Below, in pieces: positions 1 through 64,000 of a stretch of DNA of 64,000 bases. The stretch's first letter is position 1; every line of letters begins with the position of its first letter. The position numbers and the translations under genes are program-made. The stretch spans positions 9,096,288 through 9,160,287 of the forward strand of contig NC_092676.1 in assembly GCF_964355755.1 (NCBI RefSeq), read 5' to 3'. The notes under the pieces are model-generated. The model saw only the letters and a list, made by a program, of their open reading frames with translations. It was not told the DNA's origin and did not search any database. This DNA is from Antedon mediterranea (lineage: Eukaryota > Echinodermata > Crinoidea > Comatulida > Antedonidae).

Positions 1-97
1 AGAGTTTAGACAAGACAAGAATATTTCTTACAAAAAACGCTGCTTGCTTATTTTTATTGGTAAGGTCAAGTCTGGGGGGTCACTTCATCAAGCCTAG
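1..97 (+). pseudogene. 3' end of small plus-strand ORF remnant
   Basis: Last ~30 codons of the lysine-rich ORF described at 21253-21553; the rest lies before the window. Ends TAG at 95-97. Confidence 0.35.
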
Positions 98-394
98 ATA
101 CTTAGAGTATCCTATTACAAACAAAAACTTCAATGGACTGTTTTGATAATAATTCAATGATTATCTGACAGTGAATTATAGTACCCATGTAATATCATGG
201 GACTCATAAATACCAGAAATGCTTTGGGATTTGTTATTAGACTCTTTTCCCAGCCGTTTTTTGGATTCAATACCTATAAATTATAGTCGAGTTTCCATTT
301 TAACAAAAATGTCAAAGTGTAGTATTATACTGCTGCTTGATTTCATCTAATGAATGAGTTATCTCGTATGACGTAGCGGGCTAGAGCAGCAGCG

Positions 395-736
395 TGAAAA
401 AACTTAAAGAAGTGGAATCTTAATAAAAGTGATTGTTGCGAAAAGTGTTGTATAGAAATAGAAAGTGAAAAACATATGTTGTACACCTGTAACAGCATTC
501 AATCAGATTTGAGGAAGTTCCGTAAACTGATCGTTAAATGCATTCCGACTAATGAAACATTACGGTCAGGTTTCCCCGAATGGTAAGACATAATTATAGG
601 AACTCAGAACACGCTTGTTAATGAACTCATCTCTTTATTTACATTTAGTATTTACAAATCTTGCATTATTTATAAAACAAGCAAACGGATTATCACTTGG
701 AATTTATTTAAGATAGAACTATTTAAAAAAATTTAA
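395..736 (+). mobile_element. Non-LTR retrotransposon C-terminal remnant (zinc-knuckle region)
   Basis: A plus-strand frame encodes CC-x2-CC-x7-H-x4-C (DCCEKCCIEIESEKHMLYTC) followed by a basic helix. This is the arrangement of the zinc-binding region after the reverse transcriptase of many LINEs. After a TAA at 584-586 the same frame continues with DIIIGTQN and an IYK motif, like the LINE tail. It is a dead fragment, antisense to PFAS and about 550 bp past its stop codon. I infer the family from motif spacing only. Confidence 0.6.
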
Positions 737-1017
737 TTAATAAAAGCAATATTATGTTCAAAATGTAAAACTATACAATTTTATAAAAGTATCCAAACAA
801 AACATAATCTTATAATGCAATATACCATTTTATCATATTTATTTATATTATATCGAATCTCTTTTTAATACTGAATATCAATCTTTATATCGTTTTAGCT
901 CTGTAATATAAATTTTCTCTGTATACATGTTTGTTTTATCTAGACTTCAACACAATTTCAAAATATTTTACATAATCTTCCTCTGTCTGTGTAATATCAC
1001 TTAAATATTCATTGATA

Positions 1018-1036
1018 AATAGATAGATAGACAGAC
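1018..1036. repeat. Short ATAG/ACAG microsatellite
   Basis: A few tetranucleotide steps (atagatagatagacagaca) downstream of the PFAS stop codon. It recurs in the other units. The rest of 750-1286 is AT-rich with no feature that I can name; no convincing poly(A) site was chosen. Confidence 0.6.
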
Positions 1037-3433
1037 ATATATACTGTAACCTTCACCATATTGTTGTTTATCATTGCAATAAAAGTGGGTTGCCCCCACA
1101 AAAGAGAAAAAAAATATATATTGCTGAAATTAAGCCTCAATAAATAATATTGTTGAGAAGAGGAACACATTTATACAGTATATAACTATATCCCATTTTC
1201 ATGCATAAAGCAATAGTATCTGCCTCTGAAGCACCACCATCAAGATATTATTTTTTTTAAATATATCCCATGTATAAGCAATATTATTATCTATCTGCCT
1301 CTGACGTCTCCAAGCACCATGAACAAGCATTTTGGAACATTTTCATCCACGGTGACGCTTGTAATGTCTCCCGCCAATCTTGCGGCATCCATGGCCATTG
1401 CCACGTCAAAGTTGTACGCTCTGGATGAGGCATGATCGCCAGATGACGGCCATCTGCGGAGCAAATTGCCGCTACGCCATTGGGTGAGCCATTGGGGTTC
1501 AACGGGTATTCAGTTGTCACTTCTCCTTTGTCATCGACAAAGCGCACTGGTGCAAGATTTTCAGACAGAACTGTGTCTTTTGTTTCTTTGTTAGAAAACT
1601 TCATGTGCCCTAGAGAGAAACAATTTGAGTTGAGTAAATTTAATAACATTTTTAGTTAAATTAAAATATAAGTTTGTACTAAGCATCCATCATTATCAAG
1701 AGGTATCAATATCTAACCTTCTCCATGCTGTGTCCAGACACCAAGCACAGAGCCTTCCATTCCTTTCAGCATTAAAGCAGGGCTTTCATTAATCTTTACA
1801 GCAACAAAACGAGACTCAAAACGCTCGGAAAGATTATGAGCAAGATGGACTCCTTGCTGAGCTGATGCTGCGTCTAAAAGACAATAACAAATAATTCATA
1901 ATAAACAGTCTGTCAACAAATGGATATCAAAAAGTAGTTCATATTTTCTTTTTATTTGTCAAAGAGGCATTACCTGCTTTACACCGGTGTCCTACTACCA
2001 CTAAACTACTTACTAAATATACCTCATGATACCTTACCTGTAGTAAGCTCCTTGGTGACATCTGGAGCAACCCAGCCTAGCAGGCCCATTAGTTGGCAGC
2101 CATTGCATACACCCAGTGAGAAAGTGTCTTTCCTTGCTCTAAATGCATCAAACTGAGCACGCACAGCTGGGTTGAACAAAATAGTTGCTGCCCAACCTAA
2201 AATGATTAATAAACATTATTTAAATAAACTAGAATAAATATTTATTTAGGTTACTATCTGTCTAATACTAGTATAATACTTGGTTACTGCTCCAGCATGT
2301 ATTTTTGCTATGCTACAAAAAGTGCAATCAGAAAAATATACCTTTTGCAGAACCACAAACGTCTGCAAAACTGAAGCCACCAACAAAAACTAGTCCACGG
2401 AATTGATCGAGGGTGACTTTCCCGCAAGCTAAATCTTGCATATTGACGTCCCATGTTTCAAAGCCAGCCATGTGTAGTGTTGAACTCATCTCTCGATCTC
2501 CATTACTGCCTTCCTCACGGATCACAGCAACCTTTGGTTTCATTCCATCTATGGAAGGCCAATTATGATTATGTATATGGTAACTAATGAGCCAAATTTA
2601 ACTCGTATTACTTTAACAAATTAAAATTCAGAACAAGATAATCAATATTCCAAAATTGGTTCTAACCTTTAGAGCATCCCTTTTTAACAGAATTCAAATT
2701 TGTTGCAACGGGGTCAAAGGTTAATTTAAATGGTGGTGCTGTTCTATTTGCTAAATTGCGTTGCTCCACTTCAACACACTCTGGATTTGCTTGTAGTTTT
2801 TCCAGTTGAAAACTAGTCTCTTCCCACACGTCTCTAAGAACAGTCATCTTTTCATTCAAGACTTCTTTCTCATTTACCGAGATGACAACCTATAATTTAC
2901 ATGTAAAATATTCAGATTCATTCTAAAAACCATCATAAATGATAAATGATCGTAAATAAATGTTCAAATATTGCTTCCATTTAAAAAAAAAAAAACTTAC
3001 CATTGACCCTTGACCTGATCCACTAGAGTGACCAATTAGAGAACAAGGGACATTATTGTCACTGAACTGTCTACAAATGTCCTCACTAGCATTAGCTGTT
3101 ACTTCTAACACCAGCCCTACTTCTTCAGCAAACAGAATATCAATTGCAGTTACTGAAAATAAATATATAAAGTCTTACAATGTATTATTGCTTACCAGAG
3201 GTTCTGGAACCATATGAAAGATTAAAATGACACTTTACAGATCCATTCGAGGCATTTATAGAGATAGCATAATGCTTACCATCAGGTTCGGAAAGTTTGA
3301 CGTCAATACCACAATTCCCAGAAAACGCCATTTCTAATAATGTTGTTACAATACCGCCATCACTAATATCATGACCACCTGATATTTTTCTATCCACAAA
3401 AGGATACAAAAGACAAAGCTGAATTCATATCTC

Positions 3434-3588
3434 TAAAGCTCTGTCTACACTATCAAACTTTATGTGATGTGATATGCCCATATATGGACATGATATCATA
3501 TCACTACCATTTTTGGGCATTTCACTAGCCTATTTAGGCGCATCACATTTTTTTGTCAAACTAGTTTCATAGTGTAGACAGCGCTTTA
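3434..3588. mobile_element. MITE A in PFAS intron 14
   Basis: Terminal inverted repeats of about 25 bp start with TAAAGCTCTGTCTACACTAT and end with its near-complement. The 155-bp element has an internal palindromic part (catatatgg, gatatcatatc). Flanking TA could be a target duplication, which would suggest a Tc1/mariner-type origin; that part is inference. It sits right before the exon 15 acceptor. Confidence 0.75.
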
Positions 3589-4892
3589 TATTATAACTAC
3601 AAGTAAATGAATTTATTGTAAACGTCTAATTAATAAGTCTATGAAAATGACTACCTTTGATAAGATTTTGCGTTGTGTTGAAAGCCCTTACAAACGTTTC
3701 CGGTTCATCGAGATCAGGCGAGGATTGTCCGAGTTGATTATAGCACTGAGCGAGAGCACTACCACCTAACCGGTTATGCCTTTTACCAAATGAAACCCAG
3801 AGCAAAGTCCCTGAAATAGAATATGTAAAGTCTTGTTTATAAATATATTATATTTTTTGTTTGTTTAGGTAGTTAATTTAATTGTACCTAACAAAATGTG
3901 CAATGTTATATTCACTTTACCTTTACTGTCTGGACATTTAAGGTCAGGGGTCACAGTTGCAGTAATATCTGGGCATGCCACATACACAGACACAACCAAT
4001 GCACCTAAAAAATTGTAATTGATATTTCATTATTAGTAAGTAAATGGGAAAAAAAAGTGTATTAGTGTATTCAAGCTTAACTTATTAAAATAATTCACAA
4101 GATTGTACATCAGACACTATACTAGTTATTAACAAGCATGAAATGTCTAACCTGGAGCTTTGATCGTTTCAGAGCCTATCCTGGCAGCCATACTCAAAGA
4201 GTCCTTCCCACCATCCACAGCAACACCCAACTTGCCCATCACCTCGCATGCATCATACAATGCAGCACCCTCACCAGGAAGCTTCGCTGGCCACATCCAG
4301 TTACTGCTACATTTGACATCTTTAAGATCGGAGACCCTAGCAAACACAAGATTGGTAAGGGCTTCTCCTACAGACATCCTGGCACCACAGCCAGGATCGA
4401 CTAACCCTTTAATAGGCTGCTCTCCAATGGCTGTAGCTGAGCCTACAGTTTCAAAGTGGGAGAGTGCGATAACAGCAACATCAGCGAGTGGTGTGTGCAG
4501 GGGGCCTACACATTGCTGCTGGGCTATCAGGCCCGTGACAGCACGATCAACCTAACAGAAACAATATATCCTGGTTATACACTTTCCATATTCCTTCACA
4601 CAAATAAATTATGCAATATTAAAGATAAACAGATCTTTACCTTATTAGTCAAAAATCTTTTACTGGCTACTGAAGGTAGACGCAGAACACGGTCGAGTGC
4701 ACATCGGACAGTCAACCCATCAGGTAGTGTTAACTGCTTAAGTTTTGGTTTACATCGATCATACTTGAAAACCTGAGAGAAAAAAAAATATAATTCTATA
4801 TAATTTTACAGACAGAAAGAGACACTATTATTATAACACATAATTATTTTCAATGGTTATTTATGATGAAATCTGTGAGATTGAGAAAAAGT

Positions 4893-4964
4893 GACCTCAG
4901 CTGAGATTTGAACCTGGAATCTTCTGCTTGATATGCAGACATCCTACCATTACACCACTGATGC
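4893..4964 (-). tRNA. tRNA-Gly-like sequence (probable pseudo-tRNA) in PFAS intron 10
   Basis: The minus strand gives 72 nt with tRNA layout: acceptor GCATCAG pairs with CTGAGGT (one mismatch); box A TGGTGTAATGG; anticodon stem TCTGC/GCAGA with loop ATATCAA; box B GGTTCAAATC; a run of five T follows 2 nt after the discriminator base. The layout aligns with tRNA-Gly(TCC), but the anticodon triplet reads ATC and the T stem pairs badly. It is most likely a tRNA pseudogene or the head of a SINE. Confidence 0.55.
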
Positions 4965-5360
4965 ATTCATGGTATGGTTCAAACTTATTACCGACACTAC
5001 TCTACTATCAAGTCTCCATCATACCTTTTGCGGCATCTTCCCAAGAACCCATTCAAGTTGGAGATCAACTGGATAAGTAAGTGCTGTTCTTTTTATGCTT
5101 GGAGGTTCTGCATCACCCTTACCAGCTTCCACTTTCTTTTCCACCTCAAGACGAATCTGAAACAAAACAAAATATTTTTGTATTGCAAAACTCTTATGCA
5201 CTCTATCTGTGCATGAAAAGGCATTCTTCAAAATTAGTAACACTGTAGTATTTAAACGTGTTTTTTCATACTTATCCCACAGTAAGCACAAACTTGCCAA
5301 TTACAGGATGGATAAAATATTTTATAGTTGATCGTGCTTATAAACTAAGTTTTATTTCAG

Positions 5361-5451
5361 GCTTAGGGAGTGAAGTTGAAAGAGTCGTGAGTTACAACCC
5401 TTGACCTTGGAATTGGAAGGCAAGCATGTTAAACCACCAAGCAACAGCTCC
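5361..5451 (-). repeat. Second tRNA-derived SINE-like sequence, PFAS intron 9
   Basis: On the minus strand a box-A-like stretch (TTGCTTGGTGGTTTAAC) is followed by CTTGCCTTCCAA and a degraded box B. This order resembles a tRNA-Gly-derived SINE head. No poly(A) or clear target duplication is visible. Confidence 0.35.
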
Positions 5452-7221
5452 ACTAAAAAAATTTAGAATAAAGTAGGTAAAAAAAATCATCCAAATATTA
5501 CCTTCCCATCACCTGTAATGTCACCAACAAAAACAGCTGGACATTTCTCTCTGTCACAAATATCTAGAAGTTTTTCTTGATCCTCAGATCGTATTAGTAT
5601 GGCATTGGACTCCTGGTATTCTGCACCCCATAGTTCTAAGGTGTTGATGGTTGGATCACCTAGTTGGAATTCCTTAGCTTTTATTAGAGCACCTGCAGGT
5701 TCACATATCTCCTTTAAAACATTACCTGTACACAAAAAAATGATTTAATTGGTCAGATGTTAGCCATAGTTTGACATAAAAATAAGTACATTTGTCTGAC
5801 AAAGTGTCCCCTTAATAGGGATGTCCCAAATGAGGGGTGCTACTGTACTTAGTAAAATAATAAAAATAAGCACATTGCATGCAAACTCACCATTGCCTCC
5901 AGCTCCTTGATCATGTATACTACATATAGGGTTTGTATCAACCATCTCAATGCACGCCCTTATAACTCGGTTTAGTTTCTGTTCCATCTCCGCATCACCG
6001 CGCTGCACGGCTTCGAAGTCCAGTTTTTCTGTATTGTCACCTTGAACTTGAATGGAAGATGCAGCGCCCCCACCGACTCCGATGCGATAGATTGGTCCAC
6101 CAAGTTTTACAATTTTCATTCCTGCATGGTAAACAATTATTGATCAGTCAATAATTAGTTTTCAATGGAGAAATAAAAACAAAATATTTTATCAGGTTAC
6201 TATAATCTTATTTTATATGACAGACATATAATATCTATGTGGAGACAACAATAATAAGAATTGTACAGTATTTTTTATGGTGTTGTATTTAGTTTGTTTA
6301 ACAAACCTTTTTCTGCTTCGTCTTTAGTCGCATGCATACTCTCAAGCATCCCAATACCCCCGCTGAACATAATGGGCTTGACCCACTCTCTTCTGTCGCT
6401 CTCAGAAAGCATCATGCCAAATGAACGAGAGAAACCGGTTAGAACGGGTTCACCAAACTTGTTGCCGTAGTCAGATGCACCATTGCTGGCCTTTACAGCA
6501 ACCGACAGAGCAGGCGCCATGTTGCTAGGATAAACCATATTTTTGTCCTCCCATGGAAGGTCATACCCTGTTTAAACAAATGTTCAATCAATGATAATAA
6601 ATAATTAATTACACTGAATATATAACATTTATAAAAAGCAAAATTATGTAATTAAGCAAGCAATTATGCCTGTTCACTGCATGCGTTACTTAATATCTTT
6701 CATCCCATACTCTATTTATACATATAAGTGCCAGTAAATGAATATCTTTTAATTGTTGTTACTTTGCAAATCTTTGATAAGGTTTATCCTTTATATTTGT
6801 ATATTTGTTATGTTTTATTTTCTGTTATATTTGTATTTATTTTGATTTTTGAGCGAGTAAAGTCTGACATCAATTTTCATAAGGACTACAAAATCTAATT
6901 TTTAGATTTATATAATTTACCTGGAATGTTCAAATTTCCAAAACAGTAGCCTGCAGTGCCAGCCACTACATGTGCCCCCTTCCCTGCAGCCTGAACATCA
7001 CGTATTCTACCCCCAGTACCAGTTGTAGCCCCTGGGAAAGGTGCAACCCCAGTTGGAAAGTTATGGGTCTCTGCTGTGAAGATGATATGCCTGAGTGGTT
7101 CAGATTCCTCCATCACACTTGCTGACCCGGGATTGGCTGGTTTGAGAACTTTGACCTTATGGCCTTTGATTGCACTGAAAATCAAGTAAAGTCATCAAAG
7201 TGAGAAAAAACAGACAACATT

Positions 7222-7329
7222 TAAAGCTCTGTCTGTCCCCAAATATGGTAGTGATATGACATCATCATATCCATATATGGGCACATCACATTTTTTTACA
7301 TAAAAGTTGATAGTGTAGACAGAGCTTTA
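7222..7329. mobile_element. MITE B in PFAS intron 5, same family as MITE A
   Basis: Starts TAAAGCTCTGTCTGT and ends TAGTGTAGACAGAGCTTTA, with inner blocks (gtgatatgacatcatcatatcc, catcacattttttt) shared with MITE A. At 108 bp it is a shorter, deleted relative. Confidence 0.72.
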
Positions 7330-7715
7330 GGCAATACTTTGTGGTTCAACAAAATGTGAATAAATATCATTTACGATGGAAATTATGCCTGTAGTATTTT
7401 ATGGGCTATTTCATGACACCCTCTAGAACTAATAATTTCAGGTATAATGCCTAATTCTGTCCAGCACAACAAGATTTATACAAGAGTCATAGACACCATT
7501 CCAGTGAACTATATCGTGATTCGATTCGGAAAATATGGATATAAATATAAAAGCCACGTAAAATGTTAAGATACCTGCTGTTATCCGAGAATTTAATGAC
7601 GTTGTTATCATTGCTGGTAGCTTGCGTTGACATCACCATCTTGAATAAAGAATGATCTTTTTCTTCTCCATCGATTACCATCTTACCCTTAAAAAACCAA
7701 TGACGACTATGCTCA

Positions 7716-8985
7716 CTAGAAAGAAGACAGAAAGCAAGAAAAAACCATTTGTAGGAATATTTTCAGGAATTTCTAAATACAGTAATGAAAGCTGAGAAAT
7801 GTTGCATAGATGAAAAGAATTTAAGTAAAGAATGGTCTATGTCTTAGGATTATCCATGGTTACAAATACTATTTTACATTATTTTAGGCTAGAAGGCAAA
7901 TAGACAATGCCACAATTGTTTTTCACCTGTTTTTTTTTTCAGTTATATATTGAGGCAGATGGTATCTTTGTTCTTTTTGACTGTTTTACTTCATTTACTT
8001 TATTTTTACCTCATTTTGATTTAGCTATTTAGCATATTCTATTTATATCTCTATCCAATCACTGATATACTCACAGCATTGCAATACTGTATTTTCAATA
8101 ATTTAGGTTTGTATTAAATAAAGATATTACTTTTACAAGACAGTAAAGAATGTAAATAAATATTCATGACCATCATTCACAGATGGTAAAACTTCATGCG
8201 ACTAAAACTAAAGTGCTTTGTACCTGTTAGACTGAGCCAAGTCAAAGAGTTCAACACTTGTTGGATTCCGTTTAACCTTTTCAATAAACATGTTGGTGTA
8301 AAAGTCTATGTCCCACGTATCAAAGGCAAGTCCTGCAGTAAAGAATAATACAAAATGTTTATAATGCAATATTAATAATAGAAATCTTCATCAACCATTT
8401 ATTGGTCATGATAAGCTTTGGTTTATAAATTCAATAACAATGAATTCTTAAATGAACAATGTATCCACAGACCGATTAAATAATTACTGTACAGTAATAT
8501 TAACTGGTTACTAGAACACACTTAAAAGAATATGAAATCATGTTGGATGTTAAGCTAAATGTAATGTTAAAGACCTATTCCCTACAATTTTTGCCTTGTC
8601 TTTTCTGTTTTATGGTAAATTATGATAAAAAGAAAGAAACAATACACATGCACAATGCATGTTATGATTTATAGAAAGTCTCTAAATGATTAGAATCAAC
8701 TTATTTTTCAAATTTTTAACAGTTTTAAAGACGAAAAAGTTATCGCATACATATTTATTTTTACATTAAATGTAGTTTGTGACCTATAATTAGATCTAAA
8801 AACGTAGGAAATGGGACTTTAATCATAATATAATGATATACAGTATCAACACAAAGTTACCTATATTAATTTTAAAGTTAAGTTAATAATAGAAAAAACT
8901 GAAATAGAATTAAAAAACACAGGAGTTTAACACAGTTCAAAGATCATCTATACTTGGGAAACATGATTGAGAGTACTACAATCAC
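7716..8985. other. PFAS introns 3 and 4: no feature seen apart from exon 4
   Basis: Apart from exon 4 (8224-8332) these introns are AT-rich with no repeat or coding signal that I can name. The matching parts of units 2 and 3 (29211-30479 and 49047-50322) are the same. Confidence 0.6.
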
Positions 8986-9981
8986 CTAATTCTTTGTTTG
9001 CCTTTTCCAGAGCAACTTTTCCTTCACCTATAACATCAATTTCAAAGACTTCTTCTGGTTTAGCTTTAATTTCAAAGCTGCTGATTGGTTCGTGGTAGCG
9101 ACATTCCGTCATACGATCGTGAAGTACGGCTACCAGTAGCTTCTCTTCCTCGGGGCTGATAGACGCAGCAATGCCATGATCGTCGGCTACGTTTATAAGA
9201 TAGCGAATAGAACGCTCAATACGAGTCACATGGTTGATTCCAGCCGATTGGCAGATTGAGACGGCATTTGTTGACCAGGCCGTAGAGAAGTTCAACCTGT
9301 GTGTATAAAAATTAAACTTATTATATCATATACAGTAGATAGTGTAATGTAATGTCCATGATATTAAATATACAGTCAACATATTCTGCCATGCATGTTT
9401 ATGCCCACCTTTCTTAATTTATGCCTATTACCTTATTGAACAACAAAAATTATGACTTTTACTTTTTCAGATATTACCTACCGAATAACAAAACATACAG
9501 TATTATTTATTAATACTTATTCTCAACTGAAACCGACACTAACACTGTACGACTAGACAAGAAGGGTAATTTGTTAATTAAAAAACATTTTCTGACCTAG
9601 GCCCAATTTCAATCAGAAGTCCATCAGGTTCTTGATCATCTTCAACTATGATTGACTTGGTCAGCAGACTAAATTCTTCAAAAGGGGTACCTAAGATCCA
9701 TTGTATTTTCTTCTGTTCTTCACCACTGAGTCAATCTATGAAAATAATACACAGTTTAATTGACATTTTCAAAATAATATTAGTTTGGCAAAACAATTTA
9801 TTAAAATTTAAATTAGAAAGGAAGAGTACCTACCTCCGTTTACTTCCACATTAAAACAAATTTCCGTTTTTAAATCTTGCAATTTAGAATTTTCCAACTG
9901 CTTTGCTAATTTCTTCCACAAAACATTTGAAGCCCCTGGGAGTAATGCCGGACTTTTATAAAACCGAGTAATGATAGTCAT

Positions 9982-10324
9982 ATTCTTTAAAAAAATAAAT
10001 TATTAAATATTAGATCTATATTATTTTATATATTATTATTTATTATTATTGATGTTTACACTAAAAAAGTATAACTATAAAGTATATGACTTATAATAAT
10101 AATAATAATAAGCTTTATTTAATCACGGATACTTAACTTCAACTGAAAGTTGTTTTTCAGTAAGACCGTGTTTAAAGGAAAACACCAACAAAAATAAATG
10201 TAAAAAGACCTTAATTACTATCAAAAGAGATAAAAAAACAAAAAAACAATTACAATGAAATAAAATGAACCAAGGGTACACTTACTAACTATAAAATTAA
10301 ATAATACACTACATTTAAATAAAG
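9982..10324. other. 5' flank of PFAS copy 1
   Basis: This 340-bp stretch must hold the PFAS promoter if copy 1 is transcribed from its own start. It holds an (AAT)n run near 10095-10110 and AT-rich sequence. No CpG-rich block and no firm TATA box is seen. From about 10100 on it is probably the 3' UTR of the adjacent LINE fragment. Confidence 0.4.
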
Positions 10325-10605
10325 CTACATGAAATTAGCAGTTAACAGTTTCTTAAAAAGAGAGACACTGTTCACATTTTTAATATCTTCATTTAGCTCA
10401 TTCCTAACCTTGGCACCTCTATATGATAAGCTACGTTTTTGGTTTTGGTACTATTAAATTTGCCTTAGTTCTAATATTATAGTAATTGTTTTTGATATTG
10501 AATTTATTTTTATTAAATATGGAGGTGCAAGGTTGTTCATAATCTTAAACATAACAATAGCTTCATTTACATATAATATTTCATCTAAGTTCATCCAATT
10601 TAGAC
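10325..10605 (-). mobile_element. LINE reverse transcriptase tail fragment upstream of PFAS
   Basis: The minus strand reads SLNWMNLDEILY...FKIMNNLAPPYL, then after frame slips YNIRTKAN and SLSYRGAKVRNELNEDIK, ending FKKLLTANFM and a stop. The order (LNW, FK-x-NNLAPPYL, YRGAK-x-N-x-L, FKK) is that of the extreme C-terminus of CR1/L2-type and related LINE polymerases. At least two frameshifts show it is dead. Confidence 0.7.
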
Positions 10606-10774
10606 TTTGTAGAGCTTGAGTACTAGAGTGATCTGTAATTCGCGTAGCTTCAGAGTCGATGTGGCAAGGTTAGATGGTGGTTGTTGTACGGTATCACCAA
10701 GCACATCAAACGTGTTACTTGAGATTGTGCTAATGCCATTTTGTTTACAGTATAGATTAGGTTTAGATACAAAC

Positions 10775-12450
10775 TTTTTGGGTATTGCTAAACTGCGCAA
10801 ACAACAACAAAAGCTGCGCAAACCTCCTTCAAAACAATTATTATTGATTAGAACACAACTAGAACTATATAGGGAGACAATTTATGGGAAAAAGAATTTA
10901 AAATTCCTTTAAGTTTGCCTTTTTTTGGGTGAAAAACTTCAATTTTTGGGAAAATTACTGATTTAACAGCGCAAAGAACAAAAAAAGCTGCGCAAACCTC
11001 TCTCAAAACAATTAATATTGATAGAACACAACTAGAACTATATAGTGAGACAATTTATGAAGAAAAAAATTGAAATTCCTTTAAGTTTGCCTTTTTTTGG
11101 GTGAAAAACTTCAATTTTTGGGAAAATTACTGATTTCACAGCGCAAACAACAAAAAAAGCTGCGCAAACCTCCTTTAAATCAATTAATATTGATTAGATA
11201 ACAACTAGAACTATATAGGGAGACAATTTATGGGAAAACAAATTTGAATTTCCTTTGAGTTTGCCTTTTTTTGGGTGAAAAACTTCAATTTTTGGGAAAA
11301 TTACTGATTTCACAGCGCAAACCCCCAAAAAAGCTGCGCAAACCTCCTTCAAAACAATTAATATTGATAGAACACAACTAGAACTATATAAGGAGACAAT
11401 TTATGGGGAAAAAAATTGAAATTCCTTTAAGTTTGCCTTTTTTTGGGTGAAAAACTTCAATCTTTGGGAAAATTACTGATTTCACACCACAAACAACAAA
11501 AAAAGCTGCAAAACCTCCTTCAAAACAATTAATATTGATAGAACACAACTAGAACTATATAGGGAGACAATTTATGGGAAAAAAATTGAAATTCCTTTAA
11601 GTTTGCTTTTTTTTTGGTGAAAAACTTCAATTTTTGGGAAAATTACTTATTTCACAGCGCAAACAAAAAAAAAAGCTGCGCAAACCTCCTTTAAATCAAT
11701 TAATATTGATAGATAACAACTAAACTATATAGGGAGACAATTTATGGGAAAACAAATTTGAAATTCCTTCAAGTTTGCCTTTTTTGGGTTAAAAACTATT
11801 AATGTTAAGTAAACTTAAAGGAATTTCAAATTTGTTTTCCCATAAATTGTTTCCCTATATAGTTCTAGTTGTGTTCTATCAATATTAATTGATTTAAAGG
11901 AGGTTTGCGCAGCTTTTTTTGTTGTTTGTGCTGTGAAATCAATAATTTTCCCAAAAATTGAAGTTTTTCACCCAAAAAAAAGAAAACTTAAAGGAATTTC
12001 AAATTTGTTTTCCCATAAATTGTCTCTTTATATAGTTCTAGTTGTTATCTAATCAATATTAATTGATTTAAAGGAGGTTTGCGCAGCTTTTTTTTTTAGG
12101 TTTGCGCTGTGAAATCAGTAATTTTCCCAAAAATTGAACTTTTTACCCAAAAAAAGGCAAACTTAAAGGAATTTGAAATTTTTTTCCCATAAATTGTCTC
12201 CCTATATAGGTCTAGTTGTGTTTTAATCAATATTAATTGATTTAAAGGAGGTTTGCGCAGCTTTTTTTGGAGGTTTGCGCTGTGAAATCAGTAATTTTCC
12301 CAAAAATTGAAGTTTTTCACCCAAAAAAAGTCAAACTTAAAGGAATTTTATATTTTTTCCCCATAAATTGTCTCCCTATATAGGTCTAGTTGTGTTTTAA
12401 TCAATATTAATTTTTTTGTTGTTTGCGCAGTTTAGCAATACCCAACTTTT
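10775..12450. repeat. Foldback array, unit 1: six ~172-bp repeats then about three inverted
   Basis: The array is bounded on the left by TTTTTGGGTATTGCTAAACT and on the right by its complement (ends near 12450). Left arm repeats start with aagctgcgc at 10811, 10985, 11157, 11331, 11503 and 11673, a period of 170-174 bp. From about 11808 the same repeat runs in reverse, with cgcagctttt near 11907, 12081 and 12254. The axis is near 11790-11815. Either strand could fold into a long imperfect hairpin. Confidence 0.9.
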
Positions 12451-13094
12451 TAGGTAGTTCAAATTCAGGTTCACTTGCAATATTCTGTAAACTAAGAATT
12501 TGTTGCTCAAGAGACCAGTTTCTTTCACTCATTTCTTTAAAAGCTTTACTAAGGTGAACAAAATTTGAATGGATTTCTTGAATTAGTGTAGCTGTTGTTT
12601 TAATTCAGAAACTTTCTCATCAGTTTGCTTTATTTTCAGCTTTAGTGATGGGATCTGGTCCCATTATTTAGGTGTTTGAGTTGAACAATCAATTGCTTTC
12701 ACAAACTCAGAGGATTTACAATTCTGACTGTAATCGTTGAGTGTTATTTCTTCAATTAACGGCGCTGTTCCAATATTTAGCTCGTCTTTTTTTATTTCCT
12801 TTCATAATCATAGCTTAATTTTCTGAATAGATCAATATTATCAGGAGTCGATGTTTCAAATGCAAGCCTATCAAAATGACTTCTAAGTTCATCATATGCA
12901 AAGCCATAAAAGCTAGAGTTTGTTGTATCTAGAATGCTTGGAGCTTTTATATGACCATAGCTAGGCCACTGGTTTTCCATTGTTAGCTTTGTTTGAAATT
13001 GGGCGGAAAAAGCTTGTGTACTTACTTGAACAATAGAAAGCTGGTGTATCAATTGTTCTTGCTTGAGCCTAAGATCCTCAACATGAAAAAACAC
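12407..13094 (-). pseudogene. Unrecognised coding-like remnant (coiled-coil-like), unit 1
   Basis: The minus strand has three coding-like segments in different frames. 12792-13094 encodes about 100 aa with KQEQLIHQLSIVQ and MENQWPSYGHIKAPSILD. About 12605-12790 continues in another frame (KKDELNIGTAPLIEEITLND, later STQTP, with a stop). 12407-12590 reads EIHSNFVHLSKAFKEMSE and ends LGIAKLRKQQKN plus stop. It is charged and heptad-like, suggesting a coiled coil. I do not recognise the family. Its 3' end runs into the right edge of the foldback array. Confidence 0.45.
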
Positions 13095-13595
13095 TTAATA
13101 TCCTGCTTATAATATTGACTTTGACAATAAAAATTACATCTCCGTGTTGAGAAAATAACAGTTTAGACAATTTATCAGTCACTAGGTGGTAGAAAGTTGA
13201 AAACTATTTTATGGAGAAGATTTTTCAATAGCTTTTTTCAAGAGCTTCTTGGCTTGGCTAAGTCGAAACTGGTTTTAATTAATTAATTTTATCCTAAAAA
13301 AGTACAAGATTGCCCATATATTATTAGGCTATCTAGGACCAGGTTCTTTCTATGAATATAGGCTAGGCTATATTTATATGTAACTCGGCGTTTACGCCAA
13401 AAAAACATGAGCCTGGTTTTTATTTAGTAGGCCTAGCCTAGTCGACAACATCATTCCCGCACTTTCATCGTTCATTTTATAAGTTGTCCGTCCTAAATAA
13501 GGGCCTAGCTAGGCTTACCTAGCCCATTAAGCCTAGCCTAAATTGTAGTCATCAGAAAGAGCACTAATAAAAAAAACAGATGCACAATAAGTAAT
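12700..13595. repeat. 896-bp repeat, copy a, unit 1
   Basis: Starts cacaaactcagagg. Contains the 100-aa minus-strand ORF (12792-13094) and ~500 bp of TAGGCCTA-rich, intron-like sequence. This copy has Thr where others have Ile (SILDTTNSS). Confidence 0.92.
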
Positions 13596-14491
13596 CACAA
13601 ACTCAGAGGATTTACAATTCCGACTGTAATCGTTGAGTGTTATTTTTTCAATTAACGGCGCTGTTTCAATATTTAGCTCGTCTTTTTTTATTTCCTTTCA
13701 TAATCATAGCTTAATTTTCTGAATAGATCAATATTATCAGGAGTCGATGTTTCAAATGCAAGCCTATCAAAATGACTTCTAAGTTCATCATATGCAAAGC
13801 CATAAAAGCTAGAGTTTGTTATATCTAGAATGCTTGGAGCTTTTATATGACCATAGCTAGGCCACTGGTTTTCCATTGTTAGCTTTGTTTGAAATTGGGC
13901 GGAAAAAGCTTGTGTACTTACTTGAACAATAGAAAGCTGGTGTATCAATTGTTCTTGCTTGAGCCTAAGATCCTCAACATGAAAAAACACTTAATATCCT
14001 GCTTATAATATTGACTTTGACAATAAAAATTACATCTCCATGTTGAGAAAACAACAGTTTAGACAATTTATCAGTCACTAGGTGGTAGAAAGTTGAAAAC
14101 TATTTTATGGAGAAGATTTTTCAATAGCTTTTTTCAAGAGCTTCTTGGCTTGGCTAAGTCGAAACTGGTTTTAATTAATTAATTTTATCCTAAAAAAGTA
14201 CAAGATTGCCCATATATTATTAGGCTATCTAGGACCAGGTTCTTTCTATGAATATAGGCTAGGCTATATTTATATGTAACTCGGCGTTTACGCCAAAAAA
14301 ACATGAGCCTGGTTTTTATTTAGTAGGCCTAGCCTAGTCGACAACATCATTCCCGCACTTTCATCGTTCATTTTATAAGTTGTCCGTCCTAAATAAGGGC
14401 CTAGCTAGGCTTACCTAGCCCATTAAGCCTAGCCTAAATTGTAGTCATCAGAAAGAGCACTAATAAAAAAAACAGATGCACAATAAGTAAT
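13596..14491. repeat. 896-bp repeat, copy b, unit 1
   Basis: Exact period of 896 bp from copy a. The ORF 13688-13990 is open and nearly identical to copy a. Confidence 0.92.
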
Positions 14492-15406
14492 CACAAACTC
14501 AGAGGATTTACAATTCTGACTGTAATCGTTGAGTGTTATTTCTTCAATTAACGGCGCTGTTTCAATATTTAGCTTGTCTGTTTTTATTTCCTTTCATAAT
14601 CATAGCTTAATTTTCTGAATAGATCAATATTATCAAGAGTCGATGTTTCAAATGCAAGCCTATCAAAATGACTTCTAAGTTCATCATATGCAAAGCCATA
14701 AAAGCTAGAGTTTGTTATATCTAGAATGCTTGGAGCTTGTATATGACCATAGCTAGGCCACTGGTATTCCATTGTTAGCTTTGTTTGAAATTTGGCGGAA
14801 AAAGCTTGTGTACTAATACTTGAACAATAGAAAGCTGGTGTATCAATTGTTCTTGCTTGAGCCTAAGATCCTCAACATGAAAAAACACTTAATATCCCGC
14901 TTATAATATTGACTTTGACAATAAAAATTACATCTCCATGTTGAGAAAACAACAGTTTAGACAATTTATCAGTCACTAGCTGGTAGAAAGTTGAAAACTA
15001 ATTTATAGAGAAGATTTTTCAATAGCTTTTTTCAAGAGCTTCTTGGCTTGGCTAAGACTGTCGAAACTGGTTTTAATTAATTAATTTTATCCTAAAAAAG
15101 TACAAGATTGCCCATATATTATAGGCTATCTAGGACCAGGTTCTTTCTATAAATATATGCTAGGCTATATTTATATGTAACTCGGCGTTTACGTCAAAAA
15201 AACATGAGCCTGGTTTTTATTTAGTAGGCCTAGCCTAGTCGACAACATCATTCCCGCACTTCCATCGTTCATTTTATAAGTAGTCCGTTCTAAATAAAAG
15301 GGCCTACCCTAGGCCTAGCTAGCTAGGCTTACCTGCCCATTAGGCCTAGCCTAAATTGTAGTCATCAGAAAGAGCACTAATCAAAAAACAGATACACAAT
15401 AAGTAA
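14492..15406. repeat. 896-bp repeat, copy c (most diverged), unit 1
   Basis: Extra bases in the ORF near 14812-14815 (actaatacttg for acttacttg) break the frame, leaving a 62-aa ORF at 14584-14772. It also differs in the intron-like half (aatatatgc, gggcctaccctaggcc). Confidence 0.9.
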
Positions 15407-16633
15407 TCAATGATATATCAATATTTTAACACACAAACAGAAAATGAAACCAACTTACAGTATGTTTAGAACGGGGCTAAGCTTGCAAACAAATACTGTG
15501 TAGGCTAGGCCTACTACTCTCTCCGCGAGCGTAAACATCATTTAATCCACATGTGTTCGGTCATAGAGAAAAGTTTACTTTCTATTGACTATGCATGGTT
15601 CGGTACGGTCTGATGATTTTGAAGAGCGCCACCAATAATTTAGTAAGTGAGTCAAAAGGTTGATACGAAGAATTAATAATGTCATTGAATGATATAATAA
15701 TTGCATAATAATAAAGTAATACTAATTATAATCGAATGAAGAAATGATACATTTATTCTATAATATCATTCGTAATAAAAAAAATTTACACAATTACGAT
15801 TATTGACTCATTTAAAATCATGAACGATGCGAGTTGCGAACCTTTCAATTGATTTGATTAAAAATGACTATAGGAGGCTCCAAATATCTACGAAATATGT
15901 TATCCGAGATACAGAACAAAGAATTTGTAAACCAATTGAATATTTTTAATGACAGTAAATATGAAAATGTGTGTGTTTATTAGAGTGTGCATATCCATTC
16001 AACAGTATCGACTGTAAACATCGTGAGGTGGTTTCCACATTCGTATGATCAAACGGTACAGGGTATGATCAACTAGCGTTCGTGTTCCCACCTATAATCA
16101 TCCATTCATAGAAGTACTGATGAAGATATCAATCTGTGGCAACAATAGAATGGACCCGAGACCTGGCTATCTTCGACTTTTAAATGATAGAAAGTTTTGA
16201 AAATTTTGTTTCTAGAAATGTACGTTGTATGATGTATAGGCCTATGTTTATTAAAAAATTGTTGTAGTTTTCTAAATTACATTGTACAAGTTGCGAAGAG
16301 GAAACTGTTATTTGATCGTAAGTTAACGTGTACATAAAGCAAAACTATCCATCCATAGGGTCATTTATCTTTTGCTAATTAATCTCCTCTTGCTTGATTG
16401 CACTCAAGCAACAATACTACCATTGTAATAGCACAATGGAAGATTAAAAGATAAACTAAATCACACAGTACAGTCTAAATACTAAAACAACTAAAACAAT
16501 TCAATACAAAACTTAATTTAAAGGTATTAGATCAGGCATCAAGTCTGCCCAAAATAATGATAAAAGTATGCACATCACTCACCTAAAATAGAGAGCCAAT
16601 ATCCTCATTGAGTGCATGGAGGTATACCTCCAT
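15407..16633. other. Gene-free stretch between 896-bp repeats and LTR-like block, unit 1
   Basis: No gene recognised. Small ORFs here are short, unlike known families and not preserved between units. It holds an 8-bp-stem hairpin near 16389-16410 (ttgcttga/tcaagcaa) and a 20-bp perfect palindrome at 16615-16634. Matching stretches are 35057-36276 and 55757-56983. Confidence 0.5.
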
Positions 16634-17279
16634 GTTGAGTGTAATAAAAATAACTTCAAAACTTTAAGTGTACAAACTGTACAACGTGTAAATATCACAA
16701 TCTTCTTTAGCTTGAATTGTACTTTAAACTTAGTACTCTTTTAGTATACCGTATATAATATATATATATATGTCTTTCAGTACTTTCAAATAGGTTCTCG
16801 AACTCAACGTTGTTCGAAATGTAAAAGTATATAAAGTTGAAATTTAATTAAAGTTGGAGTGTCCAGCACGTCCGATGGCAAGAGGCAAAGAGAAAGAAAT
16901 CTCCCAAAACATACCCTAATGTCATCCAAAATTGTCAAACAAGGTTTACCCCTATTGGTCCATTCTTGTTACTAGGCAAAACTCAAGAGGGGTAAATTGA
17001 CCGATTGGTCAATTCCCAAATTTAGGACCTCCCATTTAAATAGATAAACATGTAAGAAGATTAAAACAGAACAAAGAGAATTCTTAAAAGGATTAATTAA
17101 CAAAATGATTAAAACATATGCAGTTCCAAGGAAAAGCAATATAATGCAAACATCTTAATGCTATATTGATAAACAATCTTGCCCACCCACTGCACCCAGC
17201 TGCATTACATTGTAGGTACATTGGAAAATAATAAAAAGTAAAGGAAAAGAAAACATGTCTAAAACATGACAGGGTTACA
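16634..17279 (-). mobile_element. Candidate LTR (3' LTR of a Gypsy-like element), unit 1
   Basis: On the minus strand a purine-rich tract (TTAGGGGAGGA, plus 17280-17290) is followed directly by TGTAACCCTGTCATG, the usual layout of a polypurine tract and the start of a 3' LTR. A possible LTR end, CTCAACA, lies at 16634, giving about 646 bp. It contains a TATATA box. No second LTR was found for comparison, so the far boundary is a guess. Confidence 0.35.
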
Positions 17280-17292
17280 TCCTCCCCTAACT

Positions 17293-19378
17293 TAAATTGC
17301 TACCTTCGGGAGCAAAAACACAAAATATCAAACATTACAAGTAGAGTCACCAGTCAAAGTGGAAAAAAAAAAAGGATTAAAATCGTATCTGTTTAATTTA
17401 TCTTGGTGAACAGGAAGTGTGATATAAACTCATTCTGCCTGGACACAATTTCAGTAATATTCACAATAACTTTTTCGTTATTAAGTTGATTGCTATAGTC
17501 TTGAATTTTTTGAAGAATTATTATAGATTTTTTTGCAACAAAATCTTTCCAGTAGTTCAAAAGTTATGATAAAATATCTAATTTTTCTGAGATATCCTTG
17601 TGGCTATTCTAATTATTACACACACCCCACTGCTCAAATGCATGTTGGCTATTCCAAACTTGCTGGCTAGTCTGAAGATAGTACAGTTGGTAGGGATTCT
17701 CATAGAGATATTTTCACTATAATATATCTATGGCATTCTCAATGTGTACACATAAGTAATTAAATAATTCCTTGCTGTTGGAAGTTTATTTTTAATATCA
17801 ATAAAGTAAATAACAAAATAAAGAATTAGCTATAATTATAACACATTTAAAATGAATGCCTTTTATAATTAGTTACCTAAAGTAACTTTACTCCACTTTT
17901 TTTTACATATAATATAATAATTTATTTGGAAGCTACACTTTTGAAACAGTGGCACACTTCTTGAATGAAGGTGCATCCAGAGTAAGTAAAATAAATAAAT
18001 ATTATTTAACAATAGGCCTATTAGTACAAGAGTCAACTTATTTGACAAAAGAACGCATTTCAATTAGTCAATTTACATGTTGAAAAATAATCAAAATATT
18101 CATTAAGTACCTAAATATAATTACAATTTTCACTTTAATGTGTTTTTATTATTCTGTGCCTGCTAATTTTTTAGATAGACAATATAATGAACAAAGAACA
18201 GAATCCAATAAACATTAAAGGAAATGAACTAGGCCTACAGACCTATTGTTAATTTGTAGAGTCCTATGAAAAGAAATTTGAAGAACAAAAGGCATAATGG
18301 GTGGAAACCATTATACAGAATATAATAGATGATATCAGTAATGTGTAAATGTACTGGTGGTGTAAAGAAAAGGTAAAACAAAAAGAGATATCTTTTGATT
18401 TGTTAAATCTAGGCCAGTAGGTAGGTAGGTCTGTTACCATGTTTGTTTAAAACAATCAGGACAGACGATGGACTCGGACAGCCAGGCCCATAAATAAAAT
18501 AGGGAGAGGCTTAGGCCATTCCTAGACATAACCGCAAAATAATCAATTAAACTCTTAAAATCAATCTAACCCCAATAAACTGAACTTAAATAATCTTTTC
18601 TATATCAGTAAAATCGTGCGTGAACTATAGTCAAAACCCGCTAAAAACTCGGGCCTGTCGCGTTGGGCCCAATGTTGGTAGCAGGCTACTTATCCATGTG
18701 TGTATTATCGTTTACATTTTCGTTGGAGATTTTCAGTGTAGTTTTGAAAAGAAATGATGTTAGTCTTATACTAATACTAAATTAATTAGATTATTTTACG
18801 GAAAATATATTTTTATTAAAATTATAATTTTAATCGCAGAAAATAAATTTTGGAGAGTTTAACATAAATAAAAAGCCTGATTGATAACAAAATAATTGCA
18901 TCACCTTTTATTTTAACCCTGTGAAATGCGATTGTGTTTTGAAACTATAGGGTGGGTGTTTTCCAATGTTATTTTTAGTGCGCATATTTTGCTCACCACC
19001 GGCATCTGTGCTTATTTTTGAAATACTTAATAATAGATAAAATACATTTTAATATATAATAATATAAAATATATATTATATAATATAATTTTATTTATAT
19101 GAATTTTATTGCGTATTTATTTTAAAATATGCAAATATGCCTCAATTATTAGTGACAAAGGACAAGGAAGCCCGGGTCAAAAACATATTCACACGTCGTC
19201 CACGATAAACACATTTTAAATTTAAAACAAAACATAGTAATTATTGTAATTTTGAATTGGTATAGGTCACATCTTTAAAATATAAGTTTCCTAATAATTA
19301 TCTTCTAATGATCATGAATTATTATTAAAATAAAATATACATGTCACATGTCGCCCTGCCAAACTAAACTTTATGAAA
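17293..19378. other. AT-rich stretch with no gene seen, unit 1
   Basis: About 2 kb with no coding signal that I trust, and a dense (TA)n-rich block near 19035-19130. The 64-codon ORF at 17869-18063 is preserved in all units but has low-complexity composition. If the LTR call is right, this lies inside the retroelement or is a later insertion. Units 2 and 3: 36936-39029 and 57613-59705. Confidence 0.5.
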
Positions 19379-19605
19379 GGAGCTTTGCGTTGCGTGTGTA
19401 AACTCTCCAGAGTCAGGAGAGTTAGCCTGCTAAACTTTACATTGGAAGAATAGGGATGGAGCTTTGCGTCCGCAAACTCTCCAGAGTCACGAGAGAGTTA
19501 GCCTGCTAAACTTTACATTGGGAGAATAGGAAATAGAGCTTTGCGTCCGCAAACTCTCCGGAGTCACGAGAGAGAGTTAGCCTGCTAAACTTTACCGGAA
19601 GAAAG
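19379..19605. repeat. Three ~78-bp tandem repeats with hairpin potential, unit 1
   Basis: Repeats begin ggagctttgcg at 19379, 19458 and 19535. Each contains AACTCTC...GAGAGTT (7-bp inverted repeat around CCAGAGTCACGA or a variant) and ends gcctgctaaactttac. Confidence 0.88.
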
Positions 19606-19864
19606 GCGATTGTTTCGCCTGAACGGTTTTCTATTCAAAGCATACAGGCAAGCATTGCACTGGTAGGTGGGGGGAAGACAACAGATAGAACAGCATTCGT
19701 GTTCTAAGATCTTGGCTCTTTAAGGAAATTAAATATACTTTTCTTACTTTCAAAATACGTTATATTTGATGGATTTTTACAAATCAAGGATAAATTTGTA
19801 TGTTTTAAATACTTCTAAACACATTTATCTTGTTTAAAGTGATGAAATATGTTTCTGAAAAAAG

Positions 19865-21180
19865 TTAGGATATGCTGTAAAAACTTGTAGTAGGCCTACA
19901 CATGTTATCAGGGATGGGTTCAACAGACTGTGAAAGTTCAGTAATAGTAGGTTCAACAATAGGTTCAATAATGGGTTCAATATTAGGTTCAATAATAGGA
20001 GTATCATTAGGTAAATCAATAATGGGACTTGGAAGAATCTCGGTATCTTCAAAACAAAGTTGAGAAACAGACACAGGCTCAGGGCAAGGTTGGAGGGATC
20101 ATGGTGCGGAATCTAAACAAGATTGCGGGATGAGTAGAGGTTCAGAACAAGATTGCGGGATGAGTAGAGGTTCAGCACAAGCCACAGGAGAATCAAGAAT
20201 AGTGACAGAAAGTTTAGGACTGGGTACAGATGATACTGGGGAGTCAACTACAGCTGGCTCTACATCTGTTGCAACTTCACTTGCTTCTTTAACATCAAAC
20301 TCACAAAAACTGACGTGACTACAGACTCGATGCTCTCGTCAAAGAACGCATTTACAGGACTACTATCAGTGGAAACATTTCCAGCACTAATATGAGATAT
20401 ATAGCAGGAGTAGTTTCATGGACAAATTCTTGGGCATCTACATTCAGCGGAAAATGGGGTGAAATGGACGAAACTGTAAACGTTTCTACAGGGAGTGTGA
20501 CTGAGAAGTCTAATGAGACTAGCATTGTAACCTCCTTCTCACTGGATTCACCACTGTCATCATGCTCGCTCTCAGTGACATGAACTTTTGCCTTAGACCG
20601 CGTGTAATAGGGCGGTTTATCTTCTGTTTAGTAGGTTTTGCTGGTGGATCTTCTTTGTTTAAATAGTCGATGGGCAGAAGTATGTTTCGATGTAGTGTTC
20701 GTAGGCCTACTCGACCACTATTTGATTCTGGCTTCACACGGAGTCCCACTGGTCAGCGAGTTTGTGTTTACCCTGTAGTCCCAGATTTCGAATCAACACT
20801 CGATCACCTGGATGAAGATCATTGACTCGTACTTTCAAATCATGTCGAACTTTGTTCTTGCGTGCTGACTTCGCTGCCTCTTCAGATGCCATTTGATAGG
20901 CAAGCGATAGTTGGTCTCTCAGATCGTTGACGTACTTTATGGGGTCAGCGTTACCAAATCCATCTGGGCTAATTCCAAGCCGTAAGTCAACAGGAAGTCT
21001 CGCCTCTCGTCCGAACATCAGAAAATAAGGTGAGAAACCTGTACTGTCATGCTTCATACAGTTGTAAGCATGAACCAAAGCACTGATATAGCGACTCCAG
21101 CTTTCCTTCTTTTCGCCTTCGAGTGTATACCTAACATATTCATTAAAGTTCGATTAAAGCGTTCAGGTTGTGCTAGATTA
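19865..21180 (-). mobile_element. Ty3/Gypsy retrotransposon pol 3' end (integrase C-terminal part), unit 1
   Basis: The minus strand reads an integrase-core end (QPERFNRTL, then after a frame slip SWSRYISALVHAYN), an open 114-codon stretch at 20734-21078 (HDSTGFSPYFLMFGREARLP, GDRVLIRNLGLQGKHKLADQW), then GLRTLHRN. This is the usual order at the C-terminus of Gypsy polyproteins. The tail is acidic and repetitive (IIEP and CSEPLLIPQ repeats). A 2-bp insertion near 20603 breaks the tail frame and stops are present. The upstream part of pol is absent. Confidence 0.82.
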
Positions 21181-21252
21181 AACTCACTCACTCTCTTAAC
21201 TATCTTTTAACTTCCCAGAGACGAGAAGTGTTTACACCTACTTGTTCATTCC

Positions 21253-21553
21253 TTGCAAGACATGCTTCCTGATGATGTCATCATCATGTCAACCCAATCA
21301 CGTGTGTCCTCCGCAAGTAAAAACGCACTTGATGAACTAGAAAAGGAAATAACTACAAAACTTAAAATTCTAACCGCTCACAAATTTGATTACAAAGTGG
21401 AAAAAGTGAAAGATGATAAAGAAAAAAAAAACAAAATCTGTAGAAGAGTGGAGGAAAGAGTTTAGACAAGACAAGAATATTTCTTACAAAAAACGCTGCT
21501 TGCTTATTTTTATTGCTAAGGTCAAGTCTGGGGGGTCACTTCATCAAGCCTAG
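21253..21553 (+). pseudogene. Lysine-rich small ORF remnant crossing the unit 1/2 junction
   Basis: A 70-codon frame starts MQDMLPDDVIIM and is rich in Lys/Glu (LDELEKEITTKLKIL). At a poly(A) run (21421-21430) the better continuation is in another frame (SVEEWRKEFRQDKN...) and stops at 21551-21553. It looks like a decayed ORF with a slip in the A run, possibly part of a retroelement. Family not recognised. Confidence 0.35.
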
Positions 21554-21845
21554 ATACTTATCCTTTTACAAAAAAAAACTTCAATGGACTGTTTTGATAA
21601 TAATTCAATGATTATCTGACAGTGAATTATAGTACCCATGTAATATCATGGGACTCATAAATACCAGAAATGCTTTGGGATTTGTTATTAGACTCTTTTC
21701 CCAGCCGTTTTTTTGGATTCAATACCTATAAATTATAGTCGAGTTTCCATTTTAACAAAAATGTCAAAGTGTAGTATTATACTGCTGCTTGATTTCATCT
21801 AATGAATGAGTTATCTCGTATGACGTAGCGGGCTAGAGCAGCAGC

Positions 21846-22188
21846 GTGAAAAAACTTAAAGAAGTGGAATCTTAATAAAAGTGATTGTTGCAAAAAGTGT
21901 TGTATAGAAATAGAAAGTGAAAAACATATGTTGTACACCTGTAACAGCATTCAATCAGATTTGAGGAAGTTCCGTAAACTGATCGGTTAAATGTATTCCG
22001 ACTAATGAAACATTACGGTCAGGTTTCCCCGAGTGGTAAGACATAATTATAGGAACTCAGAACACGCTTGTTAATGAACTCATCTCTTTATTTACATTTA
22101 GTATTTACAAATCTTGCATTATTTATAAAACAAGCAAACGGATTATCACTTGGAATTTATTTAAGATAGAACTATTTAAAAAAATTTA
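21846..22188 (+). mobile_element. LINE C-terminal remnant, unit 2
   Basis: Same remnant as in unit 1. The first spacer has Lys for Glu (CCKKCC) and an extra G near 21984 shifts the frame downstream of the Cys/His motif, so this copy is more decayed. Confidence 0.55.
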
Positions 22189-22739
22189 ATTAATAAAAGC
22201 AATATTATGTTCAAAATGTAAAACTATACAATTTTATAAAAGTACCCAAACAAAACATAATCTTATAATGCAATATACCATTTTATCATATTTATTTATA
22301 TTATATCGAAACTCTTTTTAATACTGAATATCAATCTTTATATCGTTTTAGCTCTGTAATATAAATTTTCTCTGTATACATGTTTGTTTTATCTAGACTT
22401 CAACACAATTTCAAAATATTTTACATAATCTTCCTCTGTCTGCGTAATATCACTTAAATATTCATTGATAAATAGATAGATAGACAGACATATATACTGT
22501 AACCTTCACCATATTGTTGTTTATCATTGCAATAAAAGTGGGTTGCCCCCACAAAAGAGAAAAAAAATATATATTGCTGAAATTAAGCCTCAATAAATAA
22601 TATTGTTGAGAAGAGGAACACATTTATACAGTATATAATTATATCCCATTTTCATGCATAAAGCAATAGTATCTGCCTCTGAAGCACCACCAACAAGATA
22701 TTATTTTTTTAAAATATATCCCATGTATAAGCAATATTA

Positions 22740-25700
22740 TTATCTATCTGCCTCCGACGTCTCCAAGCACCATGAACAAGCATTTTGGAACATCTTCATC
22801 CACGGTGACGCTTGTAATGTCTCCCGCCAATCTTGCGGCATCCATGGCCATTGCCACGTCAAAGTTGTACGCTCTGGATGAGGCATGATCGCCAGATGAC
22901 GGCCATCTGCGGAGCAAATTGCCGCTACGCCATTGGGTGAGCCATTGGGGTTCAACGGGTATTCAGTTGTCACTTCTCCTTTGTCATCGACAAAGCGCAC
23001 TGGTGCAAGATTTTCAGACAGAACTGTGTCTTTTGTTTCTTTGTTAGAAAACTTCATGTGCCCTAGAGAGAAACAATTTGAGTTGAGTAAATTTAATAAC
23101 ATTTTTAGTTAAATTAAAATATAAGTTTGTACTAAGCATCCATCATTATCAAGAGGTATCAATATCTAACCTTCTCCATGCTGTGTCCAGACACCAAGCA
23201 CAGAGCCTTCCATTCCTTTCAGCATTAAAGCAGGGCTTTCATTAATCTTTACAGCAACAAAACGAGACTCAAAACGCTCGGAAAGATTATGAGCAAGATG
23301 GACTCCTTGCTGAGCTGATGCTGCGTCTAAAAGACAATAACAAATAATTCATAATAAACAGTCTGTCAACAAATGGATATCAAAAAGTAGTTCATATTTT
23401 CTTTTTACTTGTCAAAGAGGCATTACATGCTTTACACCGGTGTCCTACTACCACTACACTACTTACTAAATATACCTCATGATACCTTACCTGTAGTAAG
23501 CTCCTTGGTGACATCTGGAGCAACCCAGCCTAGCAGGCCCATTAGTTGGCAGCCATTGCATACACCCAGTGAGAAAGTGTCTTTCCTTGCTCTAAATGCA
23601 TCAAACTGAGCACGCACAGCTGGGTTGAACAAAATAGTTGCTGCCCAACCTAAAATGATTAATAAACATTATTTAAATAAACTAGAATAAATATTTATTT
23701 AGGTTACTATCTGTCTAATACTAGTATAATACTTGGTTACTGCTCCCGCATGTATTTTTGCTATGCTACAAAAAGTGCAATCAGAAAAGTATACCTTTTG
23801 CAGAACCACAAACGTCTGCAAAACTGAAGCCACCAACAAAAACTACTCCACGGAATTGATCGAGGGTGACTTTCCCGCAAGCTAAATCTTGCATATTGAC
23901 GTCCCATGTTTCAAAGCCAGCCATGTGTAGTGTTGAACTCATCTCTCGATCTCCATTACTGCCTTCCTCACGGATCACAGCAACCTTTGGTTTCATTCCA
24001 TCTATGGAAGGCCAATTATGATTATGTATATGGTAACTAATGAGCCAAATTTAACTCGTATTACTTTAACAAATTAAAATTCAGAACAAGATAATCAATA
24101 TTCCAAAATTGGTTCTAACCTTTAGAGCATCCCTTTTTAACAGAATTCAAATTTGTTGCAACAGGGTCAAAGGTTAATTTAAATGGTGGTGCTGTTCTAT
24201 TTGCTAAATTGCGTTGCTCCACTTCAACACACTCTGGATTTGCTTGTAGTTTTTCCAGTTGAAAACTAGTCTCTTCCCACACGTCTCTAAGAACAGTCAT
24301 CTTTTCATTCAAGACTTCTTTCTCATTTACCGAGATGACAACCTATAATTTACATGTAAAATATTCAGATTCATTCTAAAAACCATCATAAATGATAAAT
24401 GATCGTAAATAAATGTTCAAATATTGCTTCCATTTAAAAAAAACAAAAACTTACCATTGACCCTTGACCTGATCCACTAGAGTGACCAATTAGAGAACAA
24501 AGGACATTATTGTCACTGAACTGTCTACAAATGTCCTCACTAGCATTAGCTGTTACTTCTAACACCAGCCCTACTTCTTCAGCAAACAGAATATCAATTG
24601 CAGTTACTGAAAATAAATATATAAAGTCTTACAATGTATTATTGCTTACCAGAGGTTCTGGAACTATATGAAAGATTAAAATGACACTTTACAGATCCAT
24701 TCGAGGCATTTATAGAGATAGCATAATGCTTACCATCAGGTTCGGAAAGTTTGACGTCAATACCACAATTCCCAGAAAACGCCATTTCTAATAATGTTGT
24801 TACAATACCGCCATCACTAATATCATGACCAGCTGATATTTTTCTATCTACAAAAGGATACAAAAGACAAAGTTGAATTCATATCTCTAAAGCTCTGTCT
24901 ACACTATCAAACTTTATGTGATGTGATATGTCCATATATGGACATGATATCATATCACTACCATTTTTGGGAATTTCACTACCCTATTTAGGCGCATCAC
25001 ATTTTTTTGTCAAACTAGTTTGATAGTGTAGACAGCGCTTTATATTATAACTACAAGTAAATGAATTTATTGTAAACGTCTAATTAATAAGTCTATGAAA
25101 ATGACTACCTTTGATAAGATTTTGCGTTGTGTTGAAAGCCCTTACAAACGTTTCCGGTTCATCGAGATCAGGCGAGGATTGTCCGAGTTGATTATAGCAC
25201 TGAGCGAGGGCACTACCACCTAACCGGTTATGCCTTTTACCAAATGAAACCCAGAGCAAAGTCCCTGAAATAGAATATGTAAAGTCTTGTTTATAAATAT
25301 ATTATATTTTTTGTTTGTTTAGGTAGTTAATTTAATTGTACCTAACAAAATGTGCAATGTTATATTCACTTTACCTTTACTGTCTGGACATTTAAGGTCA
25401 GGGGTCACAGTTGCAGTAATATCTGGGCATGCCACATACACAGACACAACCAATGCACCTAAAAAATTGTAATTGATATTTCATTATTAGTAAGTAAATG
25501 GAGTAAAGAAGTGTATTAGTGTATTCAAGCTTAACTTATTAAAATAATTCACAATATTGTACATCAGACTCTATACTAGTTATTAACAAGCATGAAATGT
25601 CTAACCTGGAGCTTTGATCGTTTCAGAGCCTATCCTGGCAGCCATACTCAAAGAGTCCTTCCCACCATCCACAGCAACACCCAACTTGCCCATCACCTCG

Positions 25701-28700
25701 CACATAGCCTCGCATGCATCATACAATGCAGCACCCTCACCAGGAAGCTTCGCTGGCCACATCCAGTTACCGCTACATTTGACATCTTTAAGATCGGAGA
25801 CCCTAGCAAACACAAGATTGGTAAGGGCTTCTCCTACAGACATCCTGGCACCACAGCCAGGATCGACTAACCCTTTAATAGGCTGCTCTCCAATGGCTGT
25901 AGCTGAGCCTACAGTTTCAAAGTGGGAGAGTGCGATAACAGCAACATCAGCGAGTGGTGTGTGCAGGGGGCCTACACATTGCTGCTGGGCTATCAGGCCC
26001 GTGACAGCACGATCAACCTAACAGAAACAATATATCCTGGTTATACACTTTCCATATTCCTTCACACAAATAAATTATGCAATATTAAAGATAAACAGAT
26101 CTTTACCTTATTAGTCAAAAATCTTTTACTGGCTACTGAAGGTAGACGCAGAACACGGTCGAGTGCACATCGGACAGTCAACCCATCAGGTAGTGTTAAC
26201 TGCTTAAGTTTTGGTTTACATCGATCATACTTGAAAACCTGAGAGAAAAAAAAATATAATTCTATATAATTTTACAGACAGAAAGAGACACTATTATTAT
26301 AACACATAATTATTTTCAATGGTTATTTATGATGAAATCTGTGAGATTGAGAAAAGGTGACCTCAGCTGAGATTTGAACCTGGAATCTTCTGCTTGATAT
26401 GCAGACATACTACCATTACACCACTGATGCATTCATGGTATGGTTCAAACTTATTACCGACACTACTCTACTATCAAGTCTCCATCATACCTTTTGCGGC
26501 ATCTTCCCAAGAACCCATTCAAGTTGGAGATCAACTGGATAAGTAAGTGCTGTTCTTTTTATGCTTGGAGGTTCTGCATCACCCTTACCAGCTTCCACTT
26601 TCTTTTCCACCTCAAGACGAATCTGAAACAAAACAAAATATTTTTGTATTGCAAAACTCTTATGCACTCTATCTGTGCATGAAAAGGCATTCTTCAAAAT
26701 TAGTAACACTGTAGTATTTAAATGCGTTTTTTCATACTTATCCCACAGTAAGCACAAACTTGCCAATTACAGGATGGATAAAATATTTTATAGTTTATCG
26801 TGCTTATAAACTAAGTTTTATTTCAGGCTTAGGGAGTGAAGTTGAAAGAGTCGTGAGTTACAACCCTTGACCTTGATTGAACCCTTGACCTTGGAATTGG
26901 AAGGCAAGCATGTTAAACCACCAAGCAACAGCTCCACTAAAAAAATTTAGAATAAAGTAGGTAAAAAAAATCATCCAAATATTACCTTCCCATCACCTGT
27001 AATGTCACCAACAAAAACAGCTGGACATTTCTCTCTGTCACAAATATCTTGAAGTTTTTCTTGATCCTCAGATCGTATTAGTATGGCATTGGACTCCTGG
27101 TATTCTGCACCCCATAGTTCTAAGGTGTTGATGGTTGGATCACCTAGTTGGAATTCCTTAGCTTTTATTAGAGCACCTGCAGGTTCACATATCTCCTTTA
27201 AAACATTACCTGTACACAAAAAAATGATTTAATTGGTCAGATGTTAGCCATAGTTTGACATAAAAATAAGTACATTTGTCTGACAAAGTGTCCCCTTAAT
27301 AGGGATGTCCCAAATGAGGGGTGCTACTGTACTTAGTAAAATAATAAAAATAAGCACATTGCATGCAAACTCACCATTGCCTCCAGCTCCTTGATCATGT
27401 ATACTACATATAGGGTTTGTATCAACCATCTCAATGCACGCCCTTATAACTCGGTTTAGTTTCTGTTCCATCTCCGCATCACCGCGCTGCACGGCTTCGA
27501 AGTCCAGTTTTTCTGTATTGTCACCTTGAACTTGAATGGAAGATGCAGCGCCCCCACCGACTCCGATGCGATAGATTGGTCCACCAAGTTTTACAATTTT
27601 CATTCCTGCATGGTAAAAAATTATTCATCAGTCAATAATTAGTTTTCAATGGAGAAATAAAAACAAAATATTTTATCAGGTTACTATAATATTATTTTAT
27701 ATGACAGACATATAATATCTATGTGGAGACAACAATAATAAGAAGTACAGTATTTTTTATGGTGTTGTATTTAGTTTGTTTAACAAACCTTTTTCTGCTT
27801 CGTCTTTAGTCGCATGCATACTCTCAAGCATCCCAATACCCCCGCTGAACATAATGGGCTTGACCCACTCTCTTCTGTCGCTCTCAGTAAGCATCATGCC
27901 AAATGAACGAGAGAAACCGGTTAGAACGGGTTCACCAAACTTGTTGCCGTAGTCAGATGCACCGTTGCTGGCCTCTACAGCAACCGACAGAGCAGGCGCC
28001 ATGTTGCTAGGATAAACCATATTTTTGTCCTCCCATGGAAGGTCATACCCTGTTTAAACAAATGTTCAATCAATGATAATAAATAATTAATTACACTGAA
28101 TATATAACATTTATAAAAAGCAAAATTATGTAATTAAGCAAGCAATTATGCCTGTTCACTGCATGCGTTACTTAATATCTTTCATCCCATACTCTATTTA
28201 TACATATAAGTGCCAGTAAATGAATATCTTTTAATTGTTGTTACTTTGCAAATCTTTGATAAGGTTTATCCTTTATATTTGTATATTTGTTATGTTTTAT
28301 TTTCTGTTATATTTGTATTTATTTTGATTTTTGAGCGAGTAAAGTCTGACATCAATTTTCATAAGGACTACAAAATCTAATTTTTAGATTTATATAATTT
28401 ACCTGGAATGTTCAAATTTCCAAAACAGTAGCCTGCAGTGCCAGCCACTACATGTGCCCCCTTCCCTGCAGCCTGAACATCACGTATCCTACCCCCAGTA
28501 CCAGTTGTAGCCCCTGGGAAAGGTGCAACCCCAGTTGGAAAGTTATGGGTCTCTGCTGTGAAGATGATATGCCTGAGTGGTTCAGATTCCTCCATCACAC
28601 TTGCTGACCCGGGATTGGCTGGTTTGAGAACTTTGACCTTATGGCCTTTGATTGCACTGAAAATCAAGTAAAGTCATCAAAGTGAGAAAAAACAGTATAG

Positions 28701-31475
28701 GTTCATTGACAACATTTAAAGCTCTGTCTGTCCCCAAATATGGTAGTGATATGACATCATCATATCCATATATGGGCACATCACATTTTTTTACATAAAA
28801 GTTGATAGTGTAGACAGAGCTTTAGGCAATACTTTGTGGTTCAACAAAATGTGAATAAATATCATTTACGATGGAAATTATGCCTGTAGTATTTTATGGG
28901 CTATTTCATGACACCCTCTAGAACTAATAATTTCAGGTATAATGCCTAATTCTGTCCAGCACAACAAGATTTATACAAGAGTCATAGACACCATTCCAGT
29001 GAACTATATCGTGATTCGATTCGGAAAATATGGATATAAATATAAAAGCCACGTAAAATGTTAAGATACCTGCTGTTATCCGAGAATTTAATGACGTTGT
29101 TATCATTGCTGGTAGCTTGCGTTGACATCACCATCTTGAATAAAGAATGATCTTTTTCTTCTCCATCGATTACCATCTTACCCTTAAAAAACCAATGACG
29201 ACTATGCTCACTAGAAAGAAGACAGAAAGCAAGAAAAAACCATTTGTGGGAATATTTTCAGGAATTTCTAAATACAGTAATGAAAGCTGAGAAATGTTGC
29301 ATAGATGAAAAGAATTTAAGTAAAGAATGGTCTATGTCTTAGGATTATCCATGGTTACAAATACTATTTTACTTTATTTTAGGCTAGAAGGCAAATAGAC
29401 AATGCCACAATTGTTTTTCACCTGTTTTTTTTTTCAGGTATATATTGAGGCAGATGGTATCTTTGTTCTTTTTGACTGTTTTACTTCATTTACTTTATTT
29501 TTACCTCATTTTGATTTAGCTATTTAGCATATTCTATTTATATCTCTATCCAATCACTGATAAACTCACAGCATTGCAATATTGTATTTTCAATAATTTA
29601 GGTTTGTATTAAATAAAGATATTACTTTTACAAGACAGTAAAGAATGTAAATAAATATTCATGACCATCATTCACAGATGGTAAAACTTCATGCGACTAA
29701 AACTAAAGTGCTTTGTACCTGTTAGACTGAGCCAAGTCAAAGAGTTCAACACTTGTTGGATTCCGTTTAACCTTTTCAATAAACATGTTGGTGTAAAAGT
29801 CTATGTCCCACGTATCAAAGGCAAGTCCTGCAGTAAGAATAATACAAAATGTTTATAATGCAATATTAATAATAGAAATCTTCATCAACCATTTATTGGT
29901 CATGATAAGCTTTGGTTTATAAATTCAATAACAATGAATTCTTAAATGAACAATGTATCCACAGACCGATTAAATAATTACTGTACAGTAATATTAACTG
30001 GTTACTAGAACACACTTAAAAGAATATGAAATCATGTTGGATGTTAAGCTAAATGTAATGTTAAAGACCTATTCCCTACAATTTTTGCCTTGTCTTTTCT
30101 GTTTTATGGTAAATTATGATAAAAAGAAAGAAACAATACACATGCACAATGCATGTTATGATTTATAGAAAGTCTCTAAATGATTAGAATCAATTTATTT
30201 TTCAAATTTTTAACAGTTTTAAAGACGAAAAAGTTATCGCATACATATTTATTTTTACATTAAATGTAGTTTGTGACCTATAATTAGATCTAAAAACGTA
30301 GGAAATGGGACTTTAATCATAATATAATGATATACAGTATCAACACAAAGTTACCTATATTAATTTTAAAGTTAAGTTAATAATAGAAAAAACTGAAATA
30401 GAATTAAAAAACACAGGAGTTTAACACAGTTCAAAGTTCATCTATACTTGGGGAACATGATTGAGAGTACTACAATCACCTAATTCTTTGTTTGCCTTTT
30501 CCAGAGCAACTTTCCCTTCACCTATAACATCAATTTCAAAGACTTCTTCTGGTTTAGCTTTAATTTCAAAGCTGCTGATTGGTTCGTGGTAGTGACATTC
30601 CGTCATACGATCGTGAAGTACGGCTACCAGTAGCTTCTCTTCCTCGGGGCTGATAGACGCAGCAATGCCATGATCGTCGGCTACGTTTATAAGATAGCGA
30701 ATAGAACGCTCAATACGAGTCACATGGTTGATTCCAGCCGATTGGCAGATTGAGACAGCATTTGTTGACCAGGCCGTAGAGAAGTTCAACCTGTGTGTAT
30801 AAAAATTAAACTTATTATATCATATACAGTAGATAGTGTAATGTAATGCCCATGATATTAAATATACAGTCAACATATTCTGCCATGCATGTTTATGCCC
30901 ACCTTTCTTAATTTATGCCTATTACCTTGTTGAACAACAAAAATTATGACTTTTACTTTTTCAGATATTACCTACCGAATAACAAAACATACAGTATTAT
31001 TTATTAATACTTATTCTCAACTGAAACCGACACTAACACTGTACGACTAGACAAGAAGGGTAATTTGTTAATTAAAAAACATTTTCTGACCTAGGCCCAA
31101 TTTCAATCAGAAGTCCATCAGGTTCTTGATCATCTTCAACTATGATTGACTTGGTCAGCAGGCTAAATTCTTCAAAAGGGGTACCTAAGATCCATTGTAT
31201 TTTCTTCTGTTCTTCACCACTGAGGCAATCTATGAAAATAATACACAGTTTAATTGACATTTTCAAAATAATATTAGTTTGGCAAAACAATTTATTAAAA
31301 TTTAAATTAGAAAGGAAGAGTACCTACCTCCGTTTACTTCCACATTAAAACAAATTTCCGTTTTTAAATCTTGCAATTTAGAATTTTCCAACTGCTTTGC
31401 TAATTTCTTCCACAAAACATTTGAAGCCCCTGGGAGTAATGCCGGACTTTTATAAAACCGAGTAATGATAGTCAT
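22740..31475 (-). CDS. PFAS: PFAS copy 2: phosphoribosylformylglycinamidine synthase, intact, 1355 aa
   Basis: Cytosolic enzyme of de novo purine synthesis; converts FGAR, glutamine and ATP to FGAM. Exons in order: 31328-31475, 31091-31229, 30480-30790, 29719-29827, 29070-29210, 28403-28656, 27789-28049, 27375-27605, 26986-27209, 26491-26622, 26107-26238, 25606-26017, 25375-25458, 25109-25264, 24734-24847, 24455-24606, 24120-24342, 23795-24001, 23491-23649, 23171-23326, 22740-23062. All junctions are GT-AG and phases agree. Layout: PurS-like N-terminus; synthetase halves with [19 protein letters not shown] from about residue 317, [14 protein letters not shown] near 395 and VDGGKDS near 810; C-terminal glutamine amidotransferase with nucleophile Cys in GVCNGCQ (about 1174) and the His/Glu pair in MPHPERT (about 1310/1312). 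Human PFAS is 1338 aa. Exon 12 keeps four residues (AMCE) present in the human-like form and missing in copies 1 and 3. Confidence 0.93.
24888..25042. mobile_element. MITE A, unit 2
   Basis: Same position in intron 14. Its right inverted repeat ends ...gtttgatagtgtagacagc, closer to a perfect complement of the left end than in units 1 and 3 (gtttcatag). Confidence 0.75.
26359..26430 (-). tRNA. tRNA-Gly-like sequence, unit 2
   Basis: Same sequence with a change in the D-loop region (GGTAGTATG for GGTAGGATG), and the downstream T run is shortened to four. Confidence 0.5.
26827..26935 (-). repeat. SINE-like sequence, unit 2 (18 bp longer)
   Basis: Contains an extra 18 bp that includes GGTTCAATC on the minus strand, a good box B. 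Either units 1 and 3 lost it, or unit 2 gained a local duplication. Confidence 0.35.
28717..28824. mobile_element. MITE B, unit 2
   Basis: Same element in intron 5. Just before it unit 2 has an extra 13 bp (tataggttcattg) that units 1 and 3 lack. Confidence 0.72.
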
Positions 31476-31740
31476 ATTCTTTAAAAAAATAAATTATTAA
31501 ATATTAGATCTATATTATTTTATATATTATTATTTATTATTATTGATGTTTACACTAAAAAAGTATAACTATAAAGTATATGACTTATAATAATAATAAT
31601 AATAAGCTTTATTTAATCACGGATACTTAACTTCAACTGAAAGTTGTTTTTCAGTAAGACCGTGTTTAAAGGAAAACACCAACAAAAATAAATGTAAAAA
31701 GACCTTAATTACTATCAAAAGAGAAAAAAAAAAAAAAAAA

Positions 31741-32070
31741 CAATTACAATGAAATAAAATGAAACAAGGGTACACTTACTAACTATAAAATTAAATAATA
31801 CACTACAGTACATTTAAATAAAGCTACATGAAATTAGCAGTTAACAGTTTCTTAAAAAGAGAGACAGTGTTCACATTTTTAATATCTTCATTTAGCTCAT
31901 TCCAAACAATTACAATGAAATAAAATAAAACAAGCGTACACTTACTAACTATAAAATTAAATAATACACTACATTTAAATAAAGCTACATGAAATTAGCA
32001 GTTAACAGTTTCTTAAAAAGAGAGACACTGTTCACATTTTTAATATCTTCATTTAGCTCATTCCTAACCT
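31741..32070. repeat. Local 166-bp direct duplication, unit 2 only
   Basis: The block starting caattacaatgaaataaaa at 31741 starts again at 31907 and runs to the same LINE tail sequence. Units 1 and 3 have it once. It follows a long poly(A) run (31724-31740), which may have aided slippage or unequal exchange. Confidence 0.85.
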
Positions 32071-32265
32071 TGGCACCTCTATATGATAAGCTACGTTTTT
32101 GGTTTTGGTACTATTAAATTTGGCTTAGTTCTAATATTATAGTAATTGTTTTTGATATTGAATTTATTTTTATTAAATATGGAGGTGCAAGGTTGTTCAT
32201 AATCTTAAACATAACAATAGCTTCATTTACATATAATATTTCATCTAAGTTCATCCAATTTAGAC
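31985..32265 (-). mobile_element. LINE reverse transcriptase tail, unit 2
   Basis: Same fragment. In this unit its 3' end is preceded by a local 166-bp duplication, so part of the tail (about 31820-31903) occurs twice. Confidence 0.68.
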
Positions 32266-32434
32266 TTTGTAGAGCTTGAGTACTAGAGTGATCTGTAATT
32301 CGCGTAGCTTCAGAGTCGATGTGGCAAGGTTAGATGGTGGTTGTTGTACGGTATCACCAAGCACATCAAACGTGTTACTTGAGATTGTGCTAATGCCATT
32401 TTATTTACAGTATAGAATAGGTTTAGATACAAAC

Positions 32435-32998
32435 TTTTTGGGTATTGCTTTTTTTGTTGTTTGCGCTGTGAAATCAATAATTTTCCCAAAAATTGAAGTT
32501 TTTCACCCAAAAAAAAGGAAACTTAAAGGAATTTCAAATTTGTTTTCCCATAAATTGTCTCCTTATATAGTTCTAGTTGTTATCTAATCAATATTAATTG
32601 ATTTAAAGGAGGTTTGCGCAGCTTTTTTTTTAGGTTTGCGCTGTGAAATCAGTAATTTTCCCAAAAATTGAAGTTTTTTACCCAAAAAAAGGCAAACTTA
32701 AAGGAATTTTAAATTTTTTCCCCATAAATTGTCTCCCTATATAGGTCTAGTTGTGTTTTAATCAATATTAATTGATTTAAAGGAGGTTTGCGCAGCTTTT
32801 TTTGGAGGTTTGCGCTGTGAAATCAGTAATTTTCCCAAAAATTGAAGTTTTTCACCCAAAAAAAGTCAAACTTAAAGGAATTTTATATTTTTTCCTCATA
32901 AATTGTCTCCCTATACAGGTCTAGTTGTGTTTTAATCAATATTAATTTTTTTGTTGTTTGCGCAGTGTTTGCGCAGTTTAGCAATTACCCAACTTTTT
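32435..32998. repeat. Foldback array, unit 2: inverted arm only
   Basis: The left boundary motif (tttttgggtattgc) jumps straight into the reverse-oriented repeats; the whole forward arm is gone. About two full and two partial reverse repeats remain. Confidence 0.88.
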
Positions 32999-33246
32999 AG
33001 GTAGTTCAAATCCAGGTTCACTTGCAATATTCTGTAAACTAAGAATTTGTTGCTCAAGAGACCAGTTTCTTTCACTCATTTCTTTAAAAGCTTTACTAAG
33101 GTGAACAAAATTTGAATGGATTTCTTGAATTAGTGTAGCTGTTGTTTTAATTCAGAAACTTTCTCATCAGTTTGCTTTATTTTCAGCTTTAGTGATGGGA
33201 TCTGGTCCCATTATTTAGGTGTTTGAGTTGAACAATCAATTGCTTT

Positions 33247-34142
33247 CACAAACTCAGAGGATTTACAATTCTGACTGTAATCGTTGAGTGTTATTTCTTC
33301 AATTAACGGCGCTGTTCCAATATTTAGCTCGTCTTTTTTTATTTCCTTTCATAATCATAGCTTAATTTTCTGAATAGATCAATATTATCAGGAGTCGATG
33401 TTTCAAATGCAAGCCTATCAAAATGACTTCTAAGTTCATCATATGCAAAGCCATAAAAGCTAGAGTTTGTTATATCTAGAATGCTTGGAGCTTTTATATG
33501 ACCATAGCTAGGCCACTGGTTTTCCATTGTTAGCTTTGTTTGAAATTGGGCGGAAAAAGCTTGTGTACTTACTTGAACAATAGAAAGCTGGTGCATCAAT
33601 TGTTCTTGCTTGAGCCTAAGATCCTCAACATGAAAAAACACTTAATATCCTGCTTATAATATTGACTTTGACAATAAAAATTACATCTCCATGTTGAGAA
33701 AACAACAGTTTAGACAATTTATCAGTCACTAGGTGGTAGAAAGTTGAAAACTATTTTATGGAGAAGATTTTTCAATAGCTTTTTTCAAGAGCTTCTTGGC
33801 TTGGCTAAGTCGAAACTGGTTTTAATTAATTAATTTTATCCTAAAAAAGTACAAGATTGCCCATATATTATTAGGCTATCTAGGACCAGGTTCTTTCTAT
33901 GAATATAGGCTAGGCTATATTTATATGTAACTCGGCGTTTACGCCAAAAAAACATGAGCCTGGTTTTTATTTAGTAGGCCTGGCCTAGTCGACAACATCA
34001 TTCCCGCACTTTCATCGTTCATTTTATAAGTTGTCCGTCCTAAATAAGGGCCTAGCTAGGCTTACCTAGCCCATTAAGCCTAGCCTAAATTGTAGTCATC
34101 AGAAAGAGCACTAATAAAAAAAACAGATGCACAATAAGTAAT
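33247..34142. repeat. 896-bp repeat, first of two, unit 2
   Basis: Open 100-aa minus ORF at 33339-33641, with Met for Ile in KQEQLMHQ. Confidence 0.92.
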
Positions 34143-35056
34143 CACAAACTCAGAGGATTTACAATTCCGACTGTAATCGTTGAGTGTTATTTCTTCAATT
34201 AACGGCGCTGTTTCAATATTTAGCTCGTCTTTTTTTATTTCCTTTCATAATCATAGCTTAATTTTCTGAATAGATCAATATTATCAGGAGTCGATGTTTC
34301 AAATGCAAGCCTATCAAAATGACTTCTAAGTTCATCATATGCAAAGCCATAAAAGCTAGAGTTTGTTATATCTAGAATGCTTGGAGCTTTTATATGACCA
34401 TAGCTAGGCCACTGGTTTTCCATTGTTAGCTTTGTTTGAAATTTGGCGGAAAAAGCTTGTGTACTTACTTGAACAATAGAAAGCTGGTGTATCAATTGTT
34501 CTTGCTTGAGCCTAAGATCCTCAACATGAAAAAAACACTTAATATCCCGCTTATAATATTGACTTTGACAATAAAAATTACATCTCCATGTTGAGAAAAC
34601 AACAGTTTAGACAATTTATCAGTCACTAGGTGGTAGAAAGTTGAAAACTAATTTATAGAGAAGATTTTTCAATAGCTTTTTTCAAGAGCTTCTTGGCTTG
34701 GCTAAGACTGTCGAAACTGGTTTTAATTAATTAATTTTATCCTAAAAAAGTACAAGATTGCCCATATATTATAGGCTATCTAGGACCAGGTTCTTTCTAT
34801 AAATATATGCTAGGCTATATTTATATGTAACTCGGCGTTTACGTCAAAAAAACATGAGCCTGGTTTTTATTTAGTAGGCCTAGCCTAGTCGACAACATCA
34901 TTCCCGCACTTCCATCGTTCATTTTATAAGTAGTCCGTTCTAAATAAAAGGGCCTACCCTAGGCCTAGCTAGCTAGGCTTACCTGCCCATTAGGCCTAGC
35001 CTAAATTGTAGTCATCAGAAAGAGCACTAATCAAAAAACAGATACACAACAAGTAA
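34143..35056. repeat. 896-bp repeat, second of two, unit 2
   Basis: Carries the copy-c type intron-like half. The 86-aa ORF at 34235-34495 is open but starts later, because an extra A near 34530 changes the upstream frame. Confidence 0.9.
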
Positions 35057-36276
35057 TCAATGATATATCAATAATTTAACACACAAACAGAAAATGAAAC
35101 CAACTTACAGTATGTTTAGAACGGGGCTAAGCTTGCAAACAAATACTGTGTAGGCCTACTACTCTCTCCGCGAGCGTAAACATTATTTAATCCACATGTG
35201 TTCGGTCATAGAGAAAAGTTTACTTTCTATTGACTATGGTTCGGTACGGTCTGATGATTTTGAAGAGCGCCACCAATAATTTAGTAAGTGAGTCAAAAGG
35301 TTGATACGAAGAATTAATAATGTCATTGAATGATATAATAATTGCATAATAATAAAGTAATACTAATTATAATCGAATGAAGAAATGATACATTTATTCT
35401 ATAATATCATTCGTAATAAAAAATATTTACACAATTACGATTATTGACTCATTTAAAATCATGAACGACGCGAGTTGCGAACCTTTCAATTGATTTGATT
35501 AAAAATGACTATAGGAGGCTCCAAATATCTACGAAATATGTTATCCGAGATACAGAACAAAGAATTTGTAAACCAATTGAATATTTTTAATGACAGTAAA
35601 TATGAAAATGTGTGTGTTTATTGGAGTGTGCATATCCATTCAACAGTATCGACTGTAAACATCGTGAGGTGGTTTCCACATTCGTATGATCAAACGGTAG
35701 CCTACAGGGTATGATCAACTAGCGTTCGTGTTCCCACCTATAATCATCCATTCATAGAAGTACTGATGAAGATATCAATCTGTGGCAACAATAGAATGGA
35801 CCCGAGACCTGGCTATCTTCGACTTTAAAATAATAGAAAGTTTTGAAAAATTTGTTTCTAGAAATGTACGTTGTATGATGTATAGGCCTATGTTTATTAA
35901 AAAATTGTTGTAGTTTTCTAAATTACATTGTACAAGTTGCGAAGAGAAAACTGTTATTTGATCGTAAGTTAACGTGTACATAAAGCAAAACTATCCATCC
36001 ATAGGGTCATTTATCTTTTGCTAATTAATCTCCTCTTGCTTGATTGCACTCAAGCAACAATACTACAATTGTAATAGCACAATGGAAGATTAAAAGATAA
36101 ACTAAATCACACAGTACAGTCTAAATACTAAAACAACTAAAACAATTCAATACAAAACTTAATTTAAAGTATTAGATCAGGCATCAAGTCTGCCCAAAAT
36201 AATGATAAAAGTATGCACATCACTCACCTAAAATAGAGAGCCAATATCCTCATTGAGTGCATGGAGGTATACCACC

Positions 36277-36923
36277 ATGTTGAGTGTAATAAAAATAACT
36301 TCAAAACTTTAAGTGTACAAACTGTACAACGTGTAAATATCACAATCTTCTTTAACTTGAATTGTACTTTAAACTTAGTACTCTTTTAGTATACCGTATA
36401 TAATATATATATATATGTCTTTCAGTACTTTCAAATAGGTTCTCGAACTCAACGTTGTTCGAAATGTAAAAGTATATAAAGTTGAAATTTAATTAAAGTT
36501 GGAGTGTCCAGCACGTCCGATGGCAAGAGGCAAAGAGAAAGAAATCTCCCAAAACATACCCTAATGTCATCCAAAATTGTCAAACAAGGTTTACCCCTAT
36601 TGGTCCATTCTTGTTACTAGGCAAAACTCAAGAGGGGTAAATTGACCGATTGGTCAATTCCCAAATTTAGGACCTCCCATTTAAATAGATAAACATGTAA
36701 GAAGATTAAAACAGAACAAAGAGAATTCTTAAAAGGATTAATTAACAAAATGATTAAAACATATGCAGTTCCAAGGAAAAGCAATATAATGCAAACATCT
36801 TAATGCTATATTGATAAACAATCTTGCCCACCCACTGCACCCAGCTGCATTACATTGTAGGTACATTGGAAAATAATAAAAAGTAAAGGAAAAGAAAACA
36901 TGTCTAAAACATGACAGGGTTAC
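36277..36923 (-). mobile_element. Candidate LTR, unit 2
   Basis: Same sequence; purine tract at 36924-36935. The palindrome at its far end has one mismatch here. Confidence 0.33.
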
Positions 36924-39029
36924 ATCCTCCCCTAACTTAAATTGCTACCTCCAGGAGCAAAAACACAAAATATCAAACATTACAAGTAGAGTCACCAGTC
37001 AAAGTGGAAAAAAAAAGGATTAAAATCGTATCTGTTTAATTTATCTTGGTGAACAGGAAGTGTGATATAAACTCATTCTGCCTGGACACAATTTCAGTAA
37101 TATTCACAATAACTTTTTCGTTATTAAGTTGATTGCTATAGTCTTGAATTTTTTGAAGAATTATTATAGATTTTTTTGCAACAAAATCTTTCCAGTAGTT
37201 CAAAAGTTATGATAAAATATCTAATTTTTCTGAGATATCCTTGTGGCTATTCTAATTATTACACATACCCCACTGCTCAAATGCATGTTGGCTATTCCAA
37301 ACTTGCTGGCTAGTCTGAAGATAGTACAGTTGGTAGGGATTCTCATAGAGATATTTTCACTATAATATATCTATGGCATTCTCAATGTGTACACATAAGT
37401 AATTAAATAATTCCTTGCTGTTGGAAGTTTATTTTTAATATCAATAAAGTAAATAACAAAATAAAGAATTAGCTATAATTATAACACATTTAAAATGAAT
37501 GCCTTTTATAATTAGTTACCTAAAGTAACTTTACTCCACTTTTTTTTACATATAATATAATAATTTATTTGGAAGCTACACTTTTGAAACAGTGGCACAC
37601 TTCTTGAATGAAGGTGCATCCAGAGTAAGTAAAATAAATAAATATTATTTAACAATAGGCCTATTAGTACAAGAGTCAACTTATTTGACAAAAGAACGCA
37701 TTTCAATTAGTCAATTTACATGTTGAAAAATAATCAAAATATTCATTAAGTACCTAAATATAATTAATAATTAATTTCACTTTAATGTGTTTTTATTATT
37801 CTGTGCCTGCTAATTTTTTAGATAGACAATATAATGAACAAAGAACAGAATCCAATAAACATTAAAGGAAATGAACTAGGCCTACAGACCTATTGTTAAT
37901 TGTAGACTCCTATGAAAAGAAATTTGAAGAACAAAAGGCATAATGGGTGGAAACCATTATACAGAATATAATAGATGATATCAGTAATGTGTAAATGTAC
38001 TGGTGGTGTAAAGAAAGGGTAAAACAAAAAGAGATATCTTTTGATTTGTTAAATCTAGGCCAGTAGGTAGGTAGGTCTGTTACCATGTTTGTTTAAAACA
38101 ATCGCAGGACAGACGATGGACTCGGACAGCCAGGCCCATAAATAAAATAGGGAGAGGCTTAGGCCATTCCTAGACCTAACCGCAAAATAATCAATTAAAC
38201 TCTTAAAAATCAATCTAACCCCAATAAACTGAACTTAAATAATCTTTTCTATATCAGTAAAATTGTGCGTGAACTATAGTCAAAACCCGCTAAAAACTGG
38301 GGCCTGTCGCGTTGCGCCCAATGTTGGTAGCAGGCTACTTATCCATGTGTGTATTATCGTTGACATTTTCGTTGGAGATTTTCAGTGTAGTTTTGAAAAG
38401 AAATGATGTTAGTCTTATACTAATACTAAATTAATTAGATTATTTTACGGAAAATATATTTTTATTAAAATTATAATTTTAATCGCAGAAAATAAATTTT
38501 GGAGAGTATAATATAAATAAAAAGCCTGATTGATAACAAAATAATTGCATCACCTTTTATTTTAACCTTGTGAAATGCGATTGTGTTTTGAAACTATAGG
38601 GTGGGTGTTTTCCAATGTTATTTTTAGTGCGCATATTTTGCTCACCACCGGCATCTGTGCTTATTTTTGAAATACTTAATAATAGATAAAATACATTTTA
38701 ATATATAATAATATAAAATATATATTATATAATATAATTTTATTTATATGAATTTTATTGCGTATTTATTTTAAAATATGCAAATATGCCTCAATTATTA
38801 GTGACAAAGGACAAGGAAGCCCGGGTCAAAAACATATTCACACGTCGTCCACGATAAACACATTTTAAATTTAAAACAAAACATAGTAATTATTGTAATT
38901 TTGAATTGGTATAGGTCACATCTTTAAAATATAAGTTTCCTAATAATTATCTTCTAATGATCATGAATTATTATTAAAATAAAATATACATATGTCACAT
39001 GTCGCCCTGCCAAACTAAACTTTATGAAA

Positions 39030-39485
39030 GGAGCTTTGCGCTGCGTGTGTAAACTCTCCAGAGTCAGGAGAGTTAGCCTGCTAATAGTTAACATATGGTA
39101 AATCAGTTGCTTATACATATACAAGTTAAGCATAGTACTTACAAAATAAGAACATATCAATAGCTTAAACAAACTCTCAACCAAAACTGTAGTAACATAG
39201 CGAGAGCCAACAAAACGAACAAAAAACCCGCTCTGCTTACGCACGGTCTTTTATCACACAGTGTCACCTGTATTCCAATTACAGAATGACTACGCAGCGC
39301 CCTCAATACTCAATTCATCACATTTACATTGGAAGAATAGGGATGGAGCTTTGCGTCCGCAAACTCTCCAGAGTCACGAGAGAGTTAGCCTGCTAAACTT
39401 TACATTGGGAGAATAGGAAATAGAGCTTTGCGTCCGTAAACTCTCCGGAGTCACGAGAGAGAGTTAGCCTGCTAAACTTTACCGG
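39030..39485. repeat. ~78-bp tandem repeats, split by an insertion, unit 2
   Basis: Repeats at 39030, 39345 and 39422. The first is interrupted after gcctgctaa by a ~238-bp sequence. Confidence 0.86.
39085..39322. mobile_element. Unit-2-specific ~238-bp insertion
   Basis: Sequence from tagttaacatatgg to caattcatcaca has no counterpart in units 1 or 3, whose repeats read straight through. The minus strand begins TGTGATGAATTGAG, LTR-like, but the other end does not show CA and no clear target duplication is visible. It could be a solo LTR, a short non-autonomous element or filler DNA. Confidence 0.6.
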
Positions 39486-39746
39486 AAGGCGATTGTTTCG
39501 CCTGAACGGTTTTCTATTCAAAGCATACAGGCAAGCATTGCACTGGTAGGTGGGGGAAGACAACAGATAGAACAGCATTCCTGTTCTAAGATCTTGGCTC
39601 TTTAAGGAAATTAAATATACTTTTCTAACTTTCAAAATACGTTATATTTGATGGATTTTTACAAATCAAGGATAAATTTGTATGTTTTAAATACTTCTAA
39701 ACACATTTATCTTGTTTAAAGTGATGAAATATGTTTCTGAAAAAAG

Positions 39747-41060
39747 TTAGGATATGCTGTAAAAACTTGTAGTAGGCCTACACATGTTATCAGGGATGGG
39801 TTCAACAGACTGTGAAAGTTCAGTAATAGTAGGTTCAACAATAGGTTCAATAATAGGTTCAATATTAGGTTCAATAATAGGTTCAATAATAGGAGTATCA
39901 TTAGGTAAATCAATAATGGGACTTGGAAGAATCTCGGTATCTTCAAAACAAAGTTGAGAAACAGACACAGGCTCAGGGCAAGGTTGGAGGGATCATGGTG
40001 CGGAATCTAAACAAGATTGCGGGATGAGTAGAGGTTCAGAACAAGATTGCGGGATGAGTAGAGGTTCAGCACAAGCCACAGGAGAATCAAGGATAGTGAC
40101 AGAAAGTTTAGGACTGGGTACAGATGATACTGGGGAGTCAACTACAGCTGGCTCTACATCTGTTGCAACTTCACTTGCTTCTTTAACATTACACTCACAA
40201 AAACTGGCGTGACTACAGACTCGATGCTCTCGTCAAAGGACGCATTTACAGGACTACTATCAGTGGAAACATTTCCAGCACTAATATGAGATATATAGCA
40301 GGAGTAGTTTCATGGACAAATTCTTGGGCATCTACATTCAGCGGAAAATGGGGTGAAATGGAAGAAACTGTAAACGTTTCTACAGGGAGTGTGACTGAGA
40401 AGTCTAATGGGACTAGCATTGTAACCTCCTTCTCACTGGATTCACCACTGTCATCATGCTCGCTCTCAGTGACATGAACTTTTGCCTTAGACCGCGTAAT
40501 AGGGCGGTTTATCTTCTGTTTAGTAGGTTTTGCTGGTGGATCTTCTTTGTTTAAATAGTCGATGGGCAGAAGTATGTTTCGATGTAGTGTTCGTAGGCCT
40601 ACTCGACCACTATTTGATTCTGGCTTCACACGGAGTCCCACTGGTCAGCGAGTTTGTGTTTACCCTGTAGTCCCAGATTTCGAATCAACACTCGATCACC
40701 TGGATGAAGATCATTGACTCGTACTTTCAAATCATGTCGAACTTTGTTCTTGCGTGCTGACTTCGCTGCCTCTTCAGATGCCATTTGATAGGCAAGCGAT
40801 AGTTGGTTTCTCAGATCGTTGACGTACTTTATGGGGTCAGCGTTACCAAATCCATCTGGGCTAATTCCAAACCGTAAGTCAACAGGAAGTCTCGTCCGAA
40901 CATCAGAAAATAAGGTGAGAAACCTGTACTGTCATGCTTCATACAGTTGTAAGCATGAACCAAAGCACTGATATAGCGACTCCAGCTTTCCTTCTTCTCG
41001 CCTTCGAGTGTATACCTAACATATTCATTAAAGTTCGATTAAAGCGTTCAGGTTGTGCTA
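39747..41060 (-). mobile_element. Ty3/Gypsy pol 3' end, unit 2
   Basis: A 7-bp deletion near 40893 (between two tctcg direct repeats) breaks the integrase frame that is open in unit 1. The 131-codon tail at 40246-40641 is open here but broken in unit 1. It has additional IIEP repeats. Confidence 0.8.
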
Positions 41061-41137
41061 GATTAAACTCACTCACTCTCTTAACTATCTTTTAACTTCC
41101 CAGAGACGAGAAGTGTTTACACCTACTTGTTCATTCC

Positions 41138-41438
41138 TTGCAAGACATGCTTCCTGATGATGTCATCATCATGTCAACCCAATCACCTGTGTCCTCTGCA
41201 AGTAAAAACGCACTTGATGAACTAGAAAAGGAAATAACTACAAAACTTAAAATTCTAACCGCTCACAAATTTGATGACAAAGTGGAAGAAGTGAAAGATG
41301 ATAAAGAAAAAAAAAACAAAATCTGTAGAAGAGTGGAGGAAAGAGTTTAGACAAGACAAGAATATTTCTTACAAAAAACGCTGCTTGCTTATTTTTATTG
41401 GTAAGGTCAAGTCTGGGGGGTCACTTCATCAAGCCTAG
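41138..41438 (+). pseudogene. Lysine-rich small ORF remnant, unit 2/3 junction
   Basis: Same remnant with Asp for Tyr (HKFDDKVEEVK) and Pro for Arg in the first part; the same A-run frame change. Confidence 0.35.
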
Positions 41439-41735
41439 ATACTTAGAGTATCCTATTACAAACAAAAACTTCAATGGACTGTTTTGATAATAATTCAATG
41501 ATTATCTGACAGTGAATTATAGTACCCATGTAATATCATGGGACTCATAAATACCAGAAATGCTTTGGGATTTGTTATTAGACTCTTTTCCCAGCCGTTT
41601 TTTGGATTCAATACCTATAAATTATAGTCGAGTTTCCATTTTAACAAAAATGTCAAAGTGTAGTATTATACTGCTGCTTGATTTCATCTAATGAATGAGT
41701 TATCTCGTATGACGTAGCGGGCTAGAGCAGCAGCG

Positions 41736-42077
41736 TGAAAAAACTTAAAGAAGTGGAATCTTAATAAAAGTGATTGTTGCGAAAAGTGTTGTATAGAAAT
41801 AGAAAGTGAAAAACATATGTTGTACACCTGTAACAGCATTCAATCAGATTTGAGGAAGTTCCGTAAACTGATCGTTAAATGCATTCCGACTAATGAAACA
41901 TTACGGTCAGGTTTCCCCGAATGGTAAGACATAATTATAGGAACTCAGAACACGCTTGTTAATGAACTCATCTCTTTATTTACATTTAGTATTTACAAAT
42001 CTTGCATTATTTATAAAACAAGCAAACGGATTATCACTTGGAATTTATTTAAGATAGAACTATTTAAAAAAATTTAA
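41736..42077 (+). mobile_element. LINE C-terminal remnant, unit 3
   Basis: Appears identical to the unit 1 copy, with the same internal TAA. Confidence 0.58.
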
Positions 42078-42627
42078 TTAATAAAAGCAATATTATGTTC
42101 AAAATGTAAAACTATACAATTTTATAAAAGTATCCAAACAAAACATAATCTTATAATGCAATATACCATTTTATCATATTTATTTATATTATATCGAATC
42201 TCTTTTTAATACTGAATATCAATCTTTATATCGTTTTAGCTCTGTAATATAAATTTTCTCTGTATACATGTTTGTTTTATCTAGACTTCAACACAATTTC
42301 AAAATATTTTACATAATCTTCCTCTGTCTGTGTAATATCACTTAAATATTCATTGATAAATAGATAGATAGACAGACATATATACTGTAACCTTCACCAT
42401 ATTGTTGTTTATCATTGCAATAAAAGTGGGTTGCCCCCACAAAAGAGAAAAAAAATATATATTGCTGAAATTAAGCCTCAATAAATAATATTGTTGAGAA
42501 GAGGAACACATTTATACAGTATATAACTATATCCCATTTTCATGCATAAAGCAATAGTATCTGCCTCTGAAGCACCACCATCAAGATATTATTTTTTTTA
42601 AATATATCCCATGTATAAGCAATATTA

Positions 42628-45600
42628 TTATCTATCTGCCTCTGACGTCTCCAAGCACCATGAACAAGCATTTTGGAACATTTTCATCCACGGTGACGCT
42701 TGTAATGTCTCCCGCCAATCTTGCGGCATCCATGGCCATTGCCACGTCAAAGTTGTACGCTCTGGATGAGGCATGATCGCCAGATGACGGCCATCTGCGG
42801 AGCAAATTGCCGCTACGCCATTGGGTGAGCCATTGGGGTTCAACGGGTATTCAGTTGTCACTTCTCCTTTGTCATCGACAAAGCGCACTGGTGCAAGATT
42901 TTCAGACAGAACTGTGTCTTTTGTTTCTTTGTTAGAAAACTTCATGTGCCCTAGAGAGAAACAATTTGAGTTGAGTAAATTTAATAACATTTTTAGTTAA
43001 ATTAAAATATAAGTTTGTACTAAGCATCCATCATTATCAAGAGGTATCAATATCTAACCTTCTCCATGCTGTGTCCAGACACCAAGCACAGAGCCTTCCA
43101 TTCCTTTCAGCATTAAAGCAGGGCTTTCATTAATCTTTACAGCAACAAAACGAGACTCAAAACGCTCGGAAAGATTATGAGCAAGATGGACTCCTTGCTG
43201 AGCTGATGCTGCGTCTAAAAGACAATAACAAATAATTCATAATAAACAGTCTGTCAACAAATGGATATCAAAAAGTAGTTAATATTTTCTTTTTACTTGT
43301 CAAAGAGGCATTACCTGCTTTACACCGGTGTCCTACTACCACTAAACTACTTACTAAATATACCTCATGATACCTTACCTGTAGTAAGCTCCTTGGTGAC
43401 ATCTGGAGCAACCCAGCCTAGCAGGCCCATTAGTTGGCAGCCATTGCATACACCCAGTGAGAAAGTGTCTTTCCTTGCTCTAAATGCATCAAACTGAGCA
43501 CGCACAGCTGGGTTGAACAAAATAGTTGCTGCCCAACCTAAAATGATTAATAAACATTATTTAAATAAACTAGAATAAATATTTATTTAGGTTACTATCT
43601 GTCTAATACTAGTATAATACTTGGTTACTGCTCCAGCATGTATTTTTGCTATGCTACAAAAAGTGCAATCAGAAAAATATACCTTTTGCAGAACCACAAA
43701 CGTCTGCAAAACTGAAGCCACCAACAAAAACTAGTCCACGGAATTGATCGAGGGTGACTTTCCCGCAAGCTAAATCTTGCATATTGACGTCCCATGTTTC
43801 AAAGCCAGCCATGTGTAGTGTTGAACTCATCTCTCGATCTCCATTACTGCCTTCCTCACGGATCACAGCAACCTTTGGTTTCATTCCATCTATGGAAGGC
43901 CAATTATGATTATGTATATGGTAACTAATGAGCCAAATTTAACTCGTATTACTTTAACAAATTAAAATTCAGAACAAGATAATCAATATTCCAAAATTGG
44001 TTCTAACCTTTAGAGCATCCCTTTTTAACAGAATTCAAATTTGTTGCAACGGGGTCAAAGGTTAATTTAAATGGTGGTGCTGTTCTATTTGCTAAATTGC
44101 GTTGCTCCACTTCAACACACTCTGGATTTGCTTGTAGTTTTTCCAGTTGAAAACTAGTCTCTTCCCACACGTCTCTAAGAACAGTCATCTTTTCATTCAA
44201 GACTTCTTTCTCATTTACCGAGATGACAACCTATAATTTACATGTAAAATATTCAGATTCATTCTAAAAACCATCATAAATGATAAATGATCGTAAATAA
44301 ATGTTCAAATATTGCTTCCATTTAAAAAAAAAAAAACTTACCATTGACCCTTGACCTGATCCACTAGAGTGACCAATTAGAGAACAAGGGACATTATTGT
44401 CACTGAACTGTCTACAAATGTCCTCACTAGCATTAGCTGTTACTTCTAACACCAGCCCTACTTCTTCAGCAAACAGAATATCAATTGCAGTTACTGAAAA
44501 TAAATATATAAAGTCTTACAATGTATTATTGCTTACCACAGGTTCTGGAACCATATGAAAGATTAAAATGACACTTTACAGATCCATTCGAGGCATTTAT
44601 AGAGATAGCATAATGCTTACCATCAGGTTCGGAAAGTTTGACGTCAATACCACAATTCCCAGAAAACGCCATTTCTAATAATGTTGTTACAATACCGCCA
44701 TCACTAATATCATGACCAGCTGATATTTTTCTATCTACAAAAGGATACAAAAGACAAAGTTGAATTCATATCTCTAAAGCTCTGTCTACACTATCAAACT
44801 TTATGTGATGTGATATGCCCATATATGGACATGATATCATATCACTACCATTTTTGGGCATTTCACTACCCTATTTAGGCGCATCACATTTTTTTGTCAA
44901 ACTAGTTTCATAGTGTAGACAGCGCTTTATATTATAACTACAAGTAAATGAATTTATTGTAAACGTCTAATTAATAAGTCTATGAAAATGACTACCTTTG
45001 ATAAGATTTTGCGTTGTGTTGAAAGCCCTTACAAACGTTTCCGGTTCATCGAGATCAGGCGAGGATTGTCCGAGTTGATTATAGCACTGAGCGAGGGCAC
45101 TACCACCTAACCGGTTATGCCTTTTACCAAATGAAACCCAGAGCAAAGTCCCTGAAATAGAATATGTAAAGTCTTGTTTATAAATATATTATATTTTTTG
45201 TTTGTTTAGGTAGTTAATTTAATTGTACCTAACAAAATGTGCAATGTTATATTCACTTTACCTTTACTGTCTGGACATTTAAGGTCAGGGGTCACAGTTG
45301 CAGTAATATCTGGGCATGCCACATACACAGACACAACCAATGCACCTAAAAAATTGTAATTGATATTTCATTATTAGTAAGTAAATGGAGTAAAGAAGTG
45401 TATTAGTGTATTCAAGCTTAACTTATTAAAATAATTCACAAGATTGTACATCAGACACTATACTAGTTATTAACAAGCATGAAATGTCTAACCTGGAGCT
45501 TTGATCGTTTCAGAGCCTATCCTGGCAGCCATACTCAAAGAGTCCTTCCCACCATCCACAGCAACACCCAACTTGCCCATCACCTCGCACGCATCATACA

Positions 45601-48600
45601 ATGCAGCACCCTCACCAGGAAGCTTCGCTGGCCACATCCAGTTACCGCTACATTTGACATCTTTAAGATCGGAGACCCTAGCAAACACAAGATTGGTAAG
45701 GGCTTCTCCTACAGACATCCTGGCACCACAGCCAGGATCGACTAACCCTTTAATAGGCTGCTCTCCAATGGCTGTAGCTGAGCCTACAGTTTCAAAGTGG
45801 GAGAGTGCGATAACAGCAACATCAGCGAGTGGTGTGTGCAGGGGGCCTACACATTGCTGCTGGGCTATCAGGCCCGTGACAGCACGATCAACCTAACAGA
45901 AACAATATATCCTGGTTATACACTTTCCATATTCCTTCACACAAATAAATTATGCAATATTAAAGATAAACAGATCTTTACCTTATTAGTCAAAAATCTT
46001 TTACTGGCTACTGAAGGTAGACGCAGAACACGGTCGAGTGCACATCGGACAGTCAACCCATCAGGTAGTGTTAACTGCTTAAGTTTTGGTTTACATCGAT
46101 CATACTTGAAAACCTGAGAGAAAAAAAAATATAATTCTATATAATTTTACAGACAGAAAGAGACACTATTATTATAACACATAATTATTTTCAATGGTTA
46201 TTTATGATGAAATCTGTGAGATTGAGAAAAAGTGACCTCAGCTGAGATTTGAACCTGGAATCTTCTGCTTGATATGCAGACATCCTACCATTACACCACT
46301 GATGCATTCATGGTATGGTTCAAACTTATTACCGACACTACTCTACTATCAAGTCTCCATCATACCTTTTGCGGCATCTTCCCAAGAACCCATTCAAGTT
46401 GGAGATCAACTGGATAAGTAAGTGCTGTTCTTTTTATGCTTGGAGGTTCTGCATCACCCTTACCAGCTTCCACTTTCTTTTCCACCTCAAGACGAATCTG
46501 AAACAAAACAAAATATTTTTGTATTGCAAAACTCTTATGCACTCTATCTGTGCATGAAAAGGCATTCTTCAAAATTAGTAACACTGTAGTATTTAAATGT
46601 GTTTTTTCATACTTATCCCACAGTAAGCACAAACTTGCCAATTACAGGATGGATAAAATATTTTATAGTTTATCGTGCTTATAAACTAAGTTTTATTTCA
46701 GGCTTAGGGAGTGAAGTTGAAAGAGTCGTGAGTTACAAACCTTGACCTTGGAATTGGAAGGCAAGCATGTTAAACCACCAAGCAACAGCTCCACTAAAAA
46801 AATTTAGAATAAAGTAGGTAAAAAAAATCATCCAAATATTACCTTCCCATCACCTGTAATGTCACCAACAAAAACAGCTGGACATTTCTCTCTGTCACAA
46901 ATATCTTGAAGTTTTTCTTGATCCTCAGATCGTATTAGTATGGCATTGGACTCCTGGTATTCTGCACCCCATAGTTCTAAGGTGTTGATGGTTGGATCAC
47001 CTAGTTGGAATTCCTTAGCTTTTATTAGAGCACCTGCAGGTTCACATATCTCCTTTAAAACATTACCTGTACACAAAAAAATGATTTAATTGGTCAGATG
47101 TTAGCCATAGTTTGACATAAAAATAAGTACATTTGTCTGACAAAGTGTCCCCTTAATAGGGATGTCCCAAATGAGGGGTGCTACTGTACTTAGTAAAATA
47201 ATAAAAATAAGCACATTGCATGCAAACTCACCATTGCCTCCAGCTCCTTGATCATGTATACTACATATAGGGTTTGTATCAACCATCTCAATGCACGCCC
47301 TTATAACTCGGTTTAGTTTCTGTTCCATCTCCGCATCACCGCGCTGCACGGCTTCGAAGTCCAGTTTTTCTGTATTGTCACCTTGAACTTGAATGGAAGA
47401 TGCAGCGCCCCCACCGACTCCGATGCGATAGATTGGTCCACCAAGTTTTACAATTTTCATTCCTGCATGGTAAACAATTATTCATCAGTCAATAATTAGT
47501 TTTCAATGGAGAAATAAAAACAAAATATTTTATCAGGTTACTATAATCTTATTTTATATGACAGACATATAATATCTATGTGGAGACAACAATAATAAGA
47601 AGTACAGTATTTTTTATGGTGTTGTATTTAGTTTGTTTAACAAACCTTTTTCTGCTTCGTCTTTAGTCGCATGCATACTCTCAAGCATCCCAATACCCCC
47701 GCTGAACATAATGGGCTTGACCCACTCTCTTCTGTCGCTCTCAGAAAGCATCATGCCAAATGAACGAGAGAAACCGGTTAGAACGGGTTCACCAAACTTG
47801 TTGCCGTAGTCAGATGCACCGTTGCTGGCCTCTACAGCAACCGACAGAGCAGGCGCCATGTTGCTAGGATAAACCATATTTTTGTCCTCCCATGGAAGGT
47901 CATACCCTGTTTAAACAAATGTTCAATCAATGATAATAAATAATTAATTACACTGAATATATAACATTTATAAAAAGCAAAATTATGTAATTAAGCAAGC
48001 AATTATGCCTGTTCACTGCATGCGTTACTTAATATCTTTCATCCCATACTCTATTTATACATATAAGTGCCAGTAAATGAATATCTTTTAATTGTTGTTA
48101 CTTTGCAAATCTTTGATAAGGTTTATCCTTTATATTTGTTATGTTTTATTTTCTGTTATATTTGTATTTATTTTGATTTTTGAGCGAGTAAAGTCTGACA
48201 TCAATTTTCATAAGGACTACAAAATCTAATTTTTAGATTTATATAATTTACCTGGAATGTTCAAATTTCCAAAACAGTAGCCTGCAGTGCCAGCCACTAC
48301 ATGTGCCCCCTTCCCTGCAGCCTGAACATCACGTATCCTACCCCCAGTACCAGTTGTAGCCCCTGGGAAAGGTGCAACCCCAGTTGGAAAGTTATGGGTC
48401 TCTGCTGTGAAGATGATATGCCTGAGTGGTTCAGATTCCTCCATCACACTTGCTGACCCGGGATTGGCTGGTTTGAGAACTTTGACCTTATGGCCTTTGA
48501 TTGCACTGAAAATCAAGTAAAGTCATCAAAGTGAGAAAAAACAGACAACATTTAAAGCTCCTACTGTCCCCAAATATGGTAGTGATATGACATCATCATA

Positions 48601-51313
48601 TCCATATATGGGCACATCACATTTTTTTACATAAAAGTTGATAGTGTAGACAGAGCTTTAGGCAATACTTTGTGGTTCAACAAAATGTGAATAAATATCA
48701 TTTACGATGGAAATTATGCCTGTAGTATTTTATGGGCTATTTCATGACACCTTCTAGAACTAATAATTTCAGGTATAATGCCTAATTCTGTCCAGCACAA
48801 CAAGATTTATACAAGAGTCATAGACACCATTCCAGTGAACTATATCGTGATTCGATTCGGAAAATATGGATATAAATATAAAAGCCACGTAAAATGTTAA
48901 GATACCTGCTGTTATCCGAGAATTTAATGACGTTGTTATCATTGCTGGTAGCTTGCGTTGACATCACCATCTTGAATAAAGAATGATCTTTTTCTTCTCC
49001 ATCGATTACCATCTTACCCTTAAAAAACCAATGACGACTATGCTCACTAGAAAGAAGACAGAAAGCAAGAAAAAACCATTTGTAGGAATATTTTCAGGAA
49101 TTTCTAAATACAGTAATGAAAGCTGAGAAATGTTGCATAGATGAAAAGAATTTAAGTAAAGAATGGTCTATGTCTTAGGATTATCCATGGTTACAAATAC
49201 TATTTTACTTTATTTTAGGCTAGAAGGCAAATAGACAATGCCACAATTGTTTTTCACCTGTTTTTTTTTTCAGGTATATATTGAGGCAGATGGTATCTTT
49301 GTTCTTTTTGACTGTTTTACTTCATTTACTTTATTTTTACCTCATTTTGATTTAGCTATTTAGCATATTCTATTTATATCTCTATCCAATCACTGATAAA
49401 CTCACAGCATTGCAATACTGTATTTTCAATAATTTAGGTTTGTATTAAAATTAAATAAAGATATTACTTTTAAAAGACAGTAAAGAATGTAAATAAATAT
49501 TCATGACCATCATTCACAGATGGTAAAACTTCATGCGACTAAAACTAAAGTGCTTTGTACCTGTTAGACTGAGCCAAGTCAAAGAGTTCAACACTTGTTG
49601 GATTCCGTTTAACCTTTTCAATAAACATGTTGGTGTAAAAGTCTATGTCCCACGTATCAAAGGCAAGTCCTGCAGTAAAGAATAATACAAAATGTTTATA
49701 ATGCAATATTAATAATAGAAATCTTCATAAACCATTTATTGGTCATGATAAGCTTTGGTTTATAAATTCAATAACAATGAATTCTTAAATGAACAATGTA
49801 TCCACAGACCGATTAAATAATTACTGTACAGTAATATTAACTGGTTACTAGAACACACTTAAAAGAATATGAAATCATGTTGGATGTTAAGCTAAATGTA
49901 ATGTTAAAGACCTATTCCCTACAATTTTTGCCTTGTCTTTTCTGTTTTATGGTAAATTATGATAAAAAGAATGAAACAATACACATGCACAATGCATGTT
50001 ATGATTTATAGAAAGTCTCTAAATGATTAGAATCAACTAATTTTTTAAATTTTTAACAGTTTTAAAGACGAAAAAGTTATCGCATACATATTTATTTTTA
50101 CATTAAATGTAGTTTGTGACCTATAATTAGATCTAAAAACGTAGGAAATGGGACTTTAATCATAATATAATGATATACAGTATCAACACAAAGTTACCTA
50201 TATTAATTTTAAAGTTAAGTTAATAATAGAAAAAACTGAAATAGAATTAAAAAACACAGGAGTTTAACACAGTTCAAAGTTCATCTATACTTGGGGAACA
50301 TGATTGAGAGTACTACAATCACCTAATTCTTTGTTTGCCTTTTCCAGAGCAACTTTCCCTTCACCTATAACATCAATTTCAAAGACTTCTTCTGGTTTAG
50401 CTTTAATTTCAAAGCTGCTGATTGGTTCGTGGTAGCGACATTCCGTCATACGATCGTGAAGTACGGCTACCAGTAGATTCTCTTCCTCGGGGCTGATAGA
50501 CGCAGCAATGCCATGATCGTCGGCTACGTTTATAAGATAGCAAATAGAACGCTCAATACGAGTCACATGGTTGATTCCAGCTGATTGGCAGATTGAGACG
50601 GCATTTGTTGACCAGGCCGTAGAGAATTTCAACCTGTGTGTATAAAAATTAAACTTATTATATCATATACAGTAGATAGTGTAATGTCCATGATATTAAA
50701 TATACAGTCAACATATTCTGCCATGCATGTTTATGCCCACCTTTCTTAATTTATGCCTATTACCTTGTTGAACAACAAAAATTATGACTTTTACTTTTTC
50801 AGATATTACCTACCGAATAACAAAACATACAGTATTATTTATTAATACTTATTCTCAACTGAAACCGACACTAATACTGTACGACTAGAAAAGAAGGGTA
50901 TTTTGTTAATTAAAAAACATTTTCTGACCTAGGCCCAATTTCAATCAGAAGTCCATCAGGTTCTTGATCATCTTCAACTATGATTGACTTGGTCAGCAGG
51001 CTAAATTCTTCAAAAGGGGTACCTAAGATCCATTGTATTTTCTTCTGTTCTTCACCACTGAGGCAATCTATGAAAATAATACACAGTTTAATTGACATTT
51101 TCAAAATAATATTAGTTTGGCAAAACAATTTATTAAAATTTAAATTAGAAAGGAAGAGTACCTACCTCCGTTTACTTCCACATTAAAACAAATTTCCGTT
51201 TTTAAATCTTGCAATTTAGAATTTTCCAACTGCTTTGCTAATTTCTTCCACAAAACATTTGAAGCCCCTGGGAGTAATGCCGGACTTTTATAAAACCGAG
51301 TAATGATAGTCAT
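42628..51313 (-). CDS. PFAS: PFAS copy 3: phosphoribosylformylglycinamidine synthase, open, 1351 aa
   Basis: Exons in order: 51166-51313, 50929-51067, 50323-50633, 49561-49669, 48906-49046, 48252-48505, 47646-47906, 47232-47462, 46843-47066, 46366-46497, 45982-46113, 45493-45892, 45262-45345, 44996-45151, 44621-44734, 44342-44493, 44008-44230, 43683-43889, 43379-43537, 43059-43214, 42628-42950 (4056 nt with stop). Codon 51 is Cys and the intron 14 acceptor is a normal AG. Exon 12 lacks 12 bp, removing four residues about six positions before the VDGGKDS ATP-site motif (D about 807). Private substitutions in exon 3: Asn to Lys in LNFSTAW, Arg to Cys in ERSIRY, Lys to Asn in EEEKLL. Catalytic triad residues are present (Cys about 1170, His about 1306, Glu about 1308). 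It is open, but whether it folds and works normally is uncertain. Confidence 0.9.
44775..44929. mobile_element. MITE A, unit 3
   Basis: Same element in intron 14, with the same right-end mismatch as unit 1. Confidence 0.75.
46234..46305 (-). tRNA. tRNA-Gly-like sequence, unit 3
   Basis: Identical to the unit 1 copy, with the TTTTT run intact. Confidence 0.55.
46702..46792 (-). repeat. SINE-like sequence, unit 3
   Basis: Same short form as unit 1, with one extra substitution in the box B area (acaaacc for acaaccc). Confidence 0.33.
48553..48660. mobile_element. MITE B, unit 3
   Basis: Same element in intron 5. Its left end is altered (taaagctcctactgtcccc), weakening the inverted repeat. Confidence 0.7.
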
Positions 51314-51657
51314 ATTCTTTAAAAAAATAAATTATTAAATATTAGATCTATATTATTTTATATATTATTATTTATTATTATTGATGTTTACACTAAAAAA
51401 GTATAACTATAAAGTATATGACTTATAATAATAATAATAAGCTTTATTTAATCACGGATACTTAACTTCAACTGAAAGTTGTTTTTCAGTAAGACCGTGT
51501 TTAAAGGAAAACACCAACAAAAATAAATGTAAAAAGACCTTAATTACTATCAAAAGAGATAAAAAAAAAAAAACCAATTACAATGAAATAAAATGAAACA
51601 AGGGTACACTTACTAACTATAAAATTAAATAATACACTACAGTACATTTAAATAAAG

Positions 51658-51938
51658 CTACATGAAATTAGCAGTTAACAGTTTCTTAAAAAGAGAGACA
51701 CTGTTCACATTTTTAATATCTTCATTTAGCTCATTCCTAACCTTGGCACCTCTATATGATAAGCTACGTTTTTGGTTTTGGTACTATTAAATTTGGCTTA
51801 GTTCTAATATTATAGTAATTGTTTTTGATATTGAATTTATTTTTATTAAATATGGAGGTGCAAGGTTGTTCATAATCTTAAACATAACAAAAGCTTCATT
51901 TACATATAATATTTCATCTAAGTTCATCCAATTTAGAC
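51658..51938 (-). mobile_element. LINE reverse transcriptase tail, unit 3
   Basis: Same fragment and same frame slips as unit 1. Confidence 0.68.
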
Positions 51939-52107
51939 TTTGTAGAGCTTGAGTACTAGAGTGATCTGTAATTCGCGTAGCTTCAGAGTCGATGTGGCAA
52001 GGTTAGATGGTGGTTGTTGTACGGTATCACCAAGCACATCAAACGTGTTACTTGAGATTGTGCTAATGCCATTTTGTTTACAGTATAGATTAGGTTTAGA
52101 TACAAAC

Positions 52108-54048
52108 TTTTTGGGTATTGCTAAACTGCGCAAACACTGCGCAAACAACAACAAAAGCTGCGCAAACCTCCTTCAAAACAATTATTATTGATTAGAACAC
52201 AACTAGAACTATATAGGGAGACAATTTATGGGAAAAAGAATTTAAAATTCCTTTAAGTTTGCCTTTTTTTGGGTGAAAAACTTCAATTTTTGGGAAAATT
52301 ACTGATTTAACAGCGCAAAGAACAAAAAAAGCTGCGCAAACCTCTTTCAAAACAATTAATATTGATAGAACACAACTAGAACTATATAGTGAGACAATTT
52401 ATGGGGAAAAAAATTGAAATTCCTTTAAGTTTGCCTTTTTTTGGGTGAAAAACTTCAATTTTTGGGAAAATTACTGATTTCACAGCGCAAACAACAAAAA
52501 AAGCTGCGCAAACCTCCTTTAAATCAATTAATATTGATTAGATAACAACTAGAACTATATAGGGAGACAATTTATAGGAAAACAAATTTGAATTTCCTTT
52601 GAGTTTGCCTTTTTTTGGGTGAAAAACTTCAATTTTTGGGAAAATTACCGATTTCACAGCGCAAACCCCCAAAAAAGCTGCGCAAACCTCCTTCAAAACA
52701 ATTAATATTTATAGAACACAACTAGAACTATATAAGGAGACAATTTATGGGGAAAAAATTTGAAATTCCTTTAAGTTTGCCTTTTTTTGGGTGAAAAACT
52801 TCAATTTTTGGGAAAATTACTGATTTCACAGCACAATTTGCCTTTTTTTGGGTTAAAAACTATTAATGTTAAGTAAACTTAAAGGAATTTCAAATTTGTC
52901 TTCCCATAAATTGTCTCCCTATATAGTTTAGTTGTTATCTATCAATATTAATTGATTTAAAGGAGGTTTGCGTAGCTTTTTTTGTTGTTTGCGCTGTGAA
53001 ATCAATAATTTTCCCAAAAATTGAAGTTTTTCACCCAAAAAAAAGAAAACTTAAAGGAGTTTCAAATTTGTTTTCCCATAAATTGTCTCCTTATATAGTT
53101 CTAGTTGTTATCTAATCAATATTAATTGATTTAAAGGAGGTTTGCGCAGCTTTTTTTTTTGGTTTGCGCTGTGAAATCAGTAATTTTCCCAAAAATTGAA
53201 GTTTTTTACCCAAAAAAAGGCAAACTTAAAGGAATTTTAAATTTTTTCCCCATAAATTGTCTCCCTATATAGGTCTAGTTGTGTTTTAATCAATATTAAT
53301 TGATTTAAAGGAGGTTTGCGCAGCTTTTTTTGGAGGTTTGCGCTGTGAAATCAGTAATTTTCCCAAAAATTGAAGTTTTTACCCAAAAAAAGGCAAACTT
53401 AAAGGAATTTTAAATTTTTTCCCCATAAATTGTCTCCCTATATAGGTCTAGTTGTGTTTTAATCAATATTAATTGATTTAAAGGAGGTTTGCGCAGCTTT
53501 TTTTGGAGGTTTGCGCTGTGAAATCAGTAATTTTCCCAAAAATTGAAGTTTTTCACCCAAAAAAAAGAAAACTTAAAGGAATTTCAAATTTGTTTTCCCA
53601 TAAATTGTCTCCTTATATAGTTCTAGTTGTTATCTAATCAATATTAATTGATTTAAAGGAGGTTTGCGCAGCTTTTTTTTTAGGTTTGCGCTGTGAAATC
53701 AGTAATTTTCCCAAAAATTGAAGTTTTTTACCCAAAAAAAGGCAAACTTAAAGGAATTTTAAATTTTTTCCCCATAAATTGTCTCCCTATATAGGTCTAG
53801 TTGTGTTTTAATTAATATTAATTGATTTAAAGGAGGTTTGCGCAGCTTTTTTTGGAGGTTTGCTCTGTGAAATCAGTAATTTTCCCAAAAATTGAAGTTT
53901 TTCACCCAAAAAAAGTCAAACTTAAAGGAATTTTATATTTTTTCCTCATAAATTGTCTCCCTATATAGGTCTAGTTGTGTTTTAATCAATATTAATTTTT
54001 TTTTTTTTTGCGCAGTGTTTGCGCAGTTTAGCAATACCCAACTTTTTA
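52108..54048. repeat. Foldback array, unit 3: four forward, six inverted repeats
   Basis: Forward repeats at 52155, 52329, 52501 and 52675; the axis is near 52855-52880; six reverse repeats occupy 52900-54000. The copy numbers in the two arms differ from unit 1, but the boundaries are the same. Confidence 0.9.
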
Positions 54049-54295
54049 GGTAGTTCAAATTCAGGTTCACTTGCAATATTCTGTAAACTAAGAATTTGTT
54101 GCTCAAGAGACCAGTTTCTTTCACTCATTTCTTTAAAAGCTTTACTAAGGTGAACAAAATTTGAATGGATTTCTTGAATTAGTGTAGCTGTTGTTTTAAT
54201 TCAGAAACTTTCTCATCAGTTTGCTTTATTTTCAGCTTTAGTGATGGGATATGGTCCCATTATTTAGGTGTTTGAGTTGAACAATCAATTGCTTT

Positions 54296-55756
54296 CACAA
54301 ACTCAGAGGATTTACAATTCTGACTGTATTCGTTGAGTGTTATTTCTTCAATTAACGGCGCTGTTCCAATATTTAGCTCGTCTTTTTTTATTTCCTTTCA
54401 TAATCATAGCTTAATTTTCTGAATAGATCAATATTATCAGGAGTCGATGTTTCAAATGCAAGCCTATCAAAATGACTTCTAAGTTCATCATATGCAAAGC
54501 CATAAAAGCTAGAGTTTGTTATATCTAGAATGCTTGGAGCTTTTATATGACCATAGCTAGGCCACTAGTTTTCCATTGTTAGCTTTATTTGAAATTGGGC
54601 GGAAAAAGCTTGTGTACTTACTTGAACAATAGAAAGCTGGTGCATCAATTGTTCTTGCTTGAGCCTAAGATCCTCAACATGAAAAAACACTTAATATCCT
54701 GCTTATAATATTGACTTTGACAATAAAAATTACATCTCCATGTTGAGAAAACAACAGTTTAGACAATTTATCAGTCACTAGCTGGTAGAAAGTTGAAAAC
54801 TAATTTATAGAGAAGATTTTTCAATAGCTTTTTTCAAGAGCTTCTTGGCTTGGCTAAGACTGTCGAAACTGGTTTTAATTAAAGATGTATTGTCCCTTTG
54901 ACTAATTCCAAAAAAATAAAAAATAAAAGATTTCAAAAAAAGGTGGGTCATTTTGAAGTATCATAATAGTTATTAACTATCACCAAAAATGTTTCGAAAA
55001 AAAAAAATTTTTAACTGAAATACAGACGTTTTTTTGTTAAAAAAATAACTTTGACTTCCAGTCAAAGTTTTCAATCAAAACATATCCCATAATGAAACGC
55101 GTTTGTTTGGCTACTCTGTATGCATAATCATAAAACTTCCTCATGATCTGTGTGAAAATACCTTCTTAACCGTGACGAGTTGTAAACAATCCTAATTTAG
55201 CATATGCATAATGCGTACTCATGGTTTGAAATCTTTGTTTACTTTCGCTCGTGACGATTTTCCAGATGAAATGTAATCAAACTAATTTACCTGTTAATTA
55301 CGTAAACTTGTTGTTTTTGGCTCAAATTTTCGACTTAAAGTGAATAACTTTAATATTACTTTGATATGGCCACTTTAAATTTAGAATATTTTGACCTTCA
55401 TTTTTTTGTGTTTCAAGGGACAATACATCTTTAATTAATTTTATCCTAAAAAAGTACAAGATTGCCCATATATTATAGGCTATCTAGGACCAGGTTCTTT
55501 CTATAAATATATGCTAGGCTATATTTATATGTAACTCGGCGTTTACGTCAAAAAAACATGAGCCTGGTTTTTATTTAGTAGGCCTAGCCTAGTCGACAAC
55601 ATCATTCCCGCACTTCCATCGTTCATTTTATAAGTAGTCCGTTCTAAATAAAAGGGCCTACCCTAGGCCTAGCTAGCTAGGCTTACCTGCCCATTAGGCC
55701 TAGCCTAAATTGTAGTCATCAGAAAGAGCACTAATCAAAAAACAGATACACAACAA
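54296..55756. repeat. 896-bp repeat, single copy interrupted by a transposon, unit 3
   Basis: Its ORF half matches first-type copies and its intron-like half matches copy c, so it looks like a fusion of first and last repeats. In the ORF the Trp-preceding Gln codon is TAG (ccactag for ccactgg context), a stop. The 548-bp TTAA element sits at 54883-55430. Confidence 0.88.
54883..55430. mobile_element. 548-bp TTAA-target DNA transposon (non-autonomous), unit 3 only
   Basis: The ends AGATGTATTGTCCCTT and AAGGGACAATACATCT are perfect inverted repeats of 16 bp. The element is flanked by TTAA on both sides. Units 1 and 2 show the empty site (ttttaattaattaatttt) with one TTAA fewer. No transposase ORF is present. 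TTAA duplication is known for piggyBac and Kolobok; the family is not decided. Confidence 0.92.
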
Positions 55757-56983
55757 GTAATCAATGATATATCAATAATTTAACACACAAACAGAAAATG
55801 AAACCAACTTACAGTATGTTTAGAACGGGGCTAAGCTTGCAAACAAATACTGTGTAGGCCTACTACTCTCTCCGCGAGCGTAAACATTATTTAATCCACA
55901 TGTGTTCGGTCATAGAGAAAAGTTTACTTTCTATTGACTATGGTTCGGTACGGTCTGATGATTTTGAAGAGCGCCACCAATAATTTAGTAAGTGAGTCAA
56001 AAGGTTGATACGAAGAATTAATAATGTCATTGAATGATATAATAATTGCATAATAATAAAGTAATACTAATTATAATCGAATGAAGAAATGATACATTTA
56101 TTCTATAATATCATTCGTAATAAAAAATATTTACACAATTACGATTATTGACTCATTTAAAATCATGAACGACGCGAGTTGCGAACCTTTCAATTGATTT
56201 GATTAAAAATGACTATAGGAGGCTCCAAATATCTACGAAATATGTTATCCGAGATACAGAACAAAGAATTTGTAACTTCCAATTGAATATTTTTAATGAC
56301 AGTAAATATGAAAATGTGTTTGTTTATTGGAGTGTGCATATCCATTCAACAGTATCGACTGTAAACATCGTGAGGTGGTTTCCACATTCGTATGATCAAA
56401 CGGTAGCCTACAGGGTATGATCAACTAGCGTTCGTGTTCCCACCTATAATCATCCATTCATAGAAGTACTGATCATAGATATCAATCTGTGGCAACAATA
56501 GAATGGACCCGAGACCTGGCTATCTTCGACTTTAAAATAATAGAAAGTTTTGAAAAATTTGTTTCTAGAAATGTACGTTGTATGATGTATAGGCCTATGT
56601 TTATTAAAAAATTGTTGTAGTTTTCTAAATTACATTGTACAAGTTGCGAAGAGAAAACTGTTATTTGATCGTAAGTTAACGTGTACATAAAGCAAAACTA
56701 TCCATCCATAGGGTCATTTATCTTTTGCTAATTAATCTCCTCTTGCTTGATTGCACTCAAGCAACAATACTACAATTGTAATAGCACAATGGAAGATTAA
56801 AAGATAAACTAAATCACACAGTACAGTCTAAATACTAAAACAACTAAAACAATTCAATACAAAACTTAATTTAAAGTATTAGATCAGGCATCAAGTCTGC
56901 CCAAAATAATGATAAAAGTATGCACATCACTCACCTAAAATAGAGAGCCAATATCCTCATTGAGTGCATGGAGGTATACCACC

Positions 56984-57600
56984 ATGTTGAGTGTAATAAA
57001 AATAACTTCAAAACTTTAAGTGTACAAACTGTACAACGTGTAAATATCACAATCTTCTTTAACTTGAATTGTACTTTAAACTTAGTACTCTTTTAGTATA
57101 CCGTATATAATATATATATATATGTCTTTCAGTACTTTCAAATAGGTTCTCGAACTCAACGTTGTTCGAAATGTAAAAGTATATAAAGTTGAAATTTAAT
57201 TAAAGTTGGAGTGTCCAGCACGTCCGATGGCAAGAGGCAAAGAGAAAGAAATCTCCCAAACATACCCTAATGTCATCCAAAATTGTCAAACAAGGTTTAC
57301 CCCTATTGGTCCATTCTTGTTACTAGGCAAAACTCAAGAGGGGTAAATTGACCGATTGGTCAATTCCCAAATTTAGGACCTCCCATTTAAATAGATAAAC
57401 ATGTAAGAAGATTAAAACAGAACAAAGAGAATTCTTAAAAGGATTAATTAACAAAATGATTAAAACATATGCAGTTCCAAGGAAAAGCAATATAATGCAA
57501 ACATCTTAATGCTATATTGATAAACAATCTTGCCCACCCACTGCACCCAGCTGCATTACATTGTAGGTACATTGGAAAATAATAACATGACAGGGTTACA
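56984..57600 (-). mobile_element. Candidate LTR, unit 3 (~30-bp deletion)
   Basis: Same sequence, but about 30 bp (aaaagtaaaggaaaagaaaa and following) are deleted near 57585; purine tract at 57601-57612. Confidence 0.33.
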
Positions 57601-59705
57601 TCCTCCCCTAACTTAAATTGCTACCCCCGGGAGCAAAAACACAAAATATCAAACATTACAAGTAGAGTCACCAGTCAAAGTGGAAAAAAAAAGGATTAAA
57701 ATCGTTTCTGTTTAATTTATCTTGGTGAACAGGAAGTGTGATATAAACTCATTCTGCCTGGACACAATTTCAGTAATATTCACAATAACTTTTTCGTTAT
57801 TAAGTTGATTGCTATAGTCTTGAATTTTTTGAAGAATTATTATAGATTTTTTTGCAACAAAATCTTTCCAGTAGTTCAAAAGTTATGATAAAATATCTAA
57901 TTTTTCTGAGATATCCTTGTGGCTATTCTAATTATTACACATACCCCACTGCTCAAATGCATGTTGGCTATTCCAAACTTGCTGGCTAGTCTGAAGATAG
58001 TACAGTTGGTAGGGATTCTCATAGAGATATTTTCACTATAATATATCTATGGCATTCTCAATGTGTACACATAAGTAATTAAATAATTCCTTGCTGTTGG
58101 AAGTTTATTTTTAATATCAATAAAGTAAATAACAAAATAAAGAATTAGCTATAATTATAACACATTTAAAATGAATGCCTTTTATAATTAGTTACCTAAA
58201 GTAACTTTACTCCACTTTTTTTTACATATAATATAATAATTTATTTGGAAGCTACACTTTTGAAACAGTGGCACACTTCTTGAATGAAGGTGCATCCAGA
58301 GTAAGTAAAATAAATAAATATTATTTAACAATAGGCCTATTAGTACAAGAGTCAACTTATTTGACAAAAGAACGCATTTCAATTAGTCAATTTACATGTT
58401 GAAAAATAATCAAAATATTCATTAAGTACCTAAATATAATTAATAATTAATTTCACTTTAATGTGTTTTTATTATTCTGTGCCTGCTAATTTTTTAGATA
58501 GACAATATAATGAACAAAGAACAGAATCCAATAAACATTAAAGGAAATGAACTAGGCCTACAGACCTATTGTTAATTGTAGACTCCTATGAAAAGAAATT
58601 TGAAGAACAAAAGGCATAATGGGTGGAAACCATTATACAGAATATAATAGATGATATCAGTAATGTGTAAATGTACTGGTGGTGTAAAGAAAGGGTAAAA
58701 CAAAAAGAGATATCTTTTGATTTGTTAAATCTAGGCCAGTAGGTAGGTAGGTCTGTTACCATGTTTGTTTAAAACAATCAGGACAGACGATGGACTCGGA
58801 CAGCCAGGCCCATAAATAAAATAGGGAGAGGCTTAGGCCATTCCTAGACCTAACCGCAAAATAATCAATTAAACTCTTAAAAATCAATCTAACCCCAATA
58901 AACTGAACTTAAATAATCTTTTCTATATCAGTAAAATTGTGCGTGAACTATAGTCAAAACCCGCTAAAAACTGGGGCCTGTCGCGTTGGGCCCAATGTGT
59001 TGGTAGCAGGCTACTTATCCATGTGTGTATTATCGTTGACATTTTCGTTGGAGATTTTCAGTGTAGTTTTGAAAAGAAATGATGTTAGTCTTATACTAAT
59101 ACTAAATTAATTAGATTATTTTACGGAAAATATATTTTTATTAAAATTATAATTTTAATCGCAGAAAATAGATTTTGGAGAGTATAATATAAATAAAAAG
59201 CCTGATTGATAACAAAATAATTGCATCACCTTTTATTTTAACCTTGTGAAATGCGATTGTGTTTTGAAACTATAGGGTGGGTGTTTTCCAATGTTATTTT
59301 TAGTGCGCATATTTTGCTCACCACCGGCATCTGTGCTTATTTTTGAAATACTTAATAATAGATAAAATACATTTTAATATATAATAATATAAAATATATA
59401 TTATATAATATAATTTTATTTATATGAATTTTATTGCGTATTTATTTTAAAATATGCAAATATGCCTCAATTATTAGTGACAAAGGACAAGGAAGCCCGG
59501 GTCAAAAACATATTCACACGTCGTCCACGATAAACACATTTTAAATTTAAAACAAAACATAGTAATTATTGTAATTTTGAATTGGTATAGGTCACATCTT
59601 TAAAATATAAGTTTCCTAATAATTATCTTCTAATGATCATGAATTATTATTAAAATAAAATATACATATGTCACATGTCGCCCTGCCAAACTAAACTTTA
59701 TGAAA

Positions 59706-59930
59706 GGAGCTTTGCGCTGCGTGTGTAAACTCTCCAGAGTCAGGAGAGTTAGCCTGCTAAACTTTACATTGGAAGAATAGGGATGGAGCTTTGCGTCCGC
59801 AAACTCTCTAGAGTCACGAGAGAGTTAGCCTGCTAAACTTTACATTGGGAGAATAGGAAATAGAGCTTTGCGTCCGTAAACTCTCCGGAGTCACGAGAGA
59901 GAGTTAGCCTGCTAAACTTTACCGGAAGGC
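59706..59930. repeat. ~78-bp tandem repeats, unit 3
   Basis: Repeats at 59706, 59785 and 59862, uninterrupted. Confidence 0.88.
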
Positions 59931-60187
59931 GATTGTTTCGCCTGAACGGTTTTCTATTCAAAGCATACAGGCAAGCATTGCACTGGTAGGTGGGGGGAAG
60001 ACAACAGATAGAACAGCATTCGTGTTCTAAGATCTTGGCTCTTTAAGGAAATTAAATATACTTTTCTAACTTTCAAAATACGTTATATTTGATGGATTTT
60101 TACAAATCAAGGATAAATTTGTATGTTTTAAATACTTCTAAACACATTTATCTTGTTTAAAGTGATGAAATATGTTTCTGAAAAAAG

Positions 60188-61501
60188 TTAGGATATGCTG
60201 TAAAAACTTGTAGTAGGCCTACACATGTTATCAGGGATGGGTTCAACAGACTGTGAAAGTTCAGTAATAGTAGGTTCAACAATAGGTTCAATAATAGGTT
60301 CAATATTAGGTTCAATAATAGGTTCAATAATAGGAGTATCATTAGGTAAATCAATAATGGGACTTGGAAGAATCTCGGTATCTTCAAAACAAAGTTGAGA
60401 AACAGACACAGGCTCAGGGCAAGGTTGGAGGGATCATGGTGCGGAATCTAAACAAGATTGCGGGATGAGTAGAGGTTCAGAACAAGATTGCGGGATGAGT
60501 AGAGGTTCAGCACAAGCCACAGGAGAATCAAGGATAGTGACAGAAAGTTTAGGACTGGGTACAGATGATACTGGGGAGTCAACTACAGCTGGCTCTACAT
60601 CTGTTGCAACTTCACTTGCTTCTTTAACATTACACTCACAAAAACTGGCGTGACTACAGACTCGATGCTCTCGTCAAAGGACGCATTTACAGGACTACTA
60701 TCAGTGGAAACATTTCCAGCACTAATATGAGATATATAGCAGGAGTAGTTTCATGGACAAATTCTTGGGCATCTACATTCAGCGGAAAATGGGGTGAAAT
60801 GGAAGAAACTGTAAACGTTTCTACAGGGAGTGTGACTGAGAAGTCTAATGGGACTAGCATTGTAACCTCCTTCTCACTGGATTCACCACTGTCATCATGC
60901 TCGCTCTCAGTGACATGAACTTTTGCCTTAGACCGCGTAATAGGGCGGTTTATCTTCTGTTTAGTAGGTTTTGCTGGTGGATCTTCTTTGTTTAAATAGT
61001 CGATGGGCAGAAGTATGTTTCGATGTAGTGTTCGTAGGCCTACTCGACCACTATTTGATTCTGGCTTCACACGGAGTCCCACTGGTCAGCGAGTTTGTGT
61101 TTACCCTGTAGTCCCAGATTTCGAATCAACACTCGATCACCTGGATGAAGATCATTGACTCGTACTTTCAAATCATGTCGAACTTTGTTCTTGCGTGCTG
61201 ACTTCGCTGCCTCTTCAGATGCCATTTGATAGGCAAGCGATAGTTGGTTTCTCAGATCGTTGACGTACTTTATGGGGTCAGCGTTACCAAATCCATCTGG
61301 GCTAATTCCAAACCGTAAGTCAACAGGAAGTCTCGTCCGAACATCAGAAAATAAGGTGAGAAACCTGTACTGTCATGCTTCATACAGTTGTAAGCATGAA
61401 CCAAAGCACTGATATAGCGACTCCAGCTTTCCTTCTTCTCGCCTTCGAGTGTATACCTAACATATTCATTAAAGTTCGATTAAAGCGTTCAGGTTGTGCT
61501 A
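60188..61501 (-). mobile_element. Ty3/Gypsy pol 3' end, unit 3
   Basis: Same state as unit 2: 7-bp deletion in the integrase part (near 61333), open tail at 60687-61082, additional IIEP repeats. Confidence 0.8.
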
Positions 61502-61578
61502 GATTAAACTCACTCACTCTCTTAACTATCTTTTAACTTCCCAGAGACGAGAAGTGTTTACACCTACTTGTTCATTCC

Positions 61579-61879
61579 TTGCAAGACATGCTTCCTGATG
61601 ATGTCATCATCATGTCAACCCAATCACCTGTGTCCTCTGCAAGTAAAAACGCACTTGATGAACTAGAAAAGGAAATAACTACAAAACTTAAAATTCTAAC
61701 CGCTCACAAATTTGATGACAAAGTGGAAGAAGTGAAAGATGATAAAGAAAAAAAAAACAAAATCTGTAGAAGAGTGGAGGAAAGAGTTTAGACAAGACAA
61801 GAATATTTCTTACAAAAAACGCTGCTTGCTTATTTTTATTGGTAAGGTCAAGTCTGGGGGGTCACTTCATCAAGCCTAG
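61579..61879 (+). pseudogene. Lysine-rich small ORF remnant, unit 3/4 junction
   Basis: Identical to the unit 2/3 copy. Confidence 0.35.
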
Positions 61880-62176
61880 ATACTTAGAGTATCCTATTAC
61901 AAACAAAAACTTCAATGGACTGTTTTGATAATAATTCAATGATTATCTGACAGTGAATTATAGTACCCATGTAATATCATGGGACTCATAAATACCAGAA
62001 ATGCTTTGGGATTTGTTATTAGACTCTTTTCCCAGCCGTTTTTTGGATTCAATACCTATAAATTATAGTCGAGTTTCCATTTTAACAAAAATGTCAAAGT
62101 GTAGTATTATACTGCTGCTTGATTTCATCTAATGAATGAGTTATCTCGTATGACGTAGCGGGCTAGAGCAGCAGCG

Positions 62177-62518
62177 TGAAAAAACTTAAAGAAGTGGAAT
62201 CTTAATAAAAGTGATTGTTGCGAAAAGTGTTGTATAGAAATAGAAAGTGAAAAACATATGTTGTACACCTGTAACAGCATTCAATCAGATTTGAGGAAGT
62301 TCCGTAAACTGATCGTTAAATGCATTCCGACTAATGAAACATTACGGTCAGGTTTCCCCGAATGGTAAGACATAATTATAGGAACTCAGAACACGCTTGT
62401 TAATGAACTCATCTCTTTATTTACATTTAGTATTTACAAATCTTGCATTATTTATAAAACAAGCAAACGGATTATCACTTGGAATTTATTTAAGATAGAA
62501 CTATTTAAAAAAATTTAA
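62177..62518 (+). mobile_element. LINE C-terminal remnant, unit 4
   Basis: Appears identical to the unit 1 and unit 3 copies. Confidence 0.58.
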
Positions 62519-63068
62519 TTAATAAAAGCAATATTATGTTCAAAATGTAAAACTATACAATTTTATAAAAGTATCCAAACAAAACATAATCTTATAATGC
62601 AATATACCATTTTATCATATTTATTTATATTATATCGAATCTCTTTTTAATACTGAATATCAATCTTTATATCGTTTTAGCTCTGTAATATAAATTTTCT
62701 CTGTATACATGTTTGTTTTATCTAGACTTCAACACAATTTCAAAATATTTTACATAATCTTCCTCTGTCTGTGTAATATCACTTAAATATTCATTGATAA
62801 ATAGATAGATAGACAGACATATATACTGTAACCTTCACCATATTGTTGTTTATCATTGCAATAAAAGTGGGTTGCCCCCACAAAAGAGAAAAAAAATATA
62901 TATTGCTGAAATTAAGCCTCAATAAATAATATTGTTGAGAAGAGGAACACATTTATACAGTATATAACTATATCCCATTTTCATGCATAAAGCAATAGTA
63001 TCTGCCTCTGAAGCACCACCATCAAGATATTATTTTTTTTAAATATATCCCATGTATAAGCAATATTA

Positions 63069-64000
63069 TTATCTATCTGCCTCTGACGTCTCCAAGCACC
63101 ATGAACAAGCATTTTGGAACATTTTCATCCACGGTGACGCTTGTAATGTCTCCCGCCAATCTTGCGGCATCCATGGCCATTGCCACGTCAAAGTTGTACG
63201 CTCTGGATGAGGCATGATCGCCAGATGACGGCCATCTGCGGAGCAAATTGCCGCTACGCCATTGGGTGAGCCATTGGGGTTCAACGGGTATTCAGTTGTC
63301 ACTTCTCCTTTGTCATCGACAAAGCGCACTGGTGCAAGATTTTCAGACAGAACTGTGTCTTTTGTTTCTTTGTTAGAAAACTTCATGTGCCCTAGAGAGA
63401 AACAATTTGAGTTGAGTAAATTTAATAACATTTTTAGTTAAATTAAAATATAAGTTTGTACTAAGCATCCATCATTATCAAGAGGTATCAATATCTAACC
63501 TTCTCCATGCTGTGTCCAGACACCAAGCACAGAGCCTTCCATTCCTTTCAGCATTAAAGCAGGGCTTTCATTAATCTTTACAGCAACAAAACGAGACTCA
63601 AAACGCTCGGAAAGATTATGAGCAAGATGGACTCCTTGCTGAGCTGATGCTGCGTCTAAAAGACAATAACAAATAATTCATAATAAACAGTCTGTCAACA
63701 AATGGATATCAAAAAGTAGTTCATATTTTCTTTTTATTTGTCAAAGAGGCATTACCTGCTTTACACCGGTGTCCTACTACCACTAAACTACTTACTAAAT
63801 ATACCTCATGATACCTTACCTGTAGTAAGCTCCTTGGTGACATCTGGAGCAACCCAGCCTAGCAGGCCCATTAGTTGGCAGCCATTGCATACACCCAGTG
63901 AGAAAGTGTCTTTCCTTGCTCTAAATGCATCAAACTGAGCACGCACAGCTGGGTTGAACAAAATAGTTGCTGCCCAACCTAAAATGATTAATAAACATTA
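63069..64000 (-). CDS. PFAS: PFAS copy 4, last three exons only (window edge)
   Basis: Exons 63820-63978, 63500-63655 and 63069-63391 correspond to exons 19, 20 and 21. They include the amidotransferase nucleophile motif GVCNGCQ and the MPHPERT motif, ending in TAA. No lesion is seen in this part. The remainder lies beyond the window, so its state is unknown. Confidence 0.9.

Follow-up and report, generated by a model that had tools for sequence, protein, structure and literature searches.

The window, the whole stretch of DNA that was analyzed (64,000 nucleotides, C7:9096288-9160287), lies within a tandem array of predicted PFAS genes in Antedon mediterranea. The assembly that was searched comprises 354,431,138 bases in 18 contigs. 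A full-length copy scored 1750.3 bits against TIGR01735, the PFAS/FGAM synthase profile, over residues 25-1344 (cut-off, 1123.05), and it aligned with a solved PFAS, PDB 9n9w, over residues 4-1349. The array gene is PFAS, a predicted enzyme of purine synthesis, and the identity given in a preliminary description of this DNA is borne out by both comparisons. The gene model also contains GVCNGCQ, which we take to be the glutaminase cysteine motif in the C-terminal domain of PFAS. In animals, the enzyme is generally regarded as being encoded by one gene copy. A protein deamidase role of PFAS in the antiviral response has been described as well (PMC10820379).

Table 1. Features of the window, with positions counted from its first nucleotide
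Feature	Position	Strand	Remarks
PFAS copy C7_06 (subtype A), 21 exons	1287-9981	-	Exon 12 shorter by 12 nt, in frame; no AG acceptor before exon 15
PFAS copy C7_07 (subtype B), 21 exons	22740-31475	-	Introns all GT-AG; 1,353 aa open; the window's intact copy
PFAS copy C7_08 (subtype C)	42628-51313	-	Frame open; 12-nt deletion in exon 12
PFAS copy C7_09, exons 19-21	63069-63978	-	Rest past window edge, where exon 16 lacks 38 bp and exon 12 lacks 12 nt
Last-exon fragment of the C5 PFAS-neighbor gene	21161-21463; repeated 41046-41348	+	95.4% to C5:27101695-27101993
1.1-kb stretch of dispersed repeats	21464-22589	+	Between neighbor-gene fragment and PFAS 3' end
Retroelement-like open frame	20737-21153	-	End adjoins neighbor-gene fragment; no Pfam match
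Tandem repeats with 172-174-bp units, upstream of exon 1 of PFAS	10795-12412; 32447-32947; 52135-53997		
Three head-to-tail ~0.9-kb repeats upstream of PFAS	12699-15409		92-100-aa open frame each; first frame without Pfam match
tRNA-Asp-like sequence in PFAS intron 10	4893-4964; 26359-26430; 46234-46305	- (4893-4964)	One per full window copy

The retroelement-like open frame in Table 1 is presumably integrase-like, and eight non-PFAS open frames of the unit matched no Pfam family at E 0.1. A search of plasmid sequences gave no match either. The stretch of dispersed repeats gave 45 matches, 13 of them in C7:8996956-9265277 and 32 elsewhere, among the best 40 of 1,255 candidates scored, and it had no counterpart at the fetched C5 locus.

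Extent of the array

In a self-alignment of the window, from which the 60 longest matches of more than 300 bases were taken, positions 1-11492 recurred at 41342-52836 with 99.1% identity, positions 1-10408 at 21457-31907 with 98.8%, and positions 1-2218 at 61783-64000 with 100%; positions 19436-31907 recurred at 39323-51741 with 98.6%. A chance or low-complexity origin of the repeats was rejected on the basis of 10-kb matches at about 99%. The block starts first reported (1, 21457, 41342, and 61783) were reproduced at 98.8 to 100% identity. The block had been described as about 20 kb long; its recurrence stands, but a constant size does not, as the gene part measures about 8.7 kb and the spacing from copy to copy ranges from about 13.1 to 25.0 kb.

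Exon matches, with the best 35 of 196 search candidates scored, and an alignment of the fetched stretch C7:8990000-9249999 gave 12 PFAS copies on C7. All are on the minus strand and lie head to tail, where at least three such units on one strand would make a tandem gene array. The array spans C7 8.997-9.236 Mb, the 3' ends of its PFAS copies running from C7:8997740 to C7:9226405. The tandem arrangement seen in the window is thus real in this assembly and extends past the window on C7, with one refinement: a 13th PFAS, found among the same 35 scored candidates, is a complete copy on C5.

No N occurs in the 260 kb around the window (C7:8,990,000-9,249,999). A gap-filled assembly was rejected for that reason, contiguity alone being no proof. 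A miscount could be hidden by the near-identical sequence that recurs 61.8 kb away, and the exact copy number, as read from one assembly, would be about 12.

Condition and relatedness of the copies

The first copy in the window (C7_06) served as the basis of a 21-exon gene model, which was then transferred to each of the 13 loci through alignments. Every array copy has the 21 exons, with AG/GT at every junction in nine of the 12 and one acceptor lost in three (03, 06, and 10). Introns are retained in 12 of 12, and the array copies are therefore not retrocopies, as had been concluded from the window.

Five of the 12 (02, 04, 07, 11, and 12) are full length without a lesion, with 1,353 amino acids each, and the coding sequence of copy 07 is identical to those of copies 04 and 12. 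At least one lesion is present in each of the other seven, among which five have small in-frame or splice defects and two are frameshifted. Copies 05 and 08 keep an open frame minus 12 nt in exon 12. The same 12 nt are missing from copies 03, 06, and 10, which also have GG instead of AG ahead of exon 15; an in-frame AG lies 15 nt downstream of the lost acceptor. Copy 01 is frameshifted, with a 23-nt deletion in exon 3, and so is copy 09, in which 38 nt are gone from exon 16 in addition to the 12 nt from exon 12. Taking the exon 15 boundary as given, the frame is open in 10 of the 12, and judging from these frames, many array copies are apparently still working. The preliminary description had placed a full or cut PFAS gene in each block; three full copies and part of a fourth are indeed there, but only the middle one of the three full copies (C7_07) is free of lesions.

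By distance, the copies form five groups that are mutually 32 to 63 sites apart over the 9.7-kb gene alignment: copy 01, copy 02, and subtypes A (03, 06, and 10), B (04, 07, 11, and 12), and C (05, 08, and 09). Along the array they follow one another as 01 02 A B C A B C C A B B. The C5 gene differs from the array copies at 439 to 455 sites, a figure inflated by a misalignment around its exon 1. In the introns, copies 01, 02, 05, 06, and 09 differ from C7_04 or C7_06 by 0.6 to 0.8%, compared with 7.2 to 7.3% for the C5 gene, so the diversity of the array has about one-tenth the depth of the C5-C7 split. These values agree with the recent segmental duplication that had been proposed. Gene conversion could also give the array its young look.

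A 66.9-kb alignment joins C7:9032496-9099331 to C7:9094269-9161113 at 99.84% identity, at an offset of 61.8 kb, and copies 04 and 07 show no difference along the whole gene. Multi-unit unequal crossing-over explains this repeat, and a head-to-tail placement of haplotypes could explain it too. The array would then be real but its count inflated, because a shorter array would have entered the assembly twice, one haplotype behind the other. The near-identity at that offset and the match between copies 04 and 07 would fit such an error. However, the five groups stand clearly apart by the distances given above, copies 03 and 06 differ at 15 sites even though both belong to subtype A, and the stretch is free of N. 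Halving the count would still leave several tandem copies, with the number of subtypes unchanged. We consider an inflated count unlikely.

The C5 gene and the edges of the array

Exons 2 to 21 of the C5 PFAS are open, and exon 1, which occupies C5:27112543-27112694, has a GT donor. The stop codon of the gene is intact in the bases, and the alignment gap there is an alignment effect. The C5 copy matched each of the 12 array copies in two long pieces at 94 to 96% and a third, near the 5' end, at 83 to 88%; in local alignment, the upstream similarity of the C7 copies to C5 covers only about 95 bp before the ATG. Tail to tail with the C5 PFAS is a plus-strand multi-exon reading (27098412-27102137) that matched no Pfam family at E 0.01. 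A search with the joined open frames of this neighbor gene gave five exon matches on C5. It also gave 12 on C7, every one of them to the last exon only, cut short, with 11 in the array and one beside a duplicate of the purine gene GART. Because C7 holds only last-exon fragments of the neighbor gene, C5 is the likely parent of the C7 PFAS, and the simplest order of copying would be from C5 to C7.

Exons of the C5 gene and C7_04 differ at 77 of 3,909 sites (2.0%; exons 2 to 21), and introns over the same span differ at 318 of 4,409 (7.2%). Indel events in exons 2 to 21 and their introns numbered 51 in introns and 0 in exons, the last two columns having been left out owing to the stop-codon gap. 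The dN/dS against C5 was 0.156 to 0.201 in all 12 array copies. There were 85 coding changes on the C5 and C7 branches together, compared with about 146 expected on a neutral C7 branch alone (P = 2.5e-8), an expectation that assumes equal rates on both branches. Given such equal rates, the deficit shows purifying selection on the predicted C7 gene. From the exon and intron divergence, the dN/dS, and the indel pattern, it follows that the C7 gene would have been functional before its later amplification.

Coding variation among the 12 array copies amounts to 38 sites, of which 21 are N and 17 are S. With copy 01 set aside, the counts fall to 14 N and 14 S, and the five intact copies have 4 N and 7 S. 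The private changes of copy 01, polarized by C5, are 7 N to 1 S, compared with about 33:53 between C5 and C7 (P = 0.0097), as would be expected for a dead copy. The difference between 33:53 and the 14:14 of the array without copy 01 was not significant (P = 0.38); constraint in the array looks weaker than before amplification, though not significantly so.

The left edge of the unit, C7:8996956, adjoins H2A and H1 genes. This H2A/H1 stretch is tandemly repeated along C7:8.952-8.997 Mb, where five matches (query included) cover both genes, and a histone gene repeat is thus the left neighbor of the PFAS array. Off C7, the closest long relatives of the stretch among the best 40 of 149 candidates are at C2:24.657-24.679 Mb, the five longest (1.0-2.9 kb) being 92 to 94% identical, as raw identity with coding and noncoding positions taken together.

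On the right side, the array runs on to C7:9265277 with two interruptions, namely, a satellite at about 9238-9254 kb of C7 and a stretch with a LINE frame (9257518-9260982). The LINE open frame lies at C7:9257598-9259997; DVESNPGP at its start is presumably a 2A-like motif. By-eye reading of the joint gave about 14 nt of PFAS 3' flank, then some 20 to 25 nt of filler, and then GART from 9265301. This second GART (C7:9265301-9276168) is 5' truncated, its start corresponding to C7:16384549 of the complete GART. Ten of 14 GART peptides matched in C7:9260000-9277999, and the four first-exon peptides had no match in that stretch. A long 30-bp minisatellite sits between two exons of the complete GART (C7:16388532-16390421) and is mostly absent from the duplicate.

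The GART duplicate differs from its parent at 42 of 2,196 exon sites (1.9%), over ten exon pieces, and at 434 of 7,035 noncoding sites (6.2%), a count that includes one short unmarked exon and leaves out the intron minisatellite, with 93 indel events. No stop was found in the 655 codons compared (a GARSC piece with a 3-nt gap was left out). AIRS2 of the duplicate matched over only 59 of 67 residues by tblastn, and its nucleotide alignment has neither gap nor stop. The 42 coding changes compare with about 68 expected if the duplicate were neutral (P = 0.0005). At 2.0 and 7.2% for PFAS and 1.9 and 6.2% for GART, the divergences of the two genes are alike.

A few kb from the GART duplicate, at C7:9280306-9286418, are open frames encoding OTU, Pif1 helicase, and endonuclease domains, which we take to be like those of a Helentron-type rolling-circle transposon. 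Their position is what would be seen had a rolling-circle element brought PFAS and GART to C7. However, C7:9276000-9287999 had no match at E 1e-6 to window positions 1-42000 or to the fetched C5 or GART-parent stretches, so the sequence of the nearby element was not found inside the amplified unit as Helitron gene capture would have it, and there is filler DNA at the GART joint. Capture by a transposon is extremely unlikely in our estimation.

The PAICS, ATIC, ADSL, and PPAT families have one locus each, and GART has two; the PPAT pieces do not reach the cut-off for the whole protein, which is to be expected of single exons. With one locus for each of those four and an unamplified GART copy, PFAS alone is amplified among the six genes searched. 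PPAT, often held to be rate limiting in purine synthesis, is at C5:27324770-27328288, about 210 kb from the C5 PFAS. PFAS is inhibited by azaserine and DON, GART is folate dependent, and DHFR is amplified under methotrexate. In this context, PFAS and GART might have been gained together as resistance to a natural glutamine antagonist or antifolate. They are the only two of the six genes with a second locus, and those loci share one place and a similar divergence. But the GART copy lacks its first exons and is not amplified, no exposure is known, and none of the papers listed in a literature search made such a link. We view amplification of a drug target here as very improbable.

Origin and retention of the array

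The best reading of the locus is probably that a mosaic segmental duplication came first and that a housekeeping gene in working order was then amplified in tandem. A C5-like stretch, consisting of the last-exon fragment of the neighbor gene and a whole PFAS gene, lies on C7 beside the H2A/H1 repeats, as its homology to C5 shows, and the other end of the array is joined across filler to a GART duplicate without its first exons. For this neighborhood we infer a single composite event. Given equal rates on both branches, the C7 PFAS was kept under purifying selection before it was amplified. Unequal crossing-over between the repeat-rich units may then have produced about 12 copies, and multi-unit steps of crossing-over the A-B-C higher-order repeat. 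The extra copies would have been retained, at least partly, for PFAS dosage, which is plausibly the reason that the array was kept. Meanwhile, some copies are decaying, with 01 and 09 frameshifted and subtype A carrying splice and in-frame lesions.

Several findings speak against this explanation, namely, the 14 N and 14 S sites in the array, the lesions in seven of 12 copies, the upstream similarity to C5 that stops after about 95 bp, and the four other pathway genes that remain single. The last three, together with the tandem and dispersed repeats in the units, would also suit a neutral, unstable segmental duplication that grew by unequal crossing-over with no effect on fitness or on PFAS output. 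Nevertheless, the C7 gene was constrained before amplification, and five copies are full length, with 4 N and 7 S variable sites among them. Neutral growth is a possibility that we entertain seriously, if with some doubt.

S phase draws on histones as well as on purine enzymes. It is conceivable, but in our judgment improbable, that C7 8.95-9.28 Mb is a young locus for S-phase supply. Three segments of separate origin (H2A/H1, PFAS, and the half of GART with AIRS and GAR transformylase) would have come together there at roughly one time, and amplification of the histone and PFAS genes would have raised chromatin and purine supply, for example, in eggs or stem cells. An equal age for the histone segment would be a guess, because only the raw identity of its five longest C2 matches is known. 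The presence of PFAS and GART side by side is suggestive, but the coincidence is weak evidence, since GART is truncated and there is only one such case.

The kind of event that we favor, tandem amplification of a segmental duplication, is already known. CYP6CY3 in aphids and DHFR under methotrexate reportedly underwent tandem gene amplification by unequal crossing-over. The PFAS array resembles those amplifications in its head-to-tail, intron-bearing units of high identity and in its mixture of intact and broken copies. In contrast to them, PFAS is a core housekeeping enzyme with a complete copy on another chromosome. In the mosaic segmental-duplication hubs of primates, segments from several places were joined and then duplicated. 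The C7 locus is similar in that segments of several origins are joined at one site and duplicated as multi-unit blocks, but here the setting is a 354-Mb genome, and the genes on two of the segments belong to the same pathway. A literature search on PFAS or purine-gene arrays found no PFAS array among the matches listed, in a collection with few subscription papers. The array would be a young locus where copies can be watched living and dying. If the reading that we favor is true, a natural, partly intact PFAS array beside GART and histone genes would offer a test case for dosage selection on a step of a core pathway.
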